DNA of 64,000 nt, taken from NCBI GenBank assembly GCA_026122225.1, contig JANEZZ010002066.1:744001-808000 (forward strand). Reading direction: 5' to 3'. The stretch comes from Heloderma charlesbogerti. Lineage: Eukaryota > Chordata > Lepidosauria > Squamata > Helodermatidae. Positions 1 to 64,000 of this stretch are shown piece by piece. Numbering within the stretch: position 1 is the first letter of the stretch; each line of letters starts with the position of its first letter. Position numbers and translations under genes: made by a program. The notes beneath the pieces were generated by a model. It ran no database searches. It worked only from the letters and a program-made list of their open reading frames with translations, and was not told the origin of the DNA.

Positions 1-243
1 CACTCGGTTGTTCCATGTCCAGTTCTTACTGTTGCTTCTTGTCCTTCATACAGGTTTCTCAGGAGACAGGTAAGGTGGTCTGCTACTCCCAACGCTTTCA
101 GAATTTGCCACAGTTTGTTGTGACCCACACAATCAAAGGCTTTAGTGTAGTCAATGAAGCAGAAATAGATGTTTTTCTGGAATTCTCTTGCTTTCTCCAT
201 GATCCAGCAATGTGGCGATTTGATCTCTAGTTCCTCTGTCTCT

Positions 244-1176
244 TCAAAACCCAGCTTGTACTTCCGGTAGTTTTCGGTTTGCATACTGCTGAAGCCTAGC
301 TTGTAGGATTTTGAGCATCACCTTGCTGGCATGTGAAATGAACGCAATTGTACGGTAGTTTGAACACTCTTTGGCATTGCCCTTCTTTGGAATTGGAATG
401 TAAACTGACCTTTTCCAGTCTTGTGGCCACTGTTGAGTGTTCCAAATTTGTTGGCATATTGAATGCAGCACTTTAACAGCATCATCATTTAGGATCCTAA
501 ATAGCTCAGCTGGAATACTGTCAACTCCACTATCTTTGTTGTTAGTAATGCTTCCTAAGGCCCACTTGACTTCACTCTCGAGGATGTCCAGCTCAAGTTC
601 AGTAACCGCACTATCATGGCTATCAGGGACATTCAGAACTTTCCTGTATAGTTCTTCTGTGTATTCTTTCCACCTCTTCTTAATCTCATCTGCTTCTATT
701 AGATCCCTGCCTTCTTTGTCCTTTATCATGCCCATCTTTGCGCAAAGCGTTCCCTTGATATCTCTGATTTTCTTGAAGAGATCTCTAGTCTTTCCCATTC
801 TATTGTTTTCTTTGATTTCTTTGCATTGTTCTTTTAAGAAGGCCTTCTTGTCTCTCCTTGCTATTCTCTGGAACTCTGCATTCAGTTGGATATATCTTGC
901 TCTTTCTCCCTTGCTTTTTGCTTCCCTTCTTTCCTCAGCTACTTGTAAAGCCTCATCAGACAGCCACTTTGCTTTCTTGCATTTCTTTTTCTTTGGGATG
1001 GATTGAGTTGCTGCTGCCTCCTGAACAATGTTACGGACCTCCGTCCATAGTTCCTCAGGCACTCTGTCTATCAGATCTAATCCCTTAAATCTATTTGTCA
1101 CCTCCACTGTATATTCATAAGGGATATGATTTAGGTCATACTTGAATGGTTTAGTGGTTTTCCCTACGTTCTTCAA
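244..1176 (-). pseudogene. BovB pol fragment: linker and N-terminal reverse transcriptase region
   Basis: About 310 codons remain open. The peptide contains the BovB linker between endonuclease and reverse transcriptase (PKKKKCKKAKWLS, NAEFQRIARRDKKAF, NNRMGKTRDLFKKIRD) followed by the start of the RT domain (WPQDWKRSVYIPIPKKG, CSNYRTIAFISHASKVMLKILQ). The frame ends at 241-243, where the second copy has CGA (Arg) and this copy has TGA, a CpG-decay change; an indel follows in the downstream part, 1-240. The RT catalytic YADD motif would lie beyond the left edge. It once served reverse transcription primed at the genomic nick. It is now a dead fragment, and the only question is how much lies outside the window. 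Confidence 0.9.
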
Positions 1177-1638
1177 TTTAAGCCGAAATTTTGCGATAAG
1201 AAGCTCATGATCTGAGACACAGTCAGCTCCAGGTCTTGTTTTTACTGACTGTATAGAGCTTCTCCATCTTTGGCTGCAAAGGACATAATCAATCTGATTT
1301 CGATATCGACCATCTGGTGATGTCCATGTGTAGAGTCACCTCTTGTGCTGTTGGAAAAGAGTGTTTGCTATGATCAGCATCTCCTCTTGGCAAAACTCTA
1401 TTAGCTTTTGTCCTGCTTCATTTTGTACACCAAGGCCATGCTCGCCTGTCATCCCAGTGATTTCGTGATTTCCTACTTTAGTATTCCAATCCCCTATGAT
1501 GAAGAGAACATCTTTTTTTGGTGTTAGTTCTAGAAGGTGTTGTAGGTCTTCATAGAACCGATCAACCTCAGTTTCTTCGGCCTCAGTGGTTGGGGCATAG
1601 ACTTGAATTACTGTGATGTTGAATGGTTTGCCTTGGAT

Positions 1639-1878
1639 TCATACTGAGATCATTCTACCATTTTTGAGATTGTACCCCAGTACTGCTTTTCCCACCCTTT
1701 TGTTGACTATGAGTGCTACTCCATTTCTTCTCAGGGATTCTTGCCCACAGTAGTAGATATGATGGTCACCTGAAGTAAATTCGCCCATGCTTGTCCATTT
1801 TAGTTCGCTGATTCCCAAGATGTCAATGTTCAATCTTGCCATCTCATGTTTGACCACATCCAGCTTACCTTGATTCAT
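1639..1878 (-). pseudogene. BovB endonuclease N-terminal fragment
   Basis: This open stretch of about 79 codons (MNQGKLDVVKHEMARLNIDILGISELKW ...) matches the start of the APE-type endonuclease of BovB, including the IDILGISELKW block that holds the metal-binding Glu. The protein would nick target DNA to prime reverse transcription. A stop follows the ISV residues near 1639. The rest of the domain (IIGDWN block, about 1480-1510) can be recognised downstream in other frames. The homologous region of copy 2 (45030-45290) is also broken, in different places. Confidence 0.85.
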
Positions 1879-1928
1879 TGATCTGACATTCCAGGTTCCT
1901 AAACAATATTGTTCTTTACAGAATCGGA

Positions 1929-1936
1929 CTTTCTTT
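1929..1936. repeat. 8-bp target-site duplication, left copy (CTTTCTTT)
   Basis: CTTTCTTT at 1929-1936 is repeated exactly at 3018-3025, flanking the element between them. The uninterrupted BovB at 44967-44974 carries the single unduplicated site in reverse complement (AAAGAAAA), which fixes the insertion boundaries. Confidence 0.93.
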
Positions 1937-3017
1937 TAGGGATGTCAGAGAATTCCGCCATGGATCTCGGTGAGGCCGAATGCCAGTGCATTCGACGCCC
2001 TGAAACCTGTGGCGGAATGGCCTGCCAACCCCCCGCCCCCCTCGCGGATCCCCCCCGGGACAAGACTTACATGGGGTGGATCTTCCGGCTGTCGGCGCCT
2101 CCGGCGGCGGCTCTGGTGTCGGCTTCGGCGGCAGCGGTGGCAGCGGGCAGTCTTCCGACCAGCTGCTGCCGCTACCATTTCCAGGCTTGTGGGGGGGAAA
2201 TAAAAGACGTGATAGGCTACATAAAGATTTACGTAGCCTATCATGGCTAGGTTTTAAAAAAAAAAGGAAAAAAGACGTGATAGGCTACGTAAATCTTTAC
2301 GTAGCCTATCATGGTTGGGGGTGGGTTTAAAAAAAAAACACGTATGCAAATGGCGGTGGCTGCGGCCGCCGCCATTTGCGTTCCTTCTTTTTACCATCTT
2401 AATCTACGTAAATATTTACGTAGACTATGACAGCGAAAATCAAGGGGAATGCAAATAGCATAGCGGGCGCTATTTGCGTCCCCTTTTGATTTGCCGTTTT
2501 AGCCTATGTAAAGATTTACGTAGGCTAAAACAGTGAATGAAAAAGGGACGCAAATAGCGTAGCGGGCACTATTTGCGTTCCCTTTTGATTCGCCGTTTTA
2601 GCCTACGTAAAGATTTACGTAGGCTAAAACAGTGAATGAAAAAGGGACACAAATAGCGCCCGCTATGCTATTTGCATTCCCCTTGATTTACGCCGTCATA
2701 GTCTACGTAAATATTTACGTAGATTAAGACGGCCAAAAAGAAGGAACGCTAATGGTGGCGGCCGTAGCCGCCACCATTTGCGTACGCGGTTGTTGTTTTC
2801 AGTGGGAGGTTTTTGGTTTTTTTACCCAGAGCCCTCCACGGCCGGAAATCCAGCTGCGGATGGCTCTGGCCTGGCCGGGCCAGGCCTGGCTGGCTGCTCC
2901 ACAGAGCTGCCGCAGAGCACAGCTGGCCATTCGAGGATTCCGGGGGGAGGAACAGAACGCCTCCCCCCCCACCATCAACATAATCCGTGAAAGTTAAGTC
3001 ACTTTCGTACATCCCTA
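1937..3017 (+). mobile_element. Palindrome-chain (PC) hAT-like non-autonomous transposon, copy 1
   Basis: The element starts TAGGGATGTCAGAGAATTCC (L end) and ends ACTTTCGTACATCCCTA (R end), with perfect 8-bp TSDs. Subterminal L sequence forms a hairpin around GCCGAATGC/GCATTCG. The middle (2206-2784) is a run of eleven short palindromes. GC-rich sequence resembling the R ends of other copies follows to about 2990. It has no transposase reading frame; the short open frames are by-products of GC richness. TIR sequence and TSD length suggest mobilisation by a hAT transposase, which is inference. It inserted into BovB copy 1 and is therefore younger than it. Confidence 0.9.
2206..2784. repeat. 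Chain of eleven short palindromes, centre of PC copy 1
   Basis: Successive near-perfect palindromes lie at about 2206-2247, 2274-2315, 2338-2384, 2399-2432, 2448-2488, 2500-2533, 2543-2584, 2592-2632, 2642-2684, 2695-2735 and 2742-2784. They alternate between TACGTAAA-type and CGCAAATGGCGG / CGCAAATAGCG-type units. From 2338 to 2784 the series is also an inverted repeat of itself, centred near 2565, spacers included (TTCCTTCTTTTT against AAAAAGAAGGAA). A strand could fold as one long hairpin or as a row of small ones. Confidence 0.92.
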
Positions 3018-3208
3018 CTTTCTTTTCACCACCAGACACACGCACAGCTGAGTGTCCTTTCGGCTTTGGCCCAGCCGCTTCACTCTTTCTGGCGCTACTT
3101 GCAAATTCCCTCTGCTCTTCCCCAATACTATATTGGACACCTTCCGACCTGAGGGGCTCATCTTCCAGCGTCATCCCTTTTAGCCTTGTGATACGTTCCA
3201 TGGGGTTT

Positions 3209-3575
3209 CAAACATATCAAAATATGCTTTTACATGTGTATTTTCAGAGAAAATACATTTAGAAATGTATCTTTTGAGAGAAAATAGATAGCCTCCAGAC
3301 TTAGTCATGCTTACATTAGACCCAATGAAATCATGTTATTCGTGACTAATTTGTCCCACTGATTTCAATGGATCTACTCTAAACATAACTAGGCCAGGAT
3401 CATGCACAGTATGTTTACAATGATGTATTTAATACATATGTATTTAAATGCAAATTATCATGCAGATTTTTTAAATTATTAAATGCAGATTAATGCAGAC
3501 ATGGGAAAGTGAATTTATGAGTGAACACATGAGAAAGTGGCATGGACCAGAAACACTCTGATTCATCCATCCCTA
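3209..3575. mobile_element. Right part of a TAGGG-type hAT-like element (family of 48943-50502)
   Basis: Sequence such as GAAAATACATTTAGAAATG, TATTTAAATGCAAATT and the end CATCCATCCCTA at 3575 match the right half of the element ending at 50502. The left half is missing because BovB copy 1 begins at about 3208. At 3296-3405 lies a short palindromic insert (CCAATGAAATCA ... TGATTTCAATGG), a MITE-like unit. Confidence 0.6.
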
Positions 3576-4045
3576 ACTGATGAGAAATCAGGTGAAAGGG
3601 GGTGATTTTGGATGAGTAGCTGGAAAGATGAGGGTTATGCAGCTGCTAGTAAGCCTGTGGGTAAACCTGCAACTTCCTTAGCTGCTTTGGGTTTCTTAAA
3701 AAAAATTGAAGGGGGGGGGCTACATGAAACTGCATATCACATTTAGTTTGGAGCCTTAGTAATTTTCAGGTTTCTCCAAAATAAAATGTGTTCCCTGACA
3801 ATTTTGTCCAGGACTCTGTACAGGGGTCCACCTGTGGGCTGATGAGGCAGACAAACAAGAGCTTGAGGCCACCACCCCGGCAAAGAAAAGTCACACTTTG
3901 CCAAAGTCATACCAAGGGAAAATCCTGAAGAAACAAAACATAACCAAAAAATCAGAGTAATTCTGGGATTGAGGTGAGTTCTAAGCACCCACTACTTTTT
4001 TTCATCATGGGTCTGTCCTGATATTGTCTACACCCCTTTAATCTC
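3576..4045. other. Unassigned sequence
   Basis: I see no gene, recognisable repeat or structured signal here. The open frame at 3743-3988 on the minus strand has no recognisable motif. Confidence 0.5.
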
Positions 4046-4189
4046 TAGATAGATAGAAAGATAGAAAGATAGAAAGATAGAAAGATAGAAAGATAGATGA
4101 TAGATGATAGATGATAGATGATAGATGATAGATGATAGATGATAGATGATAGATGATAGATGATAGATGATAGATGATAGATGATAGAT

Positions 4190-4248
<59 letters not shown>
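4046..4248. repeat. Compound GATA microsatellite / heptamer array
   Basis: The array begins with GATAGAAA units, passes through about a dozen copies of a GATAGAT heptamer, and ends in pure GATA. The long open frames on the minus strand (Tyr-Leu-Ser-Ile repeats) are simple-repeat artefacts. Confidence 0.97.
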
Positions 4249-4888
4249 TCCAGTACCTCAACCAAAGTGGACTTGGAAATGAGGGGTAAATTAAAATGAT
4301 TTTCACCAGAATTAGCCCAGAGCAAAAATTAGTAAACTTGAAAGAGTACTGATTGTAAGCAATGCAGGAAAACCAAGAAGAAAAGAAAAAGAACAAAATT
4401 TACTACATGTTTCACTGCCCTAATTCTGATCTGAAAATGGAAAGACTACCTGACTAACATTGAAATCTCATACCTACTTAGATGGAAGTAATCCCCATTG
4501 AACTCGATATGACTTACTTCTAAGGAGACATGCACAGGAACGCACAATGTATTCATTGTAGATTCTCAGTTCTAAGGCTACACATCTCCCCAATTTTGAT
4601 AAGACTGGGATTCTCAACAGAACAGCCCTCCAACCACATTGCTTGTGACCCTTGAGGTAACGTGGAGTCTCTCAACATAATGATGGAATTCCATACTGTC
4701 TACATGTTTTAGACAAGAACAGGAACCCTCACTATGGGAAGACCATTTTTGGTGACACCCCCCCCCCTTATGGTGAATGTGATGTGATCTGACCATCAGT
4801 CGATTTGATGGGCAGTAATGGGATGGGGGGGGGAGATATGAATCTCCAAGGTATTTGTGGAGTGAGATTTCCTGATCTTCTGAAATGC
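4249..4888. other. Unassigned sequence with a MITE-like fragment
   Basis: At about 4472-4545 there is a fragment of a short palindromic repeat (CCCCATTGAACTCGATATGA, ACTTACTTCTAAGGAGAC). Related fragments occur at 7469-7560 and 14815-14915. I see nothing else. Confidence 0.5.
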
Positions 4889-4896
4889 ATTAAAAA

Positions 4897-5214
4897 TAGG
4901 GATGGGAGCACACACAAGGTTCAAGCTCATCAATGTTGTCCATTTTTCACCCGGCTGCTTTTGTTTCACCTCGTTCTCGCTCCTGCATGTGAGCATCTTT
5001 TTTAGGAGAAGAAAAGTGTGCATTTTCGAACACAAAAATATACACTTTTCCAAGATGTACCACAAATGTGCACTTTTCCCCACAGGCTAAAGCATGAAAA
5101 TACTGTGGGGGGGGGTGCTCATTTTCAGAAGTGTATATTTGCATATTTTGAATGAAAGCTTGGGAAATTGCAAAAAATTACACTCCTGAGTACATAAATT
5201 CTCATACATCCCTA
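4897..5214. mobile_element. Small hAT-like element, TGTGCATTTTC family
   Basis: TAGGGATGGGAGCACACAC at the left and CTCATACATCCCTA at the right are flanked by ATTAAAAA / ATTAAGAA (7 of 8 identical). The interior is rich in GTGCATTTTC-like words and their complements. The element at 23354-24375 has the same interior. No coding capacity. Confidence 0.82.
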
Positions 5215-5248
5215 ATTAAGAACCTACAGTTCTTGCTTTGCCACCTGG

Positions 5249-6149
5249 TAGGAGTGCACGAAAGCCACTTACCTGGTCTCGCAGCTTGTTCGTGGTGGGG
5301 GGGAGGCGCTTCACTGCTCACCCTCCGAAGTTCAGGCCGGGGGGGAGGCTTCCTGCCTCGCCCAGCCAAAATTCAGGCCGGGGGGGGAGGCTTCCCACCT
5401 CGCCCGGCCGAAATTCAGGCCGGGGAGGAGGCGCCTCGCCTCGCCCGGCCGCGAAATAAAAAGTTAAAAAAAAACACCCCCGTGATAGGCTTTGCGACGA
5501 TTAACGTAGCCTATCACGGCTAGATCTGCAAAGTCAGCTGTGATAGGCTACGTAAATCATCACGTAGCCTATCACGGCTGACTTTAAAAAAAAAAGCGCG
5601 TACGCGAATTACGTAGACTATGGCGAAAATAAGGGCAACGCAAATAGCATTGCCCTTATTTTCGCAGTAGTCTACGTAATCTTTACGTAGACTACAGCGA
5701 CCAAATAAGGAATGTGAACGGCACCTCCCTATGGGGGCTGCCATTAGCCGTACGCACTTGTTTTCTTTTTTTTTAAAGTCACCCGTGATAGGCTACGTGA
5801 CGATTTACATAGCCTATTACGGCTGACTTTGCAAATCTAGCCGTGATAGGCTACGTTAATCATCACGTAGCCTATCACGGGGGCATTTTTTTTTTTAACT
5901 TTTATTGGAATGGCGGCGGCGGCAGCCGGTCAAAAGACCGGCTGCTGCCCCCGCCCCTGACGAAGACCTGCCGAACCGCCGCCAGGACCCGCCACCGGGA
6001 GGGACATTTGGGAAAGGTAAGTCCCGTCCCGGGGGGGGAGCAGGGGGCAGGGGGGTGCGGAGAATTTATCCCCGAAACTTCTTCGGGGGGCCGAACACGT
6101 TGGCGCTTGGCCCCCCGAAGTTTCGGGGAGAAATTCTCCGCCATCCCTA
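5249..6149 (-). mobile_element. PC element, R2-L2 subtype
   Basis: Flanked by a perfect TSD, CCACCTGG (5241-5248 and 6150-6157). The left (R) end begins TAGGAGTGCACGAAAGCC followed by CTTACC, then about three tandem 41-bp GC-rich hairpin units (5325-5450). The middle holds palindromes of the CTACGTGACGATT type and a GGCAACGCAAATAGCATTGCC palindrome in simplified form. The right (L2) end is a long hairpin built on GAGAAATTCTCC and CCCCGAAACTTC. About 900 bp is the usual full length of this subtype here. Confidence 0.92.
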
Positions 6150-6264
6150 CCACCTGGTTAACTCTAGCGATGGGTAGATTACCCTCAGCTCAATAAGAAA
6201 TTCGGCTTGCCATACTGAATTTTCTTCACCCCTGAAGTCTGAAAATAGCTTAATTCTTAACATG

Positions 6265-6505
6265 CCCAGTAGGAAAGGGCCTTTTTAGTGGTGGCGTCCC
6301 GATTGTGGAATGCACTGCCCCAAGCAGCTCACCTGGTGCCTACATTATAGACTTTTCAGTGGCTGGTGATGATCTTTTTATTTTCCCAGTTTATTTATTT
6401 AATTCTTCAGTTTTGTTTTTAAACATGTCATTGTGTTTTTAGTTCTTTACTCTGCTGCTGGTTTTTATTCTGTTTTTATTCTGTTTTAAACTTTTAAAGG
6501 TTTTT
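6265..6505 (+). pseudogene. L2-type LINE 3' end, RT C-terminal remnant
   Basis: In one frame the sequence reads AFLVVASRLWNALPQAAHLVPTL, matching the conserved tail (AF-VVAP-LWNALP) of L2-like LINE polyproteins. A/T-rich sequence and polymorphic TTTTATTCTG units follow. It is short, old, and contains stops downstream. Confidence 0.7.
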
Positions 6506-8870
6506 ACATTATGTTTTATCTAGGAATGAAAGAGAATTTTATTTCAGTTTGCAAGTCACCAGAACCTGACCCATTCAAAACACTGAATACAAGTGGGAGC
6601 ACTTTTTTTTTCTTTCCCACAAATGGCTCTCACATTCCCAAACTTGCAACTGCATTCAAAAATGCACATTGGAGACTTTTACTCTTCCCTCCCTGGAAGG
6701 AAAGCAATTGGAATACTGAGAAGTTGGCATCTCAAGCTCTCTTTTTTTTTGCTTTGATTGCCATCCAAGCCAGAGAAGAACAATCCGAGGAAATTGTGCC
6801 TGGTTGAGAATACAGGTGAATGCATTGCTATCGTGAAAAAATTCATATTCTAAATCAAGTAATTATGAGTTTTAGTAACATCCCTAATGACTCTTCAGTG
6901 CCTGAAATCTGAGCTAAGCATTTTTGAAAATCAGTTCTCCACATGGTAAGTGCTTATCCAATTCAGAAATCTAAGCTCATTGAACATGGTCATTGACTTC
7001 ATTATGAATTCAGGGTTGAGTTCAATCACCAGCAGATAATTATGTCTAAAGTCTCTCATTAACTCTCATTTGATCTGCACTTAATCTCTGTGAGATTTCA
7101 CTATCATGCATTTCTCAACCAGATCATGTTCCTCAGCCCTTGGCTGGACTTTCCCATCCATTCATCATGTGTTTGCAAGGCACTCAAAACTTTGTCAACT
7201 CCAGTTTTCTGCTCCTTGCGCTATTGCCTGCATAGGCAATGGGCTGTAGCTATTGCATGCATTTCTTCCCTCAGGAGAAACTGGTACTTGTACTATTGGC
7301 ATTCAAAATATCCACAGTGGGCATGATCCAGCCAACAATAAGCATGTGTAAATCCCATTAATTTCAGTGGGAGAGATTTACATGCATACTTCACTTTCAC
7401 ACTGAAATTAACAGGAACTGAAAGTGCTTAATTTTGGTTAAATCATGCTCTTTTATCTTTGCTTTGACTTAGGATACAATCCTATACCAATTTATCTGGA
7501 CTCCTATACCACTGAACTCAATGTGGCTTACTTCTAAGTGCGCATATGTAGGACTGTGCTGTCGTTTATTTATACAACGTCTCTAACCCAATGGAAAACA
7601 ATACTAGATATTTGCTTGCAAGAGCAATTAAAAAAAAACACCCTTGACCGACTTCTGTTTCAAATTTCTAATCTGCTTTTCTAACTAGAAGAACACTCAA
7701 AGCAATTTAGAATGTCAATAAAACCACCATATTAAAGCATAATTAAAACACAATTAAACCCATCAGAATAGTAATACCATGTATCCATTCAAGCAATTTA
7801 TGGTCAGCATTTCTACAGCTTTACTCATTGGCAAATTTTCAAGGACAGTGGGGTTTTTTTAATCCCTTATCTTCATTTTACAGCATGTGGATAGAACATC
7901 TTCACAACCTCTGGTGTGGCACCACCATGCTAATTCACTTCATATTATGTGAGACAAAATATTTCATTTACATAAATAAATACATAAATACATAAATAAA
8001 CAAACAAACACTTGGTTGCCAGACTTCTGGCTCATGATACGCCTCCAATATTATTCCTTAATTCTGAAGGTGTCCACTACATTCTGACCATATGGCTTAA
8101 TAAGATGGGGTCAGAAGGGAGGTGGGCAACTCTGGCTTTGTGTTCCTGTCACTGTGATCACAGCTCTGGCCTGTGGCCTGGGAAAGATGCACATGTTTTT
8201 CCTATGTATGGCAGTGCCTCAGCATGTCCAGGATATAAAAAAGATCTATATAAGAGTAATTTAGCTAAAAGGTATCTTACTGCAATGAAAAAGAATTCAT
8301 GCACAAAATGCAAATTGTTTTTTCCAAAACCAGAAAAATGAAGAACCCTGACTCAAGCAAATATTCCTTGCTTTCAGTTCACCAACTACATCAAATAAGC
8401 CACTTACTCTAGAAGAGTCCCACTGACTTTAATGAAAAGTACTTTAGAGTAGGGATGAAGGAGAAATTAATTTGGTACATATTTTCATACTTTTAAGCCC
8501 CTGCATCAACCATACTGTTATCCTTCAAAATTTGCACTTCTCCAAATGTTGCAGTTGAGTTCTCCAATCAAAAAAATGCATACCAGAATACGTATATCCC
8601 AAGAAATAACATTAACATTACTTGCAAAAATGTATATATTATATAAAAGTATGTACCAAAATACCTGCATTAGAAGAAACACACACAAAAAAGTGTATGA
8701 ATTTTCATAACTATTTATAAAACCCTCAACAATCTCAACAAACTGAACGTAAGATTGAAGAAATTCTCAAGGTTCAGGACAAACCAAACTTAAGACTTCA
8801 AAAATGAGAAACTAAGACAAAATGGACAGGTGGTTGATGTGGCTTAGAAGCTGTGGACCACTTGATCTTC
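6506..8870. other. Low-feature interval with small palindromic repeats
   Basis: No gene is visible. Two short MITE-like fragments are present: 7325-7445 (AAATCCCATTAATTTCAGTG, paired with an inverse TGAAATTAACAGG) and 7469-7560 (ACAATCCTATACC ... GGCTTACTTCTAAGTG). A TAGGGATGAAGG at about 8452 resembles a hAT-like left end, but I find no partner. Confidence 0.5.
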
Positions 8871-8871
8871 A

Positions 8872-9600
8872 GGAAATGGAAGAGCTCATGCATTACATGC
8901 AGAATTTCCCAGGTTTAGGGATGGGTATTGCAGGGAAATCCTGCCCTTTTTAGGCTTGCTGGATTTCTCCAGAACCCATGGCTTGGCTTGCATTTGGAAG
9001 CCAAGCTGCAAGATTTTCCCCAGAATCCGGTAAGTCTTCTACAATTTGTGTAATTTGCACAAATTTTGGTCATAATTTGTGTAATTTTTACAAAGTTTGG
9101 TTGCAACTTGCACAAATTTTGGCTGTGATTTCTGCAAATTTTGGGCATAATTTGCACGCGTTTTGTCTGTAATTTGAGCAAACTGTTTCCCCAATTTCTG
9201 CAAATCACAGGCACAATTTGAACAAATTAAGGGTATTACTGCTGCAATTTGCACAAATTAAGCAAATCATGGCAGAATTTTGCACAAAATATTCAAATTA
9301 CCAGTGCAATTTGCATAAATGTCACTTAAAGAAGAAGAAAAAAACCTAAAGTCTGTGAAGTGGCCCAACTCAATCTGCATCGAGTAGGGCCAGCTCACAG
9401 GTAAGTGAGCCAAAGTCCAGGGGGCCAAGCTGAAAGCTCAGTGAACTTCCCCCCCTGGACAGCTTCTTCTGACATCCCTACCCAGGTTCAGTCCATGCCA
9501 TCTGCAGGAAAAGACCTTCTCTGAAATCCTGGAGTGTAGACAGTCCTGAGGTAAATGGGCCAATGTTCCAACTCAGTATATGTTCCTAGGAAGTGTGGCT
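8872..9600 (+). repeat. tRNA-Ala-like SINE, split by a transposon
   Basis: Left part (8872-8915) reads AGAGCTCATGCATTACATGCAG, a decayed form of the tRNA-Ala-like promoter region. The right part (9481-9600) resumes with CAGGTTCAGTCC (B-box-like) and CTGAAATCCTGGAG, as in the uninterrupted copy at 53955-54135. The break coincides with the TSD CCCAGGTT. Confidence 0.72.
8916..9480. mobile_element. hAT-like element inserted in the SINE B-box region
   Basis: TAGGGATGGGTATTGC and CTTCTGACATCCCTA are flanked by a perfect TSD CCCAGGTT (8908-8915 and 9481-9488). The interior repeats words such as TTTGCACAAATTTTGG and TAATTTGTG over about 270 bp (9035-9320), giving an irregular tandem structure. Its right end resembles that of 34330-34713 (CCCCCCTGGACAG / CCCCCAGACAG). 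Confidence 0.88.
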
Positions 9601-10591
9601 AAAATGCCTTTTTGGCAGATCTGTGGAATGCACAAACACAGACTTCAAATTTGAACTCTGCTTGCAATCAGAATGAAAACATGCTTGGCATACCAAGATG
9701 AAACATCTCTCTATCAATAGCTACAGGAACACAAGCAAATTCTAAGGCCATGTCTCCTCCAGGGAAATCCACACAGGTCAACTGCACATTGGCTGCCTTC
9801 CCTACCATTTCAGTGCCTCCCTCTGTGAATTCTAGTCACATCACCACTATTCGATAACTCTCTTACTGTAAAGTCACCTTGCATGCCTCTTTCAAAACCT
9901 TGCCACTTGCCTTTTTTATTTATTTTTTGTAAGGCGGAAAAAAAATCCAACTATACAGCTCCACTGATCTCTTTTCTATTTCCTTGCATGCTGATGAGTT
10001 TTACTGGCACGTGAATATACTTGTGCATGGTGTGTATAAACAAGTCCACCAGCTATTTACATGACAAGTCTTATGGGCCCTGAGAAATAACAGGATAGAA
10101 ATAACCACAAGATTATGTCAAATGAATGGCTACCCAATATACATTGCTCAGACAGGAGCCTCCATTTCCCTCCCCTCTGGTTTATTTTGAATTCATTTTG
10201 CTGATAAGAAAAGTGAGCTTCTGAGAGTCAGTGCGAATGTGGCATAATGTATCTGCATCTGCTTTTCATCCAGACAAAAGACACCAAGATGAAAAATACC
10301 ATGCATTAGCTTCCGAATAGTCATCTGTTATGGTAATCATTACACCACTGTCCTCTAGACGTTATGCCCACTGGAAATGTGCAGTTTGTCAACTCTTAAG
10401 TACAGTAGTTAGTTCTCTTTTCACCATCCGTGGTGGCAGGCTTGACCATTTAGCCCACATTAAACCTGTACATTTATTGGGTTATTGATTGTCAGAATAC
10501 ACTCAAAGCCTTTTGCTTGTTTGTGATTTTCAAGAAGCAAACCTCTTAATGGTTATTCATATAGAAATCCATGCAGTTATTCCAAGCTCTC
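9601..10591. other. Unassigned sequence
   Basis: AT-rich unique-looking DNA. I see no gene or repeat. Confidence 0.5.
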
Positions 10592-10650
10592 CTTCCTTCC
10601 TTCCTTCCTTCCTTCCTTCCTTCCTTCCTTCTTTCCTTTCTTTCTTTTTT
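10592..10650. repeat. (CTTC)n microsatellite
   Basis: About eleven CTTC units, then a degenerate CTTT tract. Confidence 0.95.
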
Positions 10651-10883
10651 ACAGAGCCTTAAGGTCAGACTTTTTTATCAAGATGATAAAAAGACAACAT
10701 ATTGAGGATATAACAAAACCAACAAACAAAAAAGGGTCGTTACAGCCCTTCTCCCACCCACCCCTCCAGCCAACCCTAACCCACCAAGCACAATAACAAC
10801 GTCAATAATAAAATTCTACCAGTCCAGGCAGTTTTCTTTTTAAGGGGGAGGAGTGGTGAAAGGGGAAATTAGAGGAGGGAAAG

Positions 10884-10953
10884 AGAAGAAGAAGAAGAAG
10901 AAGAAGAAGAAGAAGAAGAAGAAGAAGAAGAAGAAGAAGAAGAAGAAGAAGAT
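10884..10953. repeat. (GAA)n microsatellite
   Basis: About 22 GAA units in a purine-rich context. The poly-Phe frames on the minus strand are artefacts. Confidence 0.97.
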
Positions 10954-11083
10954 ATAGGGGATGGTGAAAGAAGGGAGAAAAGGCAAGTGTGGGATTATGT
11001 TTAGAATAGAACAAAGATGGTGAGGAGTCAATGCTCAAAGAGGGAGAGAAAGTCTTGCTAAATGGAAGTGAAGGTGTTAGGAG

Positions 11084-11586
11084 TAGGGATGCTGGAAATA
11101 CCCTCTGCAGACTCAAATGAGGCCAAATTCCAAAAAAACAATCCCTGGAGCAGACAGTGGTTGAGCTACACTCACCTCGAATCAACAAGAGTTCCTGTGG
11201 GTTGGCTCTCCAGCTTTCTAAAAAAATGTGATATCGTAATGGCAACTGCCATTAGCTTACTGCAGGAAAGTTACAGCCATAAATTGCATATTTATTCCAT
11301 TTGTGGCTGTAAAGTACTTACTTTTACATAACTTCAGCTGTAAACAGCTGCAATTTATGTAAAAGTAAGTGCTTTATGGCCTCAAATGGTGTGAAAGATG
11401 CCATTTACATCAGTAATTTCCCATGATAGGCTAATGGCATCTTTTAAAAAAACTGGAGAGCCACTCCGCCAACTCCAGCAGATGTGGAGGGCTCCAGAGA
11501 AATCTGTGGGGCCCCAAGCAGCCTGAATTGCCCCGCAGTGAACACACACACCTCAGACCAGACTTTGGGGAATTTACCCATCCCTT
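11084..11586. mobile_element. hAT-like element with its own internal palindromes
   Basis: Perfect TSD GTTAGGAG (11076-11083, 11587-11594). Ends are TAGGGATGCTGG and TTTACCCATCCCTT (last base T instead of A). The interior holds imperfect palindromes around GGCAACTGCCATTAG, TACAGCCATAAATTGC and ACTTACTTTTACATAA / TTATGTAAAAGTAAGT. It also carries GATAGGCTAATGGCATC, a word close to PC palindromes, so the two families may be related. Confidence 0.88.
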
Positions 11587-11594
11587 GTTAGGAG

Positions 11595-11800
11595 TATTCC
11601 ATCTCTTCTATGTAATCCTCTCCTTTGTGCAAAGTTCCACCATATCACAGACCTAGTCATCCACAGAGGGAAACACAAGAGATTCCCAGTGTTGCAAAGT
11701 GATCCCCTTGGCAGCTAGAGCTGCCCTCTGGATTATTTTTGATGTTTGGGAAGTGCCCAATGTAACGGCCCCAGGTCTGTAACCAAGTGACCAGTAGTTT
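11595..11800. other. Unassigned sequence between transposons
   Basis: About 200 bp without a recognised feature. Confidence 0.4.
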
Positions 11801-11808
11801 TACCTAGA

Positions 11809-12729
11809 TAGGGATGTCAGAGAATTTTGCCACGAATCTCGGGGAGGCCAAATGCCAGGGCCCTGAAATTGGAAATTGAAATGCCCCTAAAATTGGTGGC
11901 GAAATGGTCTGCCACTCCCCGCCCCGCCCCCAGGACGGGACTTACCTTGGGCTAATCCTTCTGGAGGCGGCGGCTCCGGCAGCGGTGCAGCGGTGGTGCG
12001 GCGGCAGCCAGTCTTCCGACCGGCTGCCACCTCCGCCATTTCCAGTAAAAAAACAAACAAAACAAAAAACATGATAGGCTGCGTAAAGATTTACGTAGCC
12101 TATCACAGCTAGATTTTTAAAAAATACAGTGATAGGTTACGTAAATGTTTACGTAGCCTATCATGGCTGAGTAAAAAAAACAAAAACGCACGTACGCAAA
12201 TGGCGGTGCCCATGGGCACCACCATTTGCGTTCCTTATTTTGGCATGTCTAGTCTACGTAAACATTTACGTAGACTACGGCAAAAATAAGGGGAACGCAA
12301 ATAGCATAGCGTCTACGCTATTTGTATTCCCCTTATTTTCGCTATAGTCTACGTAAATGTTTACATAGACTAGATGTGCCAAAATAAGGAATGCAAATGG
12401 CGGCGCCCATGAGCGCCACCATTTGTGTATACGCGGTTCTGTTTTTTGTTTTTTTTTACTCAGCCGTGATAGGCTACGTAAACATTTACGTAGCCTATCA
12501 TGGCTGACTGCAGGGACACAAACGGCGGCGGCTATGGCCGCCGCCATCTGTGGCCCGGCCAGCCAGGATTCGGGGGTGGAGGGACGGAGCACCTCCCCCC
12601 AGCCAGAATTTGGGGGGGAGGGATGGAGCGCCTCCCCCCCAGCCAGAATTTTGGGGAGGAGGGACAGAGCGCCTCCCCCCCACCGCGAATCAAATTTCGT
12701 TCAAGGTAAGTGACTTTCGTACATCCCTA
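11809..12729 (+). mobile_element. PC element, L1-R1 subtype
   Basis: Flanks TACCTAGA / GACCTAGA (7 of 8). The L end is TAGGGATGTCAGAGAATTTT. Palindromes follow at 12071-12111, 12130-12170, 12190-12232, 12250-12282, 12295-12335, 12345-12375, 12385-12428 and 12460-12505, with a nested-inverted centre near 12313. The right part has three GC-rich units of about 45 bp (12565-12690, GGAGCGCCTCCCCCC), then CAAGGTAAGTGACTTTCG and CATCCCTA. Confidence 0.92.
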
Positions 12730-12738
12730 GACCTAGAG

Positions 12739-13055
12739 TAGGGATGTCAGAGAATTCCGCCACCGACTGAAATGGGATCGAATTCCTTTCAGTCCATACC
12801 ATGGAATCCTCTGTGGAACGGCACTATGAGGTCCTGCAGAGCCAGCAGTCATGTGGCTCTTTTTTTTGTCGTCCGCAAAGAGTCGCGGAATTTTCATAAA
12901 TAAAAACGCAGTGTAGTATATTCCGATAATAAATACGTAACTAAAAAAAGGAATTGTGCTCACCGCCATGTCTGTGGGTGCTCTTTTTAAACTGAAATCC
13001 TCTGTCTCCATTTACTTTCAGCCAAAACACTTCCTCTTCCTAGGGGCTTCCCAAA
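12739..13055 (+). mobile_element. 318-bp segment with PC-type L terminus and unrelated interior (copy 1)
   Basis: The first 25 bases (TAGGGATGTCAGAGAATTCC ...) equal the PC L end. After that the sequence is different: ACTGAAATGGGATCG, a CATGTGGCTC block, an AT-rich stretch, and a TTTACTTTCAGCC that resembles a splice acceptor. A second copy at 18982-19300 has the same two boundaries, ending GGGGCTTCCCAAA. It may be part of a longer relative, possibly the autonomous element. No transposase frame is present in the segment. Confidence 0.75.
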
Positions 13056-13467
13056 TAGGGATGTACGAATCCCTTACCTGGTTCTGGTAAGGGCATCCGC
13101 TGGTGGGGGGAGGCGATCCATTCCTTCCCCTGGAATCCTTGATGGGAGGAAAGGCAATCCAGTCCTCCCCCCCAGAATCCTGCTTGGCCAGCTCCGCTCC
13201 AAGGCCATGCCTCTGGCCACTGCCGGGCTGGTGTGGACACAAATGGCGTCCTGCATAGGGGATGCCATTTGCATCCCTACAGTAGCCTATCATGGCTAAA
13301 GCAGGGATGCAAATGGCAGCTGCTACGCCATTTGCGCCCCTGCTCTTTGCCGTGATAGGCTACGTAAGTATTTACATAGCCTATCACAGTAAAGGCAGCC
13401 ATGTAGCCTTTACCCACGGTAAAGGCACCCACATATCCTTTACCCATGTAGCCTTTACCCCTGCTTA
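13056..13467 (-). mobile_element. PC element fragment (R1 end and palindromes)
   Basis: Begins TAGGGATGTACGAATCCC, then GC-rich hairpin units and two palindromes (13235-13275; 13350-13390). The L end is missing. It stops in an unusual run of GTAAAGG / CCTTTAC inverted words (13390-13460). It starts exactly where copy 1 of the 318-bp segment stops, so it probably inserted there and later lost its far end. Confidence 0.75.
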
Positions 13468-13672
13468 GGAGTGCACAAAAGCCACTTACCTGGTCTCGCA
13501 GCTTTTCGCGGTGGGGGAGGTGCTTCGCTGCTCTCCCCCCGAAGTTCAGGCCGGGGGGGGAGGCTTCCCGCCTCGCCCACCCGAAATTCAGGCCAGGCGG
13601 GAGGCTTCCCGCCTCGCCCGGCCGAAATTCAGGCCGGGGAGGAGGCGCCTCGCCTCGCCCGGCCACAAAATA
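13468..13672 (-). mobile_element. PC element fragment (R2 end only)
   Basis: TAGGAGTGCACAAAAGCC with CTTACC, then three 41-bp GC-rich units (13545-13665). It breaks off at GGCCACAAAATAATATT. No right end or TSD can be found. Confidence 0.75.
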
Positions 13673-13689
13673 ATATTTTTGCCACAATA

Positions 13690-14060
13690 TCGCCACCTCA
13701 GCACATTCCATGCTAACAAGCTACAATTTATCTGATCAGGGCCTAGGAAGCACCTGAGAAGTGAGGCTCTGTTTAGGCTATGTTTACAGGTGTCTGTGCT
13801 GGGAAAGCTCTGATTGTCTCCCCTCTGACATGGGGCTGTTAGCCTATGCTGGAAAAGTTGCAGATTAACGCTTGCTGCTGTCATGCTGCCTCACGGCTAA
13901 CATGAAAGGTATAAGACCCATTGTACCCCTAGGCTCGGTGTTCAGAGAAGCTGTCTGATCCAAACATTGGGTACACCTGTGTGCTGTAAGTACTCAATAA
14001 AGTCTCCTTGTAAGCAAACCTGGATCTGGCTTATCACTATCTCTGCACCTCCAAACCTTA
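13690..14060 (+). mobile_element. Possible solo LTR of an endogenous retrovirus-like element
   Basis: The order of signals resembles an LTR of gammaretrovirus type: a TATA-like GGTATAAGACCC at about 13909, then GGGTACACCTGTGTGC, AATAAAG at about 13997 and a T-rich tail. I cannot define TG/CA ends or a TSD, and there is no adjoining gag or pol. It could be another repeat class. Confidence 0.4.
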
Positions 14061-14271
14061 GCAGCCCAAGGCCAGGGCAATACACCCATATAGAAGATCC
14101 TTTTCCTGTGGGGAAATGAGGAGGCATCCTTCCTCTCAACATGCCCCACCATACTCAAGGCCAACATCAGGGGCTAACACCCAGGGTTTTACCTACATAA
14201 GCATCTGAACCTGGTCATAGGTTGAGAAAGACCCAGACACCATCCAGCCTAAGGGCCAAACTAAATATTCC

Positions 14272-14400
14272 TTTAGGGCATGTTTAGACCGAAAAAAGTG
14301 CTAGAATTCCTAGCATGCCTCAGCCAATGCTGATGAATGGGGGATGCTGGGAGTTGTAGGACTGTCTAAACATGTGTAAGCTTGTGCCCTTAATCATGCA
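14272..14400. repeat. Short inverted-repeat MITE
   Basis: GGGCATGTTTAGACC at the left and GTCTAAACATG ... GTGCCC at the right form terminal inverted repeats around AGCATGC and GGGAGTTGTAG. A similar unit is at 15963-16072. Confidence 0.55.
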
Positions 14401-14805
14401 GAGCTGAGCTATGCATGATTGTCTCCCCTACTTTTCTGCAAGCATGCATGGCCCTGATTCTGATTGGGACCATGGCACTTCATTAGAGGAGGGTTTAAGC
14501 TCCCCCCGCCTTTTTTTTGTCCTGAAATTTCACACACTCACACAGACACACACATACACACAAGGGGGGGAGGTGAGAGAAGAAAGGGGGGGAAAGTATC
14601 CATTTATTCCTTTTTCCAAGTATCCAAGAACCTTTTTTCTTTCTTTCTTTCTTTAACCCTGTTGCGGGGGGGGGGGAATTTGGGGGTGGAAGGTGGAGGA
14701 GGAAGCTTAATTCCTCCTTTCCCAAAGTGCCATGGGGTGATGTGAATCAGAGCCATGCACACTTGCAGGAGAGTAGGGGAGAGAATCACAGATAGCTCAG
14801 GTAAC
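14401..14805. mobile_element. Fold-back MITE with about 80-bp imperfect inverted repeats
   Basis: The left arm (14401-14485: GAGCTGAGCTATGCATGATT, TCTCCCCTAC, GGACCATGGCAC) is matched in reverse complement by the right arm (14728-14805: GTGCCATGGGGTG, GTAGGGGAGAGAATC, ATAGCTCAGG). The loop holds CA-rich and C-rich simple sequence. No TSD was established. Confidence 0.65.
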
Positions 14806-14814
14806 ATAACTTAG

Positions 14815-14915
14815 GCTGCAATCCTATGTGCATTTACCTGGGAGTAAGTCCAAATGAACCCACTATGACTTACATCCGAGTAGACATGCATAGGATTGTT
14901 CTGTTATTTATTTAC
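14815..14915. repeat. MITE-like palindrome (CAATCCTATG / CATAGGATTG)
   Basis: Starts GCTGCAATCCTATG and ends GCATAGGATTG. The internal TACCTGGGAGTAAGTCC pairs with ACTTACATCCGAGTAG. I have seen this unit type repeatedly in reptile DNA, but I do not attach a family name. Confidence 0.6.
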
Positions 14916-15076
14916 AAGGTTTATTTACAGCTCCTTTGTAGGACTCCTAACACAGGCCTGCAGCAGTGTTTCTCATAGTTCAAGGGAAGAGAGGAAAGGG
15001 AAACTCTGGACAATGTGTTACACTTGAGGGGAGAATGCACAGATAATTCACTGTGCCTAAATTCTCCTCCTTCCCC

Positions 15077-15245
15077 TCAACTGCCACCAGAAGGTCATAT
15101 GAGGCAACATCTTGCCCTGAGGAGGTAGAGGAAGAAGCAGAAACAACTTGGCCAGCTGCCACCATCTGGATCCCAGTGGTGGACCCTCCCTCCTCAAACT
15201 GCCACCAGAAATGCATCTGAGGAAACATCTTGCCCCAAGGAGATG
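15077..15245. repeat. Two diverged direct repeats about 120 bp apart
   Basis: AACTGCCACCAGAAGGTCAT ... ACATCTTGCCCTGAGGAG (15077-15125) recurs as AACTGCCACCAGAAATGCAT ... ACATCTTGCCCCAAGGAG (15197-15245): a local tandem duplication of about 120 bp. The rest of 14916-15433 shows nothing recognisable. Confidence 0.65.
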
Positions 15246-15433
15246 GGAGAAGAACTAGGTTAGGCTTGAACTTAAAAGAAGAGAAGTTGCCAAAGAGAAG
15301 AAAGAAAAGAGGAACAGACCAACAAAGAACAGGCCAGCCCAGGACAAAATACATGCAGTACAGATCTCAGTTCAACTGATATATTCCCATCAATCTGGAG
15401 AACTGAATCAAGCATCATCATCAAGGGTTTGGT

Positions 15434-15800
15434 TTCTTATTCCGCCCAGTCTCATGTGGTTTTACACTGTGAGCCTGAGGGAAGGAACTCTCTGGCTGTT
15501 GGTTCTTGAAAACCACTCTGGGAGTCATTTGGCTAGAAATGCTTAGACTGAATGAATGGTGGGAGATTCAGGACAGAGAAAAGGAAACCCTTCTTCACAC
15601 AGAGCATAGTTAAACTATGGAATTCTCTACCACAGAGACAGTATGCCTATGTACACCAGTTGCTGGGGAACATGGGCAGGAGGGTGCGCTTGTGCCCATG
15701 CCCTGCTTGTGGGTCCCCAGTTAACAGCTGGGTGGCCACTGTGTGAACAGAATGCTGGATGAGATGGACCCTTGGTCTGATCCAGCAGGGCTCTTATGTT
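15434..15800 (+). mobile_element. CR1 LINE 3' end
   Basis: Words such as GGGAGATTCAGGACAG, CTTCTTCACACAGAGC, GGCCACTGTGTGAACAG and CTGATCCAGCAGGGCTCTTA run to a 3' end of TCTTATG-type 8-bp repeats, typical of CR1. Related pieces lie at 16466, 29457, 37705, 54695 and 59060. Confidence 0.8.
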
Positions 15801-15960
15801 CTTATGCATAAAATGAATAAAATGGAGAGGAAGAGGAGAAGGAGTATTATGTAAGCCGCCTTGGGTTCCTTGTAGGAAAGAAGGCAGGATATAGATATAA
15901 TAAATAACATATTTATAATAAATAATAAATACATAAAAATACATGAATGACTAAATAAAT
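15801..15960 (+). repeat. 3' part of a CORE-like SINE with AT-rich tail
   Basis: AAAATGGAGAGGAAGAG, GTAAGCCGCCTTGGGTTCC and an ATAATAAATA tail match the 3' ends of the complete copies at 35110 and 36903. The tRNA-like head is missing. Confidence 0.65.
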
Positions 15961-15962
15961 AA

Positions 15963-16072
15963 GGACACAATCCCATGCATGTTTTGACAGAGAAAAAGTC
16001 CTACAACTCCCAGTATTCAACAGCCAGCCATTTTTCCTGTCTAAACATGCACAGGATTGTGCCCTAAATGAA
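15963..16072. repeat. Short inverted-repeat MITE
   Basis: GACACAATCCCATGCATG at the left pairs with CATGCACAGGATTGTGCCC at the right. Inside are CTACAACTCCCAG and the TGTCTAAACATG inverse. Confidence 0.65.
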
Positions 16073-16465
16073 TGGACAAATAAAGAAATAAAAATCAAGA
16101 ATTATATGACCTGTTAATTTTGATTTTGGAATACCGTCGTCAAACCCCGAGAAAATATCAGATAACAAACATTAGCAATGTTATATAATACTAAAGTAGA
16201 GTATTTATGCTCTGTGATGATAACCTGTCTGAGGTGGAAGGACAGTTATGTGAAACATGAAGCAACAGGGTAATGAAAGGAAGTACAGTGGTCTAGAATA
16301 ATATTATGTTGATTGTTACCATTATCAACCTATATTTCCAATCATATTTTTATTATTTTATCCCCCCCCCCCGCTTAAAAGAAAAACCTGCGGGTGTGGG
16401 GAGAGAACACCCAACAACCCTTAATTTAAAAGTATCATAAGGTACATTATTCAGACAGGGTAAAA

Positions 16466-16680
16466 ACGTAAGAAGAGCCATGCTGGATCAGACCAAGGGT
16501 CCATCTAGTCCAGTGTTCTGTTCATACAGTGGCCAACCAGCTGTCAACCAGGAACCCACAAGCACGGCATGAGCACAACAGCACCATCCTGCCCATGTTC
16601 CCCAGCAACTGGTGTACACTGCCTCTGGTACTGGAAGTAGCACATAGCCATCAAGATTAGTAGCCACTGATTCGTAGTTT
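16466..16680 (-). mobile_element. CR1 LINE 3' fragment
   Basis: AAGAGCCATGCTGGATCAGA, CAGTGGCCAACCAGCTG and GGTACTGGAAGTAGCAC are the reverse complement of the CR1 end described at 15434. The flanks 16073-16465 and 16681-17131 contain nothing recognised. Confidence 0.8.
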
Positions 16681-17131
16681 AAAAGCAGTTTGAGAATATG
16701 GACAGGAAGCTATTGAAATGGAAACTGTCTCCTGAATTCAAGGACCAGTACCTCAGGGCCATAATAAACAAGATGGCAGGAGACCCTTGTTTGTGTTCCT
16801 TGAAGGATTTTGAAAAGATAAGATCAATAAAGTTGGAATATTAATACGATCAGAGAATCAGCAAGCTTATTGATCTAAACCACCCCCCAAAGCTATTTGC
16901 CCCGCAGTGGTAAACATACACAGTAGATATCAAAAGGTACCAGTATGTTTTTCCCCATGGGTAGCAGCTTTGTGCAGGGGTAATTTAGATCAGGGAAGCA
17001 ATGGGGGGGGGAAATGGGGGGGAACCTCACTCCCTATTAGAAGGGTTGTTTTTTTTAAGTGGGTTATCCCAGTCGTAGATTTCCTGTGCCACTTCCAGTT
17101 TTGCCATGAATGGATTTATAAATGTGGTTTG

Positions 17132-17260
17132 GAATAAACGTCCATCCCCACAGCAGCCTTCCAGATGTTTTGGACTGCAACTCCCAGGGTTCATTACCAT
17201 TGGCTAGGGCTGATGGGAATTGTATGACACCAGACTGGGGAAGGCTACCCCACACCTTAA
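17132..17260. repeat. MITE-like repeat (CAGATGTTTTGGACTGCAAC)
   Basis: GCCTTCCAGATGTTTTGGAC, CAACTCCCAGGG and GCTGATGGGAATTGTA with GGGGAAGGCT at the far end form an inverted-repeat unit of about 120 bp. The type is common in reptile DNA. Confidence 0.65.
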
Positions 17261-17450
17261 AAGCACGTGCACTTCTTGTCCAGTTAGAAGGCTTGCTTAT
17301 TATTGCATTCTTCAAAAAATATTTCCGAGAAAGCTGGACTGTATGTTGCACTATCTTCCCCACCCCTTGCCCCCCCCCACTTGTTCTTTGGTGGCAACCA
17401 TTCTATTCTCCAAAAGCTTTTTCTCCTCAAGTAGCTTATGCATGAAAGGC

Positions 17451-18362
17451 TAGGACTGTACGAAAGTCACTTACCGTTTTGGGGATCTGCTTCGCAGTGG
17501 GAGGAGGTGCACCTCCCTCCCCCCAGAATCCTCGATGGCGGGGAGGTGCTCCGTCCCTCCCCCCAGAGTCCTGCCCAGCTGGCTCCGCTCTGTGGGGATT
17601 CTGCGGAGCCACCGGCTGGCTCCGCCGGCAGCTGGACATCTGGCCGCTGGGCAGCAGGGACGCAAATGGCGGTGGCTGTAGCCGCCGCCATTTGCGTCCC
17701 TGTACTTAACCGTGATAGGCTACGTAAATATTTAAATAGCCTATCATGACAAAGTAAAAAAAATGTGTACGCAAATGGCGGCGGCTACGGCGGCCTCCAT
17801 TTGTGTTCGCTATTTTTCGCCGTTCTAGCCTACGTAAATATTTTTAAGTAAGCTAAATATTTACGTAGGCTAGAACGGCGAAAAATAGCAAATGCAAATG
17901 GCAGCCGCCGTAGCGGCCGCCATTTGCGTATGCTGTGCCTAGCCGCGGCCAGCCAGGAGACCAGCCGCCCCCGCCACCGCCACACCTTCCTCCGCCCCCG
18001 CCGCTGCTGCACCTTGCACCGCACTTTCCGCCGCACCTTCCGCCGCCGCAGCCCCCACCGCCGCCCCCGCCACCGCCGCACCTGCCACCCCCGCCACTGC
18101 CGCACCTGCTGCCCCCGCTGCCACACCCGCTGCCACCGCACCTGCCACCGCCACCGCTGCCGCACCCTTCGCCGCCGTACCTTCCGCCGCTGCTGCCGCA
18201 CCGCCGCCGCATCCACCAATGCATCTGCCCCAGGTGAGTGCCGTCCCGGGGGGTTCCGCAGGGCGGGGGGGCAGGAGGCCATTCCGCCACAGATTCCAGG
18301 GGGCCGAATGCCAATGCATTCGGCCTCACTGGAATCCATGGCAGAATTCTCTGCCATCCCTA
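17451..18362 (-). mobile_element. PC element, R1-L1 subtype, with expanded GC tract
   Basis: Perfect TSD TGAAAGGC (17443-17450, 18363-18370). R end TAGGACTGTACGAAAGTCAC with CTTACC. Palindromes at 17655-17700, 17710-17750, 17762-17810 and a long one at 17818-17932, whose centre includes TATTTTTAAGTAAGCTAAAT. L end GAATTCTCTGCCATCCCTA. Between 17955 and 18225 the usual short GCC-rich spacer is expanded into about 270 bp of CCGCC/CACCTGCC units. Confidence 0.92.
17955..18225. repeat. CCGCC-rich trinucleotide/minisatellite expansion
   Basis: Irregular tandem units of CCGCCGCAC, CTGCCACCG and CCTTCCGCC with 3-bp periodicity. This produces long open frames on both strands (Pro-rich, or Ala/Gly-rich), which I regard as non-coding. 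Confidence 0.85.
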
Positions 18363-18370
18363 TGAAAGGC

Positions 18371-18888
18371 TATTTTTAAAATATCACAGTATATTTGAGG
18401 GTTTATTGTTGCAGTCGTTTTTTTAAAAAAATCACACTCGGAAATTAAAATGTAAATTATTTAAAGTGGTTAATAATTAACTACGTACAATGCTTTCCAG
18501 TTACACTATCTCTGCTTATTCAAGAAAGCTGAAGAGCCAAGCACAGGATCCGTGTTCATTATGTTTCTAGCTGTGGGCAGCTACGGAGAGTGGCGCAGCA
18601 CCCAAATGAACCTGCTCCTGTCTTCCAATGTTCTGACCAGTAAGAAAGGACTGTGACAGTTTATGCAGGCAGCAGAATCAAGCGGTAAAGCTTTCACCAC
18701 CCCCTGCCCCCAGACTGTACAATTTCAAGATGCTGTGGGGAAGTTGCATATATTTGAAGGGTCTCTTTCTTTCCATTGCTGCTTTGATGGATTGGGTAGG
18801 CAGAGGGAAGGAGGGATGAAAGAAGCATGATGGGCCTAGAAAAGAAGGAGGCAGATGCCTGAAAAGGGCAGCAGGGCGAGGGAACTAT
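18371..18888. other. Unassigned sequence
   Basis: No feature recognised. Confidence 0.4.
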
Positions 18889-19622
18889 AGGGTGTGCAAA
18901 TCAACCAAACATGAGCTCGCCAAAGTTCTCCGAATCCGTATCGAAGCTCATTCCAACTTTTGTCTATATCAGATTGCCAGCTAGGGATGTCAGAGAATTC
19001 CGCCACGGACTGAAATGGCATCGAATTCCCTTCAGCCCATGCCATGGACTCCTCTGCAGAATGGCACCATGAGGTCCTGCGGAGCCAGCAGTCATGTGGC
19101 TTTTTTTTCGTCGTCCACAAAGAGTCGCAGAATTTTCGTAAATAAAAATGCAGTGTAGTATATTCTGATAATAAATACACAAGTTTAAAAAAAAAAAATT
19201 GTGCTCACCGCCTTGTTTGTGGGTGTTCTTTTTCAATTGAAATCCTCCATCTCTGTTTACTTTCAGCCAAAACACTTCCTCTTCCTAGGGGCTTCCCAAA
19301 AGAAGGCTGTCTTAGGTGTGCCTGAGCAATAAACTCTTTGTTTAAAGCAACGCTGTTTTAAAGAGAAAAAAAAAACCTTTTAAAATGACCATGCCGCTCC
19401 TGGACCATTTGTGCAAATTCGTGCACATTTAAAAAAAAACCTCATTTTTATGTGCATTCTTCAAATGTACACATGTTGTCAAATGCATTTGGAGGGGCAC
19501 ATTGCAAGCTCAGGAATGTAGGGACTTTGCAGATTGCATCTGAATCCGTGTTCGGTCTGGAAGGTGCGAGCTGAGTAAATCCTGATTAAAACTGAACTGA
19601 AACAAATTTCTCATACATCCCT
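18889..19622. mobile_element. TAGGG-type hAT-like element (GCTCGCCAAAGTTCTC family), hosting an insertion
   Basis: Left TAGGGTGTGCAAATC, then GAGCTCGCCAAAGTTCTC and CGAAGCTCATTCCAAC; right TTTCTCATACATCCCT. The same ends occur at 30100-30996 and, more diverged, at 38287-39290. The 318-bp segment at 18982-19300 sits inside. No clear TSD. Confidence 0.6.
18982..19300 (+). mobile_element. 318-bp segment with PC-type L terminus (copy 2)
   Basis: Base-by-base similar to 12739-13055 with the same start (TAGGGATGTCAGAG) and end (GGGGCTTCCCAAA). What follows here (AGAAGGCTGTC ... GCAATAAACTC) may be more of the same element, or host sequence of the surrounding transposon. Confidence 0.72.
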
Positions 19623-19915
19623 GTGGAGCTGGTGGAGTAGCTCTGTTGTCAAGCCAATGCTTTGGATACAAAAGGTGCCGGGTGTCATCCCTGGAAACTA
19701 CAGAAAAAGCAGGATGTTGAGAGGAGAGATAAAACCAGAAGAGAGAATGTGCAGGTTTGCATATGGCCTGGAGATACAGAGCAGGAGAAGAAATGTTTGC
19801 ATATTGATCTGAAATTTAACCAGCTGCACCTTCAGACCGTTTCCAAGTAGACAGTAACGGGGAGAAGAATGCATAAAATTGGGGGTGGGGGACTGTTGTT
19901 GAAAAATAAAAACAA

Positions 19916-20563
19916 TAGGGGTGTCAGAGAATTTCTCGCCGAAACTTCAGGGGGCCGAGTGCCAACATATTTGGCCCCCCAAAGTAGTTTCGGGGAGAAA
20001 TTCTCCCCACCCCCCCGCCCCCCACCCCCCCCGGGATGGGACTTACCTTTCCCGAATGTCGCTCCCGGTGGCGGGTCGCAGCGGCGGTTCGGCAGGGCTT
20101 CGACAGGGGCGGGGGCAGCAGCCGGTCTTTCGACCGGCTGTCGCCACCGCCATTCCAAGAAAAGTAAAAAAAAAACAAACGCCCCCGTGATAGGCTACGT
20201 GACAATTAACGTAGCCTATCATGGCTAGTTTTGCAAAGTCAGCCATGATAGTCTACGTAAATCGTCACATAGCCTATCACGGGTGACTTTAAAAAAAAAA
20301 AGCTCGTACGGCTAATGGCGGCCCCCATAGGGAGCCGCCATTCGTGTTCCTTATTTGGTCGCTGTAGTCTACGTAAAGATTACGTAGACTACAGCGAAAA
20401 GAAGGGCAACGCTATTTGCACTTCTCCCCGGCCTGAATTTCAGCCGGGCGAGGCGGGAAGACATCCCCCGCTCGCATGAACTTCGGGGGGGAGAAGTGAA
20501 GCGCCTCCCCCCCATCGCGAAAAAAGCTGCGGGACAAGGTAAGTCCCTTTCGTACATCCCTAA
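19916..20563 (+). mobile_element. PC element, internally deleted L2-R type
   Basis: Perfect TSD AAAAACAA (19908-19915, 20564-20571). The L2 hairpin end contains GAATTTCTCGCCGAAACTTC and its inverse GTTTCGGGGAGAAATTC. Palindromes lie at 20188-20225, 20243-20283, 20303-20345 and 20365-20395. The array then stops at GGCAACGCTATTTGC, skips the second half, and resumes in the R-type GC-rich end with ACAAGGTAAGTCCCTTTCG. It is a deletion derivative that lost one arm of the large inverted repeat. Confidence 0.9.
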
Positions 20564-20571
20564 AAAACAAA

Positions 20572-21497
20572 TAAAATTGTTCGCCTTTCAAGAAGTAAAC
20601 CCTTAATCTAAATTACTACTGGGGGGAGCTTTAATTTTGATTTTGGTTTGGTTTTTTTGATTATGGAAAAGAAAGCAATTGTGTTATGTTACTCATACCT
20701 CTTGATTAAGAAAAGTAGTGTAAAGTCACATTACAGCCTGAAAATCTACCGTTGCATATTATTTTGAAGCTTCGCTTTTGGAACCCACTTAATTAAATGC
20801 ATAAATCCTTTAAATGGTGTCAGTGCTTATAACTAAATGAGACAATATGAAAAATCAGTAGGAGCTTAAACTGCAGACAAATGTGGGAACAAAAAAAAGT
20901 GTTTTTATACTGTAAGTCCAAATGAGTCACTCCTTTGCGCCAGTGTGGGAGTAAGCTTATCGTCTCGACTTCATACATATGAAAAATCAATTAAACTCTC
21001 AACCATGAATTACTGTAGGACAAATATCAACAGCAGATATCATGACCTAATTATTCTGAGAGTTCTTGTTTTTTTGAAAAGCAAGAAAAGTTCACATTTC
21101 AGATATCAGAAGTTAGCGAACGGTTCAGCATCATATTATTGTTTCCCCTTTGGTTTCTCTTGAAAAGTATTTGGCAAAATCACTACTGATCACTGTCTGT
21201 CAGGCCTTGACTAAGCTCTGAGACAAGCCACACAAAGGGGTCCCATTCTGGTACATGGGAATGGAAGAATTGGTCTATTTCTGGGCCACATCACTTTCAT
21301 TTGTGTTCAAGTTCAACTGTGAGTCTGTTCTGTTCCTGTCATGTTGCCCCCTGGGCCATCAAACCATTCCTCTTCCATCATTAGTTCCTAAAAGCAGGAA
21401 TTGTAAATGGGTGCATTGATGGCAGAAGATTTATTTGCTCCTGATCAGTGGATAGCCTTACTGCGGTTCCAGACAGTGGTGCAGTTGGACACTTTTA
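20572..21497. other. Unassigned AT-rich sequence
   Basis: No gene or repeat recognised. Confidence 0.5.
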
Positions 21498-21975
21498 GGG
21501 CACAATCCTATTAGTGAGCAGAAGCCCCCAAACTTGGAGGTGTCTGATCATCCAGTGCAGGACAGGAGGAGCAGTGGAGGCAATCTTTTTTTCAATTTTT
21601 GCTGAAGCCAGCAGGATGGGAGGAATGGCGGAAGCGATCTTTCCATCCCCATCCCCTATTCTCCTTTCTTTTAGCAAGATGGGCTTATCAACCCATCTAG
21701 TGAGGGTGCTTCAGAGAGGGAGAGAAGGAGGCTGGAAGAGGCTCAGGATAAATTGTATCCTGACCTTTCTGATCTCCTCCCTTACCTTTCCACCAAAATG
21801 CCCTTTTTCCTCGGCCTCAGAGGTCACTTTTCTGACCTTGGAAGACTGCTGGCATGGTTCTTCCTGTGGCAGCTGCCAAGGGGTGGAAGAGGAGGGTCAG
21901 ATATCGAAGCCCTCCTTCCTATGGACCATAGGTTGCTCTCTGATTGGTCAACCAGGGACTATAGGATTGCTCTCT
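21498..21975. repeat. Possible MITE bounded by GGGCACAATCCTAT / ATAGGATTGCTCT
   Basis: AGGGCACAATCCTATTAGTG at the left is matched by ACTATAGGATTGCTCTC at the right in inverse orientation. Similar ends occur at 31795-32107. The interior is otherwise unremarkable, and I could not establish a TSD. Confidence 0.35.
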
Positions 21976-22160
21976 CTGACTGTGGACTTAATGGTCTTAA
22001 GGGGCCACCATCTTTTAAAAGTAATGTGAATTACTTCTGTTATTTTAAACATGAGTTAAACTAGCCCTTTGGGGGCCCTCCTGTTCCTTCTGCTGAGAGA
22101 AGCCCTGGACATCTTCCCCAAATTCCTGCCCTGACGGGCCCACTGGTTCCTGGCTCACAC

Positions 22161-23090
22161 TAGGGGTGGACAAAAGTCGCTTACCTGTCGTCGAAGGCCG
22201 TTCGCGGTGGGGGGGAGCGCTTCGCTGGTCCCCCCGCGAAGTTCAGGCCGGGGGGGGAGGCTTCCTGCCTCGCCCGGCCGAAATTCAGGCCGGGGGGGAG
22301 GCTTCCCGCCTCACCCGGCCGAAATTCAGGCCGGGGAGGAGGCTTCCCGCCTCGCCCGGCCGTGAACGCGGAAGTAAAAAAAAAAAAAAAAAAGCCCCCT
22401 GATAGGCTACGTGACGATTCACGTAGCCTATCACGGCTAGATCTGCAAAGTCAGCCGTGATAGGCTACATGAATCGTCACGTAGCCTATCACGGGTGACT
22501 TTAAAAAAAAAAAAAAAAGCGCGTACGCGAATGGCGGCCCCCATAGGGAGCCGCCATTCGCGTTCCTTATTTAGTGGCTGTCGTCTACGTAAATGTTTAC
22601 GTACACTACGGCGAAAATAAGGGCAACACAAATAGCGTTGCCCTTATTTTCGCCGTAGTCTACGTAAACATTTACGTACACTACAGCCACCAAATAAGGA
22701 ACGGGAATGGCGGCTCCCTATGGGGGCCGCCATTATCCGTACACACTTTTTTTTTTTTAAGTCACCCGGGATAGGCTACGTGACGATTCACGTAGCCTAT
22801 CACAGCTGACTTGGCAAATCTAGCCGTGATAGGCTACGTGAATCGTCACGTAGCCTATCAGGGGACGTGTTGTTGTTTTTTCTTTGATTGCAATGGCGGG
22901 GGCGGCAGCCGGTCGAAAGACCGGCTGCCGCTCCCGCCCCGCTCGAACACCGGACGAACCGCCAGCCGGACCCGCCGCCGGGAGGGACATTCAGGGAAGG
23001 TAAGTCCCGTCCCGGGGGGGGGCGGGGGGCGGGGGGTGCGGAGGATTTCTCCCCGAAACTTGTTCGGGGAGAAATTCTCCGCCATCCCTA
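22161..23090 (-). mobile_element. PC element, R2-L2 subtype, well-preserved reference copy
   Basis: Perfect TSD GCTCACAC (22153-22160, 23091-23098). R2 end TAGGGGTGGACAAAAGTCGC, then three 41-bp units (22238-22363). Palindromes at about 22397-22433, 22456-22494, 22522-22563, 22580-22615, 22618-22648, 22655-22690, 22700-22745, 22768-22805 and 22824-22861. The whole array is a nested inverted repeat with its centre near 22633. The L2 hairpin end is shortened (CCCCGAAACTTGTTCGGGG). Confidence 0.94.
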
Positions 23091-23353
23091 GCTCACACAC
23101 GTCTTAAGGTAAAGTGTCTCTTTCGATCTCCAGACACCAACAGACTATCAGTACCCTTTAAGGTGATTCTCCATGTGATCAGGCATCTCTCTTCCTTGTG
23201 GCATCTTTCTCTTTATTCTCCATCTCCAAGCACATCTTTCTCTTGGGGTCTTCCTTAAAATTTGTGCCACTCCTACCCCGGAAGAGGAATGGGTGTAGCT
23301 ACATGACAAGGCCCTCCACTGGGGTCATCCGAAAAGTCAACAAATCTTCAGAC

Positions 23354-24375
23354 TAGGTATAAGAGAATAACAGATGTTCAAGTTCATCAATATTCTGTTT
23401 TCCAGCTAGTGATGGGCGGGCGGGCGGGCACACCCGGTCCTTTTTTTAACAGGAAAAGTGCATATTTTCAAACACCAAAAAGCATACTTTTCCAAACTTC
23501 TTCTTCTTAAGCTCCTATGTCGGAGCTTAGCTATCATTGCAGCTATTTTTGTTTTTGACACTGCTGCTCTGAATAGTTGTACAGAAGTACAGCTGAACCA
23601 TTCCCTCAGATTCTTTAGCCATGATGTTCATCTTTTTCCTATTGATCTTTTTCCTTCCATTTTCCCTTGTATAATGAGTTGGAGTATGGCATATTTTTCC
23701 CCTCAGATAATATGACCAAGGTATTGTAACTTTCTTCTTTTGATGGTCTTTACCAATTCCATTTGTTTACTGTGTATAGTACATTTTCATGTGTTACTTG
23801 ATCAGTCCACAGTATTTTCAGCATGTGTCAGTATAGTCACATTTCGAATTATTCGATTTTCCTCAGATAGTTCTTTTTAAGTGTCCAAACCTCTACTCCA
23901 TAAAATAACATTGAGAAGTCATAGCATCTTACCATCCAAATCCTTACTGCAAGATTTAGCTCCCAATTACATAATAATTGTTTCATTTTAACAAACATTG
24001 TTCTTGCCATCTCCACTCTTGCATTTATCTCTTGTGTTTGTTTGTTTATTCCAAACTTTTCCAAACACAAACCCCAAATGCCCACTCCCCCCCCCATAAG
24101 CTAAAGCAAGAAAATGCAGTTGGGGTGGGGGGATGAATTCGCATTTTCAGAAGTATGCACTTTCCCCCCATAGGCTTAAGAATGAAAATGCCATTTCAGA
24201 GGGGAAATTGAAATTTTCAGAATTCTGGACTTGCACAAGTTCACACTTTCAAATGCAAGCTCAGGAAATCGCAAAGAATTCCTGAGAATTACACTCCTGT
24301 TCCCTTTCACATTCAGGGTTGCAAACAGGATATGTTTGCATGATTTTCCAGGAATAAAATTCTTGTATGTCCCTC
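23354..24375. mobile_element. hAT-like element, TGTGCATTTTC family, carrying a LINE insertion
   Basis: Left TAGGTATAAG ... GATGTTCAAGTTCATCAAT and right TTCTTGTATGTCCCT have flanks CTTCAGAC / CTTCAGGC (7 of 8). The interior (AAGTGCATATTTTC, AAGCTAAAGCAAGAAAATG) matches 4897-5214. The extra length is due to the LINE at 23498-24054. Confidence 0.72.
23498..24054 (-). pseudogene. 5'-truncated non-LTR retrotransposon 3' fragment
   Basis: Flanked by a perfect 12-bp TSD ACTTTTCCAAAC (23486-23497, 24055-24066). On the minus strand it ends in an AAGAAGAAGAA tail. The reading frame includes INARVEMARTMFVKMKQLLCNWELNLAVRIWMVRCY, FSMLFYGVEVWTLKK and, after stops, RRKLQYLGHIIRG, the C-terminal connection region of endonuclease/RT-type LINEs. 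I cannot assign the clade; it is neither BovB nor CR1. It was once the 3' end of a pol gene and is dead now. Confidence 0.8.
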
Positions 24376-24575
24376 CTTCAGGCCCAAAGTCTTGTTGCAC
24401 TTGTGTGTTGGCTGTTTGTGAGGCTTCCACTTCGCCTCAACCTCCCCTGGCCCTTGGGGGTGGAAGGTTTGCGTTCCCTGACTTCCAGGCAGGGCTACAC
24501 ACCTTCTCCTCAGCCCCATCTCAGTCTCCCCTTCTGTATCCTCCTTGAATTCTTCTCCTTCTAGTCTCTCTCCAC

Positions 24576-24976
24576 TAGGGATGGTATGAGAGTCCAAAAA
24601 GTGGATGGAGTCTGATGGACTCCACCCCCCCCACCTCCACCCCGTCTGGCCTCCTGGACCCCACTCACCGAGCCCTGGGGTAGTGACAGACCTAGCCACT
24701 GAGCACCCCGGAGATTGGCAAGTAGCTGGGAGCACCATGGCACCCCAGCGCTCTCACCTTGGCCTCCTTGGGAGGAGGCCAGGGCGAGAGAGCTGGTGGC
24801 TGGCCGAGCCAAGGACTCAGCAGTCAAACCCTTGTGCACATAAAGCAGTTTGCACGGCTCAGCAGGTGGGCAGGGCAAGCAGGGAGACCCACCGAGCAGG
24901 TCCAGGCCATGTGAGCTGGGGGGGGCAGCTTGTTAAGTTGCCCCCGACCTAGATGAGATGGGTTTGTCCATCCCTA
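24576..24976. mobile_element. TAGGG-type element (GAGTCCAA / GATGGACTCC family)
   Basis: Left TAGGGATGGTATGAGAGTCC; right GTTTGTCCATCCCTA; flanks CTCTCCAC / CTCCCAAC (6 of 8). The segment GGCCTCCTTGGGAGGAGGCC ... CACATAAAGCAG (24755-24850) is also found at 57310-57410, so part of the interior is shared with the repeat there. Confidence 0.6.
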
Positions 24977-25039
24977 CTCCCAACCTCATTGTCCTTTCTC
25001 CTGCTCTGCCCTCTTGCCCTATCCCTTTTAAATGGCCAG

Positions 25040-25145
25040 CAAAAGGGGCTCGGTTGCTTTGGGCGGCGGTGGAGACAGCAGGATGGGAAGGGAGAGGGAA
25101 GTACCGCTTCCCTCTCACTTCCCATCCTGCCACCGAAAGCAACTG
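25040..25145. repeat. Imperfect hairpin
   Basis: GTTGCTTTGGGCGGCGGTGG ... CAGGATGGGAAG pairs with CTTCCCATCCTG ... CCACCGAAAGCAAC across a short loop near 25100. It resembles the central palindromes of the other TAGGG elements, but no ends are identified nearby. Confidence 0.6.
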
Positions 25146-25421
25146 CGCTCCTCTCTGCCAGTGCTCAGCAGAGAAAGATGCAGTTGCTCACACAGCAGCG
25201 GTGACAGCACTCACTGGGCCCCTGCAGACCATCAGCCAGCTCGCATCCCGGCGTGAGCTGGGTCTGGCAGTGGGCAGGGATCTGACGAGCAGGTTGTGAG
25301 GCAGACTCAGATGAGTTTGCACGACCCGATTCCTTCACTCCCACCCCCCAGCAGCCCCAGGGGACCTACTGATGTACTGCAAGGGGGGTTAACAAATGGT
25401 AGTACCCATTTGCTGCTGAAA

Positions 25422-25432
25422 CTATCTATCTA

Positions 25433-25485
<53 letters not shown>

Positions 25486-25497
25486 TTATCTATCTAT
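25422..25497. repeat. (CTAT)n/(CTGT)n microsatellite
   Basis: Tetranucleotide array, CTAT with an interior CTGT block. Confidence 0.97.
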
Positions 25498-25621
25498 GGG
25501 CATATGCATAACTGCATTCATTTCCTGTTATCTTTCCCTCTCCACTCCACAGTTCAAAATAATCATATGAGAATCTGCTTAGATTAAACCAGGGGTAGTT
25601 TAGAAAGGTATGAGACAGATT

Positions 25622-25736
25622 AGAGAGAGAGAGAGAGAGAGAGGGAGGGAGGGAGGGAGGGAGGGAGGGAGGGAGGGAGGGAGGGAGGGAGGGAAAGAAG
25701 GAAGGAAGGAAGGAAGGAAGGAAGGAAGATAGATGG

Positions 25737-25796
<60 letters not shown>

Positions 25797-25812
25797 TAGA
25801 TGATGGATGGAT

Positions 25813-25871
<59 letters not shown>

Positions 25872-25890
25872 GAGACAGACAGACAGATAT
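25622..25890. repeat. Compound purine microsatellite
   Basis: Ordered blocks of GA, GGGA, GGAA, GATA, GACA, GATG and again GATA. All long open frames on the minus strand here are artefacts. Confidence 0.97.
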
Positions 25891-26092
25891 AATGCAAATA
25901 TGCTAAATGATCGATTCAGCATAACAACGTCCCAAGATTTCTATTGCATGATGCAACTGAGTCATCTTGGGCTTCAAATCTCACCCAGAAGATTGTTCAT
26001 ATATTCCTTGGGGCATATATGAGCAGGATCAATGCAATCATTTGAACCTGCAAAGTTATAACATCTGAAAATACTGTATGTACATCATTTAA

Positions 26093-26120
26093 ACACACAC
26101 ACACACACACACACACACAA
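26093..26120. repeat. (CA)n microsatellite
   Basis: About 13 CA units. Confidence 0.95.
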
Positions 26121-26212
26121 TGATATCACACTTTGCTTGAAATATTGTTATCCAGGGATGAGGAAAGGGGAATTTAACTTGCGTTAGAACTGGCCAAACA
26201 TCTATCTATATG

Positions 26213-26640
26213 TTATGATAAGGTGTGATTTCTACAAACCAGTTTCTTCTTTGCCTTTAAAAAAAACCTTGGTGAGCCATCATCATCATCAAAAATTGGA
26301 GATAAGCTGTCAGCCACAGCTCTAAGCTGTTCGACACTAACAATACGCCTGAGAACTATCATGGATGTTTTATCACTTCCTTTATTGTCAACGTTCTTAT
26401 ATAGCCTTACATTTTCCATTAGGCGATCCAGATATTTCAAGTCAGCACACCACAAAGTATGTATGGACTGCATTAGTGGGATTGATTGTTTATCCATGTC
26501 AGTTGGCTGTTATCATCCATCCATTTTGGAAGCTGACTTAAGATATCTACCAGGCTTTGGAGAGTTTCTTTGCTGTCATATAACTGGAGCTTTGCACGTT
26601 ATAACCCTTAATTGCTTGCCTTTTCTTGACATCTTTGTCT
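26213..26640 (-). pseudogene. Unidentified coding-like remnant, possible processed pseudogene
   Basis: The minus strand carries a 94-codon open frame (26213-26497; LWCADLKYLDRLMENVRLYK, VDNKGSDKTSMIVLRRIVS). Immediately upstream, in a neighbouring frame, there is another protein-like run (LYDSKETLQSLVDILSQLPK, WMDDNSQLT). The two could be one reading frame joined by a single indel. Amino-acid composition is not that of a simple repeat or a known mobile element. I do not recognise the family and assign no function. It may also be chance. Confidence 0.3.
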
Positions 26641-26836
26641 TCCAAGGAAACATATGCAACTTGGAAGAGCCACTCTGATGTGGCATCTGGGGAGGGACAG
26701 GAGGGTTAGGAAAGCCAGTCTAAAGGTCCTGCCACAGATGTAACAGGAATGCACTTGTGAATGTGTTCTCTAATGTGAGGCAAAGTGCTTTTCTTATTTT
26801 GCTAGAGAGCACTGACAGCTTTGGATGCCTAGGAGT

Positions 26837-27271
26837 TAGGAATGCTGGAGAAATCTGCAACAGAACCAAATGACTTCAGATTTTCTTGAATCTGACCCAT
26901 GGATTCTGCAGCAGACCAATTTTACCCTTTCTCAGGCAGGATCTGCAGACTTGCGGACCATTTTTTTTTTTTACTTTTTTAACTAACCGAATGTTGTGCA
27001 AATTTCATCATGGAAAAATATGCACAATTAGAAAAAAAAAACAGCCAAAAGGTGCATTTCTCCCATAAGCTAAAGCATGAAAATGTGCATTTCAGGAAAA
27101 TGTGTGCATTTTCACACACATGAAATTGCACAATTGCATATTTGCACAAATGCAAAATTGTGCAAATTCAGAAACAAAAAAACTAATTCCATTGTTGGGC
27201 AGACAATGGAACAAAAGTTGCCTGACAATTTCCAAAACATAGACAGAATGGATTTCTGTCATACATCCATA
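26837..27271. mobile_element. Probable hAT-like element, diverged
   Basis: TAGGAATGCTGGAGAAATCTGC at the left and TCATACATCCATA at the right. The interior is rich in GTGCATTTC / GAAATTGCACA words, like the 4897 family. Flanks do not form a clear TSD. Confidence 0.45.
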
Positions 27272-27535
27272 CTGGTGGCTACTAGCTACTAGACACAGCA
27301 TCCCACCTGCTCAACTCTGGGCTGGTGAGAACCTATTCGCAGTTTGCATGTAGCCAGCAAAGAAGGGAGAAGTCTGAGTTTGGTAGTCAGCTGGCAAGAG
27401 GGAGCCCTAAGATGGGGAGGTGGCTCCAAGGCCATGCATGCTCTTTGCTTTGCAGGGCGTGGGGGGGAACGGGTGCTACTTTAAAGATGATCAGTATTGT
27501 CTGTGTGGTCCCTACCCATTGCCCATTCTGGCTGG

Positions 27536-27792
27536 GTTATTTATTTATTTATTTATTTATTGCATTTATATCCTGCCTTTTTTCCTCTTGCAAGGAACCC
27601 AGGGCGGCTTACATTACGCTCCTCCTCCTCTCCATTTTATCCTCACAACGACAACCCTGTGAGGTAGGTTGAGCTGAGAGTCTGTGACTGGCCCAAAGTC
27701 ACCCAGTGAGCTTCCATGGCCGAGTGGGGACTAGAACTCGGATCTCCTGGCTCCCAGTCCAGCACTTTCACCACTTCACCATGCTGGCTCTC
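27536..27792 (-). repeat. CORE/MIR-like tRNA-derived SINE
   Basis: Reading the minus strand: GAGAGCCAGCATGGTGAAGT (A-box region), GAGTTCTAGTCCCC (B box), GGGCCAGTCACAGACTCTCA, TACCTCACAGGGTTGTCG, then a GGCGGGATATAAA-like end and an ATAAATAAATA tail. The B box is intact enough to recognise. Confidence 0.78.
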
Positions 27793-27879
27793 CTAATGTG
27801 ATGAAATTTGGAATTCAATGGCATCTGAGGATGGAGCACAGGATGGGGAACCTGCCTCACATGGAAACTGACCCTGTTA

Positions 27880-28760
27880 TAGAGATGTATGAAAGTGCCC
27901 TTACCTGACTCCGCCGGGTTCCACTGGGGAGGGAGGCGCTCCGTCCCTCCCCCCGGAATCCTCACCGGCTGGCTCCGCTCTGCAGGGATTCCGCAGAGCC
28001 ACCGGCCGGCTCCGCCAGCAGACAGACATTCGGCCGCTGGCTAGCAGGGACGCAAATGGCGGCGGCCGTAGCTGCTGCCATTTGCGTCCCTGTAGTCAGC
28101 CGTGATAGGCTACGTAAATCTTTACGTAGCCTATCACGTCTGACTTTAAAAAAAAAAATGCACGTACGCAAATGGCGGTGGCTACGGCCGCTGCCATTTG
28201 CGTTCCTTATTTTTTGGCCGTCTTAGTCTACGTAAATATTTACGTAGACTAAGACGGTGTAAATAAGGGGAACGCAAATAGCGTAGTGGACGCTATTTGC
28301 ATTCCCCCTTATTTTCGCCATCTTAGTCTACATAAATATTTACGTAGACTAAGACGGCCAAAAATAAGGAATGCAAATGGCAGTGGCTGTAGTCACCGCC
28401 ATTTGCGTTTATGCATTGTTGTTTTTTAAAGTCAGCCGTGATAGGCTACGTAAAGATTTACATAGCCTATCACGTCATTAAAAAAAAAAAACCTAGCCAT
28501 GATAGGCTACGCAAATCTTTTCGTAGCCTATCACGTCTTTTTTTTTTTTTTTTTACAACACTGGAAATGGTGGCGGCAGCAGCCAGTCGGAAGACCAGCC
28601 GCCGCAGCCGTCCAGAAGATCCGCCCCAGGTAAGTCTCGTCCCATGGGGGGATTGGCGTGGGGGCGTGGGGGCAGGCCGTTCTGCCACGGAGTTTGGGGG
28701 GCCAAATGCACTGGCATTTGGCCTCACCGAGATCCGTGGCGGAATTCTCTGCCATCCCTA
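27880..28760 (-). mobile_element. PC element, R1-L1 subtype
   Basis: Perfect TSD CCCTGTTA (27872-27879, 28761-28768). R end TAGAGATGTATGAAAGTGCC. Palindromes at 28050-28090, 28100-28140, 28160-28205, 28215-28255, 28268-28308, 28318-28358, 28370-28412, 28432-28472 and 28495-28535. CAGGTAAGTCTCG at 28627 marks the L-side donor-like site. The L1 hairpin contains GCCAAATGCACTGGCATTTGGC. Confidence 0.93.
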
Positions 28761-28836
28761 CCCTGTTAAAGGCAGTCCTCTGGAGCTTCCTAGTGTTCAA
28801 GGAAGCAGAAGGTGCTGCAAAACACAGACATACAAA

Positions 28837-29402
28837 TAGGGTTGGAAAGACTCAACAGTGTCCCGCTTCCTCGAGTGGTTGCCAAGCCGCTGCCACCACC
28901 CACCCCTGCTTGTGGAGCTGTGCGAACTTCTAAACGTCCCCGGTGAGCACCCAAAGAATCCGCGGGGCCAGCCACCCTTGTAGCGAGCCACCATTGTGTG
29001 CAACAATGGCAGCTCTGGAACATCCATATTTTTGATGTTGCGTAATTGGTGGCCATAAAGGCACCATTGACTCAACAGTAAAAATACAGAAGTTATGGAG
29101 CCACCATTGTTGCACACGGTGGTGGCTACCAGAGTCTCCATCGGGGAGAATAAGGGGTTCAGGGTGACTCCTGTCTCCGCTGCCTCTCAAGGCTTGCCAG
29201 GTGGGAGGGGCAGGAGTCGTGCCTCCTGCTAGTTCTCAGCACCTTGCAAGGAGAGGAGAACATGCTGGACCCACTCGCCAGGCCCAGGGCTGCTCAGTGA
29301 GAACAGCCGGGTGCGCACATAGTCTCAGTGAGCCAGTCCGGGATACATGAGCGAGGGGGAATCCACCATACTCCCCCCACCCAAACTCTCACAACATACC
29401 TA
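28837..29402. mobile_element. hAT-like element with ACCATTGTTGCACA palindromes
   Basis: Perfect TSD CATACAAA (28829-28836, 29403-29410). Ends TAGGGTTGGAAAGACTC and CTCACAACATACCTA. The interior (28980-29130) has inverted copies of GAGCCACCATTGTGTGCAAC around a TGGTGGCCATAAAGG centre. Related sequence lies at 63690-63935 and 50580-50960. Confidence 0.86.
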
Positions 29403-29456
29403 CATACAAACCCATGTGCATGCGGATCTGTAAAGTCTTCAAGCTAGGCAACTGTA

Positions 29457-29745
29457 TTGTACTATGTGGTGCCAACTAACTATTATCACAGGGCTGCTTC
29501 ATACTGGCCAATCGTCCAATTACGAGAAGCCAGGGCAGGGGCAATATTCAGAAGCATACCACTTGCTGGGGGCCCAGCAACCGATATGGCCCTGAATACC
29601 TCTTTGCTGGGGAATGCAAGCAGGAGGGTGCTCTTTTCCTCATGTCCTGCTTGCGTGCTTCCTAGCTGACCATTGTGGGAACAGAATGTTGGACTAGATA
29701 GGCCTTTGGTCTGATCCAGCAGGGTTCGTCTTAGTTCTCCTTTTG
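29457..29745 (+). mobile_element. CR1 LINE 3' fragment, diverged
   Basis: GCTGGGGAATGCAAGCAGG, CATGTCCTGCTTGCG, GACCATTGTGGGAACAGAATG and TCTGATCCAGCAGGGTTCG align with the CR1 ends elsewhere. The 5' part is scrambled. 29746-30099 shows nothing recognised. Confidence 0.65.
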
Positions 29746-30099
29746 TAATGACCCCTAACATGCTTGTTTTAGAAAGCTATGGGGAACATTATTCGTCTAA
29801 AATGGCAGGAGTTCAGGGGTGGGGCTTCTGGGTTTCACTAAGGGTTCGCATAATTAAAACAGTGATACAGGTAGACCCTACACACCGTGGGGCACAGGAA
29901 GACCTGAACATCCCCTTCTTCTGTATGTAGGAATATCATGGATGACATTTGTATACCTTTATTTCATACCCCCTTATTCTATATTTATTTTATGCTCTGT
30001 CTTCCCTTTTTTTAATGCTATCTTCCTATGTGTGGGGAGTTCTTTCCCACTGGAGAGCTTTCAAACATGCAACCCACCTGCAGCCTGAAGGGGTAGAGT

Positions 30100-30996
30100 T
30101 AGGGATGTGCAATTCAGCAGAACTCAAGCTCGCCAAAGTTCTCTCAATTCCATCTCAAAGCTCATTCTGACTCAAGTCTGTATCAGATAGTACGCTTTTT
30201 TCTTTTCTTTTTGTCTGAAAATCCATGTGTATTTATGTGTGTATTTCTCCAAATGTATGTATCACTTGTATACATTTTTGAGATGTATGCATTCTTCTGC
30301 CATCGATTAAAGCGTATTTGTGCACATTTTTGGAATGTACTCATTTTAAAATGTATGCATCTTCAAATGTGTTCATTTTGAAGTGCATGCATTTTTAAAT
30401 GTACTCATTCTTGTCCCATGATTAAAGCCTATTTGTGTGCATGTTTGAAATGTATGACAGCCTCGTGTGGCGCAGAGTGGCAGGCGGCAGTATTGCAACC
30501 GAAACTCTCCCCATGACCTGAGTTTGATCCCAGCGGAAGCTGAGTCCCAGGTAGCCGGCTCAGGTCGACTCAGCCTTCCATCCTTCTGAGGTCGGTAAAA
30601 TGAGTACCCAGCTTGCTGGGGAAAAGGTAGTCACGACTGGGGAAGGCACTGGCAAACCACCCCGCTACAGTCTGCCACGAAAACACCAGCAAAAGCGGCA
30701 TCCCTCTAGGAGTCAGCAATGACACGGTGCTTGCACAGGAGGAACCTTTCCTTTCCTTTCCTTTCCTTGAAATGTATGCATTTTTGAAATGTACTCATTT
30801 TAAAATGTATGCATTTTTTAAAATGTATGCATGCTGTCAAATTCATTTGGTGGGGTGGGGCGGGATCTGTGAATCACTTCACTAGCTTGGAAGTGTACAA
30901 ACCAGCAACCACAGATTGCATCCAAGTGCAAACTGAGTGCAAACTGAGTAAAATTCTGATCAAAAACAAACTGAAACGAATTTCTCATACATCCCT
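30100..30996. mobile_element. TAGGG-type hAT-like element (GCTCGCCAAAGTTCTC family), hosting a SINE
   Basis: Left TAGGGATGTGCAATTCAGC; right TTTCTCATACATCCCTA. The interior repeats AAATGTATGCATTTT-like words many times. Flanks GGTAGAGT / GGTCCAGG are only weakly similar. The SINE at 30457-30768 accounts for a third of the length. Confidence 0.72.
30457..30768 (+). repeat. tRNA-derived SINE with BovB-like 3' tail (Sauria-SINE-like)
   Basis: Perfect 10-bp TSD GAAATGTATG (30447-30456, 30769-30778). The head GTGTGGCGCAGAGTGG (A box) and GAGTTTGATCCC (B box) are followed by a conserved body (GGTCGGTAAAATGAGTACCC, GGGGAAGGCACTGGCAAACC). The 3' part GGAGTCAGCAATGACACGG resembles the BovB 3' end (GAGTCAGACATGACTT at 47796). 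The tail is (CCTTT)n. This is consistent with mobilisation by the BovB machinery. Confidence 0.88.
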
Positions 30997-31794
30997 AGGT
31001 CCAGGCAGGAAAATCAAGCTTTACTGCTTGAAGGAACTGACTGCATAATGAGCGGAAAGTGTCAAACATGACTTAAAAACACTTTTGCTTTCTGCTTTTT
31101 TCAGGTCTTCCAACAGCATGCTCTAGTCTCTGCTTTCTACAAAGTCATAAAAACAACAGAAAATATTCCTGCATTTGGTTCCCAAGGATTCCAAACCCAA
31201 TACCCCATTAGCTCCATCCTTGCCAAAACAAACCCCACTCCTGATCAGATTGCAATTCCCAGCTCAATAAATAGTTCATTCAATATATAAATGTAGCATG
31301 TAGAGCATGTCCCAGTGTAGGGTTTTTACAGGCCTCTGGGGTAGGTATACCATCAGGCTTATGTTGACCCCATGCTGAATCAGCAAGGTCTGAACAGGAG
31401 CTCTGCTCACGTTCACTTGGATAGGAGTAGAACTCTCCACATGATCGCAGAGGCTATCTCATCAGGGTTCCTGATCGCACAGAGACTTCAGCTCACATTC
31501 AAGCGAATGCAATTAGAACTTACTTTCAGACCTTGCTAATTCAACACAGCAAGGTCTGAACCAAGGCGGGTGGGACCAGAGTGCCTGGAGATGTAGGGGC
31601 ATGGCCAGTATGCATGGCCCCATTGCTCTACCTGCTTTAAGCCTTCATGCATTCAGGCAAATGCCTAACAGGGCTTGCACAGTGCCCACATTGAAGAACT
31701 GCTTCCCACAGATGGAGGCTGTTGTGCTTAAAGGGTGATTTTACCATGAGCTTCCAAGACAGTAAAACGATGAGGTTAAAAATAGAAGGTTAAA
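30997..31794. other. Unassigned sequence
   Basis: Only a small hairpin, TTCAGACCTTGCT ... AGCAAGGTCTGAA at 31526-31561. Nothing else recognised. Confidence 0.5.
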
Positions 31795-32107
31795 TAAGGG
31801 AGCAATCCTATGGCCGTTAGTCAGTGGCTAGATGGCCATAGGATACCTGGTTTTCCGGGAACCGACCTCCCCACCCTTCCACGCTGCCTCACAGGCAGTG
31901 CAGAACAGCCTCATGCTCCGCGCTCGCAAGAGGAGCACAGAGTGGCCAAAATGGGGCATTCTGGGAGTCATTCCAGGGCGAGGAAGTTGGAAATGCCTAT
32001 GTGTCATCCGGCAGCTGTCTAGCCAAAAATGCAGGGTAGGAGAAGCACGGAGGGAATGACCCCCTCCGTGCTTCTCCTGCCCTGCATTGGATGGGATTGT
32101 GCCCTGA
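31795..32107. repeat. MITE-like unit with CAATCCTATGG / GATGGGATTGTGCCC ends
   Basis: The ends are imperfect inverted repeats. The interior contains GAAGCACGGAGGG ... CCCTCCGTGCTTC (32042-32075), a second small hairpin. Confidence 0.5.
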
Positions 32108-32685
32108 CTAAGGAATGAGAAATGAGAAAATGAGACACCATGGTAGACCAATCCAAATATAGTGGAATTTCATCTAGAAAAAAATCCAACTTCCCATAAT
32201 GTCCTGCTTGGATTCTGCATTCAGGCTGAAGCAGTCTGACTGTGATGCAACCTGACCTTCTTCAACAGAACTTCACATCTAGAATCCAGCTGTCATGAAA
32301 TTCACCTCCTCAGTGGGAGGCTGCTTCAATTGGCCTTCTCAGGTGCCAGCTTACTCGTGAGCATTCATTTTGAAAAGAAAATGGACTTGCACAAGTACAA
32401 ATATCCTTTCAAAGAGAACACAAGAATGGACTGACAAATCACCAGATGTGGTGAGTTCCATTGGTATCTTTGGAAAAAAACCAAAATTTGTAGTTGTAGT
32501 CCAATGCGTCTTGAAGGGCACCTGGTTGGGGAAGGCTGATCCTGAAACTTCAACCGAGGGCTTACCCAGGTGAAAGCATGCGATAAGTTCGATATTTCAG
32601 GGGTCAGATCTCGTCCTCCATGTGTACAACTATTGTAATCATGGCTGTGAAACTATCACACTTATGGCTGTGAGACAGGCACCAT
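32108..32685. other. Unassigned sequence
   Basis: No feature recognised. Confidence 0.4.
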
Positions 32686-33030
32686 CATAGAATCATAGAA
32701 CCATAGAATAGTAGGGTTGGAAGGGGCCTACAAGACCATCGAGTCCAACCCCCTGCTCAGTGCAGGAATCCAAGTCAGAGCATCCCCGACAGGTGGCTGT
32801 CCAGACTCGTCTTGAATGCCTCCAGTGTGGGACAGCCCACTACCTCCTCAGGTAATTGGTTCCATTGTCGTATCGGTCTAACGGTCAGGAAGTTTTTCCT
32901 GATGTTCAGCCAGAATCTGGCTTCCTGTCACTTGAGCCCATTATTCCATGTTCTGCATTCTGAGATGATAGAGAAGAGATCCTGGCCTTCCTCTCTGTGA
33001 CAACCTTTCAAGTACTTGAAGAAAAGTACT
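32686..33030 (-). mobile_element. CR1 LINE 3' end with terminal octamer repeats
   Basis: ATCATAGAATCATAGAACC (the CR1 ATTCTATG octamer in reverse), then GTAGGGTTGGAAGGGGCC, CATCGAGTCCAACCCCC, and further CR1 3' sequence to the CTTCAAGTACTTGAAG region. This is the clearest CR1 end in the window. Confidence 0.92.
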
Positions 33031-34329
33031 TGATGTATGATGTACCTGTCAGACATACTGTCAGATATAACCTACAACATACCTACACACATACAACAAG
33101 CATGCAGGTAGGCAGTGTGCCTCACAAACTGCCACCTTGCTTTTGAGGGGTTCCCAACCCTGTGGAGCATAGATATGGAGGCATGTTGCAAACATGCATT
33201 TGAAGGTGCATTTGGCAGGGACAGAGAACTAGCCAAATAAGTGTTAATTGTTTCCATGGAGGATGACACTAACATGACAAAACAGCGATTGATGTTTTGT
33301 TTGGTTTTGGTTTTTACTTTCATATTTGCAGGATAATCTATGACCCTTGTCAAAGGCATGATATCGAGTCTGTACGTAATGAAAGAACACAACACAACAA
33401 CAATAAGAAACAGTATGGTGTAGTAAGTAGTAGTGCTGTGCCAAAAATTTCTCCCACATTTTTTTCGACCATTCTCATTCAATTTGACAGAAAAGGAATT
33501 GCACTCAAAAAGAAACTCAAAGAAATTTCAGAGAAATTCTCATGGGTTGGGTTCAGGGTTCTTCTGCTTACCTTACTTGTCAGGTGGCTGAGGAGTGTGT
33601 ATGAGTGTCATCTCTGTCATTATACAGTAATCTCTGTGGCAGCCTGTAGCCTCCTCGGCTTCCTGCACTTTGGTTAAAGCCATCATGAGGAAGACGTCAT
33701 GAGGCAATTCCTCCCATGGGGCTTTTTCAGTTCAGGAAAGGCAGGTGGCCTGGGAGGCTACAGAGCAATGGAAAGATGTGTAATAGAGAGAGAAAACACA
33801 CACAGCCCCCTCGGCCACCTCGCAGTGATTAGGTAAGCTCAAAAATACCACCAAAAGAAATTCAAAATTCTGCCTCAGGAAAGTGGAAGCCAGTGAAATA
33901 AACCAAAAACCCTTGGGGAAAAAAAGAAGGAACATGCGCTACAGCCCCTGCCAATGGCGAGCCCTAACTGTGAGAAACTGTTGAAGAATTTCTCCTCCCC
34001 TAGGAGAAATTCAGTGAAATCCCACCCCCCATTTCTCTGCCCACAAATAGGCTGGATAATTTTGAGAGGCCATTTGTGCACAGCCTCCCTAGTAAATGGC
34101 ATCTGTCCCAGACTGGGAAAATGTGACTTAACATCTCCATTCAGCCATGAAGCTCACTGGATGAGCATGGGCCAGTCATCATCTCTTATCTCAGGGATGT
34201 TGAACCTCTTTCAGCCCTCAGGCTGAATTCCATTTCAGATATGTTCTTGGGGGCCACGTTCTAGTGGTAGGTGGGGCCAAAGGGAAAAGTGGTTGGGGTC
34301 ACAATAACAAAAAAATACCAGCATATTTC
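33031..34329. other. Unassigned sequence, one hAT-like fragment
   Basis: At 34193-34329 CAGGGATGTTGAACC ... GGGGGCCACG resembles the start of another hAT-type element. It is cut off by the insertion at 34330. Its inverse counterpart may be at 36660-36725. Nothing else recognised. Confidence 0.35.
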
Positions 34330-34713
34330 TAGGGTTGTCCATTGTGGGGAAAATGGCCCCTTGGGGGCCCGACAGATCTCCATGATGGACCCAGCTTGGC
34401 TGGAATTTCCAAGCTACCCCCCCCCAAGTTCCCACACCTGGGAACTTTGCTGACTTTTTTTGCACAAAATGGAGGTGGGAAGACTTGCGCACAGCAAAAT
34501 GGCGATGAAAAGACTTGCACTGTGCACAAATGGAGGATCATCCTCCCACCCCCGCTGCTGGACAGCCATGCAAAAGTGGAAAATCCACCAGCTGGCCAGA
34601 CTTGGTGCAGACTGAGTTGGGCCAGCTGGAGGAAGTTGGACTGGAGTCCAGGGGTAGAGCTGGCGAAAGCTCACTGAGCTCCACCCCCCAGACAGATTCC
34701 TCCAACATCCCTA
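34330..34713. mobile_element. Small hAT-like element
   Basis: TAGGGTTGTCCATTG at the left, CCTCCAACATCCCTA at the right, flanks CATATTTC / CATATTTT (7 of 8). The interior has inverted AAGACTTGCGCACAG / TTGCACTGTGCAC words and a right end like that of 8916-9480. Confidence 0.78.
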
Positions 34714-34721
34714 CATATTTT

Positions 34722-35109
34722 TGATTAAAGCTTTTACTGCCAGTGACTATGCTTTAGGAGAAGCATGCCAGCTTTTTAGAATGGGGAAGAAATCATGAAA
34801 AAGCCTGGGGCAGTACCCAACAACATCATTACACAAACTCAAATAGAAACTCAAATAGAGCTAGCAGAGCTCCGCTGAACCTTTCTGTTGATCAAGCGGT
34901 TGCCCATTACACTTGGTCGCAGCTGGTCGCACAACAGGTTGCACAAGCAGAATGATCAACTGGCTGCAGAAGGAGTTGCACCAGAATTATGTGCACCTGG
35001 TTGCGCAAGCAGAATGTACAACCACTTGCACAATTCCACTTGCACAAATGTAACTTTAGTTGGATTCTTCTCTTGCACATAGTTCAGAACCTAGTTTCTG
35101 CTAGCACAA
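34722..35109. other. Unassigned sequence
   Basis: A local run of GGTTGCACAAGCAGAATG-like repeats (34928-35020), imperfect and tandem. No gene. Confidence 0.4.
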
Positions 35110-35350
35110 CATCATTTGTATTGTGTAGTGGTTAGAGTATTGGACTGGACTTGGGAGATCCAAGTTCTAGTCCCCTACTTGGCCAAGAAGCTCACTGGGT
35201 GGCTTTGGGCCAGTCACTGACTCTCAGCCTAACCTACCTCCCAGGGTTGTTGTGAGGATAAAATGGAGAGGAAGAGGAACATGTAAGCCACTTTGGGTTC
35301 CTTTAAAGAGGAAAAATAGGTTATAAATGCAATTAATAATGATAATGATA
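35110..35350 (+). repeat. CORE/MIR-like tRNA-derived SINE
   Basis: GTGTAGTGGTTAGAGTATTGG (A box), AAGTTCTAGTCCCC (B box), TTGGGCCAGTCACTGACTC, CTACCTCCCAGGGTTGTTGT, GTAAGCCACTTTGGGTTCC and a GATAATAATA tail. Same family as 27536 and 36903. Confidence 0.82.
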
Positions 35351-36902
35351 ATAATTTGTGCTAACAGAATGATACAGTACGATCCTGCCCCAGGAAACCA
35401 CCAAAAGATAGGCAATCGGGAGGAAAAAGTGTGAACCATTTGCCTCTGGTAGAGAAGGGGTTGAGGCCATCTGGGGAACTGTAGAGGTCTGGATTGGGAT
35501 ACCAGGTGAGCCGATTTGGGGCCCAGGCCTGAGTTTCAAGATGCCTGTGTAGCCTAACCTATTTCACAGGAGTGTTATGAGGAAAAAATGGGGAAATCTT
35601 TGTACACTAGCTGCAACTCACTGGACAAACAGTGGAACATAAATGTAGTAGAGAACATAAATCCAAACAAACAACTAAATAAAATGGGGGGGGAGAACCA
35701 CATATACCATAGATGTACGTGCAAATAGTTCTGTGGAGGGACCATTTCACCACATTTCTCCACAGGAGGAGAAATGCTCCAACAGTTTCTTGAGGGGGGC
35801 ATGGCAGCTGTCACCCCAAAAATGGTGGAGAATATTTGGAGAAAATTCTGCAAAGCAAGCATTTTCTAGGGGTGTGAGAAGAACAATCTCAAAACATGGG
35901 GTACAAGAGAGATAAATTAAAACAATGTGAAGGAGAACTTTCCTCCCCCTTTTAAGTAACAAAAGGAAATACAACACATTAAAGTACAAAAACCCAAGGA
36001 AGTACCAAGTGTACAAGAGGAAATATCAGCTGTGGCTCAAGGTTATCCCTAGATTTATAATTCCAGCATATGATAAAAATCAAGCAGTTCCCTATACATT
36101 TATTAGCTATTTGATTTCCTCTTCAAGCTGTAATATAATACATCCATTTCCCTATAAGTGCTGCACTTTTTTTCTGAATTTGTCAGAAATATAGGGAGCA
36201 TCTATTTTCTTCCACTTAGAAGCAATCCCTCTCCCCTCCATCATACTCTCCACAGGGTTCAATTTGCAGCATGGTTGCAAGGGAGCGTGGGGGGGGGGAC
36301 AAATGCTTCAGATCTTGACTTTACCAAGAGTAAATGTATTCTGTATATCAGACACTGCTTATTTTCTCCCGTATGAAAGGGCACCATTCACTCTCCTGGT
36401 AAAAACGAAAGTGTTGCTCTTGGGGGCAAAACCCGCTGTCCCCAGAGTGGAGCTAGGTTGTTCAGCATGGGTGCAGAAAGTCAGGCCTGTGGGGGAAATC
36501 CAGCCTTCCTGGGTCATTCAGTGGCTTCCTGGCTTTTATGGATCCCTTCCCCCTCATTCTAAAAGGTCAAAATGCCTCTCCTAAGGTTTAGTGACCGGCA
36601 GGAAAACCTTTCAGCTAAATTATGCTGGTGTTTTTGGTACTTTCACTCTGCCCCCTTTGCCTTCCCACTCCGCCCCATTTTGCCTGCAGCCCCACCCACC
36701 ACTGAAACGTGGCCCCCAAGAGGTAAGTAGGCCCTTGTGAAACAAAGTGTGAATGTGAAGGGAGGCATGCCAGATGGGACAAGTTGACAAAATCCAGATC
36801 TTCCACATCGCATCGAACATTTGCATAAGGCAACAGTGTCAAAAAGACCCTAAACTGGCTATTCTGTGGCAAACGTGATTCCTGTTAACCACGATGGATA
36901 TG
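35351..36902. other. Unassigned sequence
   Basis: No gene or clear repeat. ACGTGGCCCCCAAGAGG at about 36707 may be a fragment of the hAT-like element begun at 34193. Confidence 0.45.
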
Positions 36903-37107
36903 AGAGCCCGTGTGGTGTGGTATGGTTAGAGTGTGGAACTAGGACTGGGAAGGTCTGGGTTCCAGTCTCCACCCTGCCATGAAACCCACTGTGTGACCTT
37001 GGGCCAGTCAGCGACTCTCTGCCTAACCTACCTCACAGGGCTGTTGTAAAGATAAAATGGAGAGAAGGATCATGTGTGCCACTTTGAGCTCCTTGGAGGA
37101 AAGGCGG
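36903..37107 (+). repeat. CORE/MIR-like tRNA-derived SINE
   Basis: GTGTGGTATGGTTAGAGTG, GGGTTCCAGTCTCC, GACCTTGGGCCAGTCAGCG, CCTACCTCACAGGGCTGTTG and GAGGAAAGGCGGGAGATAG. The tail leads into the microsatellite. Confidence 0.8.
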
Positions 37108-37129
37108 GAGATAGATAGATGGTAAGATG

Positions 37130-37184
<55 letters not shown>

Positions 37185-37244
37185 CAGACACAGAGAGAGA
37201 GGGAGGGAGGGGGGAGAGATAGAGAGAGATAGCTATCTCTTACA

Positions 37245-37275
<31 letters not shown>

Positions 37276-37276
37276 T
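37108..37276. repeat. (GATA)n ... (CA)n compound microsatellite at a SINE tail
   Basis: GATA units, then GACA, GA/GGGA and finally a CA run. It has grown from the SINE tail. Confidence 0.95.
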
Positions 37277-37704
37277 CATGTACACCTGTCTACCAACAGT
37301 GATTTCTGTAGCTGGGACCAGGTCACCTAGCCCTCTTACTTAACAGAACCCCCAGAAACAAAATAGTTATTAAATGTTGTGGAAGCCTTACTGCTGATTT
37401 TATAGCACTGTTTGCTTATTTTAAAAGAGTCAGTGTTAGTTTATTACCTTACTGGAAACCAGCCTTCGCAACATACCAGCATCAAATATATAACCCAGAT
37501 ATTATCGCAATGATAAAACAGTAATAAACGGCGATGAGGTGGGGGAATTTCAGAGACATGGCTTTGCCTGCCTCACAGATCTTATTCTGCATGAGAAAGC
37601 ATGGGTTTTCAGAAAACTAGCTCTGATTCCAGTCAGAAGCATGCAGTCACAGCAACCATGTTGCAACTCTGCTTGCCCAGCTGGTTTTTATTTTTGCTTA
37701 TTGA
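37277..37704. other. Unassigned sequence
   Basis: No feature recognised. Confidence 0.4.
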
Positions 37705-37910
37705 GGATTTCAGGAGAGCTCTGCTGGATCAGACCAAGGGCTCGTCTGGTTCGGCATCCTGTTTCACACAGTGGCCAACCAGAGGCCCAGGCGAAGCCTG
37801 CAAGCAGGGTGTGGGGGCAATAGCCATGTGCTGCTGTGGTTGCCCAGCAACTGGCATGCAGAGGCACACTGCCTCTGATCCTGGAGGTAGTACGGATAGC
37901 TGCCATGACT
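37705..37910 (-). mobile_element. CR1 LINE 3' fragment
   Basis: GAGAGCTCTGCTGGATCAGA, CCAAGGGCTCGTCTGG, CAGTGGCCAACCAG and CCTGGAGGTAGTACGG. A reverse-oriented CR1 end. 37911-38286 contains CTAGTGATGGAC, a possible lone transposon end, and nothing else. Confidence 0.75.
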
Positions 37911-38286
37911 AGTGATGGACAAACTCAACCTGAGTGAATTTGTTGTTTACTCAGAAAGTAACAGATCTGTCCATGTGAGCTCAGATGAGAGTTTGCCGTT
38001 AATATGAAATCTCATTCCATGTAGATGAGTTTTTGAGCATGTGCAATATCAAGGTGCATCTTGGGAGCTGTAGTTTGGAATCGCATAGCACAGCATGATG
38101 CATCACCACATTATGCCTCTTTCTGATTGGGTTTTTTTTTCTGATTGGCACTTTCTGATCGGTGCTTTTCTTGTGGCCTGCCTGTTTTTTGACCACACTG
38201 AAGCCTAGAGTCATCACCTTTGGAAAGTGCCTTACGGTTTTCACCTTCCAGACAATCATGTGATATGGTTGACGGGTGGCCACATT

Positions 38287-39290
38287 TAGTGATGGGTGGT
38301 CACATTAAAGAATTTCAAATCAACAAAATTTGAGCTTGCTGAAGTTCTCCAAGATCCATCTCAAAGATCATTCCAACGCAAATCCATATCAAATTGCGAG
38401 CTATTTTTTTTTTTTTTTTGGTCTGCATGAAAATCCGTGCATATTTTTGTGCAGGCTTTCCCAGATGTAGGCATCAATTGTGCACATCTTTGAAATGTAT
38501 GCAATTAGGGATGTCGCAACTGCAGTTCAGGGTTTGGGAATTTGTCGAGAAACCCCTGCCAGCAACCCCCAAACTGTGCCCACTGAGATGCTGTCCTTGT
38601 TTTCCCCCCACTTGTGCCCACTCGCACTCCAAAGTACTCACTGGGAACCCATTCGGTGAGCACCGCCATTTTCGTGCTTTTGCTTTCTAGGAAAATCAGG
38701 AGGTTTAAAAAATGTGCATATTCAAATAGGCACAGTTTGGAGCTGGGAAAGCTAAATATGTGGGATATTAGAGGTATAATCCCTCTAATATCGCACTTAT
38801 TTAGCTTTCCCAGCTCCAAACTGCAAGTATTTGAATATGTGCATTTTTAAAAACTTCCCTTTTTCCAAGAAAGTAAAGGTGCAAAAATGGTGGCACTCAC
38901 TGAACAGGTTCTCGGTGAGTGCTGGTGAATTCACCAAACTCGTGGGTGGCTTGAGCACAGGTTTGGGGGGGAAGTGAGCAAGGAGGCTGCTTTGGTGAGT
39001 GCACAGAGAACTGAACTAGTGTGAGTTCTTACATCCCTATATGCAATCTTCTCCCACTGATTAAAGCATATTTGTGGGCATTTTTCAAAAGTACACATTT
39101 TTTCTTGTGCATTTTTCAAATGTAAACATGCTGTCAAACACATGGGGGGGGGGTACAAATCACTTTGCAAACTTGGAAATGTACGAACTTCAACAACGGA
39201 TTGCATTCAAGTTTGTGTTTGGTCCAGAAGGTGCGAACTGGGTAAATCCTGATCAGAAACAAACTGAAATGAATTTCTCATAAATCCCTA
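38287..39290. mobile_element. TAGGG-type hAT-like element, diverged, hosting a second one
   Basis: Left TAGTGATGGGTGGTCAC, GAGCTTGCTGAAGTTCTCC, ATCTCAAAGATCATTCCAAC; right TTTCTCATAAATCCCTA. Same family as 18889 and 30100. It is interrupted by the element at 38506-39038, whose TSD is host sequence of this element. Confidence 0.68.
38506..39038. mobile_element. hAT-like element with a long central palindrome
   Basis: Perfect TSD TATGCAAT (38498-38505, 39039-39046). TAGGGATGTCGCAACTGC and GAGTTCTTACATCCCTA are the ends. The centre (38705-38850) is a long inverted repeat: AGTTTGGAGCTGGGAAAGCT against AGCTTTCCCAGCTCCAAACT, folding at GATATTAGAGGTATAATCCC. The outer parts (CTCACTGGGAACCCATTCGG, ACAGGTTCTCGGTGAG) are also inverted. 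Confidence 0.9.
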
Positions 39291-39304
39291 GTCATGTTTT
39301 ACAG

Positions 39305-39425
39305 ATAGGGATCTCAGATCAAGAGAAAGAGACTTTCCCAAGGCCATATAATAAGCTTATGGCAGAGGTGGTGACTGGAACCCAGATTCCAGTTCTTTAG
39401 CTACCACTGAACTAACCTAGCTCTT
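39305..39425 (-). repeat. MIR/CORE-SINE-like fragment
   Basis: GACTTTCCCAAGGCCATATA, TGGCAGAGGTGGTGACTGGA and ACCCAGATTCCAG match the order of the reverse-oriented MIR tRNA-like and core region. Old and without a tail. Confidence 0.5.
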
Positions 39426-39849
39426 ATGTGGAATGCACCTGTTAACATTAGCCCTATTCAGACATTATTCACATGATGGGTCAATGCAAGTACAAAGGGG
39501 ATGTGGGGATCCCCTAGAAGATGAGGTTTCTAAACTATGTGGGGATCCTCCAGAGCTAGAAAAGTCTCACTGCTCTAGATGTTATCCCTCTATATGGGAG
39601 AGGCTCAGAGGAGCTGTGTGACCTCAGGAGCAGGGTTAAATGCATGGCCCCATAGAACCTTCAAACTCATGTTGACCCATCATGCAAATAATACCTGAAT
39701 AGCAAGGATTCCCCCTTCTTCTGCACTTTTTTAAAAAGCCTAACTGAGGCTTCACATCAGCAGCATGAGCTTCTCTGGTCTGTAGCCTCCAGATCAGAGG
39801 AGACTGGTGGCTCCGATTTTGGTGCACCTGTGAATCCATTCTGGGGCTC
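39426..39849. other. Unassigned sequence
   Basis: No feature recognised. Confidence 0.4.
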
Positions 39850-39857
39850 AGTGCGAA

Positions 39858-41796
39858 TAGGGATGGACAAAAGTCCCTTACCTGTTCTCGAAGCTTGCTT
39901 CGCGGTGGGAGGGAGGTGCTTCGGTTCTCCCCCCGAAGTTCAGGTGAGGGGGGGAGGTGCCTCGCCTCGCCCGGCCAAAATTCAGGCCAGGGGGGAGGCG
40001 CCCCATCCCTCGCTGGCGAAATTCAGGCAGGGTAGAAGCGCCCCGTCTACCTGGCCACGAAAAAAAAAGTAAACAAAAACAAAAAACACACACACCCATG
40101 ATAGGCTACGTAACGATTTACGTAGCCTATCAGGGCTAGATTTCCAAAGTCAGCCGTGATAGGCTATGTAAATCGTCACGTAGCCTATCACGGGTGACTT
40201 TGGAAAAAAAAAAAAAAGCACATACGCAAATGGCGGCTCCCATGGGGAACGCCATTTGCGTTCCTTATTTTGACATGTCTAGTCTACGTAAAGATTTACG
40301 TAGACTACGGCGAAAATAAGGGCAACGCAAATAGCGTTCCCATATTTTCGCCGTAGTCTACGTAAATCTTTACGTAGACTAGATGTGCCAAACTAAGGAA
40401 CGCAAATGGTGGCGCCCATGGGCCGCCGCCATTTGCGTACGCGCTTTTTTTTTTTCAAAGTCACCCGTGATAGGCTACTAGGGGTGGACGAAAGTCACTT
40501 ACCTGTCCTCGAAGGCCGTTCGCGGTGTGGGGGAGCGCTTCGCTGCTCCCCCCGCGAAGTTCAGGCCGGGGGGGGAGGCTTCCTGCCTCGCCCGGCCGAA
40601 ATTCAGGCCGGGGGGGAGGCTTCCCGCCTCGCCCGGCCGAAATTCAGGCCGGGGAGGCGGCGCCTCGCCTCGCCCGGCCGCGAATGCGGAAGTTAAAAAA
40701 AAAAAAACGCCCCCTGATAGGCTACGTGACGATTCACGTAGCCTATCATGGCTAGATCTGCAAAGTCAGCCATGATAGGCTACGTGAATCGTCACGTAGC
40801 CTATCACGGGTGACTTTAAAAAAAAAAAAAAAGCGCGTACGCGAATGGTGGACCCCATAGGGAGCCGCCATTCGCGTTCCTTATTTAGTGGCTGTAGTCT
40901 ACGTAAATGTTTACGTAGACTACGGCGAAAATAAGGGCAACGCAAATAGCGTTGCCCTTATTTTCCCCGTAGTCTACGTAAACATTTACGTAGACTACAG
41001 CCACCAAATAAGGAACGGGAATAGCGGATCCCTATGGGGGCCGCCATTATCCGTACACTCTTTTTTTTTTTTTTTAAAGTCACCCGTGATAGGCTACGTG
41101 ACGATTCATGTGGCCTATCACGGCTGACTTTGCAGATCTAGCCGTGATAGGCTACGTGAATCGTCACGTAGCCTATCAGGGGGCGTTTTTTTTTTTTCTT
41201 TCATTACAATGGCGGCGGCGGCAGCCGGTCGAAAGACCGGCTGCCACTCCCGCCTCGCTTGAACAACCGCCGAACCGCCGGCTGGACCAGCCACCGGAAG
41301 GGACATTCGCAAAAGGTAAGTCCCGTCCCGTGGGGTGCAGGGGGCGGGGGGGTGCGGAGGATTTCTCTCCGAAACTTGTTCGGGGGGCCGAACGCGTTGG
41401 CGCTCGGCCCCCCGAAGTTTCGGGGAGAAATTCTCCGCCATCCCTATAGGCTACTTGACGATTTACGTAGCCTATCACGGCTGACTTTGGAAATCTAGCC
41501 GTGATAGGCTACGTAAATCATTACGTAGCCTAACACGGGTGTGTGGTGTTTTTTTTTTTACTTTACTTTTTTTTTTTCAATGGCGGCGGTGGCAGCCGGT
41601 CGGGAAACTGGCCGCCGCCCCCGCCCCCGCCGAACCGCTGCCGGGACCCGCCACCGAGAGGGACATTCGGCCATGGTAAGTCCCATCCCGGGGGGGGTGG
41701 GGGGCCAGCGGAGAATTTCCCCACCAATTTCGGGGGGTCGAATGCGTTGGCATTCAGCCTCCCGAAGATTCGAGGAGAACTTCTCCGCCATCCCTA
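39858..41796 (-). mobile_element. PC element, split by another PC element
   Basis: Flanks AGTGCGAA (39850-39857) and AGTGCAAA (41797-41804), 7 of 8. R end TAGGGATGGACAAAAGTCCC, three 41-bp-like units, palindromes 40098-40135, 40155-40195, 40218-40262, 40280-40312, 40322-40345, 40352-40385 and 40398-40440. The next palindrome is cut at 40478 by the nested element and resumes at 41447. It continues to the L2 hairpin end CTTCTCCGCCATCCCTA. Without the insert and one TSD copy it would be about 960 bp, the family norm. Confidence 0.92.
40479..41446 (-). mobile_element. PC element nested inside a PC palindrome
   Basis: Perfect TSD TAGGCTAC (40471-40478, 41447-41454), which is half of the host GATAGGCTAC palindrome. 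R2 end TAGGGGTGGACGAAAGTCAC, three 41-bp units (40558-40680), the nested palindrome array (40715-41180, centre near 40950), the L2 end with CCGAACGCGTTGGCGCTCGG. Very similar to 22161-23090 and 43611-44574. Confidence 0.94.
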
Positions 41797-42045
41797 AGTG
41801 CAAACCAGACAGAGCTCTCAAGAACTATCCAAGGTGCTGAACCTATTTGGGGGCATAGGGTTTGGCATCTTAGAGTTCTGACTGGTTCTGACTGAAACCC
41901 AGAATGGATTCACGGCACCACCAAAATTGGGACCACCAGCTTCTACTGGTCCAGAACCATTTTGTAGACTAAAATGCAGTGACAAGAATACTATATTTCC
42001 ATTACATTCTGGTATGGGAAACTCAGCTGGAGGCTGTGTCCCAGA

Positions 42046-42996
42046 TAGGGATGTACAAAAGTCACTTACCGTTTCGCGGATGCATTTGCGACGGGGGGGG
42101 AGGCACTTCGTCCCTCCCCCCGGAATCCTCAATGGGGGGGAGGTGCTCCAGTCACCCCCCTGGAATCCTGCCCAGCCAGCTCCACTCCACGGCGATTCCG
42201 CAGAGCCGCCAGCTGGCTCTGCCCGCAACCGGACATCCGGCTTCTGGGCAGAAGGGATGCAAATGGCAGCGGCCATAGCCACCACCACTTGCATCCCTGT
42301 AGTGAGCCGTGATAGGCTACATAAGTATTTATGTAGCCTATCATGGCAGGCTTTAAAAAAAAAAAACACGTACGCAAATGGCGGTGGCTACGGCGGCCGC
42401 CATTTGCGTTCTGTATTTTTCGCCGTTTTAGCCTACGTAAATATTTACGTAGGCTATTATGGCGAAATAAAGGGGAACGCAAATGACGTAGTGAGCGCCA
42501 TTTGTATTACCCTTTTTTTGGCCATAATAGCCTACATAAATAATTACGTAGGCTAAAACGGCGAAAAATACAGACCGCAAATGGCAGCCGCCGTAGCCAC
42601 CGCCATTTGTGTACACGTTGTTTTTTTTTTTTTAAGCCTGCTGTGATAGGCTACATAAATACTTATGTAGCCTATCACGGCCTCCGCAGGGATGCAAAAG
42701 GCGTCCCTGCATTAGCCGTGATAGGCTACATAGGTATTTACGTAGCCTATCACAGCCGTGAAGAAAAAGCGAATGGCGGCTGCAGGGCAGCCGCTATTCA
42801 CAAGTCGGCGCAGACGGGAGCAGGTAAGTGCTCTGTTTCATGTGACTTTCATGGGTTGGGGGGCAGGGGCTTCGTCCCGCCTGACTTTTGTGGGTTGGGG
42901 GAGGCGGGGGCTTCGTTCTGCGATGGATTTCGGGTGGCTGAATGCACTTGCATTCGGCCTCAGTGAGATCCGTTGCGGAATTCTCTGACATCCCTA
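42046..42996 (-). mobile_element. PC element, R1-L1 subtype
   Basis: Perfect TSD GTCCCAGA (42038-42045, 42997-43004). R end TAGGGATGTACAAAAGTCAC. Palindromes at 42255-42298, 42308-42345, 42370-42410, 42422-42460, 42472-42512, 42522-42560, 42575-42615, 42640-42680 and 42718-42755. The L side carries GCAGGTAAGTGCTC and an L1 hairpin with GAATGCACTTGCATTCGG. It has a duplicated TTTTGTGGGTTGGGG motif (42850-42900) not seen in other copies. Confidence 0.92.
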
Positions 42997-43179
42997 GTCC
43001 CAGATAGTCTCAGAGAAGTGATGTACAACCACAAAAAGGCTTATTTGAAAGTGCCCCCCAAAAGGGGAGGGAATCCCCCTTCTAAGCCAACTTGTCTACT
43101 CTACAGTCAGGTAAGCAACTTCCACCCTAAAAATGTCCAGGTTCCTCGTCCAGGTTCTCTGGGCATCCACCCAGCCTCT

Positions 43180-43590
43180 GCCCCGCTTGCCTGTCCCCGG
43201 ACCATGCTTGAGGCCCCGACACACACACTTGGTGAGTGGCCCTCACTCACCCTGGCAGCCTCATCAAGCTCCGCAGCCACAATTTTTTGAAAAATAAAAT
43301 GGCAATCGCAGAAATGTGCATATTTGCGCATGTGCAAAATGCGCGTTTTTCTCAAAAAGTGCATTTTCGCAGACACAAATACATGCATTTGCAAAAATGC
43401 AAATTTTCACATAGACAAATATGCTCATTTGCAAATGTGTATTTTCACATTCACAAATATGTGCATTTTGGGGATCACCATTTTATTTTTCAAAAAATGG
43501 TGACCGCGGAGCTCGATGAGTCCATCAGGGTGAGTGCAGGCCACTCGCCAAGCACAGGCAGGGGGCAAGCGGGGGCAGGGGCTCAATACA
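43180..43590. repeat. Large imperfect inverted repeat (TAGGG-type interior?)
   Basis: CTCACTCACCCTGGCAGCCTC and AAAATAAAATGGCAATCGC on the left mirror CCATTTTATTTTTCAAAAAA, GATGAGTCCATCAGGGTGAG and GCCACTCGCC on the right. Between them are repeated TGTGCATTTTCGCA-like words. Clear transposon ends are missing; the PC element at 43611 starts just to the right. Confidence 0.55.
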
Positions 43591-43610
43591 CAGGGCTTGG
43601 GGGTGCCAGC

Positions 43611-44574
43611 TAGGGGTGGATGAAAGTCACTTACCTTTTCTCGCAGCTTGTTCGCGGTGGGGGGGAGCGCTTCGCTGCTCCCCCCGTGAAGTTCAGGCTG
43701 GGGGGGAGGCTTCCCGCCTCGCCCGGCCGAAATTCAGGCCGGGGGAGGAGGCTTCCCACCTCGCCCGGCCGAAATTCAGGCCGGGGAGGAGGCTTCCCGC
43801 CTCGCCTGGCCGCGAATACGAAAGTAAAAAAAAAAAAGTCCCCTGATAGGCTACGTGATGATTCACGTAGCCTATCATGGCTAGATCTGCAAAGTCAGCC
43901 GTGATAGGCTACGTGAATCGTCACGTAGCCTATCACGGGTGACTTTAAAAAAAAAAAAAAAGCACGTACGCGAATGGCGGCCCCCATAGGGAGCCGCCAT
44001 TTGCGTTCCTTATTTAGTTGCTGTAGTCTATGTAAATGTTTACGTAGACTACGGCAAAAATAAGGGCAACGCAAATAGCGTTGCCCTTATTTTCCCCGTA
44101 GTCTACGTAAACATTTACGTAGACTACAGCCACCAAATAAGGAACGGGAATGGCGGCTCCCTATGGGGGCTGCCATTATCCGTACACACTTTTTTTTTTT
44201 TTTTAAAGTCACCCGTGATAGGCTACGTGACGATTCACGTAGCCTATCACGGCTGACTTTGCAAATCTAGCCGTGATAGGCTACGTGAATCGTCACGTAG
44301 CCTATCAGGGGACTTTTTTTTTTCTTCTTTGATTGCAATGGCGGCGGCGGCAGCCGGTCAAAAGACCGGCTGCCGCTCCCGCCCCGCTCGAACACCCGAC
44401 GAACCGCCAGCTGGACCCACCGCCGGGAGGGACATTCAGGGAAGGTAAGTCCCGTCCCGGGGGGGGGCGGGGGGTGGGGGGGTGGAGGATTTCTCCCCAA
44501 AACTTGTTCGGGGGGCCGAACACGTTGGCGCTCGGCCCCCCGAAGTTTCGGGGAGAAATTCTCCGCCATCCCTA
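43611..44574 (-). mobile_element. PC element, R2-L2 subtype, without matching TSD
   Basis: R2 end TAGGGGTGGATGAAAGTCAC and L2 end AATTCTCCGCCATCCCTA are both complete, with the palindrome array at 43840-44310. The flanking octamers (GTGCCAGC, ACTGAAGT) differ. The right flank does not continue the inverted repeat found on the left, so one side may have been rearranged after insertion. Confidence 0.9.
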
Positions 44575-45019
44575 ACTGAAGTGCCCCTTTTACAGCATTT
44601 AAAGTTGAATTTTCTTTGATGGATCACTGCCTAGTTGTGGCAAAGGGGCGTGCGTAACTCAGTGAAGCCATAAGCTATGCCGTGCAGGGCCACCCAAGAC
44701 AGACAGGTCATGGTGGAGAGTTCTGACAAAATGTGGTCCACTGGAGAAGGAAATGGCAACCCACTCCAGTATCCTTGCCAAGAAAACCCCATCGAATGTA
44801 TCACAAGGCTAAAAGAGATGATGCTGGAAGATGAGCCCCTCAGGTCAGAAGGTGTCCAATATACTACTGGGGAAGAGCAGAGGGAATTTCCAAGTAGCGT
44901 CAGAAAGAGTGAAGCAGCTGGGCCAAAGCCAGAAGGACACTCAGCTGTGGATGTGTCTGGTAGTGAAAAGAAAATCCGATGCTGTAAAGAACAATATTGT
45001 TTAGGAACCTGAAATGTAA

Positions 45020-45720
45020 GATCAATGAATTAAGGTAAGCTGGATGTGGTCAAACATGAGATGGTAAGATTGAACATCGACATCTTGGGAATTAGCAAAC
45101 TAAAATAGACAGGCATGGGCGAATTTAATTCAGGTGACCATTATATCTACTACTGTGGGCAAGAATCCCTGAGAAGAAATGGAGTAGCACTCATAGTCAA
45201 CAAAAGGGTGGGAAAAGCAGTACTGGGGTACAATCTCAAAAATGACAGAATGATCTCAATATGAATCCAAGGCAAACCATTCAACATCACAGTAATTCAA
45301 GTCTATGCCCCAACCACTGAGGCCGAAGAAGCTGTGGTTGATCAGTTCTATAAAGATCTACAACACCTTCTAGAACTAACACCAAAAAAAGATGTCCTTT
45401 TCATCATAGGGGATTGGAATGCCAAAGCAGGAAGTCAAGAAATCACCGGGATAACAGGCAAGCATGGCCTTGGTGTACAAAATGAAGCAGGACAAAAGCT
45501 AATAGAGTTTTGCCAAGAGGACACGCTGATCATAGCAAACACTCTTTTCCAACAGCACAAGAGGCAACTCTACACATGGACATCACCAGATGGTAAATAT
45601 TGAAATCAGATTGATTATGTCCTTTTCAGCCAAAGATGGAGAAGCTCCATACAGTCAGTAAAAACAAGACCTGGAGCTGACTGTGGCTCAGATCATGAGC
45701 TTCTTATCGCAAAATTTCAG
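45020..45720 (+). pseudogene. BovB endonuclease domain, broken
   Basis: The APE-type endonuclease is recognisable in pieces: LNIDILGIS near 45075, then an 89-codon open stretch (45334-45603) with VLFIIGDWNAKAG (the GDxN active-site block), then IDYVLFSQRW and GADCGSDHELL (the SDH catalytic motif) after a TGA at 45601. A TAG replaces the expected Trp codon near 45108. The enzyme would nick target DNA. The motifs survive, but the frame does not. Confidence 0.88.
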
Positions 45721-45726
45721 CTTAAA

Positions 45727-47090
45727 TTGAAGAATGTAGGGGAAACCACTAAACCATTCAGGTATGACCTAAATCATATCCCTTATGAATATACAGTGGA
45801 GGTGAGGAATAGATTTCAGGGATTAGACCTGATAGACAGAGTGCCTGAGGAACTATGGACAGAGGTCTGTAACATTGTTCAGGAAGCAGCAACTCAATCC
45901 ATCCCAAAGAAAAAGAAATGCAAGAAAGCAAAGTGGCTGTCTCATGAGGCTTTACAAGTAGCTGAGGAAAGAAGGGAAGCAAAAAGCAAGGGAGAAAGGG
46001 GAAGATATACCCAACTGAATGCAGAGTTCCAGAGAATAGCAAGGAGAGACAAGAAGGCCTTCTTAAATGAACAATGCAAAGAAATTGAGGAAAACAACAG
46101 AATGGGAAAGACTAGAGATCTCTTCAAGAAAATTGGAGATCTCAAGGGAACGTTTTGTGCAAAGACAGGCATGATAAAGGACAAAGAAGGCAGGGACCCA
46201 ACAGAAGCAGATGAGATTAAGAAGAGGTGGAAAGAATACTCAGAAGAACTATACAGGAAAGATCTGAATGTCCCTGATAGCCATGATAGTGCAGTCACTG
46301 AACTTGAGCCGGACATCCTAGAGAGGGAAGTCAAGTGGGCCTTAGGAAGCATTACTAACAACAAAGCTAGCGTAGATGACAGTCTTCCAGCTGAGCTATT
46401 TAAAATCCTAAAAGATGATGCTGTTAAAGTGCTGCATTCAGTATGCCAACACATTTGGAACACTCAACAGTGGCCACAAGACTGGAAAAGGTCAGTTTAC
46501 ATTCCAATTCCAAAGAAGGGCAATGCCAAAGAGTGTTCAAACTACCGTACAATTGTGCTCATTTCACATGCCACCAAGGTGGTATGCTCAAAATCCTACA
46601 AGCTAGGCTTCAGCAGCATGTGAACCAAGAACTACCGGAAGTACAAGCTGGGTTTCGAAGAGGCAGAGGAACTAGAGATCAAATCGCCAACATTCGCTGG
46701 ATCATGGAGAAAGCAAAAGAATTCCAGAAAAATGTCTATTGCTGCTTCATTGACTACTCTGAAGCCTTTGATTGTGTGGATCACGACAAACTGTGGCAAA
46801 TTCTTACAGAGATGGGAGTACCAGACCACCTTACCTGTCTCCTGAGAAACCTGTACAACAGTCGAGAAGCAACAGTAAGAACTGGACATGGAACAACCGA
46901 TTGGTTCAAAATTGGGAAAGGAGTACGACAAGGCTGTATATTGTTGCCCTGCTTATTTAATTTATATGCAGAGTACATCATGAGAAACACCAGGTTGCAT
47001 GAATCACAGGTCGGAATTAAGATTGCTGGGAGGATTATCAACAACCTCAGATACGCAGACGATACCACCCTAATGGCAGAAAGCAAATAG
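45727..47090 (+). pseudogene. BovB reverse transcriptase domain, frameshifted
   Basis: The first frame (45727-46623, about 298 codons) covers the linker and the fingers region up to RTIVLISHATKV. Near 46582 an indel shifts the reading into the frame of 46443-47090. That frame continues with ILQARLQQHVNQELPEVQAG, GRGTRDQIANIRWIMEKAKE, FIDYSEAFDCVDHDKLW and NNLRYADDTTLMAES. The catalytic YADD is intact. A TAG at 47088-47090 ends the frame where related elements continue. Dead as it stands. Confidence 0.92.
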
Positions 47091-47108
47091 GATCTAAAGA
47101 GCCTCTCG

Positions 47109-47807
47109 TTGAGGGTGAAAGTGGAGAGTGCAAAAGCTGGTTTGAAACTCAACATTAAAAAAATGAAGGTCATGGCATCTGGCCCCATCCCTTCCTGGCA
47201 TATAGAAGGGGAAGAAATGGAAGCAGTGACAGATTTTACTTTCTTGGGCTCCAAGATCACCGTAGACAGTCACTGTAGCCATGCAATTAAAAGACGCTTG
47301 CTTCTTGGGAGGAAAGCTATGACACACCTAGACAGCATAGTAAGAAGCAGAGACATCACCTTGCCAACAAAGGTTTGTATAATCAAAGCTATGGTTTTCC
47401 CAGTAGTAATGTATGGCTGTGAGACCTGGACTATAAGGAAGGCTGAGTGCTGAAGAACTGATGCTTTCGAACTGTGGTGCTGGAGAAGACTCTTAAAAGT
47501 CCCCTGGACTGCAAGGAGGTCCAATCAGTCAATCCTAAAGGAAATCAACCCTGAGTGCTCATTGGAAGGACAGATACTGAAACCGAAGCTCAAATATTTT
47601 GGCCACCTAATGCAAAGAGAACAGTCACTGGAAAAGACCCTGATGCTGGGAAAGATTGAAGGCAAAAGGAGAAGGGGACAGCAGAGGATGAGATGGCTAG
47701 ATAGCATCACCGATGCAAAGAATATGAACTTGAGCACACTTCAGGAGAGAGCGGAGGACAGGAAGGCCTGGTGTGCTATGGTCCATGGGATCACGAGTCA
47801 GACATGA
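47109..47807 (+). pseudogene. BovB C-terminal domain
   Basis: Two open pieces (47109-47453 and 47562-47807) encode the region after RT: FTFLGSKITVDSHCSHAIKR, VFPVVMYGCETWTI, then after a TGA LKYFGHLMQREQSLEKTLML, KRRRGQQRMRWLDS and the end WCAMVHGITSQT. The order and spacing are those of intact BovB. The break at 47451-47453 is a nonsense change. Confidence 0.9.
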
Positions 47808-47832
47808 CTTAATGACTCAACAACAACAACAA

Positions 47833-48531
47833 TTGTCTTATGTCATATCGTTTAAAATACAAAATGATTTTAAATACAAAACAATTGGAGGCTGTGCAGA
47901 AAGGTAGGAAATACAAATATCTGAAATGAATAAACAGAATGAAATTGAATAAATAGCACTGCTTTACATCTCCAGTGTTAACTATGATGCAACTATTCAA
48001 CTGAGTTTCTCTTTATATGCCTTCATTACATACCTACCTTAGCTTAGTGAATGTTTGGCTTGGGTGTGGCAGAAAACTTCTATGGTCTTGCCAATTAACT
48101 GATGGAGAGCCATTAGGCAACCCATTAATCATAGGTGTTTGAACTGCCTTGAACAGAAGGTTATAGAAAGGAATGGCTAGAAGTGCCAAAATCATGAATA
48201 AAATATTGGTGGGGGATTACAAATTGCAAAGTTCTTCTGCACCTCCACCAGGTTAGTTTGCGAGTGAAGGTGGTTTTCTCAGCACTTATGTTGACGCAGA
48301 TGAATGGCGCTGATTAAAAAAGGAGTGAAAAAAAGATTATCACCTTGACGCATACTGCTGGCATCATTATCAGTATCACCCAAAGCACTGTAAAGTTTTC
48401 AAGGCTCTGATGTGAAATTGGAAATGCCATTGTGCACTGGATTTAAAAAAAAAAAAAGTAAGCTAAGCAAAAACAAGGACAATAAAGTACAGTACAACAA
48501 AGTTTTTAATGTCCATTTCCCCCTTTAAATC
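47833..48531. other. Unassigned sequence
   Basis: No gene or repeat recognised. Confidence 0.45.
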
Positions 48532-48797
48532 TAGGGATAGGGGAAAATTCCGCCATGGACTCCAGTGAGTCCATGGACTCCCCCGGAGTCCATGGCGGAA
48601 TGGAGCAATCCCCTTGCCACCCCGCGGAACCCCCCCGGGACGGAGCCTACCTGGTGGCAGCTCCGGCAGTGACAGCGGCAGCGGCTCCAGCTCATCTTCT
48701 GGCCACTGCCGGGCTGATGGAGCCGCAAATGGCGGCCGTTGTAGCGGCCACCATTTGCGTGGCTGCCTTTGCCATGATAGGCTATGTAAATACATAC
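48532..48797 (+). mobile_element. PC element fragment (L1 end plus first palindrome)
   Basis: TAGGGATAGGGGAAAATTCC with the GGACTCCAGTGAGTCCATGG hairpin, ACCTGGTGGCAGC, the palindrome CGCAAATGGCGGCC ... GGCCACCATTTGCG, and half of a GATAGGCTATGTAAATAC palindrome. It stops there, inside the palindrome. Confidence 0.75.
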
Positions 48798-48942
48798 TTA
48801 AGATTTTTTGATGACGGAGCAATCCAGCGATGAATGGGACTGAGGGAGTGAAAGGGCTTTGGATGAAGAGTACAGGACATAAAACCTGTTCTGATAGCCA
48901 AACAATAGGTTATATTGAAATTCTGTCATTCCAATTCCCAAC
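48798..48942. other. Unassigned spacer
   Basis: No feature recognised. Confidence 0.4.
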
Positions 48943-50502
48943 TAGGGATGCTCAAAGATTTTGTTTGGTCTACATTTTAAAGCAAACTGACCTGATCTGG
49001 AGCTCCCGTACTAGCGTACAGGCCAGAATGCATTAATCCTTCAGGTTTCACACTTCTTTGAATTTTGTGATGCAGCTGTCAGCTCAAAAAGCAACCAAAA
49101 TGCATTGTAAAATTTATCTTTTAGGATCCATACTAGGGATGTCAGAGAATTCTGCCATGGATCTCGGTGAGGACGAATGCCAGTGCATTCGACCCCCCGA
49201 AATCTGTGGCAGAATGAAGCCCCCCCCCACGAAAGGCACGTGAAACGGAGCACTTACCTGCTGCTGTTCACACTGACTTGCGAATGGTGGCCACGACTGC
49301 GGCTGCCATTCGCTTCCTCATCATAGCCGTGATAGGCTACATAAATAATTACGTAACCTATCACGACTAATGCAGGGATGCCATTTGTGTCCCTGTGGAG
49401 GCCATGATAGCCTACATAATATTTACGTAGCCTATCACGGCAAGCAAAAAAAAAAGCGTACGCAAATGGCGGCGGCTATGGCGGCCACCATTTGTGTTCC
49501 CTTTTTTTCGCCGTTTTAGCCTACATAAATATTTACGTAGGCTATTACAGTGAAAAAAAAAGGGGAATGCAAATGGTGTCGTGGGTGCTATTTGCGTTCC
49601 TTTTTTTCCCACTGTAATAGCCTATGTAAATACAGCTGGTTTTATGATAGTTTTCTGGTTTCTCACAACGTATGCCTTTCTAAATGTATGGATTAGGGAT
49701 GTACGAAAGTCACTTACCTTTTCTAAGAGTGACATTCGCGGTGGAGGAGAAGGCGTTCCATCCCTCCCCCCGAAATTCTGTCCGGCTGGCTCTGCTCCAC
49801 AGACATTCCACGGAGCCGCCAGCCGGGGCCGCCCGCAGCCAGACATCAGGTCACTGGGCAGCCTGCAGGGACACAAATGGCAGCTGCCATAGCCACCATT
49901 TGCATCCCTGTATTTTGCCATGATAGGCGTCGTAAATATTTACATAGCCTATCATGGCAAGCAAAACAACAACAATAGCAGACGCAAATGGCAGCTATGG
50001 TGGCCGCCATTTGCATTCCCTTTTTTTCGCCGTAATAGCTTATGTAAATATTTATGTAGGCTAAAACAGCATAAAAAGGGAACACAAATGGCGGTGGCTG
50101 TAGCCGCCGCCATTTGCGTCCGCTGTTTGTTTGTTTTTTGTCCAGCTGCAGGCGGCCCTGGCCAGCAGCTCCACGGAATCTCTGCGGAGTGGAGCCAGCC
50201 GGACAGAATTTTGGGGGGAGGGACGTAGCGCCTCCCCCCCACCGTGAATGTCACCCTTCGAAAAGGTAAGTGACTTTCGTACATCCCTAATCCATACATT
50301 TAGAAAGGCATACGTTGTGAGAAAACACATTAAGAAGCATGCATTTTGTGAGAAAAGATGTTCAAAAATATGTATTTAAATATGAATTTTCATGCAGATT
50401 TCTTAAAACATCAGATGGATGCAGGAATGGTCCAAACCAGGTTTATAATGAACACATGTGAAACTGACACAGATGAGAAATAGCATGGTGTATCCATCCC
50501 TA
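48943..50502. mobile_element. TAGGG-type hAT-like element hosting a PC element
   Basis: Left TAGGGATGCTCAAAGATTTTG; right GTGTATCCATCCCTA. Flanks TTCCCAAC / CTTCCAAT are only partly alike. The sequence is continuous across the nested insertion: GATCCATAC at 49125-49133 joins ATCCATACATTTAGAAAGGC at 50290. Its right half matches 3209-3575. Confidence 0.65.
49134..50289 (+). mobile_element. PC element with internal inverted duplication
   Basis: Perfect TSD ATCCATAC (49126-49133, 50290-50297). L1 end TAGGGATGTCAGAGAATTCT. The palindrome array runs to about 49630. Foreign sequence then appears (49631-49693), which is an inverted copy of DNA found to the right of the element. This is followed by an inverted R end (TAGGGATGTACGAAAGTCAC at 49694), palindromes, and the true R end at 50289. 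At 1156 bp it is the longest copy. Confidence 0.88.
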
Positions 50503-50539
50503 CTTCCAATGTAACTTTCTTATCATAAAACCAGCTGTA
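49631..50539. repeat. Inverted duplication that extends beyond a transposon end
   Basis: 49661-49693 (33 bp) is the exact reverse complement of 50290-50322, and the adjoining R-end sequences (49694-49745 against 50238-50289) are near-exact inverses. 49631-49649 (TACAGCTGGTTTTATGATA) is the exact reverse complement of 50521-50539, which lies outside the host transposon. The segment 50323-50520 is missing from the left arm. Confidence 0.92.
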
Positions 50540-50579
50540 GAGACACCTCATTTGGATCAGGCTTACAATTTGACCCAAC

Positions 50580-50960
50580 TAGGGATGTTGCGGGAGTCCA
50601 ATATAGGGGTGGAATCTGGTGGACTCCCCCCTGCTCAGCCTCCTGGATCCTGCTCACTGAGCCACCATGTTTACTAGACATGCTGGCTGAGCCATTGTGC
50701 AGTCCGCAAGTGACTGGCCCATTCCCTCATTGAGCCGCCATTTTGCACACACAAAAAATGGTGTATCAGATTTTTCTGTAAATGTAATGGTCTATTTATG
50801 TCTGTAATGTTGCCCTTTATGGCCACCATTTAAGCAACATTACATTTGCAGAAAAACCCAAGCCGCCATTTTGCGAAAAGATGGTGGCTCATTGAGGGAA
50901 CATGATGCAACTGCCGAGCACTTACCGGGCAGCCTCAGACAGTGCAGTGGCTCACACAGC
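50580..50960. mobile_element. Partial TAGGG-type element (GAGTCCAATA / GTGGACTCCC family)
   Basis: Starts TAGGGATGTTGCGGGAGTCC. It contains inverted GAGCCGCCATTTTGCACA / AGCCGCCATTTTGCGAAA and GTAATGTTGCCC / AGCAACATTACA units. No right end was found. Related to 24576-24976 and 28837-29402. Confidence 0.6.
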
Positions 50961-51491
50961 ACAGTGAACGGGGTGGCGGGACAGCCAGTGGGGGTTTGGT
51001 GGACGAGCAGCGGCAGCATGGAAAGAGGTGCCAACCACTTGTGCCCATAAGTTTCCTCTCTGCAGCTAATAACAGCTTTGGGGGTGACTTGGATTTGGTA
51101 GTGTTCATGGCATAAGAAAAGAGGATGGGTCCACCCTCCCACTTTATTTTGACCATAGTCTAAATTGGGGGGGGGGCAGTGGTTGCTTTACAAGAAAAAA
51201 ATGTATGTTGCAAGTTCCAGTCACAGAACTCCAATGCAATATGTTGTTTTCCCCAAAACATTATACATGACTAACCTCCTCAGGCTATAAAGCAAAAATA
51301 CAGGACACCCCACCCCACCCCACCCCGCAATTGCGGCTCAGCTAAAACACACAAGGTGCAAGGGACCTTACAGAACTACACCGGAACAATATATAGTATA
51401 AAATAATTGAATTTATAGTGTTTTATCAACTTTTGTATAAACAAATAAGGCACAATTGATTATACACTCAAATTACACAGGAAGTGAATAA

Positions 51492-51602
51492 TTCCAATGC
51501 ATATACATTGTGTCAAACGTATCAGTTTCATATCAAACGTATCACTCAATTCCAATGCATATATACCATATGAAACATACCAGTATCATATCAAACGTAT
51601 CA
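51492..51602. repeat. Two tandem units of about 57 bp
   Basis: ATTCCAATGCATATACATTG ... CATATCAAACGTATCA is followed at once by ATTCCAATGCATATATACCA ... CATATCAAACGTATCA. Confidence 0.7.
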
Positions 51603-51631
51603 ACGGAACTCTTATGTGTTACCCATTCGAC

Positions 51632-52080
51632 TGAGAATATACAGAGTTTGTAAAATCCGTTCTGTCTGCCTTTCATTCCCTCATCCACTCATTGATGGAA
51701 CTGGATTTTTTCCAGTTTCCTAAATGTGTGCAAATTTGCATTTCTGCAAATTCACACTTGCAAAAATTCACAAATTGTCCCCAAAATGCCGAAATCCCCC
51801 CCCCCGCAAGGGATGGACCCCCCCACACACACACACATGTATTATGTATTTTCGTGCTTTAGCCTATGGAGGAAATGCACGTTTTTGGCCAGTGTTTTTA
51901 TTATTTTACGTACTTTTCTATGAATAAATTTATGTTAAACTCCAGAAAGTAAGAAAACCAGGCCACAAGTCCACAAAATCCATGCAACTTTGGAAAAGCT
52001 GGTCCATTGCAGAATCTGCAGTCAGATTCATAGAAATCCAAACTAATTTGATTCCATTGTGGATTTCTTTAACATCCCTA
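51632..52080. mobile_element. Probable hAT-like element (GTAAAATCCGTTCTGTC family)
   Basis: A decayed left end TGAGAATATACAGAG followed by TTTGTAAAATCCGTTCTGTC; right TTCTTTAACATCCCTA. Flanks CATTCGAC / CTTTTGAC (6 of 8). The small element at 54136-54307 shares the left sequence. 50961-51491 and 52081-52350 show no further feature. Confidence 0.55.
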
Positions 52081-52350
52081 CTTTTGACTAGGAATGGTCT
52101 TCCTGGGGATCTATATAGACCACTCTTTTTAATTATATAGATAACACACTATGAAAACTGATATCATAAGAAAAACATCCAAAAAATCACTAAAATATTA
52201 TCAATATTCAGTGGTGTACTGATACATTGAATAAGGCAAAATAGCCAAGTATATTATAAATTGTGAGTGGAATGATTTATCTGGAGAACACTTCAATATT
52301 GTATTGAATGTAGAATTCTGATTTGCTCCAGCTCACCCTTTCCCCAGAAC

Positions 52351-52928
52351 TAGGGATGGCAGAGAATTGCACCATCGACTCCAAAGTATCCAGCCCCCCA
52401 GAGTCCATGGTGGAAAGGAGCACTCCCCTCCACCACCCCACGAAATTCTCCCTGGATGGACCCTACCTGCCACTGGCCAGTCCAGTCTGTCCACTGCACT
52501 GCTATCCACTGCCCTGGTCTATGGCCACAAATGGTGTCTGGCGTAGCGGATGCCATTTGTGTCCCTGCTTTAGCCGTGATAGGCTACATAAATCTTTATG
52601 TAGCCTATCACGGCAAACAGCAGGGACACAAATGGCATCCGCTACACCATTTGCATCACTACTCTTTTCGTGATAGGCTCCGTAAATATTTACATAGACT
52701 ATCACAGCTAAAGCAGGGACGCAAATGGTGTCCGCTATGCTGGATGCCATTTGTAGCCGCAGACCAGCAGCGGATGGAAGTCTGGCTGCAGACGGGCCTG
52801 GCCGGCACTCCGCGGACTCGCCGTGGAGCAGAGCCAGCCAGGGAGGATTCCGGGGGGAGGGACAGATCACCTCCCCCCCACCATGGACACCCCGGACCGG
52901 AACGGTAAGTGGATTTCGTACACCCCTA
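52351..52928 (+). mobile_element. PC element, short L1-R1 subtype
   Basis: L end TAGGGATGGCAGAGAATTGC with the GGACTCTG/CAGAGTCC-type hairpin. Palindromes at 52518-52565, 52575-52612, 52620-52655, 52668-52708 and 52715-52757; then GAACGGTAAGTGGATTTCG and CACCCCTA. Flanking octamers CCCAGAAC / CCCACATG are not a clear TSD. Confidence 0.85.
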
Positions 52929-53097
52929 CCCACATGTTTGTGCTCTGAAGGCCAGTGACCAAAAAGAGATAATGCCATGACAGCTTTTTCAGGCAGCCTT
53001 TAACTATTCAGTCTAACTTTGTGGGTGCACATTTACAAGATACCTTATTCGTGGAAAATGGTCAAGAAAACCCATATATATATAAAGTGCAAATAAA

Positions 53098-53103
53098 GAA
53101 GTG

Positions 53104-53135
<32 letters not shown>

Positions 53136-53137
53136 GT
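53098..53137. repeat. (GT)n microsatellite
   Basis: About 18 GT units with one interruption. Confidence 0.95.
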
Positions 53138-53139
53138 TT

Positions 53140-53310
53140 TATACCAGTTTAACTGTCATGGCTTCCTGCAAAAACCCTGGGAGTTGTAGTTTGGCCAACA
53201 GCAATCATGTTGAATATTCTTAAACAACCCTAGTTTCTTTCACAGAATTGCTGTTTCCGGAATTCCCTGGGAAGAAGGAATGGCTACTAAATCAACTATA
53301 TTGTGCAGAG
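53140..53310. repeat. MITE-like repeat (CTGGGAGTTGTAGTTTGG)
   Basis: CCCTGGGAGTTGTAGTTTGG ... GGAATTCCCTGGGAAGAAGG, a short inverted-repeat unit with a hairpin-like middle. 53311-53954 shows nothing recognised. Confidence 0.5.
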
Positions 53311-53954
53311 ATATGCCCTAATTGGTAACTTCTTTGGTCATAAATGATTGTATAACCCTAACCTCAGTCTAAAGGGACAAGAAATTACTTTCACACTGGG
53401 AGCATATGTCAAATCACACTCTCTTATTTTAAAATAATAATAATAACAGGAATACATATTCCCAACTATTGCTAACACAGACTAGAATCACCACCACTTC
53501 TTTGTTTAAGGTCTCGTTTACCAGGATAGTTTATTTTCTGCTAAAATTGGAGCTGTTTTTCTGTTCTGCTACTCTTTGTGCTCCCAACAATCGTCCTTCT
53601 CTTCAGCTTCCCCGACAGTAATTTGTGCTGTTTTATGATGTGTGGGAAGGCCATACAAAACCTGTGGGGGAAATGTGAGGGAAAGGGGAGAAGCAGGAGC
53701 TCTATACTACTGTTCTGAAAGACTAAAATGAGGTGGAAGGACCTGGAGCCTCAGGGCACTTGGGGAGATGAAAAGGTTTTGACAGTAGATCTTGGTGGGA
53801 AAGTTTTGCTCCTTCCAGGTTTCTCCCTTAGGCTTGCATTTGATGATAGCTGGAGTACAGGTACATTTGATAGTTGCCCTATAAGATATTCAGCTCACAG
53901 GCTTAGAACAAAACAATGCATTTGATGCTTACCAAGAGTCGGGGTGAAGAAGAT

Positions 53955-54135
53955 GCTTAGCTTCTGGCAAAGTAGGTCTGAGTCCTACTGCAGAGGGTCT
54001 ATGGCATCTGCTTTGCATGCAGAAGATCTCAAGTTCAGTCTCCAGCACCTCCAGGTAGGGAAGGAAAAACGCCTTCCTGAAATGCTGGAGAGCCATTACT
54101 GCCAGCCAGTGTTAACAATACTGAGCAAGATGGAC
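53955..54135 (+). repeat. tRNA-Ala-like SINE
   Basis: GGGTCTATGGCATCTGCTTT, GCATGCAGAAGATCTCAAGT and TCAGTCTCC cover the tRNA-like anticodon arm (TGC context) and B box. AGCACCTCCAGGTAGGG, GAAATGCTGGAGAGCC and ACTGAGCAAGATGGAC follow as the SINE body. Cut at 54135 by the element that starts at 54136. Confidence 0.82.
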
Positions 54136-54307
54136 TAGGGATGTACAGAATGTGTAAAATCTTTTCTGTCTGTGTTTCACAGATTGTCAGGTATCTTTCA
54201 TTCAGTCATGCACCCATCGACAAAATCGGATTTTTTCTGTATTTGTGTAAATGCGGGTTTTTATTTGAACTAAAAAGAAACCCAGATAAAATCCTCATAC
54301 ATCCCTA
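54136..54307. mobile_element. Minimal TAGGG element (172 bp)
   Basis: TAGGGATGTACAGAATGTG to CTCATACATCCCTA. The shortest complete-looking unit in the window. Flanks do not match, so a deletion at one side is possible. Confidence 0.65.
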
Positions 54308-54694
54308 GAAATAAGCTTTACCACCCATGCATCAGTATTGCATCAGTTTATTGTATGAATAAATCCTTAAGCTTTTACTTTGGTGTTAAGGCATAGTAGG
54401 AGCATTTTATCCATTGGTGACTGGCCAGTTGGTCTCCATGTTAGTCATAAGCACTATTCAGGAATTCAATGTGTGTGCAAAGTAAACACATTAGGAAGAG
54501 GAGGAGTGCCCTAACCTCACCCCACCTCACACATTTCTGTCACCCTGTACATGAAGTGGGTGTTGTTCTGAAGAGGAAAGCCTCCAGTATCCTCCATCCC
54601 TACAGGACTCCATTCCTACCAACTGACTCCTGCCTTGTTCTGCTTTTTATGTAGACCCTGCTTGAGTTGGAAAAGCAGCTAATTTATAGACTGT
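54308..54694. other. Unassigned sequence
   Basis: No feature recognised. Confidence 0.4.
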
Positions 54695-55292
54695 AAGCAC
54701 ATAAGAAAAGCCATGCTGGATCAGACCAAGGGTCCAACTAGGCCACCATTCTGTTCACACAGTGGCCAACCAGCTGTCAACCAGGAACCCACAAACAGGA
54801 TGTCAGTGCAACAGCACCCTCCTGCCTATGTTCTCAACAACTGGTGTACTTAGGCATACTTCCTTTGATACTGGAGGTAGAAAACAGCCATTAGGACTAG
54901 TTGCTATCGAGAGCCTTATCCTCCATGAATTTGTCCAATCTCCTTTTGAAGCCATCCAAATTGGTGGCCATCACTACATCCTGTGGTAGCAAATTCCATA
55001 GCTACCTATGTGCTGTGTGAAGAAGCACTTCCTTTTATCTGTCCTGAATCTCCCACCAATCAGCTTCATGGGATGACCCCAGGTTCTAGTATTTTGAAGA
55101 GGGATAGAAATTTCTCCTTATCCACATTCTCCACACTATGCATAATTTTGTAGACCTCTATTATGTCTCTCCTTACCCTCCTTTTTTCAAAGCCAAACAA
55201 TCCCAGCTTTCATAACTTTCTCTCATAGGGGAGATGCTCCAGCCCCTTGATCAGTTTTGTTGCCCTTTTTTGCATGTTTTCCAGCTCTACAA
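54695..55292 (-). mobile_element. CR1 LINE 3' region, about 600 bp
   Basis: The longest CR1 piece: AAGCCATGCTGGATCAGACC, TTGGTGGCCATCACTACATC, CTGTGTGAAGAAGCACTTCC, CTCCACACTATGCATAATTT, GGGGAGATGCTCCAGCCCCT and TTTTCCAGCTCTACAA. The order equals that of 59060-59578 read in the opposite direction. Confidence 0.9.
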
Positions 55293-55293
55293 C

Positions 55294-56050
55294 TAGGGAT
55301 GTACGAAAGTCCCTTACCTGAACCGAAACTTGCTTCGCGGTGGGGGGGAGGCGCCCCATCCCTCCTGCTGCGAATCCTGGCCAGCTGGGACGCAAATGGC
55401 GGCGGCCATAGCCACCGCCGTTTGCGCCCCTGCAGTCAGCCGTGATAGGCTATGTAAATGTTTACATAAAAAAACGTGCTTACGCAAATGGCAGTGCCCA
55501 TAGGTGCTGCCATTTGTGTTCCTTATTTTGGCACGTGTAGTCTACGTAAACATTTACGTAGACTACGGCGAAAATAATGGGAACGCAAATACTGTAGCGT
55601 CTACGCTATTTGCGTTCCCCTTATTTTCGCCGTAGTCTACGTAAATGTTTACGTAGACTAGACATGCCAAAATAAGGAACGCAGATGGCGGCGGCGCCAT
55701 TTGTGTACGTGCATTTTTTTTGCTTGATATTTACTCAGCCGTGATAGGCTACGTAAACATTTATGTAGCCTATCATGGTATTTTTTAAAAATCTAGCCGT
55801 GAAAGGCTAGGTAAACATTTACGTAGCCTATCACGTTTTTTTGTTTTTGTTTTTTTTTTACTGGAAATGGCGGCAGCGCCGAACCGCCGCCGAACCACCG
55901 CCAGAGCCACCGCCACCAGGAGGATTCGCCCAAGGTAAGCCCCATCCGGGGGGGCGGGGGGGCAGACCGTTTTGCCACCGATTTCGGGGGGCCAAATGCA
56001 CTGGCATTCAGCCTCCCTGAGATTCGTGGTGAAATTCTCTGACATCCCTG
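55294..56050 (-). mobile_element. PC element, R1-L1 subtype, inserted at a CR1 fragment
   Basis: R end TAGGGATGTACGAAAGTCCC, L end AATTCTCTGACATCCCTG. Palindromes at 55390-55430, 55440-55470 (half deleted), 55480-55525, 55538-55570, 55580-55620, 55630-55662, 55675-55705, 55738-55778 and 55795-55835. CAAGGTAAGCCCC at 55932 is the L-side donor-like site. Flanks TCTACAAC / GGAATGCG differ, so no TSD. Confidence 0.88.
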
Positions 56051-56289
56051 GGAATGCGGAGCTTTTAGAATGTGGAAAAAACGCACAAAATCCAGGAAGC
56101 CATCAAAATGATCAGTGGTCAGAGGAAAGTGTGTGTGGCCAGGTTAAGGGGGCATAGCAATATGGGGAGGGATGTCATGAGTGCCCAACTTAGTCTGGGA
56201 GGCTGGCGAAATCCCCCATGCCCGGACCACCCGAATCCCATTTGCCAAGCTCCAAGGTGCTGATGGATCCAGCCGATGAGCACCCTGGA

Positions 56290-57010
56290 GTTCAATGAGT
56301 GGCCAGGAGCAGCCAAGGCCTGTCGCTCACCACATATGCCCCAGAGGCAAGAGCAGCTGGGGCGTATGCTGCACCTCCTCCTCCTTCTGCCTGGTTGGCT
56401 GTCAAGGAAGCTTCCTTGATAGCTGACCAGGCCTCGGCTGATGGCAGGAATGATTCTGAGCCTGTGGAGATACTTAGCGGCTCAGACTCAGAATGGGAAC
56501 AGCCAGAACCGGGGGAGGCTTCCTCCCTGGTGAGCTCAGATATAGGCATTCTTCTCAAGACCTTGACACACAGATGGGTCGACCTGAAGGGCCCCCCCCC
56601 CCTGCTTTCCTTCTCCATGAGAACTCAGGTCTGGGGGTGGGGGAGAGTGTGGGGTGTGACTTGAAGGATGCTACAGTCCAGCGCAGAGCAAAGCGGGAAA
56701 AGTTGGAGGCAGAGCTCAAACACTTCACCAGGTTGGCTATGCATGACAACCTACGTAGGAGGGCACAACTGTAAGGGAGGGGCACCCCCCCCAAGTTATT
56801 CTGGCCAGTGAGTTCTTGTTTCAAACTGCCGGCAATGTCTCTAATCCCCACTTGGCTCCTCTACTGATATTCGTAATCACGTGGACTAGCTGTTTTCCAT
56901 TGTAGTTTGAGAGTCTCCAAGGATTTGCGTTTGTAAAGAACCTGGTTGTCAACTAATAAAGTGGTGAGCCTGAAGCCTGGTATCCTGGAGTGTGTAATTG
57001 CAAAGGGAGA
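56290..57010 (+). repeat. Repeat with conserved acidic/Arg-rich reading frame, copy A
   Basis: A reading frame passes through AVKEASLIADQAS, ILSGSDSEWEQPEPGEA and then, in another frame, VQRRAKREKLEAELKHFTRL. An AATAAAG-type signal follows at about 56957 and GGTATCCTGGAGTG after it. Copies B (57420-57890) and C (62143-62640) share the order SDSE-rich block, Arg-rich block, AATAAA. This suggests the 3' region of an LTR retroelement or a similar mobile element, not a host gene. Family not recognised. Confidence 0.5.
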
Positions 57011-57040
57011 GGACCAAGGGACCTGAAAGCTGGCACCCCG

Positions 57041-57340
57041 GCGGCTAGCCGTCTCCAGCTCACAAACAGGAGAATGCTAGCAGCTGGAGCATGTGGCATG
57101 TCTCCTCCTCCTCCTGCCTCTGCTGGCTATCAAGGAAGACTTTGACAACTGGTGTGGGCAGGAGGGGCCTCCTCCTTGTGAGGAGGCCAGGGCTAGAGTA
57201 GTGGAGGGGGTGGCAGAGCTGGGACTCATCCTGCCTCTGCTGGCTGTCAAGGAAGCTCTTGAAAACCAGCACAGGCAGAAAGAGCCTCAGTGGCACCCCA
57301 GCACTCTAGCCCTGGCCTCCTTGGGAGGAGGACAGGGCTA
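57041..57340 (+). repeat. Direct repeats CCTCTGCTGGCTATCAAGGA
   Basis: CCTCTGCTGGCTATCAAGGA (about 57116) and CCTCTGCTGGCTGTCAAGGA (about 57234) begin two similar segments of about 65 bp (LLPLLAIKE / LLPLLAVKE in one frame). A third, diverged, is at 56390. They belong to the same repeat as copies A and B. Confidence 0.55.
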
Positions 57341-57419
57341 AAGAACTTGGGGATGTGCTGCACTGAGGATTCCAGCAGTCAGTCCCTTGGGCACATAAGC
57401 ACAAGGGCTTGACTGCCAG

Positions 57420-57890
57420 AGCCCTTGGCATGGAAAGGAGGGGCAGCTCACACAGCTCGGCAAGCTGGTGGGGTGAGCATGTTGGCTCACCAACTGGGTC
57501 CGAGCTGCACGAGCAGGGGAAGCAGCTCGTCGAGCTCACCCGTGCCTGTCAGGGTTGCCTCTGAGTACAGGGAGTGGCACAGTCGCTCAGATTCTGAAGA
57601 AGAATTGCAAGATCTGGGGGAGGAGGTTTCCCAGGCTTGTCCAGAGATGGAGACACAGACTCCTCAGGCTTCAAAGGTCCAGCTGGACAGAGGGGGCCTC
57701 TCTTCACACACCCCTGTGAGAGATAGCAAATAGGGAGAGTTGGGGCTCAGAGAGCCCGAATCCTAAGACGCCAGGCGCAGACGCAGAGCCAAGAGAGAGA
57801 TGGCAGGGGCAGAGCTTAGACGGTCTGCCCGATTGGCCCAGTGTAAACAGCTGCACTTAGAGGCCTCATGAGAGAGAGGGAGATTCCCCC
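57420..57890 (+). repeat. Repeat with conserved acidic/Arg-rich reading frame, copy B
   Basis: WHSRSDSEEELQDLGEEVSQ (57570-57630), then in another frame RRRRRAKREMAGAELRRSA followed by RLAQCKQLHLEAS and a stop near 57870. The Arg-rich block aligns with that of copy C almost residue for residue. The two blocks are out of frame here, so this copy is broken. Confidence 0.5.
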
Positions 57891-57994
57891 CTCCCCTTAA
57901 GTTAGGATAGTAGCCCCCTTTTCTTAAAATGGTAGGCAACTTTTGTAGCTTTCTTTTGAACTCCCTGAAGGCATTTCCTTTGTAGACTGTGAGT

Positions 57995-58795
57995 TAGGGA
58001 TGAACGAAAGTCTCTTACCTTTCTGTGGATTATGTTTATGGGGGGGAGGTGTTCTGTCCCTCCCCCCAGAATCCTCGACAGGGGGGGAGGCGATCCATTT
58101 CTCCCCCCCGGAATCCTCAAACGGCCGGCTGTGCTCTGCAGCGGCTCCACGGAGCAGCTGGCCAGTCCCAGGCCAGAGCCGTCCGCAGCTGGATTTCCGG
58201 CCGCGGAGGGGTCTGGGTAAAAAAAAAAATGCATACACAAATGGCGGTGGCTACAGCTGCCACCATTTGCGTTCCTTATTTTTGGCTGTCTTAGTCTACG
58301 TAAATATTTACGTAGACTATTATGGTGAAAATAAAGGGGAACGCAAATAGCACCCGCTATGCTATTTGCGTTCCCCTTTATTTTCGCCGTAATAGTCTAC
58401 GTAAATATTTACTTTGACTAAGAAGGCCAAAAATAAGGAATGCAAATGGCAGCGGCCATAGCCGCCGCCATTTGCGTACGTGTTTTTTTTTTTTAACCCA
58501 GCCGTGAGAGGCTACGCAAATCTTTACGTAGCCTATCACGTCTCTGTTAAAACAAAAACAAAAAAAACCCTCCAGACTGCAAGTGGCAATGGCGGCAGCC
58601 AGTCGGAAGACCAGCTGCCACAGCCGCCGCCGCCGCAGCCACCGCCACCCGGAACATCCGCCCCAGGTAAGTCACGTCCCGGGGGGATCCGCGGGGGGGC
58701 AGGGGGGCAGGCCGTTCCGCCACAGATTTCGGGGGGCCGAATGCACTAGCATTCGGCCTCACCGAGATCCATGGCGGAATTCTCTGACATCCCTA
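57995..58795 (-). mobile_element. PC element, R1-L1 subtype
   Basis: Flanks CTGTGAGT / CTATGAGT (7 of 8). R end TAGGGATGAACGAAAGTCTC. Palindromes at 58228-58270, 58290-58325, 58335-58375, 58390-58425, 58440-58485 and 58503-58540. CAGGTAAGTCACG at 58665. L1 hairpin GCCGAATGCACTAGCATTCGGC near the right end. Confidence 0.92.
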
Positions 58796-59059
58796 CTATG
58801 AGTCACTGACAATTTGCATCTGTATGACCCAATGAAGTAAGTGGATTAAAAGGTGTGGATTGAAGCCCTGTGTTTTAATTTGGCTTTTGAAGTTTTCAGC
58901 AGGGGCAAATGGAATCCTGACAGTGCCCCGGATGGAGAAGGATCCATCCATCCCTGAATATGGGGAACCCCGGTGGGCTATATTTTGCCTATGGTCCTGA
59001 GGTTCCCCACCCCGCTAAAGAAAATTAAGGTTAAAATAGCTGGGATTAAGGTTAAAACA
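58796..59059. other. Unassigned sequence
   Basis: No feature recognised. Confidence 0.35.
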
Positions 59060-59578
59060 GCTGGGATTGTTTAGCTTGGAAAAAAGTAGGGTAAGGGGAG
59101 ACATGATAGAGGTCCACAGAATTATTCATGGTGTGGAGAATGTGGATAAGGAGAAATTTCTATCCCTCTTCAAAATACTAGAACCTGGGGTCATCCCATG
59201 AAGCTGATTGGTGGGAGATTCAGGACAGATAAAAGGAAGGGTTTCTTCACACAGCATATAGTAAACTATGGAACTCATTACCACAGGATGTAGTGATGGC
59301 CACTAGTTTGGATGGCTTTAAAGGGGGGTTAGGCAAATTCCTGGAGGTGAAGGCAATCAATGGCTACTAGTCCTGATGGCCATGTGCTACTTCCAGTACC
59401 AGAGGCAGTGAGTCTATGTACAGCAGTTGCTGGGGAACATGGGTGGGGGGGTGCTGTTGCGCTCATGCCCTGCTTGTGGGTTCCTGGTCGACAGCTAGTT
59501 GGCCACTGTGTGAACAGAATGCTGGACTAGATGGAGCCTTGGTCTGATCCAGCAGGGCTCTTCTGATGTTCTTATGTA
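59060..59578 (+). mobile_element. CR1 LINE 3' region
   Basis: GGGGAGACATGATAGAGGTC, GGAGAATGTGGATAAGGAG, CATCCCATGAAGCTGATTGG, GATTCAGGACAGATAAAAGG, GGCCACTGTGTGAACAGAAT and GATCCAGCAGGGCTCTTC, ending in TGTTCTTATG octamer-like sequence. 59579-60208 shows nothing recognised. Confidence 0.9.
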
Positions 59579-60208
59579 AAATCTCTCAATCTGTAAAATT
59601 GCTGGAACATTCAAAGAACTCACCTCCAAGTTTTTACTTGAAGAGTACCTAACTGTCCTCTGCAGAGGCTTTTATTTTAAGCTGGTAGTTGACCAGTGTG
59701 TGTGACATGGCCCCCTCGAAATATTTCTGAGAAGGATACCAGCTGCGGCAGTAAAGGAGGACAGATGAACATGCATTAAAGTGCTAGGAGTGCAACATGA
59801 TAAGGGTCATGAAAACCAGGGGGAAATAGCCAGGCTTAAGCCAAGGTAAAGGAACAGCCTATGATTAATGGTGGTGAAAGCAGCCAAGCTATCCAGTGAC
59901 TTTATCCACTTTTATCCCACTTTATGATCTCTCTCTCGCTCCAGCCGATGTGAAATCATCATCAGTTTGGGAGCAAGTTGATCTGGCTTCTGTTCGTTTT
60001 CCACAGCAAACGGACCAAAGCTAAGTTAAAGTGGTTCCCTGGCAACCAGGGGATCATATGGTGAAAGCTGTTCTTCTTAACGTACAGCTCTGGGCTCAGA
60101 TGAATGCATTTAAGGCACAGTACTGAGTATTATAACATGGCAATGAGCACCTCAGGATATGTTTCCAGATCCCCCCCCCTTTCCCCACCTTCAGAATGTT
60201 TGTCTGGT

Positions 60209-60853
60209 TTAAGCTGAATTTGCTGTTCCCTTTTCAAAAACCAGGTGACTGATCACTCCAAAATTGGTGCGTTCATTGCTTTGATGAGTTATGTCAGCAA
60301 GACCAAGGTTTATTACCAGTGCATGGATCACCATGGCTAAGCTGTCCCTAACCAGAAATGGGCATAGTCGGCATATCAGCTGAAGTTGGTAATGGGCACT
60401 CTGGGACACAAGGGTCACAGGGGCCTCCAGTGAGAAAGATGGATCCAGGAGCATCCCCAAATGGCAGACCTGCTCTTTCAGAGGGAGTGCAACCCCATCC
60501 AGAACAGGCAAACACCCCAGTTCCTCGATCTGGCAACCACCAACCCATCGGGTCTCTGTCTTCTTGGGATTCAGCTTCAGTTTATTGGCCCTCATCCAGC
60601 CCATTACAGCTTCCAGGCACTGGCTTAGAACTTAAATGGCCTCTTCCGATTCAGATGTCACAGAGAAATAGAGCTCGGTGTCATCTGCATACCAGTGACA
60701 CCTTGCCCCAAATCTCCTGATGACCACTCCCAATGGCTTTATACAGACATTAAATAACATTGGGGACAGGATGGTGCCCAAGATGGAGGTAAGGCCCCTT
60801 CCTGCAGAATGCCTGTGGGGTATGGATGGATGAGACATCCGCTCAGTTCTCAT
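60209..60853 (-). pseudogene. L2-type LINE reverse transcriptase fragment
   Basis: The minus strand encodes, first, LGTILSPMLFNVCIKPLGVV, IRRFGARCHWYADDTELYFS (60632-60853; the RT YADD catalytic box) and, after a frameshift/stop, MGWMRANKLKLNPKKTE and LDGVALPLKEQVCHLGMLLD (60209-60604). This is the palm-to-thumb section of an L2-like LINE. Stops separate the parts and both ends are missing. Confidence 0.85.
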
Positions 60854-61170
60854 TTCAATGTAAACTTACCAAATTCAAAACTTAACATGAATTAGAATGC
60901 AATGAAATGTCAAAATCTGTACTTCCCCCAAAGGTTGTGCTGCGGTTCACCAAAACAAAGCAAGAATGTACAAACGTGAATATTTGAAAATGTGCACATA
61001 AGAATGCATACAGCTGAAACAGTACACACAGAAACATCCATATACTGAGGAAAATGTGGAAAAAATGGGGAATATGTAGACAATGTGTATATCTCAAAAA
61101 ATATGCACAAAAACACATACTAATTTTCACGCAGCCTAAAAAATGAATTCACAATCTGGTTTGGAAATGG
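60854..61170. other. AT-rich sequence with GTGCACATA-type words
   Basis: Repeated AAATGTGCACATAAG / AAAATGTGGAAAA words resemble the interiors of the small TAGGG elements. No ends are defined. Confidence 0.35.
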
Positions 61171-61178
61171 GACAGAAC

Positions 61179-62105
61179 TAGGGATGGCGGAGAATTTCTC
61201 CCCGAAACTTCGGGGGGCCGAGCGCCAACGCGTTCGGCCCCCCGAACAAGTTTCGGTGAGAAATCCTCTGCACCCCCCCGCACCCCGCACCCCCCCCGGG
61301 ACGGGACTTACCTTCCCTGAATGTCCCTCCCGGCGGCGGGTCCGGCTGGCGGTTCATCCGGTGTTCGAGCGGGGCGGGAGCGGCAGCCGGTCTTTCGACC
61401 GGCTGCCGCCCCCGCCATTGCAATGAAAGAAAAAAAAAAAAACACGTCCCCTGATAGGCTACGTGACAATTCACGTAGCCTATCACGGCTAGATTTGCCA
61501 AGTCAGCCGTGATAGGCTACGTCAATCGTCACGTAGCCTATCCCGGGTGACTTAAAAAAAAAAAAAGTGTGTACGGATAATGGCGGCCCCCATAGGGAGC
61601 CGCCATTCCCGTTCCTTATTTGGTGGCTGTAGTCTACGTAAATGTTTATGTAGACTACGGTGAAAATAAGGGCAACGCTATTTGCATTGCCCTTATTTTC
61701 GCCGTAGTCTACGTAAACATTTACGTAGACGACAGCCACTAAATAAGGAACGCGAATGGCGGCTCCCTATGGGGGCCGCCATTCGCGTACGCGCTTTTTT
61801 TTTTTAAAGTCACCCGTGATAGGCTACGTGACGATTCATGTAGCCTATCATGGCTGACTTTGCAGATCTAGCCGTGATAGGCTACGTGAATCGTCACGTA
61901 GCCTATCAGGGGGCGTGTTTTGTTTTTTTTTTACTTCCGCGTTCGCGGCCGGGCGAGGCGGGAAGCCTCCTCCCCGGCCTGAATTTCGGCCGGGCGAGGC
62001 GGGAAGCCTCCCCCCCGGCCTGAACTTCGCGGGGGGACCAGCGAAGCGCTCCCCCCCACCGCAAACGGCCTTCGACGACAGGTAAGCGACTTTCGTCCAC
62101 CCCTA
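61179..62105 (+). mobile_element. PC element, L2-R2 subtype, opposite orientation
   Basis: Perfect TSD GACAGAAC (61171-61178, 62106-62113). L2 hairpin with GAATTTCTCCCCGAAACTTC and CCGAGCGCCAACGCGTTCGG; palindromes at 61450-61487, 61507-61545, 61575-61615, 61630-61662, 61668-61698, 61705-61737, 61752-61795, 61818-61855 and 61873-61910. Three 41-bp units follow (61940-62065), then AGGTAAGCGACTTTCGTCC and CACCCCTA. A mirror image of 22161-23090. Confidence 0.94.
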
Positions 62106-62142
62106 GACAGAACAAACTTAGCAGGGAAAAGTGAAAACCTAA

Positions 62143-62640
62143 GTGAAATCGAGCTTGATAGGTTCAGTCATTGTTAGGGTGGACACTGAGCCCATAGAAT
62201 CTCAGAGTAGTTCTGATTCTGAGGAAGAGCAGTCGTTCCTGGGAGAGGAGCGCGCTCCTCTTTCCCAGGACCAACAGCTGATGGAGATTCCTCCCACCAG
62301 CATTCCTAGTTTAGTTAGCAGTCCAGGGAGTGACCGAGCACAGATAGCAGACTTGGTGGATGTGCGACGCAGACGCAGAGAGCGGCGCCAGATGGAGGGC
62401 GCGGAAAGGAGGCGTAGTGCCCAGTTGGCGCACAAACAACGGCTGCACCCAGAGGATCCAAGGGAAGAGGGGACGGACTCTCCCTAGTCCTTACGTTCAG
62501 GGGTCTGCCAGTAATTCCCTTTCAAACGGGGACCAACTGTTCCAACTTAGGACATAGGTACTGTGCTGCTCAGATCTAGTTGCAAACAGTATAGTTGTTA
62601 AGTTGTAAAATAAGAATAAAGCTTTGAAAGGAATCCCTTT
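62143..62640 (+). repeat. Repeat with conserved acidic/Arg-rich reading frame, copy C (most intact)
   Basis: A single frame of 114 codons (62143-62487) contains ESQSSSDSEEEQSFLGEERA, a Ser/Pro-rich middle, then DVRRRRRERRQMEGAERRRS and AQLAHKQRLHPEDP before its stop. AATAAAG follows at 62613, then CTTTGTCTGTGTCTGGACTT. A basic tract after an acidic serine block could bind nucleic acid; this is inference. The ATG is not supported by homology, and the frame may be the 3' end of a longer retroelement gene. Confidence 0.55.
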
Positions 62641-62916
62641 GTCTGTGTCTGGACTTGGCTACTGGATTAGACTGAGAGAGCCCTCCAAGGAGCCCTTGAC
62701 AGTCATCCCTACTGTGGCAAGCAATGCTACTACTGTGGGACAACCAGGGAAGGAAGCAAGGCAACTTTTCAGGGCTTAGGGGGGCAATATATTTCTGGGT
62801 GCACCACAAAGAGTGACTGTCTCCACCATCACCACCACTTCTAGTGTATGTGTGACTTTTAGAGGACAAGAAGGAATGTCTCAATAGCATCCAAAGGTAA
62901 CCATGGGATAGAATTC

Positions 62917-63259
62917 TAGGGATGTACGAAATGACTCACCTGTTTCGTGACATCCGCAGTGGGGGGGAGGCACTCCGTCCCTCCACCCGAAATCCTTGCC
63001 AGCCAGCTAGGGCTGCCCGCAGCGACATCTGGCTGCTGTTGGGCTGCTCAGGGATGCAAATGAGCATCCTGCATTAGCCGTGATAGGCTACGTAAGTATT
63101 TACATAGCCTATCACGGCAAAAATCGTGAAGCGAATGGCGGCCGCAGACATTTGCAGGGTGGGGGGGTGGGGGGGCTTCGATCTGCCATGGATTTCAGGG
63201 GGCATGCACTGGCATTCAGCCTCACTGAGATCCATGGTGGAATTCTCCACCATCCTTAT
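62917..63259 (-). mobile_element. PC element, strongly shortened R1-L1 copy
   Basis: R end TAGGGATGTACGAAATGACTC, one palindrome (63075-63118), L end GGAATTCTCCACCATCCTTA. Only 343 bp: most of the array has been deleted. TAGAATTC before and AAGAATTC two bases after the end may be the TSD. Confidence 0.8.
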
Positions 63260-63689
63260 TAAGAATTCTCAGTCTGGCTTACATATGGTAGAGTCTGAAG
63301 GCACACACATTCTCAACTCTTGCCCCAAATACACTGTATACCCTTGAAGGTGGTGAGCATGATAACATCTGCATCACACAGAGAGATAAATCTGTAACAA
63401 GCTAGATATAATGAGGGACACTTCATAAAGAATCAGGCAGTGCTGTCAATGTGATTGATACAAATTGGCTGAAAATTGGCATGATCAAAGAGAACCACAG
63501 GCATGTAGAAAAAGCTCTGTAGCAATGTAGGAAAACATCAAAATAGTCCAATGAGCGATGTAAACAAAGATCTTCAAAGATGTGCACAAGCGATAGAAGC
63601 AGGACAAGTCTTCGGTATCCATCTGGTTTCTTAACCATTCTTCTTCTGGCCCATTCACGCCTGTAATGTTGCGTAGATCACCATTTCCA
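63260..63689. other. Unassigned sequence
   Basis: No feature recognised. Confidence 0.4.
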
Positions 63690-63935
63690 GCTGCGATCTT
63701 CACAACATTCCCTTCCCAGAAATGCCCGAGCCACCATTGTTGCACAAAATGGCAGCTTGGGGAAGGAACGGGTGGGCTGTGGGACGCTTGCAGATCACAC
63801 AGCACTTGCGGACAGGTCTGGTGAGTGCTGTGAGATCCAGAAATGGGGGATCCTGGGCGGCCAAGTGAGGGGCCAAGTGAGGGGGGTAGAGTACATCAGA
63901 CTCCATCTCCATATCAGACACCCACGACATCCCTA
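63690..63935. mobile_element. Right part of a TAGGG-type element (ACCATTGTTGCACA family)
   Basis: GAGCCACCATTGTTGCACAA matches 28837-29402. The right end is CACGACATCCCTA at 63935. The left end is not resolved. Confidence 0.5.
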
Positions 63936-64000
63936 TTTCCAACATCTTTGAATGGGGGAGAAAACTGCACAAAAGCCAGAAAGCCACCAAACAATTGGTG

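Follow-up and report, generated by a model that had tools for sequence, protein, structure and literature searches.

A likely non-autonomous hAT transposon family with a large palindromic core whose two arms evolved in concert

The terminal inverted repeats of hAT transposons start with 5′-YARNG. The best-known cases of arm-to-arm homogenization are individual large palindromes, for example on sex chromosomes. Among the closest described systems, the maize Ac/Ds elements are reported to have 11-bp ends, C/TAGGGATGAAA...TTTCATCCCTA (PMC3260210), and in an account of Ds-based traps the 5′ subterminal region is credited with putative splice donors (PMC2647555). As described for Ac/Ds, the repeat family analyzed here has 8-bp target site duplications (TSDs) and the tips TAGGGATG...CATCCCTA (PMC3260210).

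The family is genuine and well above chance in the window (the whole 64-kb stretch of DNA analyzed). A BLAST search with eleven TSD-defined stretches as the query, one of them nested inside another, assigned 14,943 bp (23.3% of the window) to the family, and a later interval list assigned 15,567 bp (24.3%), in line with the original prediction of about a quarter. The about 20 full or partial copies that it had counted are nearly reached by the 17 copies analyzed here plus two partial ones (Table 1). Copies are 342 to 1156 bp long and occur, partial copies included, at ∼19 per 64 kb; one end of the youngest subfamily carries TAGGGGTG. End pairs were searched as TAGGGATG and CATCCCTA with at most one mismatch each and a spacing of 100 to 2500 bp. 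Of the 166 candidate pairs, 17 had 8-bp flanks matching with at most one mismatch (11 in this family and 6 in other TAGGGATG-ended elements), and four shifted-flank controls each gave 0 matching flanks. For three further copies, the ends were matched visually or through their TSDs. In total, 10 of the 17 copies have a perfect TSD and 4 match at 7 of 8 positions, one of which (62917) counts as such only when two extra right-end bases are allowed; no TSD was seen at the remaining 3. The claim of nine perfect and three 7/8 duplications was borne out, and its four example sequences were correct. Across 13 TSD pairs, 3 mismatches were found over 104 positions, which is an underestimate because similarity served to find most pairs. 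The small number of TSD mismatches, set against eight lineages that are 13 to 28% apart in same-arm distance, suggests that the family moved recently.

The proposed fit to hAT transposons is supported: 14/17 copies have perfect or 7/8 TSDs of 8 bp, 15/17 D-ends and 16/17 N-ends have 5′-YARNG tips, and the 8 outermost bases are those of maize Ac/Ds. The D-end and N-end of a copy share 5 to 12 of their first 16 bases, the lowest value (5/16) belonging to e55294, whose end is imprecise. The two tips diverge after ∼8 bases, and long inverted repeats do not extend to them. Neither a transposase domain nor an autonomous partner was found in ten chosen open reading frames out of the 175 listed in the window, and the family is therefore likely non-autonomous; RVT_1, in two of the ten, was the sole domain recovered. 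A hAT transposase acting in trans would presumably mobilize the copies by cut-and-paste. The window also contains a BovB-type LINE, for which the named best matches are from cattle and which makes a squamate host plausible. Known RNA families gave 0 matches. Relatives of the family also numbered 0 in one pattern scan of viral and one of prokaryotic contigs, scans that carry little weight for a vertebrate repeat.

Table 1. Copies of the family in the window and features of the e40479 copy
Feature	Coordinates	Strand	TSD or remark
e01937, expanded chain with extra palindromic unit	1937..3017	-	perfect, CTTTCTTT
e05249	5249..6149	+	perfect, CCACCTGG
e11809	11809..12729	-	7/8, TACCTAGA/GACCTAGA
Partial copy	13056..13673	+	D-end at its start
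e17451	17451..18362	+	perfect, TGAAAGGC
e19916, core partly missing	19916..20562	-	perfect, AAAAACAA
e22161, young subfamily	22161..23090	+	perfect, GCTCACAC
e27880	27880..28760	+	perfect, CCCTGTTA; core 28090-28490 is one hairpin, z -33.0
e39858, split by nested copy 40479-41446	39858..41796	+	7/8, AGTGCGAA/AGTGCAAA
e40479, young subfamily, inside A palindrome of e39858	40479..41446	+	perfect, TAGGCTAC
e40479 D-end outward splice-donor match	40497..40505	-	CAGGTAAGT
e40479 large palindrome including poly-A and poly-T flanks	40700..41193	.	DNA fold z -46.5
e40479 A palindrome, first of six	40715..40748	.	
e40479 other five palindromes	near 40762-40817, 40894-40923, 40969-40998, 41076-41131, 41145-41178		
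e40479 N-side presumed YY1-like motif	41208..41216	+	AATGGCGGC
e40479 N-side outward splice-donor match	41313..41321	+	AAGGTAAGT
e42046	42046..42996	+	perfect, GTCCCAGA
e43611, young subfamily	43611..44574	+	none seen
Partial copy, N-end side	~48536..48791	-	
e49134	49134..50289	-	perfect, ATCCATAC
e52351, CpG-poor	52351..52928	-	none seen
e55294, right end uncertain by 1-2 bases	55294..56049	+	none seen
e57995	57995..58795	+	7/8, CTGTGAGT/CTATGAGT
e61179, young subfamily	61179..62105	-	perfect, GACAGAAC
e62917, short copy	62917..63260	+	7/8, TAGAATTC/AAGAATTC, two-base offset

The core of the element is a chain of alternating small A and B palindromes. The predicted nesting of palindromes within palindromes is correct, and the whole chain also forms one large palindrome of ∼450 to 490 bp. 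Local palindrome scores ranged from 18 to 194 over the 17 copies and were at least 103 in 11 of them, while twelve plain shuffles from three copies scored 9 to 14. For the DNA folds of the e40479 and e27880 cores, 0/100 shuffles were as good in each case (z values in Table 1). At the variable base of TAGnCTA, which occurs in three states, the small arms agree in 73/76 A palindromes, compared to 34.9 expected. The number of palindromic units varies among copies, the order of A and B units is common to all lineages, and the extra unit of e01937 preserves the mirror symmetry. The chain would lengthen through duplication of a palindromic unit, with every mirror centre retained. The copies are also rich in CpG, with an observed/expected ratio of 0.53 to 1.19 compared to 0.23 in the rest of the window. 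Between four young copies, transitions amounted to 0.113 per CpG site and 0.013 elsewhere; this excess rules out protected CpG islands and indicates that inserted copies went on to lose CpGs, as methylated DNA does.

Near-consensus 5′ splice sites (AGGTAAGT boxes) point outward at one end in 16/17 copies and at the other in 14/17, where shuffling leads one to expect 0.02 and 0.17 copies. The base preceding AG is A or C, as the splice consensus prefers, at all 33 sites (17 D and 16 N), and position +3 departs to G at 2 sites. We take the conserved 8-mer of the boxes to be the best complement of U1 and the motifs in the body to be YY1-like. Together, the YY1-like motifs and donor boxes may allow a copy to supply the DNA on both of its sides with a promoter and a first exon. 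A mobile mirror-image promoter, in which a palindromic, CpG-rich YY1 core would act bidirectionally, transcripts would cross a short first exon on each side, the predicted near-perfect donors would splice them to genes on either side in either orientation, and copying between the arms would preserve both directions, is the boldest reading and a rather doubtful one.

The same boxes, together with the repeated palindromes, could instead be transposase binding sites unrelated to splicing or promoters, to which we give somewhat less than an even chance. As expected of binding sites, the boxes are turned toward one another, and the one on the D side runs on directly from the 18 conserved bases at the terminus, whereas the box on the N side lies at no fixed distance (91 to 173 bp) and the palindromes are central, away from the ends. 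The uniform A or C before AG, the departures to G, and the presumed match to U1 also count against binding sites. Precedents for such sites exist, since in Galileo the tandem repeats inside the inverted repeats are reported to contain additional sites for the transposase (PMC4079207), and subterminal hexamers are reported to be bound by the Ac transposase (PMC3260210).

Several other candidates were rejected. Donor boxes are not common to all TAGGGATG families: 4 of the 7 other TAGGGATG-ended stretches have no site of at least 9 bits, and those that do are 8916-9480, 11084-11586, and 24576-24976. The N-side ATGGCGGC is followed by a reading frame that gave no evidence for a protein; read by hand, it stays open to the donor box in some copies, such as e43611 and e19916, and is stopped in others, such as e40479 and e05249. 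An asymmetry of poly(A) signals was likewise dropped: AATAAA/ATTAAA was counted 2 times in the outward and 5 times in the inward direction, and shuffles average 11.9 outward; the depletion is real but scarcely directional.

The two arms of the large palindrome evolved in concert within lineages, though not continuously; this, like the donor boxes and the YY1-like motifs, goes beyond the original prediction. Site patterns summed over the 28 pairs of eight lineages, sums that are not independent of one another, were copy-specific in 343 cases, arm-specific in 35, and crossed in 54. The mean arm distance was 0.118 within a copy and, between copies, 0.207 for the same arm and 0.204 for opposite arms, with a slight bias toward within-copy similarity arising from the delimitation of the arms by their own mutual alignment. 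In a test that omitted 4 of 12 copies (three other young ones and e05249), the tree setting all L against all R arms was rejected (ΔlnL, 185.6; AU P = 1.2e-8), and the tree joining L with R of each copy was not (AU P = 0.36). In 3 of the 8 lineages (e11809, e57995, and e55294), another copy's arm is closer than the opposite arm of the same copy. The arms of the four youngest copies group by side, each of their six pairs showing 0 copy-specific and 5 to 12 arm-specific patterns; because copy-specific patterns are missing there, homogenization cannot have been continuous. The concert of the arms likely came about via template switching or gene conversion between them, one arm being re-copied from the other, it would seem, while the DNA was single-stranded.

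The same lack of homogenization since the youngest copies split, like the variable number of units, is what one would see if a fresh inverted duplication had founded each subfamily without ongoing mutual correction. That history is possible but on the unlikely side: the order of A and B units is identical everywhere, and the same centre and dissimilar tips would have to be rebuilt every time. Selection on a folded hairpin, as a DNA cruciform or double-stranded RNA, could also have kept the arms complementary with no copying; the fold is very strong in both cores, and the A palindromes show paired changes. We think this unlikely, since the arms share copy-specific changes exactly across long stretches and since the large and small arms change together, the latter being accounted for by copying in one step. 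Long palindromes are difficult to sequence and assemble, but an assembly artefact is highly improbable given that TSDs differ between sites, subfamilies show graded divergence, and the nested copy has its own TSD.

Taken as a whole, the copies probably represent a non-autonomous hAT family with Ac-type ends, mobilized in trans, with a large-palindrome core whose arms evolved in concert, likely through template switching or gene conversion. If arm copying is true, the homogenization of palindrome arms could be measured in the many natural replicates that a small and abundant transposon provides. If the donor boxes work, the family would supply first exons ready for use on both sides, and every insertion would test how chimeric transcripts and new promoters originate. 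Existing genome and RNA data can serve to check both claims.

Our literature searches found no family of such build. A vertebrate parallel by description rather than by sequence, hAT-6_XT of turtles, fishes, and a frog, is a hAT transposon with non-autonomous derivatives, and the published description consulted mentions no palindromic body (PMC11008031). As reported for Ac/Ds, non-autonomous copies here vary in size and have little in common except their ends (PMC3260210). They differ from strict Ac/Ds in that the outer 8 of the 11 reported terminal bases match and the next three do not, in the palindromic core, and in the kingdom of the host (a BovB-type LINE lies nearby). Subterminal AAACGG repeats of the strict Ac/Ds kind are lacking, with 7 hexamers in total on both strands of the terminal 200 bp of the 17 copies; most Ds1 elements are reported to be without them also (PMC3260210). 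The body is unlike that of a usual MITE, as originally predicted, being a large internal palindrome with concerted arms. Stowaway MITEs are likewise described as palindromic elements with strong predicted structure, but they target TA, are short, and consist of one simple palindrome (PMC1925063). The family is not a foldback element in the sense of long inverted repeats reaching the tips. The Drosophila foldback elements Tetris and DAIBAM nevertheless resemble it as non-autonomous elements with tandem repeats in inverted arms, repeats that are reported to group partly within a copy (PMC4079207). Tetris is described as having terminal long inverted repeats (PMC4079207), whereas the family in the window has an internal inverted repeat, unlike tips, and units that are palindromic in their own right.

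The dense repeat family, originally predicted to be TAGGG-ended transposons of chained palindromes filling about a quarter of the window, covers 23.3% of it when eleven stretches defined by target-site duplications (TSDs) are used as BLAST queries. Seventeen copies of 342 to 1156 bp were analyzed, each oriented with its TAGGGATGTACGAAAGTCACTTACC end (D-end) at the left and its TAGGGATGTCAGAGAATTC end (N-end) at the right. TSDs of 8 bp flank 14/17 copies (10 perfect, 4 matching at 7 of 8 positions) and are absent from three. In a systematic scan of 166 end pairs, the flanks agreed to within one mismatch in 17, 6 of them accounted for by other families with the same tips; four shifted controls yielded none. 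The coverage, the TSDs, and the empty controls confirm the repeat family. One copy (40479-41446) is nested mid-palindrome in another (39858-41796) and has its own TSD, TAGGCTAC.

A full copy comprises, in order, the D-end, a palindromic core, an N-side stretch in which a ATGGCGGC motif is accompanied by a box resembling a splice donor, and an N-end able to form a hairpin; the young subfamily carries an additional GC-rich tandem repeat (∼49 bp) between D-end and core. Two palindromes take turns along the core, A (TAGnCTACGTnA...TnACGTAGnCTA, 76 instances) and B (ACGCAAATGGCGG...CCGCCATTTGCGT and relatives), and the entire chain is mirror-symmetric around a single centre. With arm length limited to 230 bp, local palindrome scores were 18 to 194 across the 17 copies and at least 103 in 11 of them, compared to 9 to 14 in twelve plain shuffles of three copies, where fewer centres were scanned. 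Folded as single-stranded DNA, 40700-41200 and 28090-28490 each form one long stem (z −46.5 and −33.0, respectively; 0/100 shuffles as stable in either case). The copy starting at 1937 retains its symmetry despite an extra unit, which fits tandem duplication of a palindromic unit. Part of the copy at 17451-18362 is occupied by a CCGCCG/CCACCG-rich expansion (about 17950-18240), which produces long open reading frames encoding Pro, His, Arg, or Ala.

The strongest new result beyond the original prediction is that the two arms, the left and right halves of the large core palindrome, have evolved in concert. Arms were excised from twelve copies, and eight lineages formed the test set, the young group (the four youngest copies) being represented only by the copy starting at 43611 and the copy starting at 5249 being omitted. 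Arms of one copy differed by a mean distance of 0.118 (range, 0.070 to 0.210); between copies, the mean was 0.207 when the same arm was compared and 0.204 when opposite arms were. Across 28 pairs, two-against-two site patterns united both arms of a copy 343 times, the same arm of two copies 35 times, and opposite arms 54 times. A tree separating all left from all right arms was 185.6 log units worse (AU p 1.2e-8), whereas one pairing the arms of each copy equaled the best tree (AU p 0.36). Counting against concerted arms, the nearest arm belongs to another copy rather than the partner in 3/8 lineages, and the arms of the four youngest copies cluster by side, with no copy-specific patterns in six pairs. 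Because arms pair by copy overall but group by side in the youngest copies, they have become alike anew between subfamilies and not since the latest burst. The likeness probably arose by template switching from one arm to the other or by gene conversion; the main rival explanation is that each subfamily was born with a fresh inverted duplication.

The observed/expected CpG ratio is 0.53 to 1.19 in the copies versus 0.23 in the rest of the window. Among young copies, CpG transitions exceed other transitions about nine times (0.113 versus 0.013), and in older pairs about three times (0.233 versus 0.072). This excess indicates that the copies were methylated after insertion and that CpG richness is a sign of recent arrival. 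Mismatches within TSD pairs are few (3/104 positions in 13 pairs, found by similarity) and same-arm divergence among the eight lineages is 13 to 28%, a combination suggesting that many diverged lineages, rather than one master copy, have been recently mobile.

Splice-donor-like sites were scored with a splice-donor weight table (cut-off, at least 10 bits; maximum, 12.6). Outward-reading sites lie 24 to 25 bp from the D-end in 16/17 copies (23 bp in the copy starting at 62917) and 91 to 173 bp from the N-end in 14/17, with only two sites elsewhere within copies; dinucleotide shuffles give expectations of 0.02, 0.17, and 2.58, respectively. The family contains 19 instances of AGGTAAGT, compared to two in the remaining 48.4 kb. 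The base preceding AG is A or C, the preference of splice donors, in 33/33 boxes (17 D-side, 16 N-side). At 42046-42996 and 49134-50289, the N-side box stands in another context, AGCAGGTAAGTGCTC, and its usual position holds ATGTGACT or ACGTGCCT; either a shift of the box or an origin of the stretch from the D-end may be the reason. The motif AATGGC[GA]GC, which is similar to the YY1 consensus, occurs 49 times in the copies versus 0.6 in shuffles (window-wide, 51 in the family and 4 outside). Together, the outward boxes and YY1-like motifs lead to the prediction that a copy would act as a promoter in both directions, each supplied with a first exon and a splice donor, and this putative outward first-exon cassette is the boldest reading of the family. 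Since the D-side box runs on into the conserved terminal bases, it is possibly a transposase-binding site.

Six other elements carry TAGGGATG-like tips flanked by 8-bp TSDs with no more than one mismatch, and their bodies differ from that of the palindromic family; they are further hAT-type families sharing its tips. Two sequences (12739-13055 and 18982-19300; 89% alike) start with 24 to 28 bp of the N-end of the palindromic family, after which the body is quite unlike that of the family; a second end and a TSD were sought in both and not found, and they could be remnants of a longer relative. For one BovB-like LINE copy, the named best matches are cattle reverse transcriptase proteins (∼75% identity).

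Other repeats located in the window
Feature	Coordinates	Strand	Source
TAGGGATG-like-tipped element	4897-5214		TSD scan
TAGGGATG-like-tipped element	8916-9480		TSD scan
TAGGGATG-like-tipped element	11084-11586		TSD scan
TAGGGATG-like-tipped element	28837-29402		TSD scan
TAGGGATG-like-tipped element	34330-34713		TSD scan
TAGGGATG-like-tipped element	38506-39039		TSD scan
Reverse-transcriptase LINE copy, BovB-like	244-1935	-	
Reverse-transcriptase LINE copy, BovB-like	45265-47807	+	
Long GATA-type microsatellite array	4022-4272		
Long GATA-type microsatellite array	25697-25883		
Long GATA-type microsatellite array	37101-37217		

No family of the same build was found in a literature search that reached few subscription papers, and, judged against that literature, the build appears to be a new variant. 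Tetris of Drosophila has terminal inverted arms holding tandem repeats (PMC4079207), whereas the inverted repeat of the palindromic family is internal. Maize Ac/Ds has the ends C/TAGGGATGAAA and TTTCATCCCTA, 8-bp TSDs, and non-autonomous classes with little in common past the ends (PMC3260210). The outer 8 tip bases of the palindromic family are identical to these; however, the next three do not match and AAACGG hexamers are few, which makes it a hAT-like family with Ac-type tips and not Ac/Ds proper. The 8-bp TSDs and Ac-type tips thus support the hAT assignment that had been proposed.
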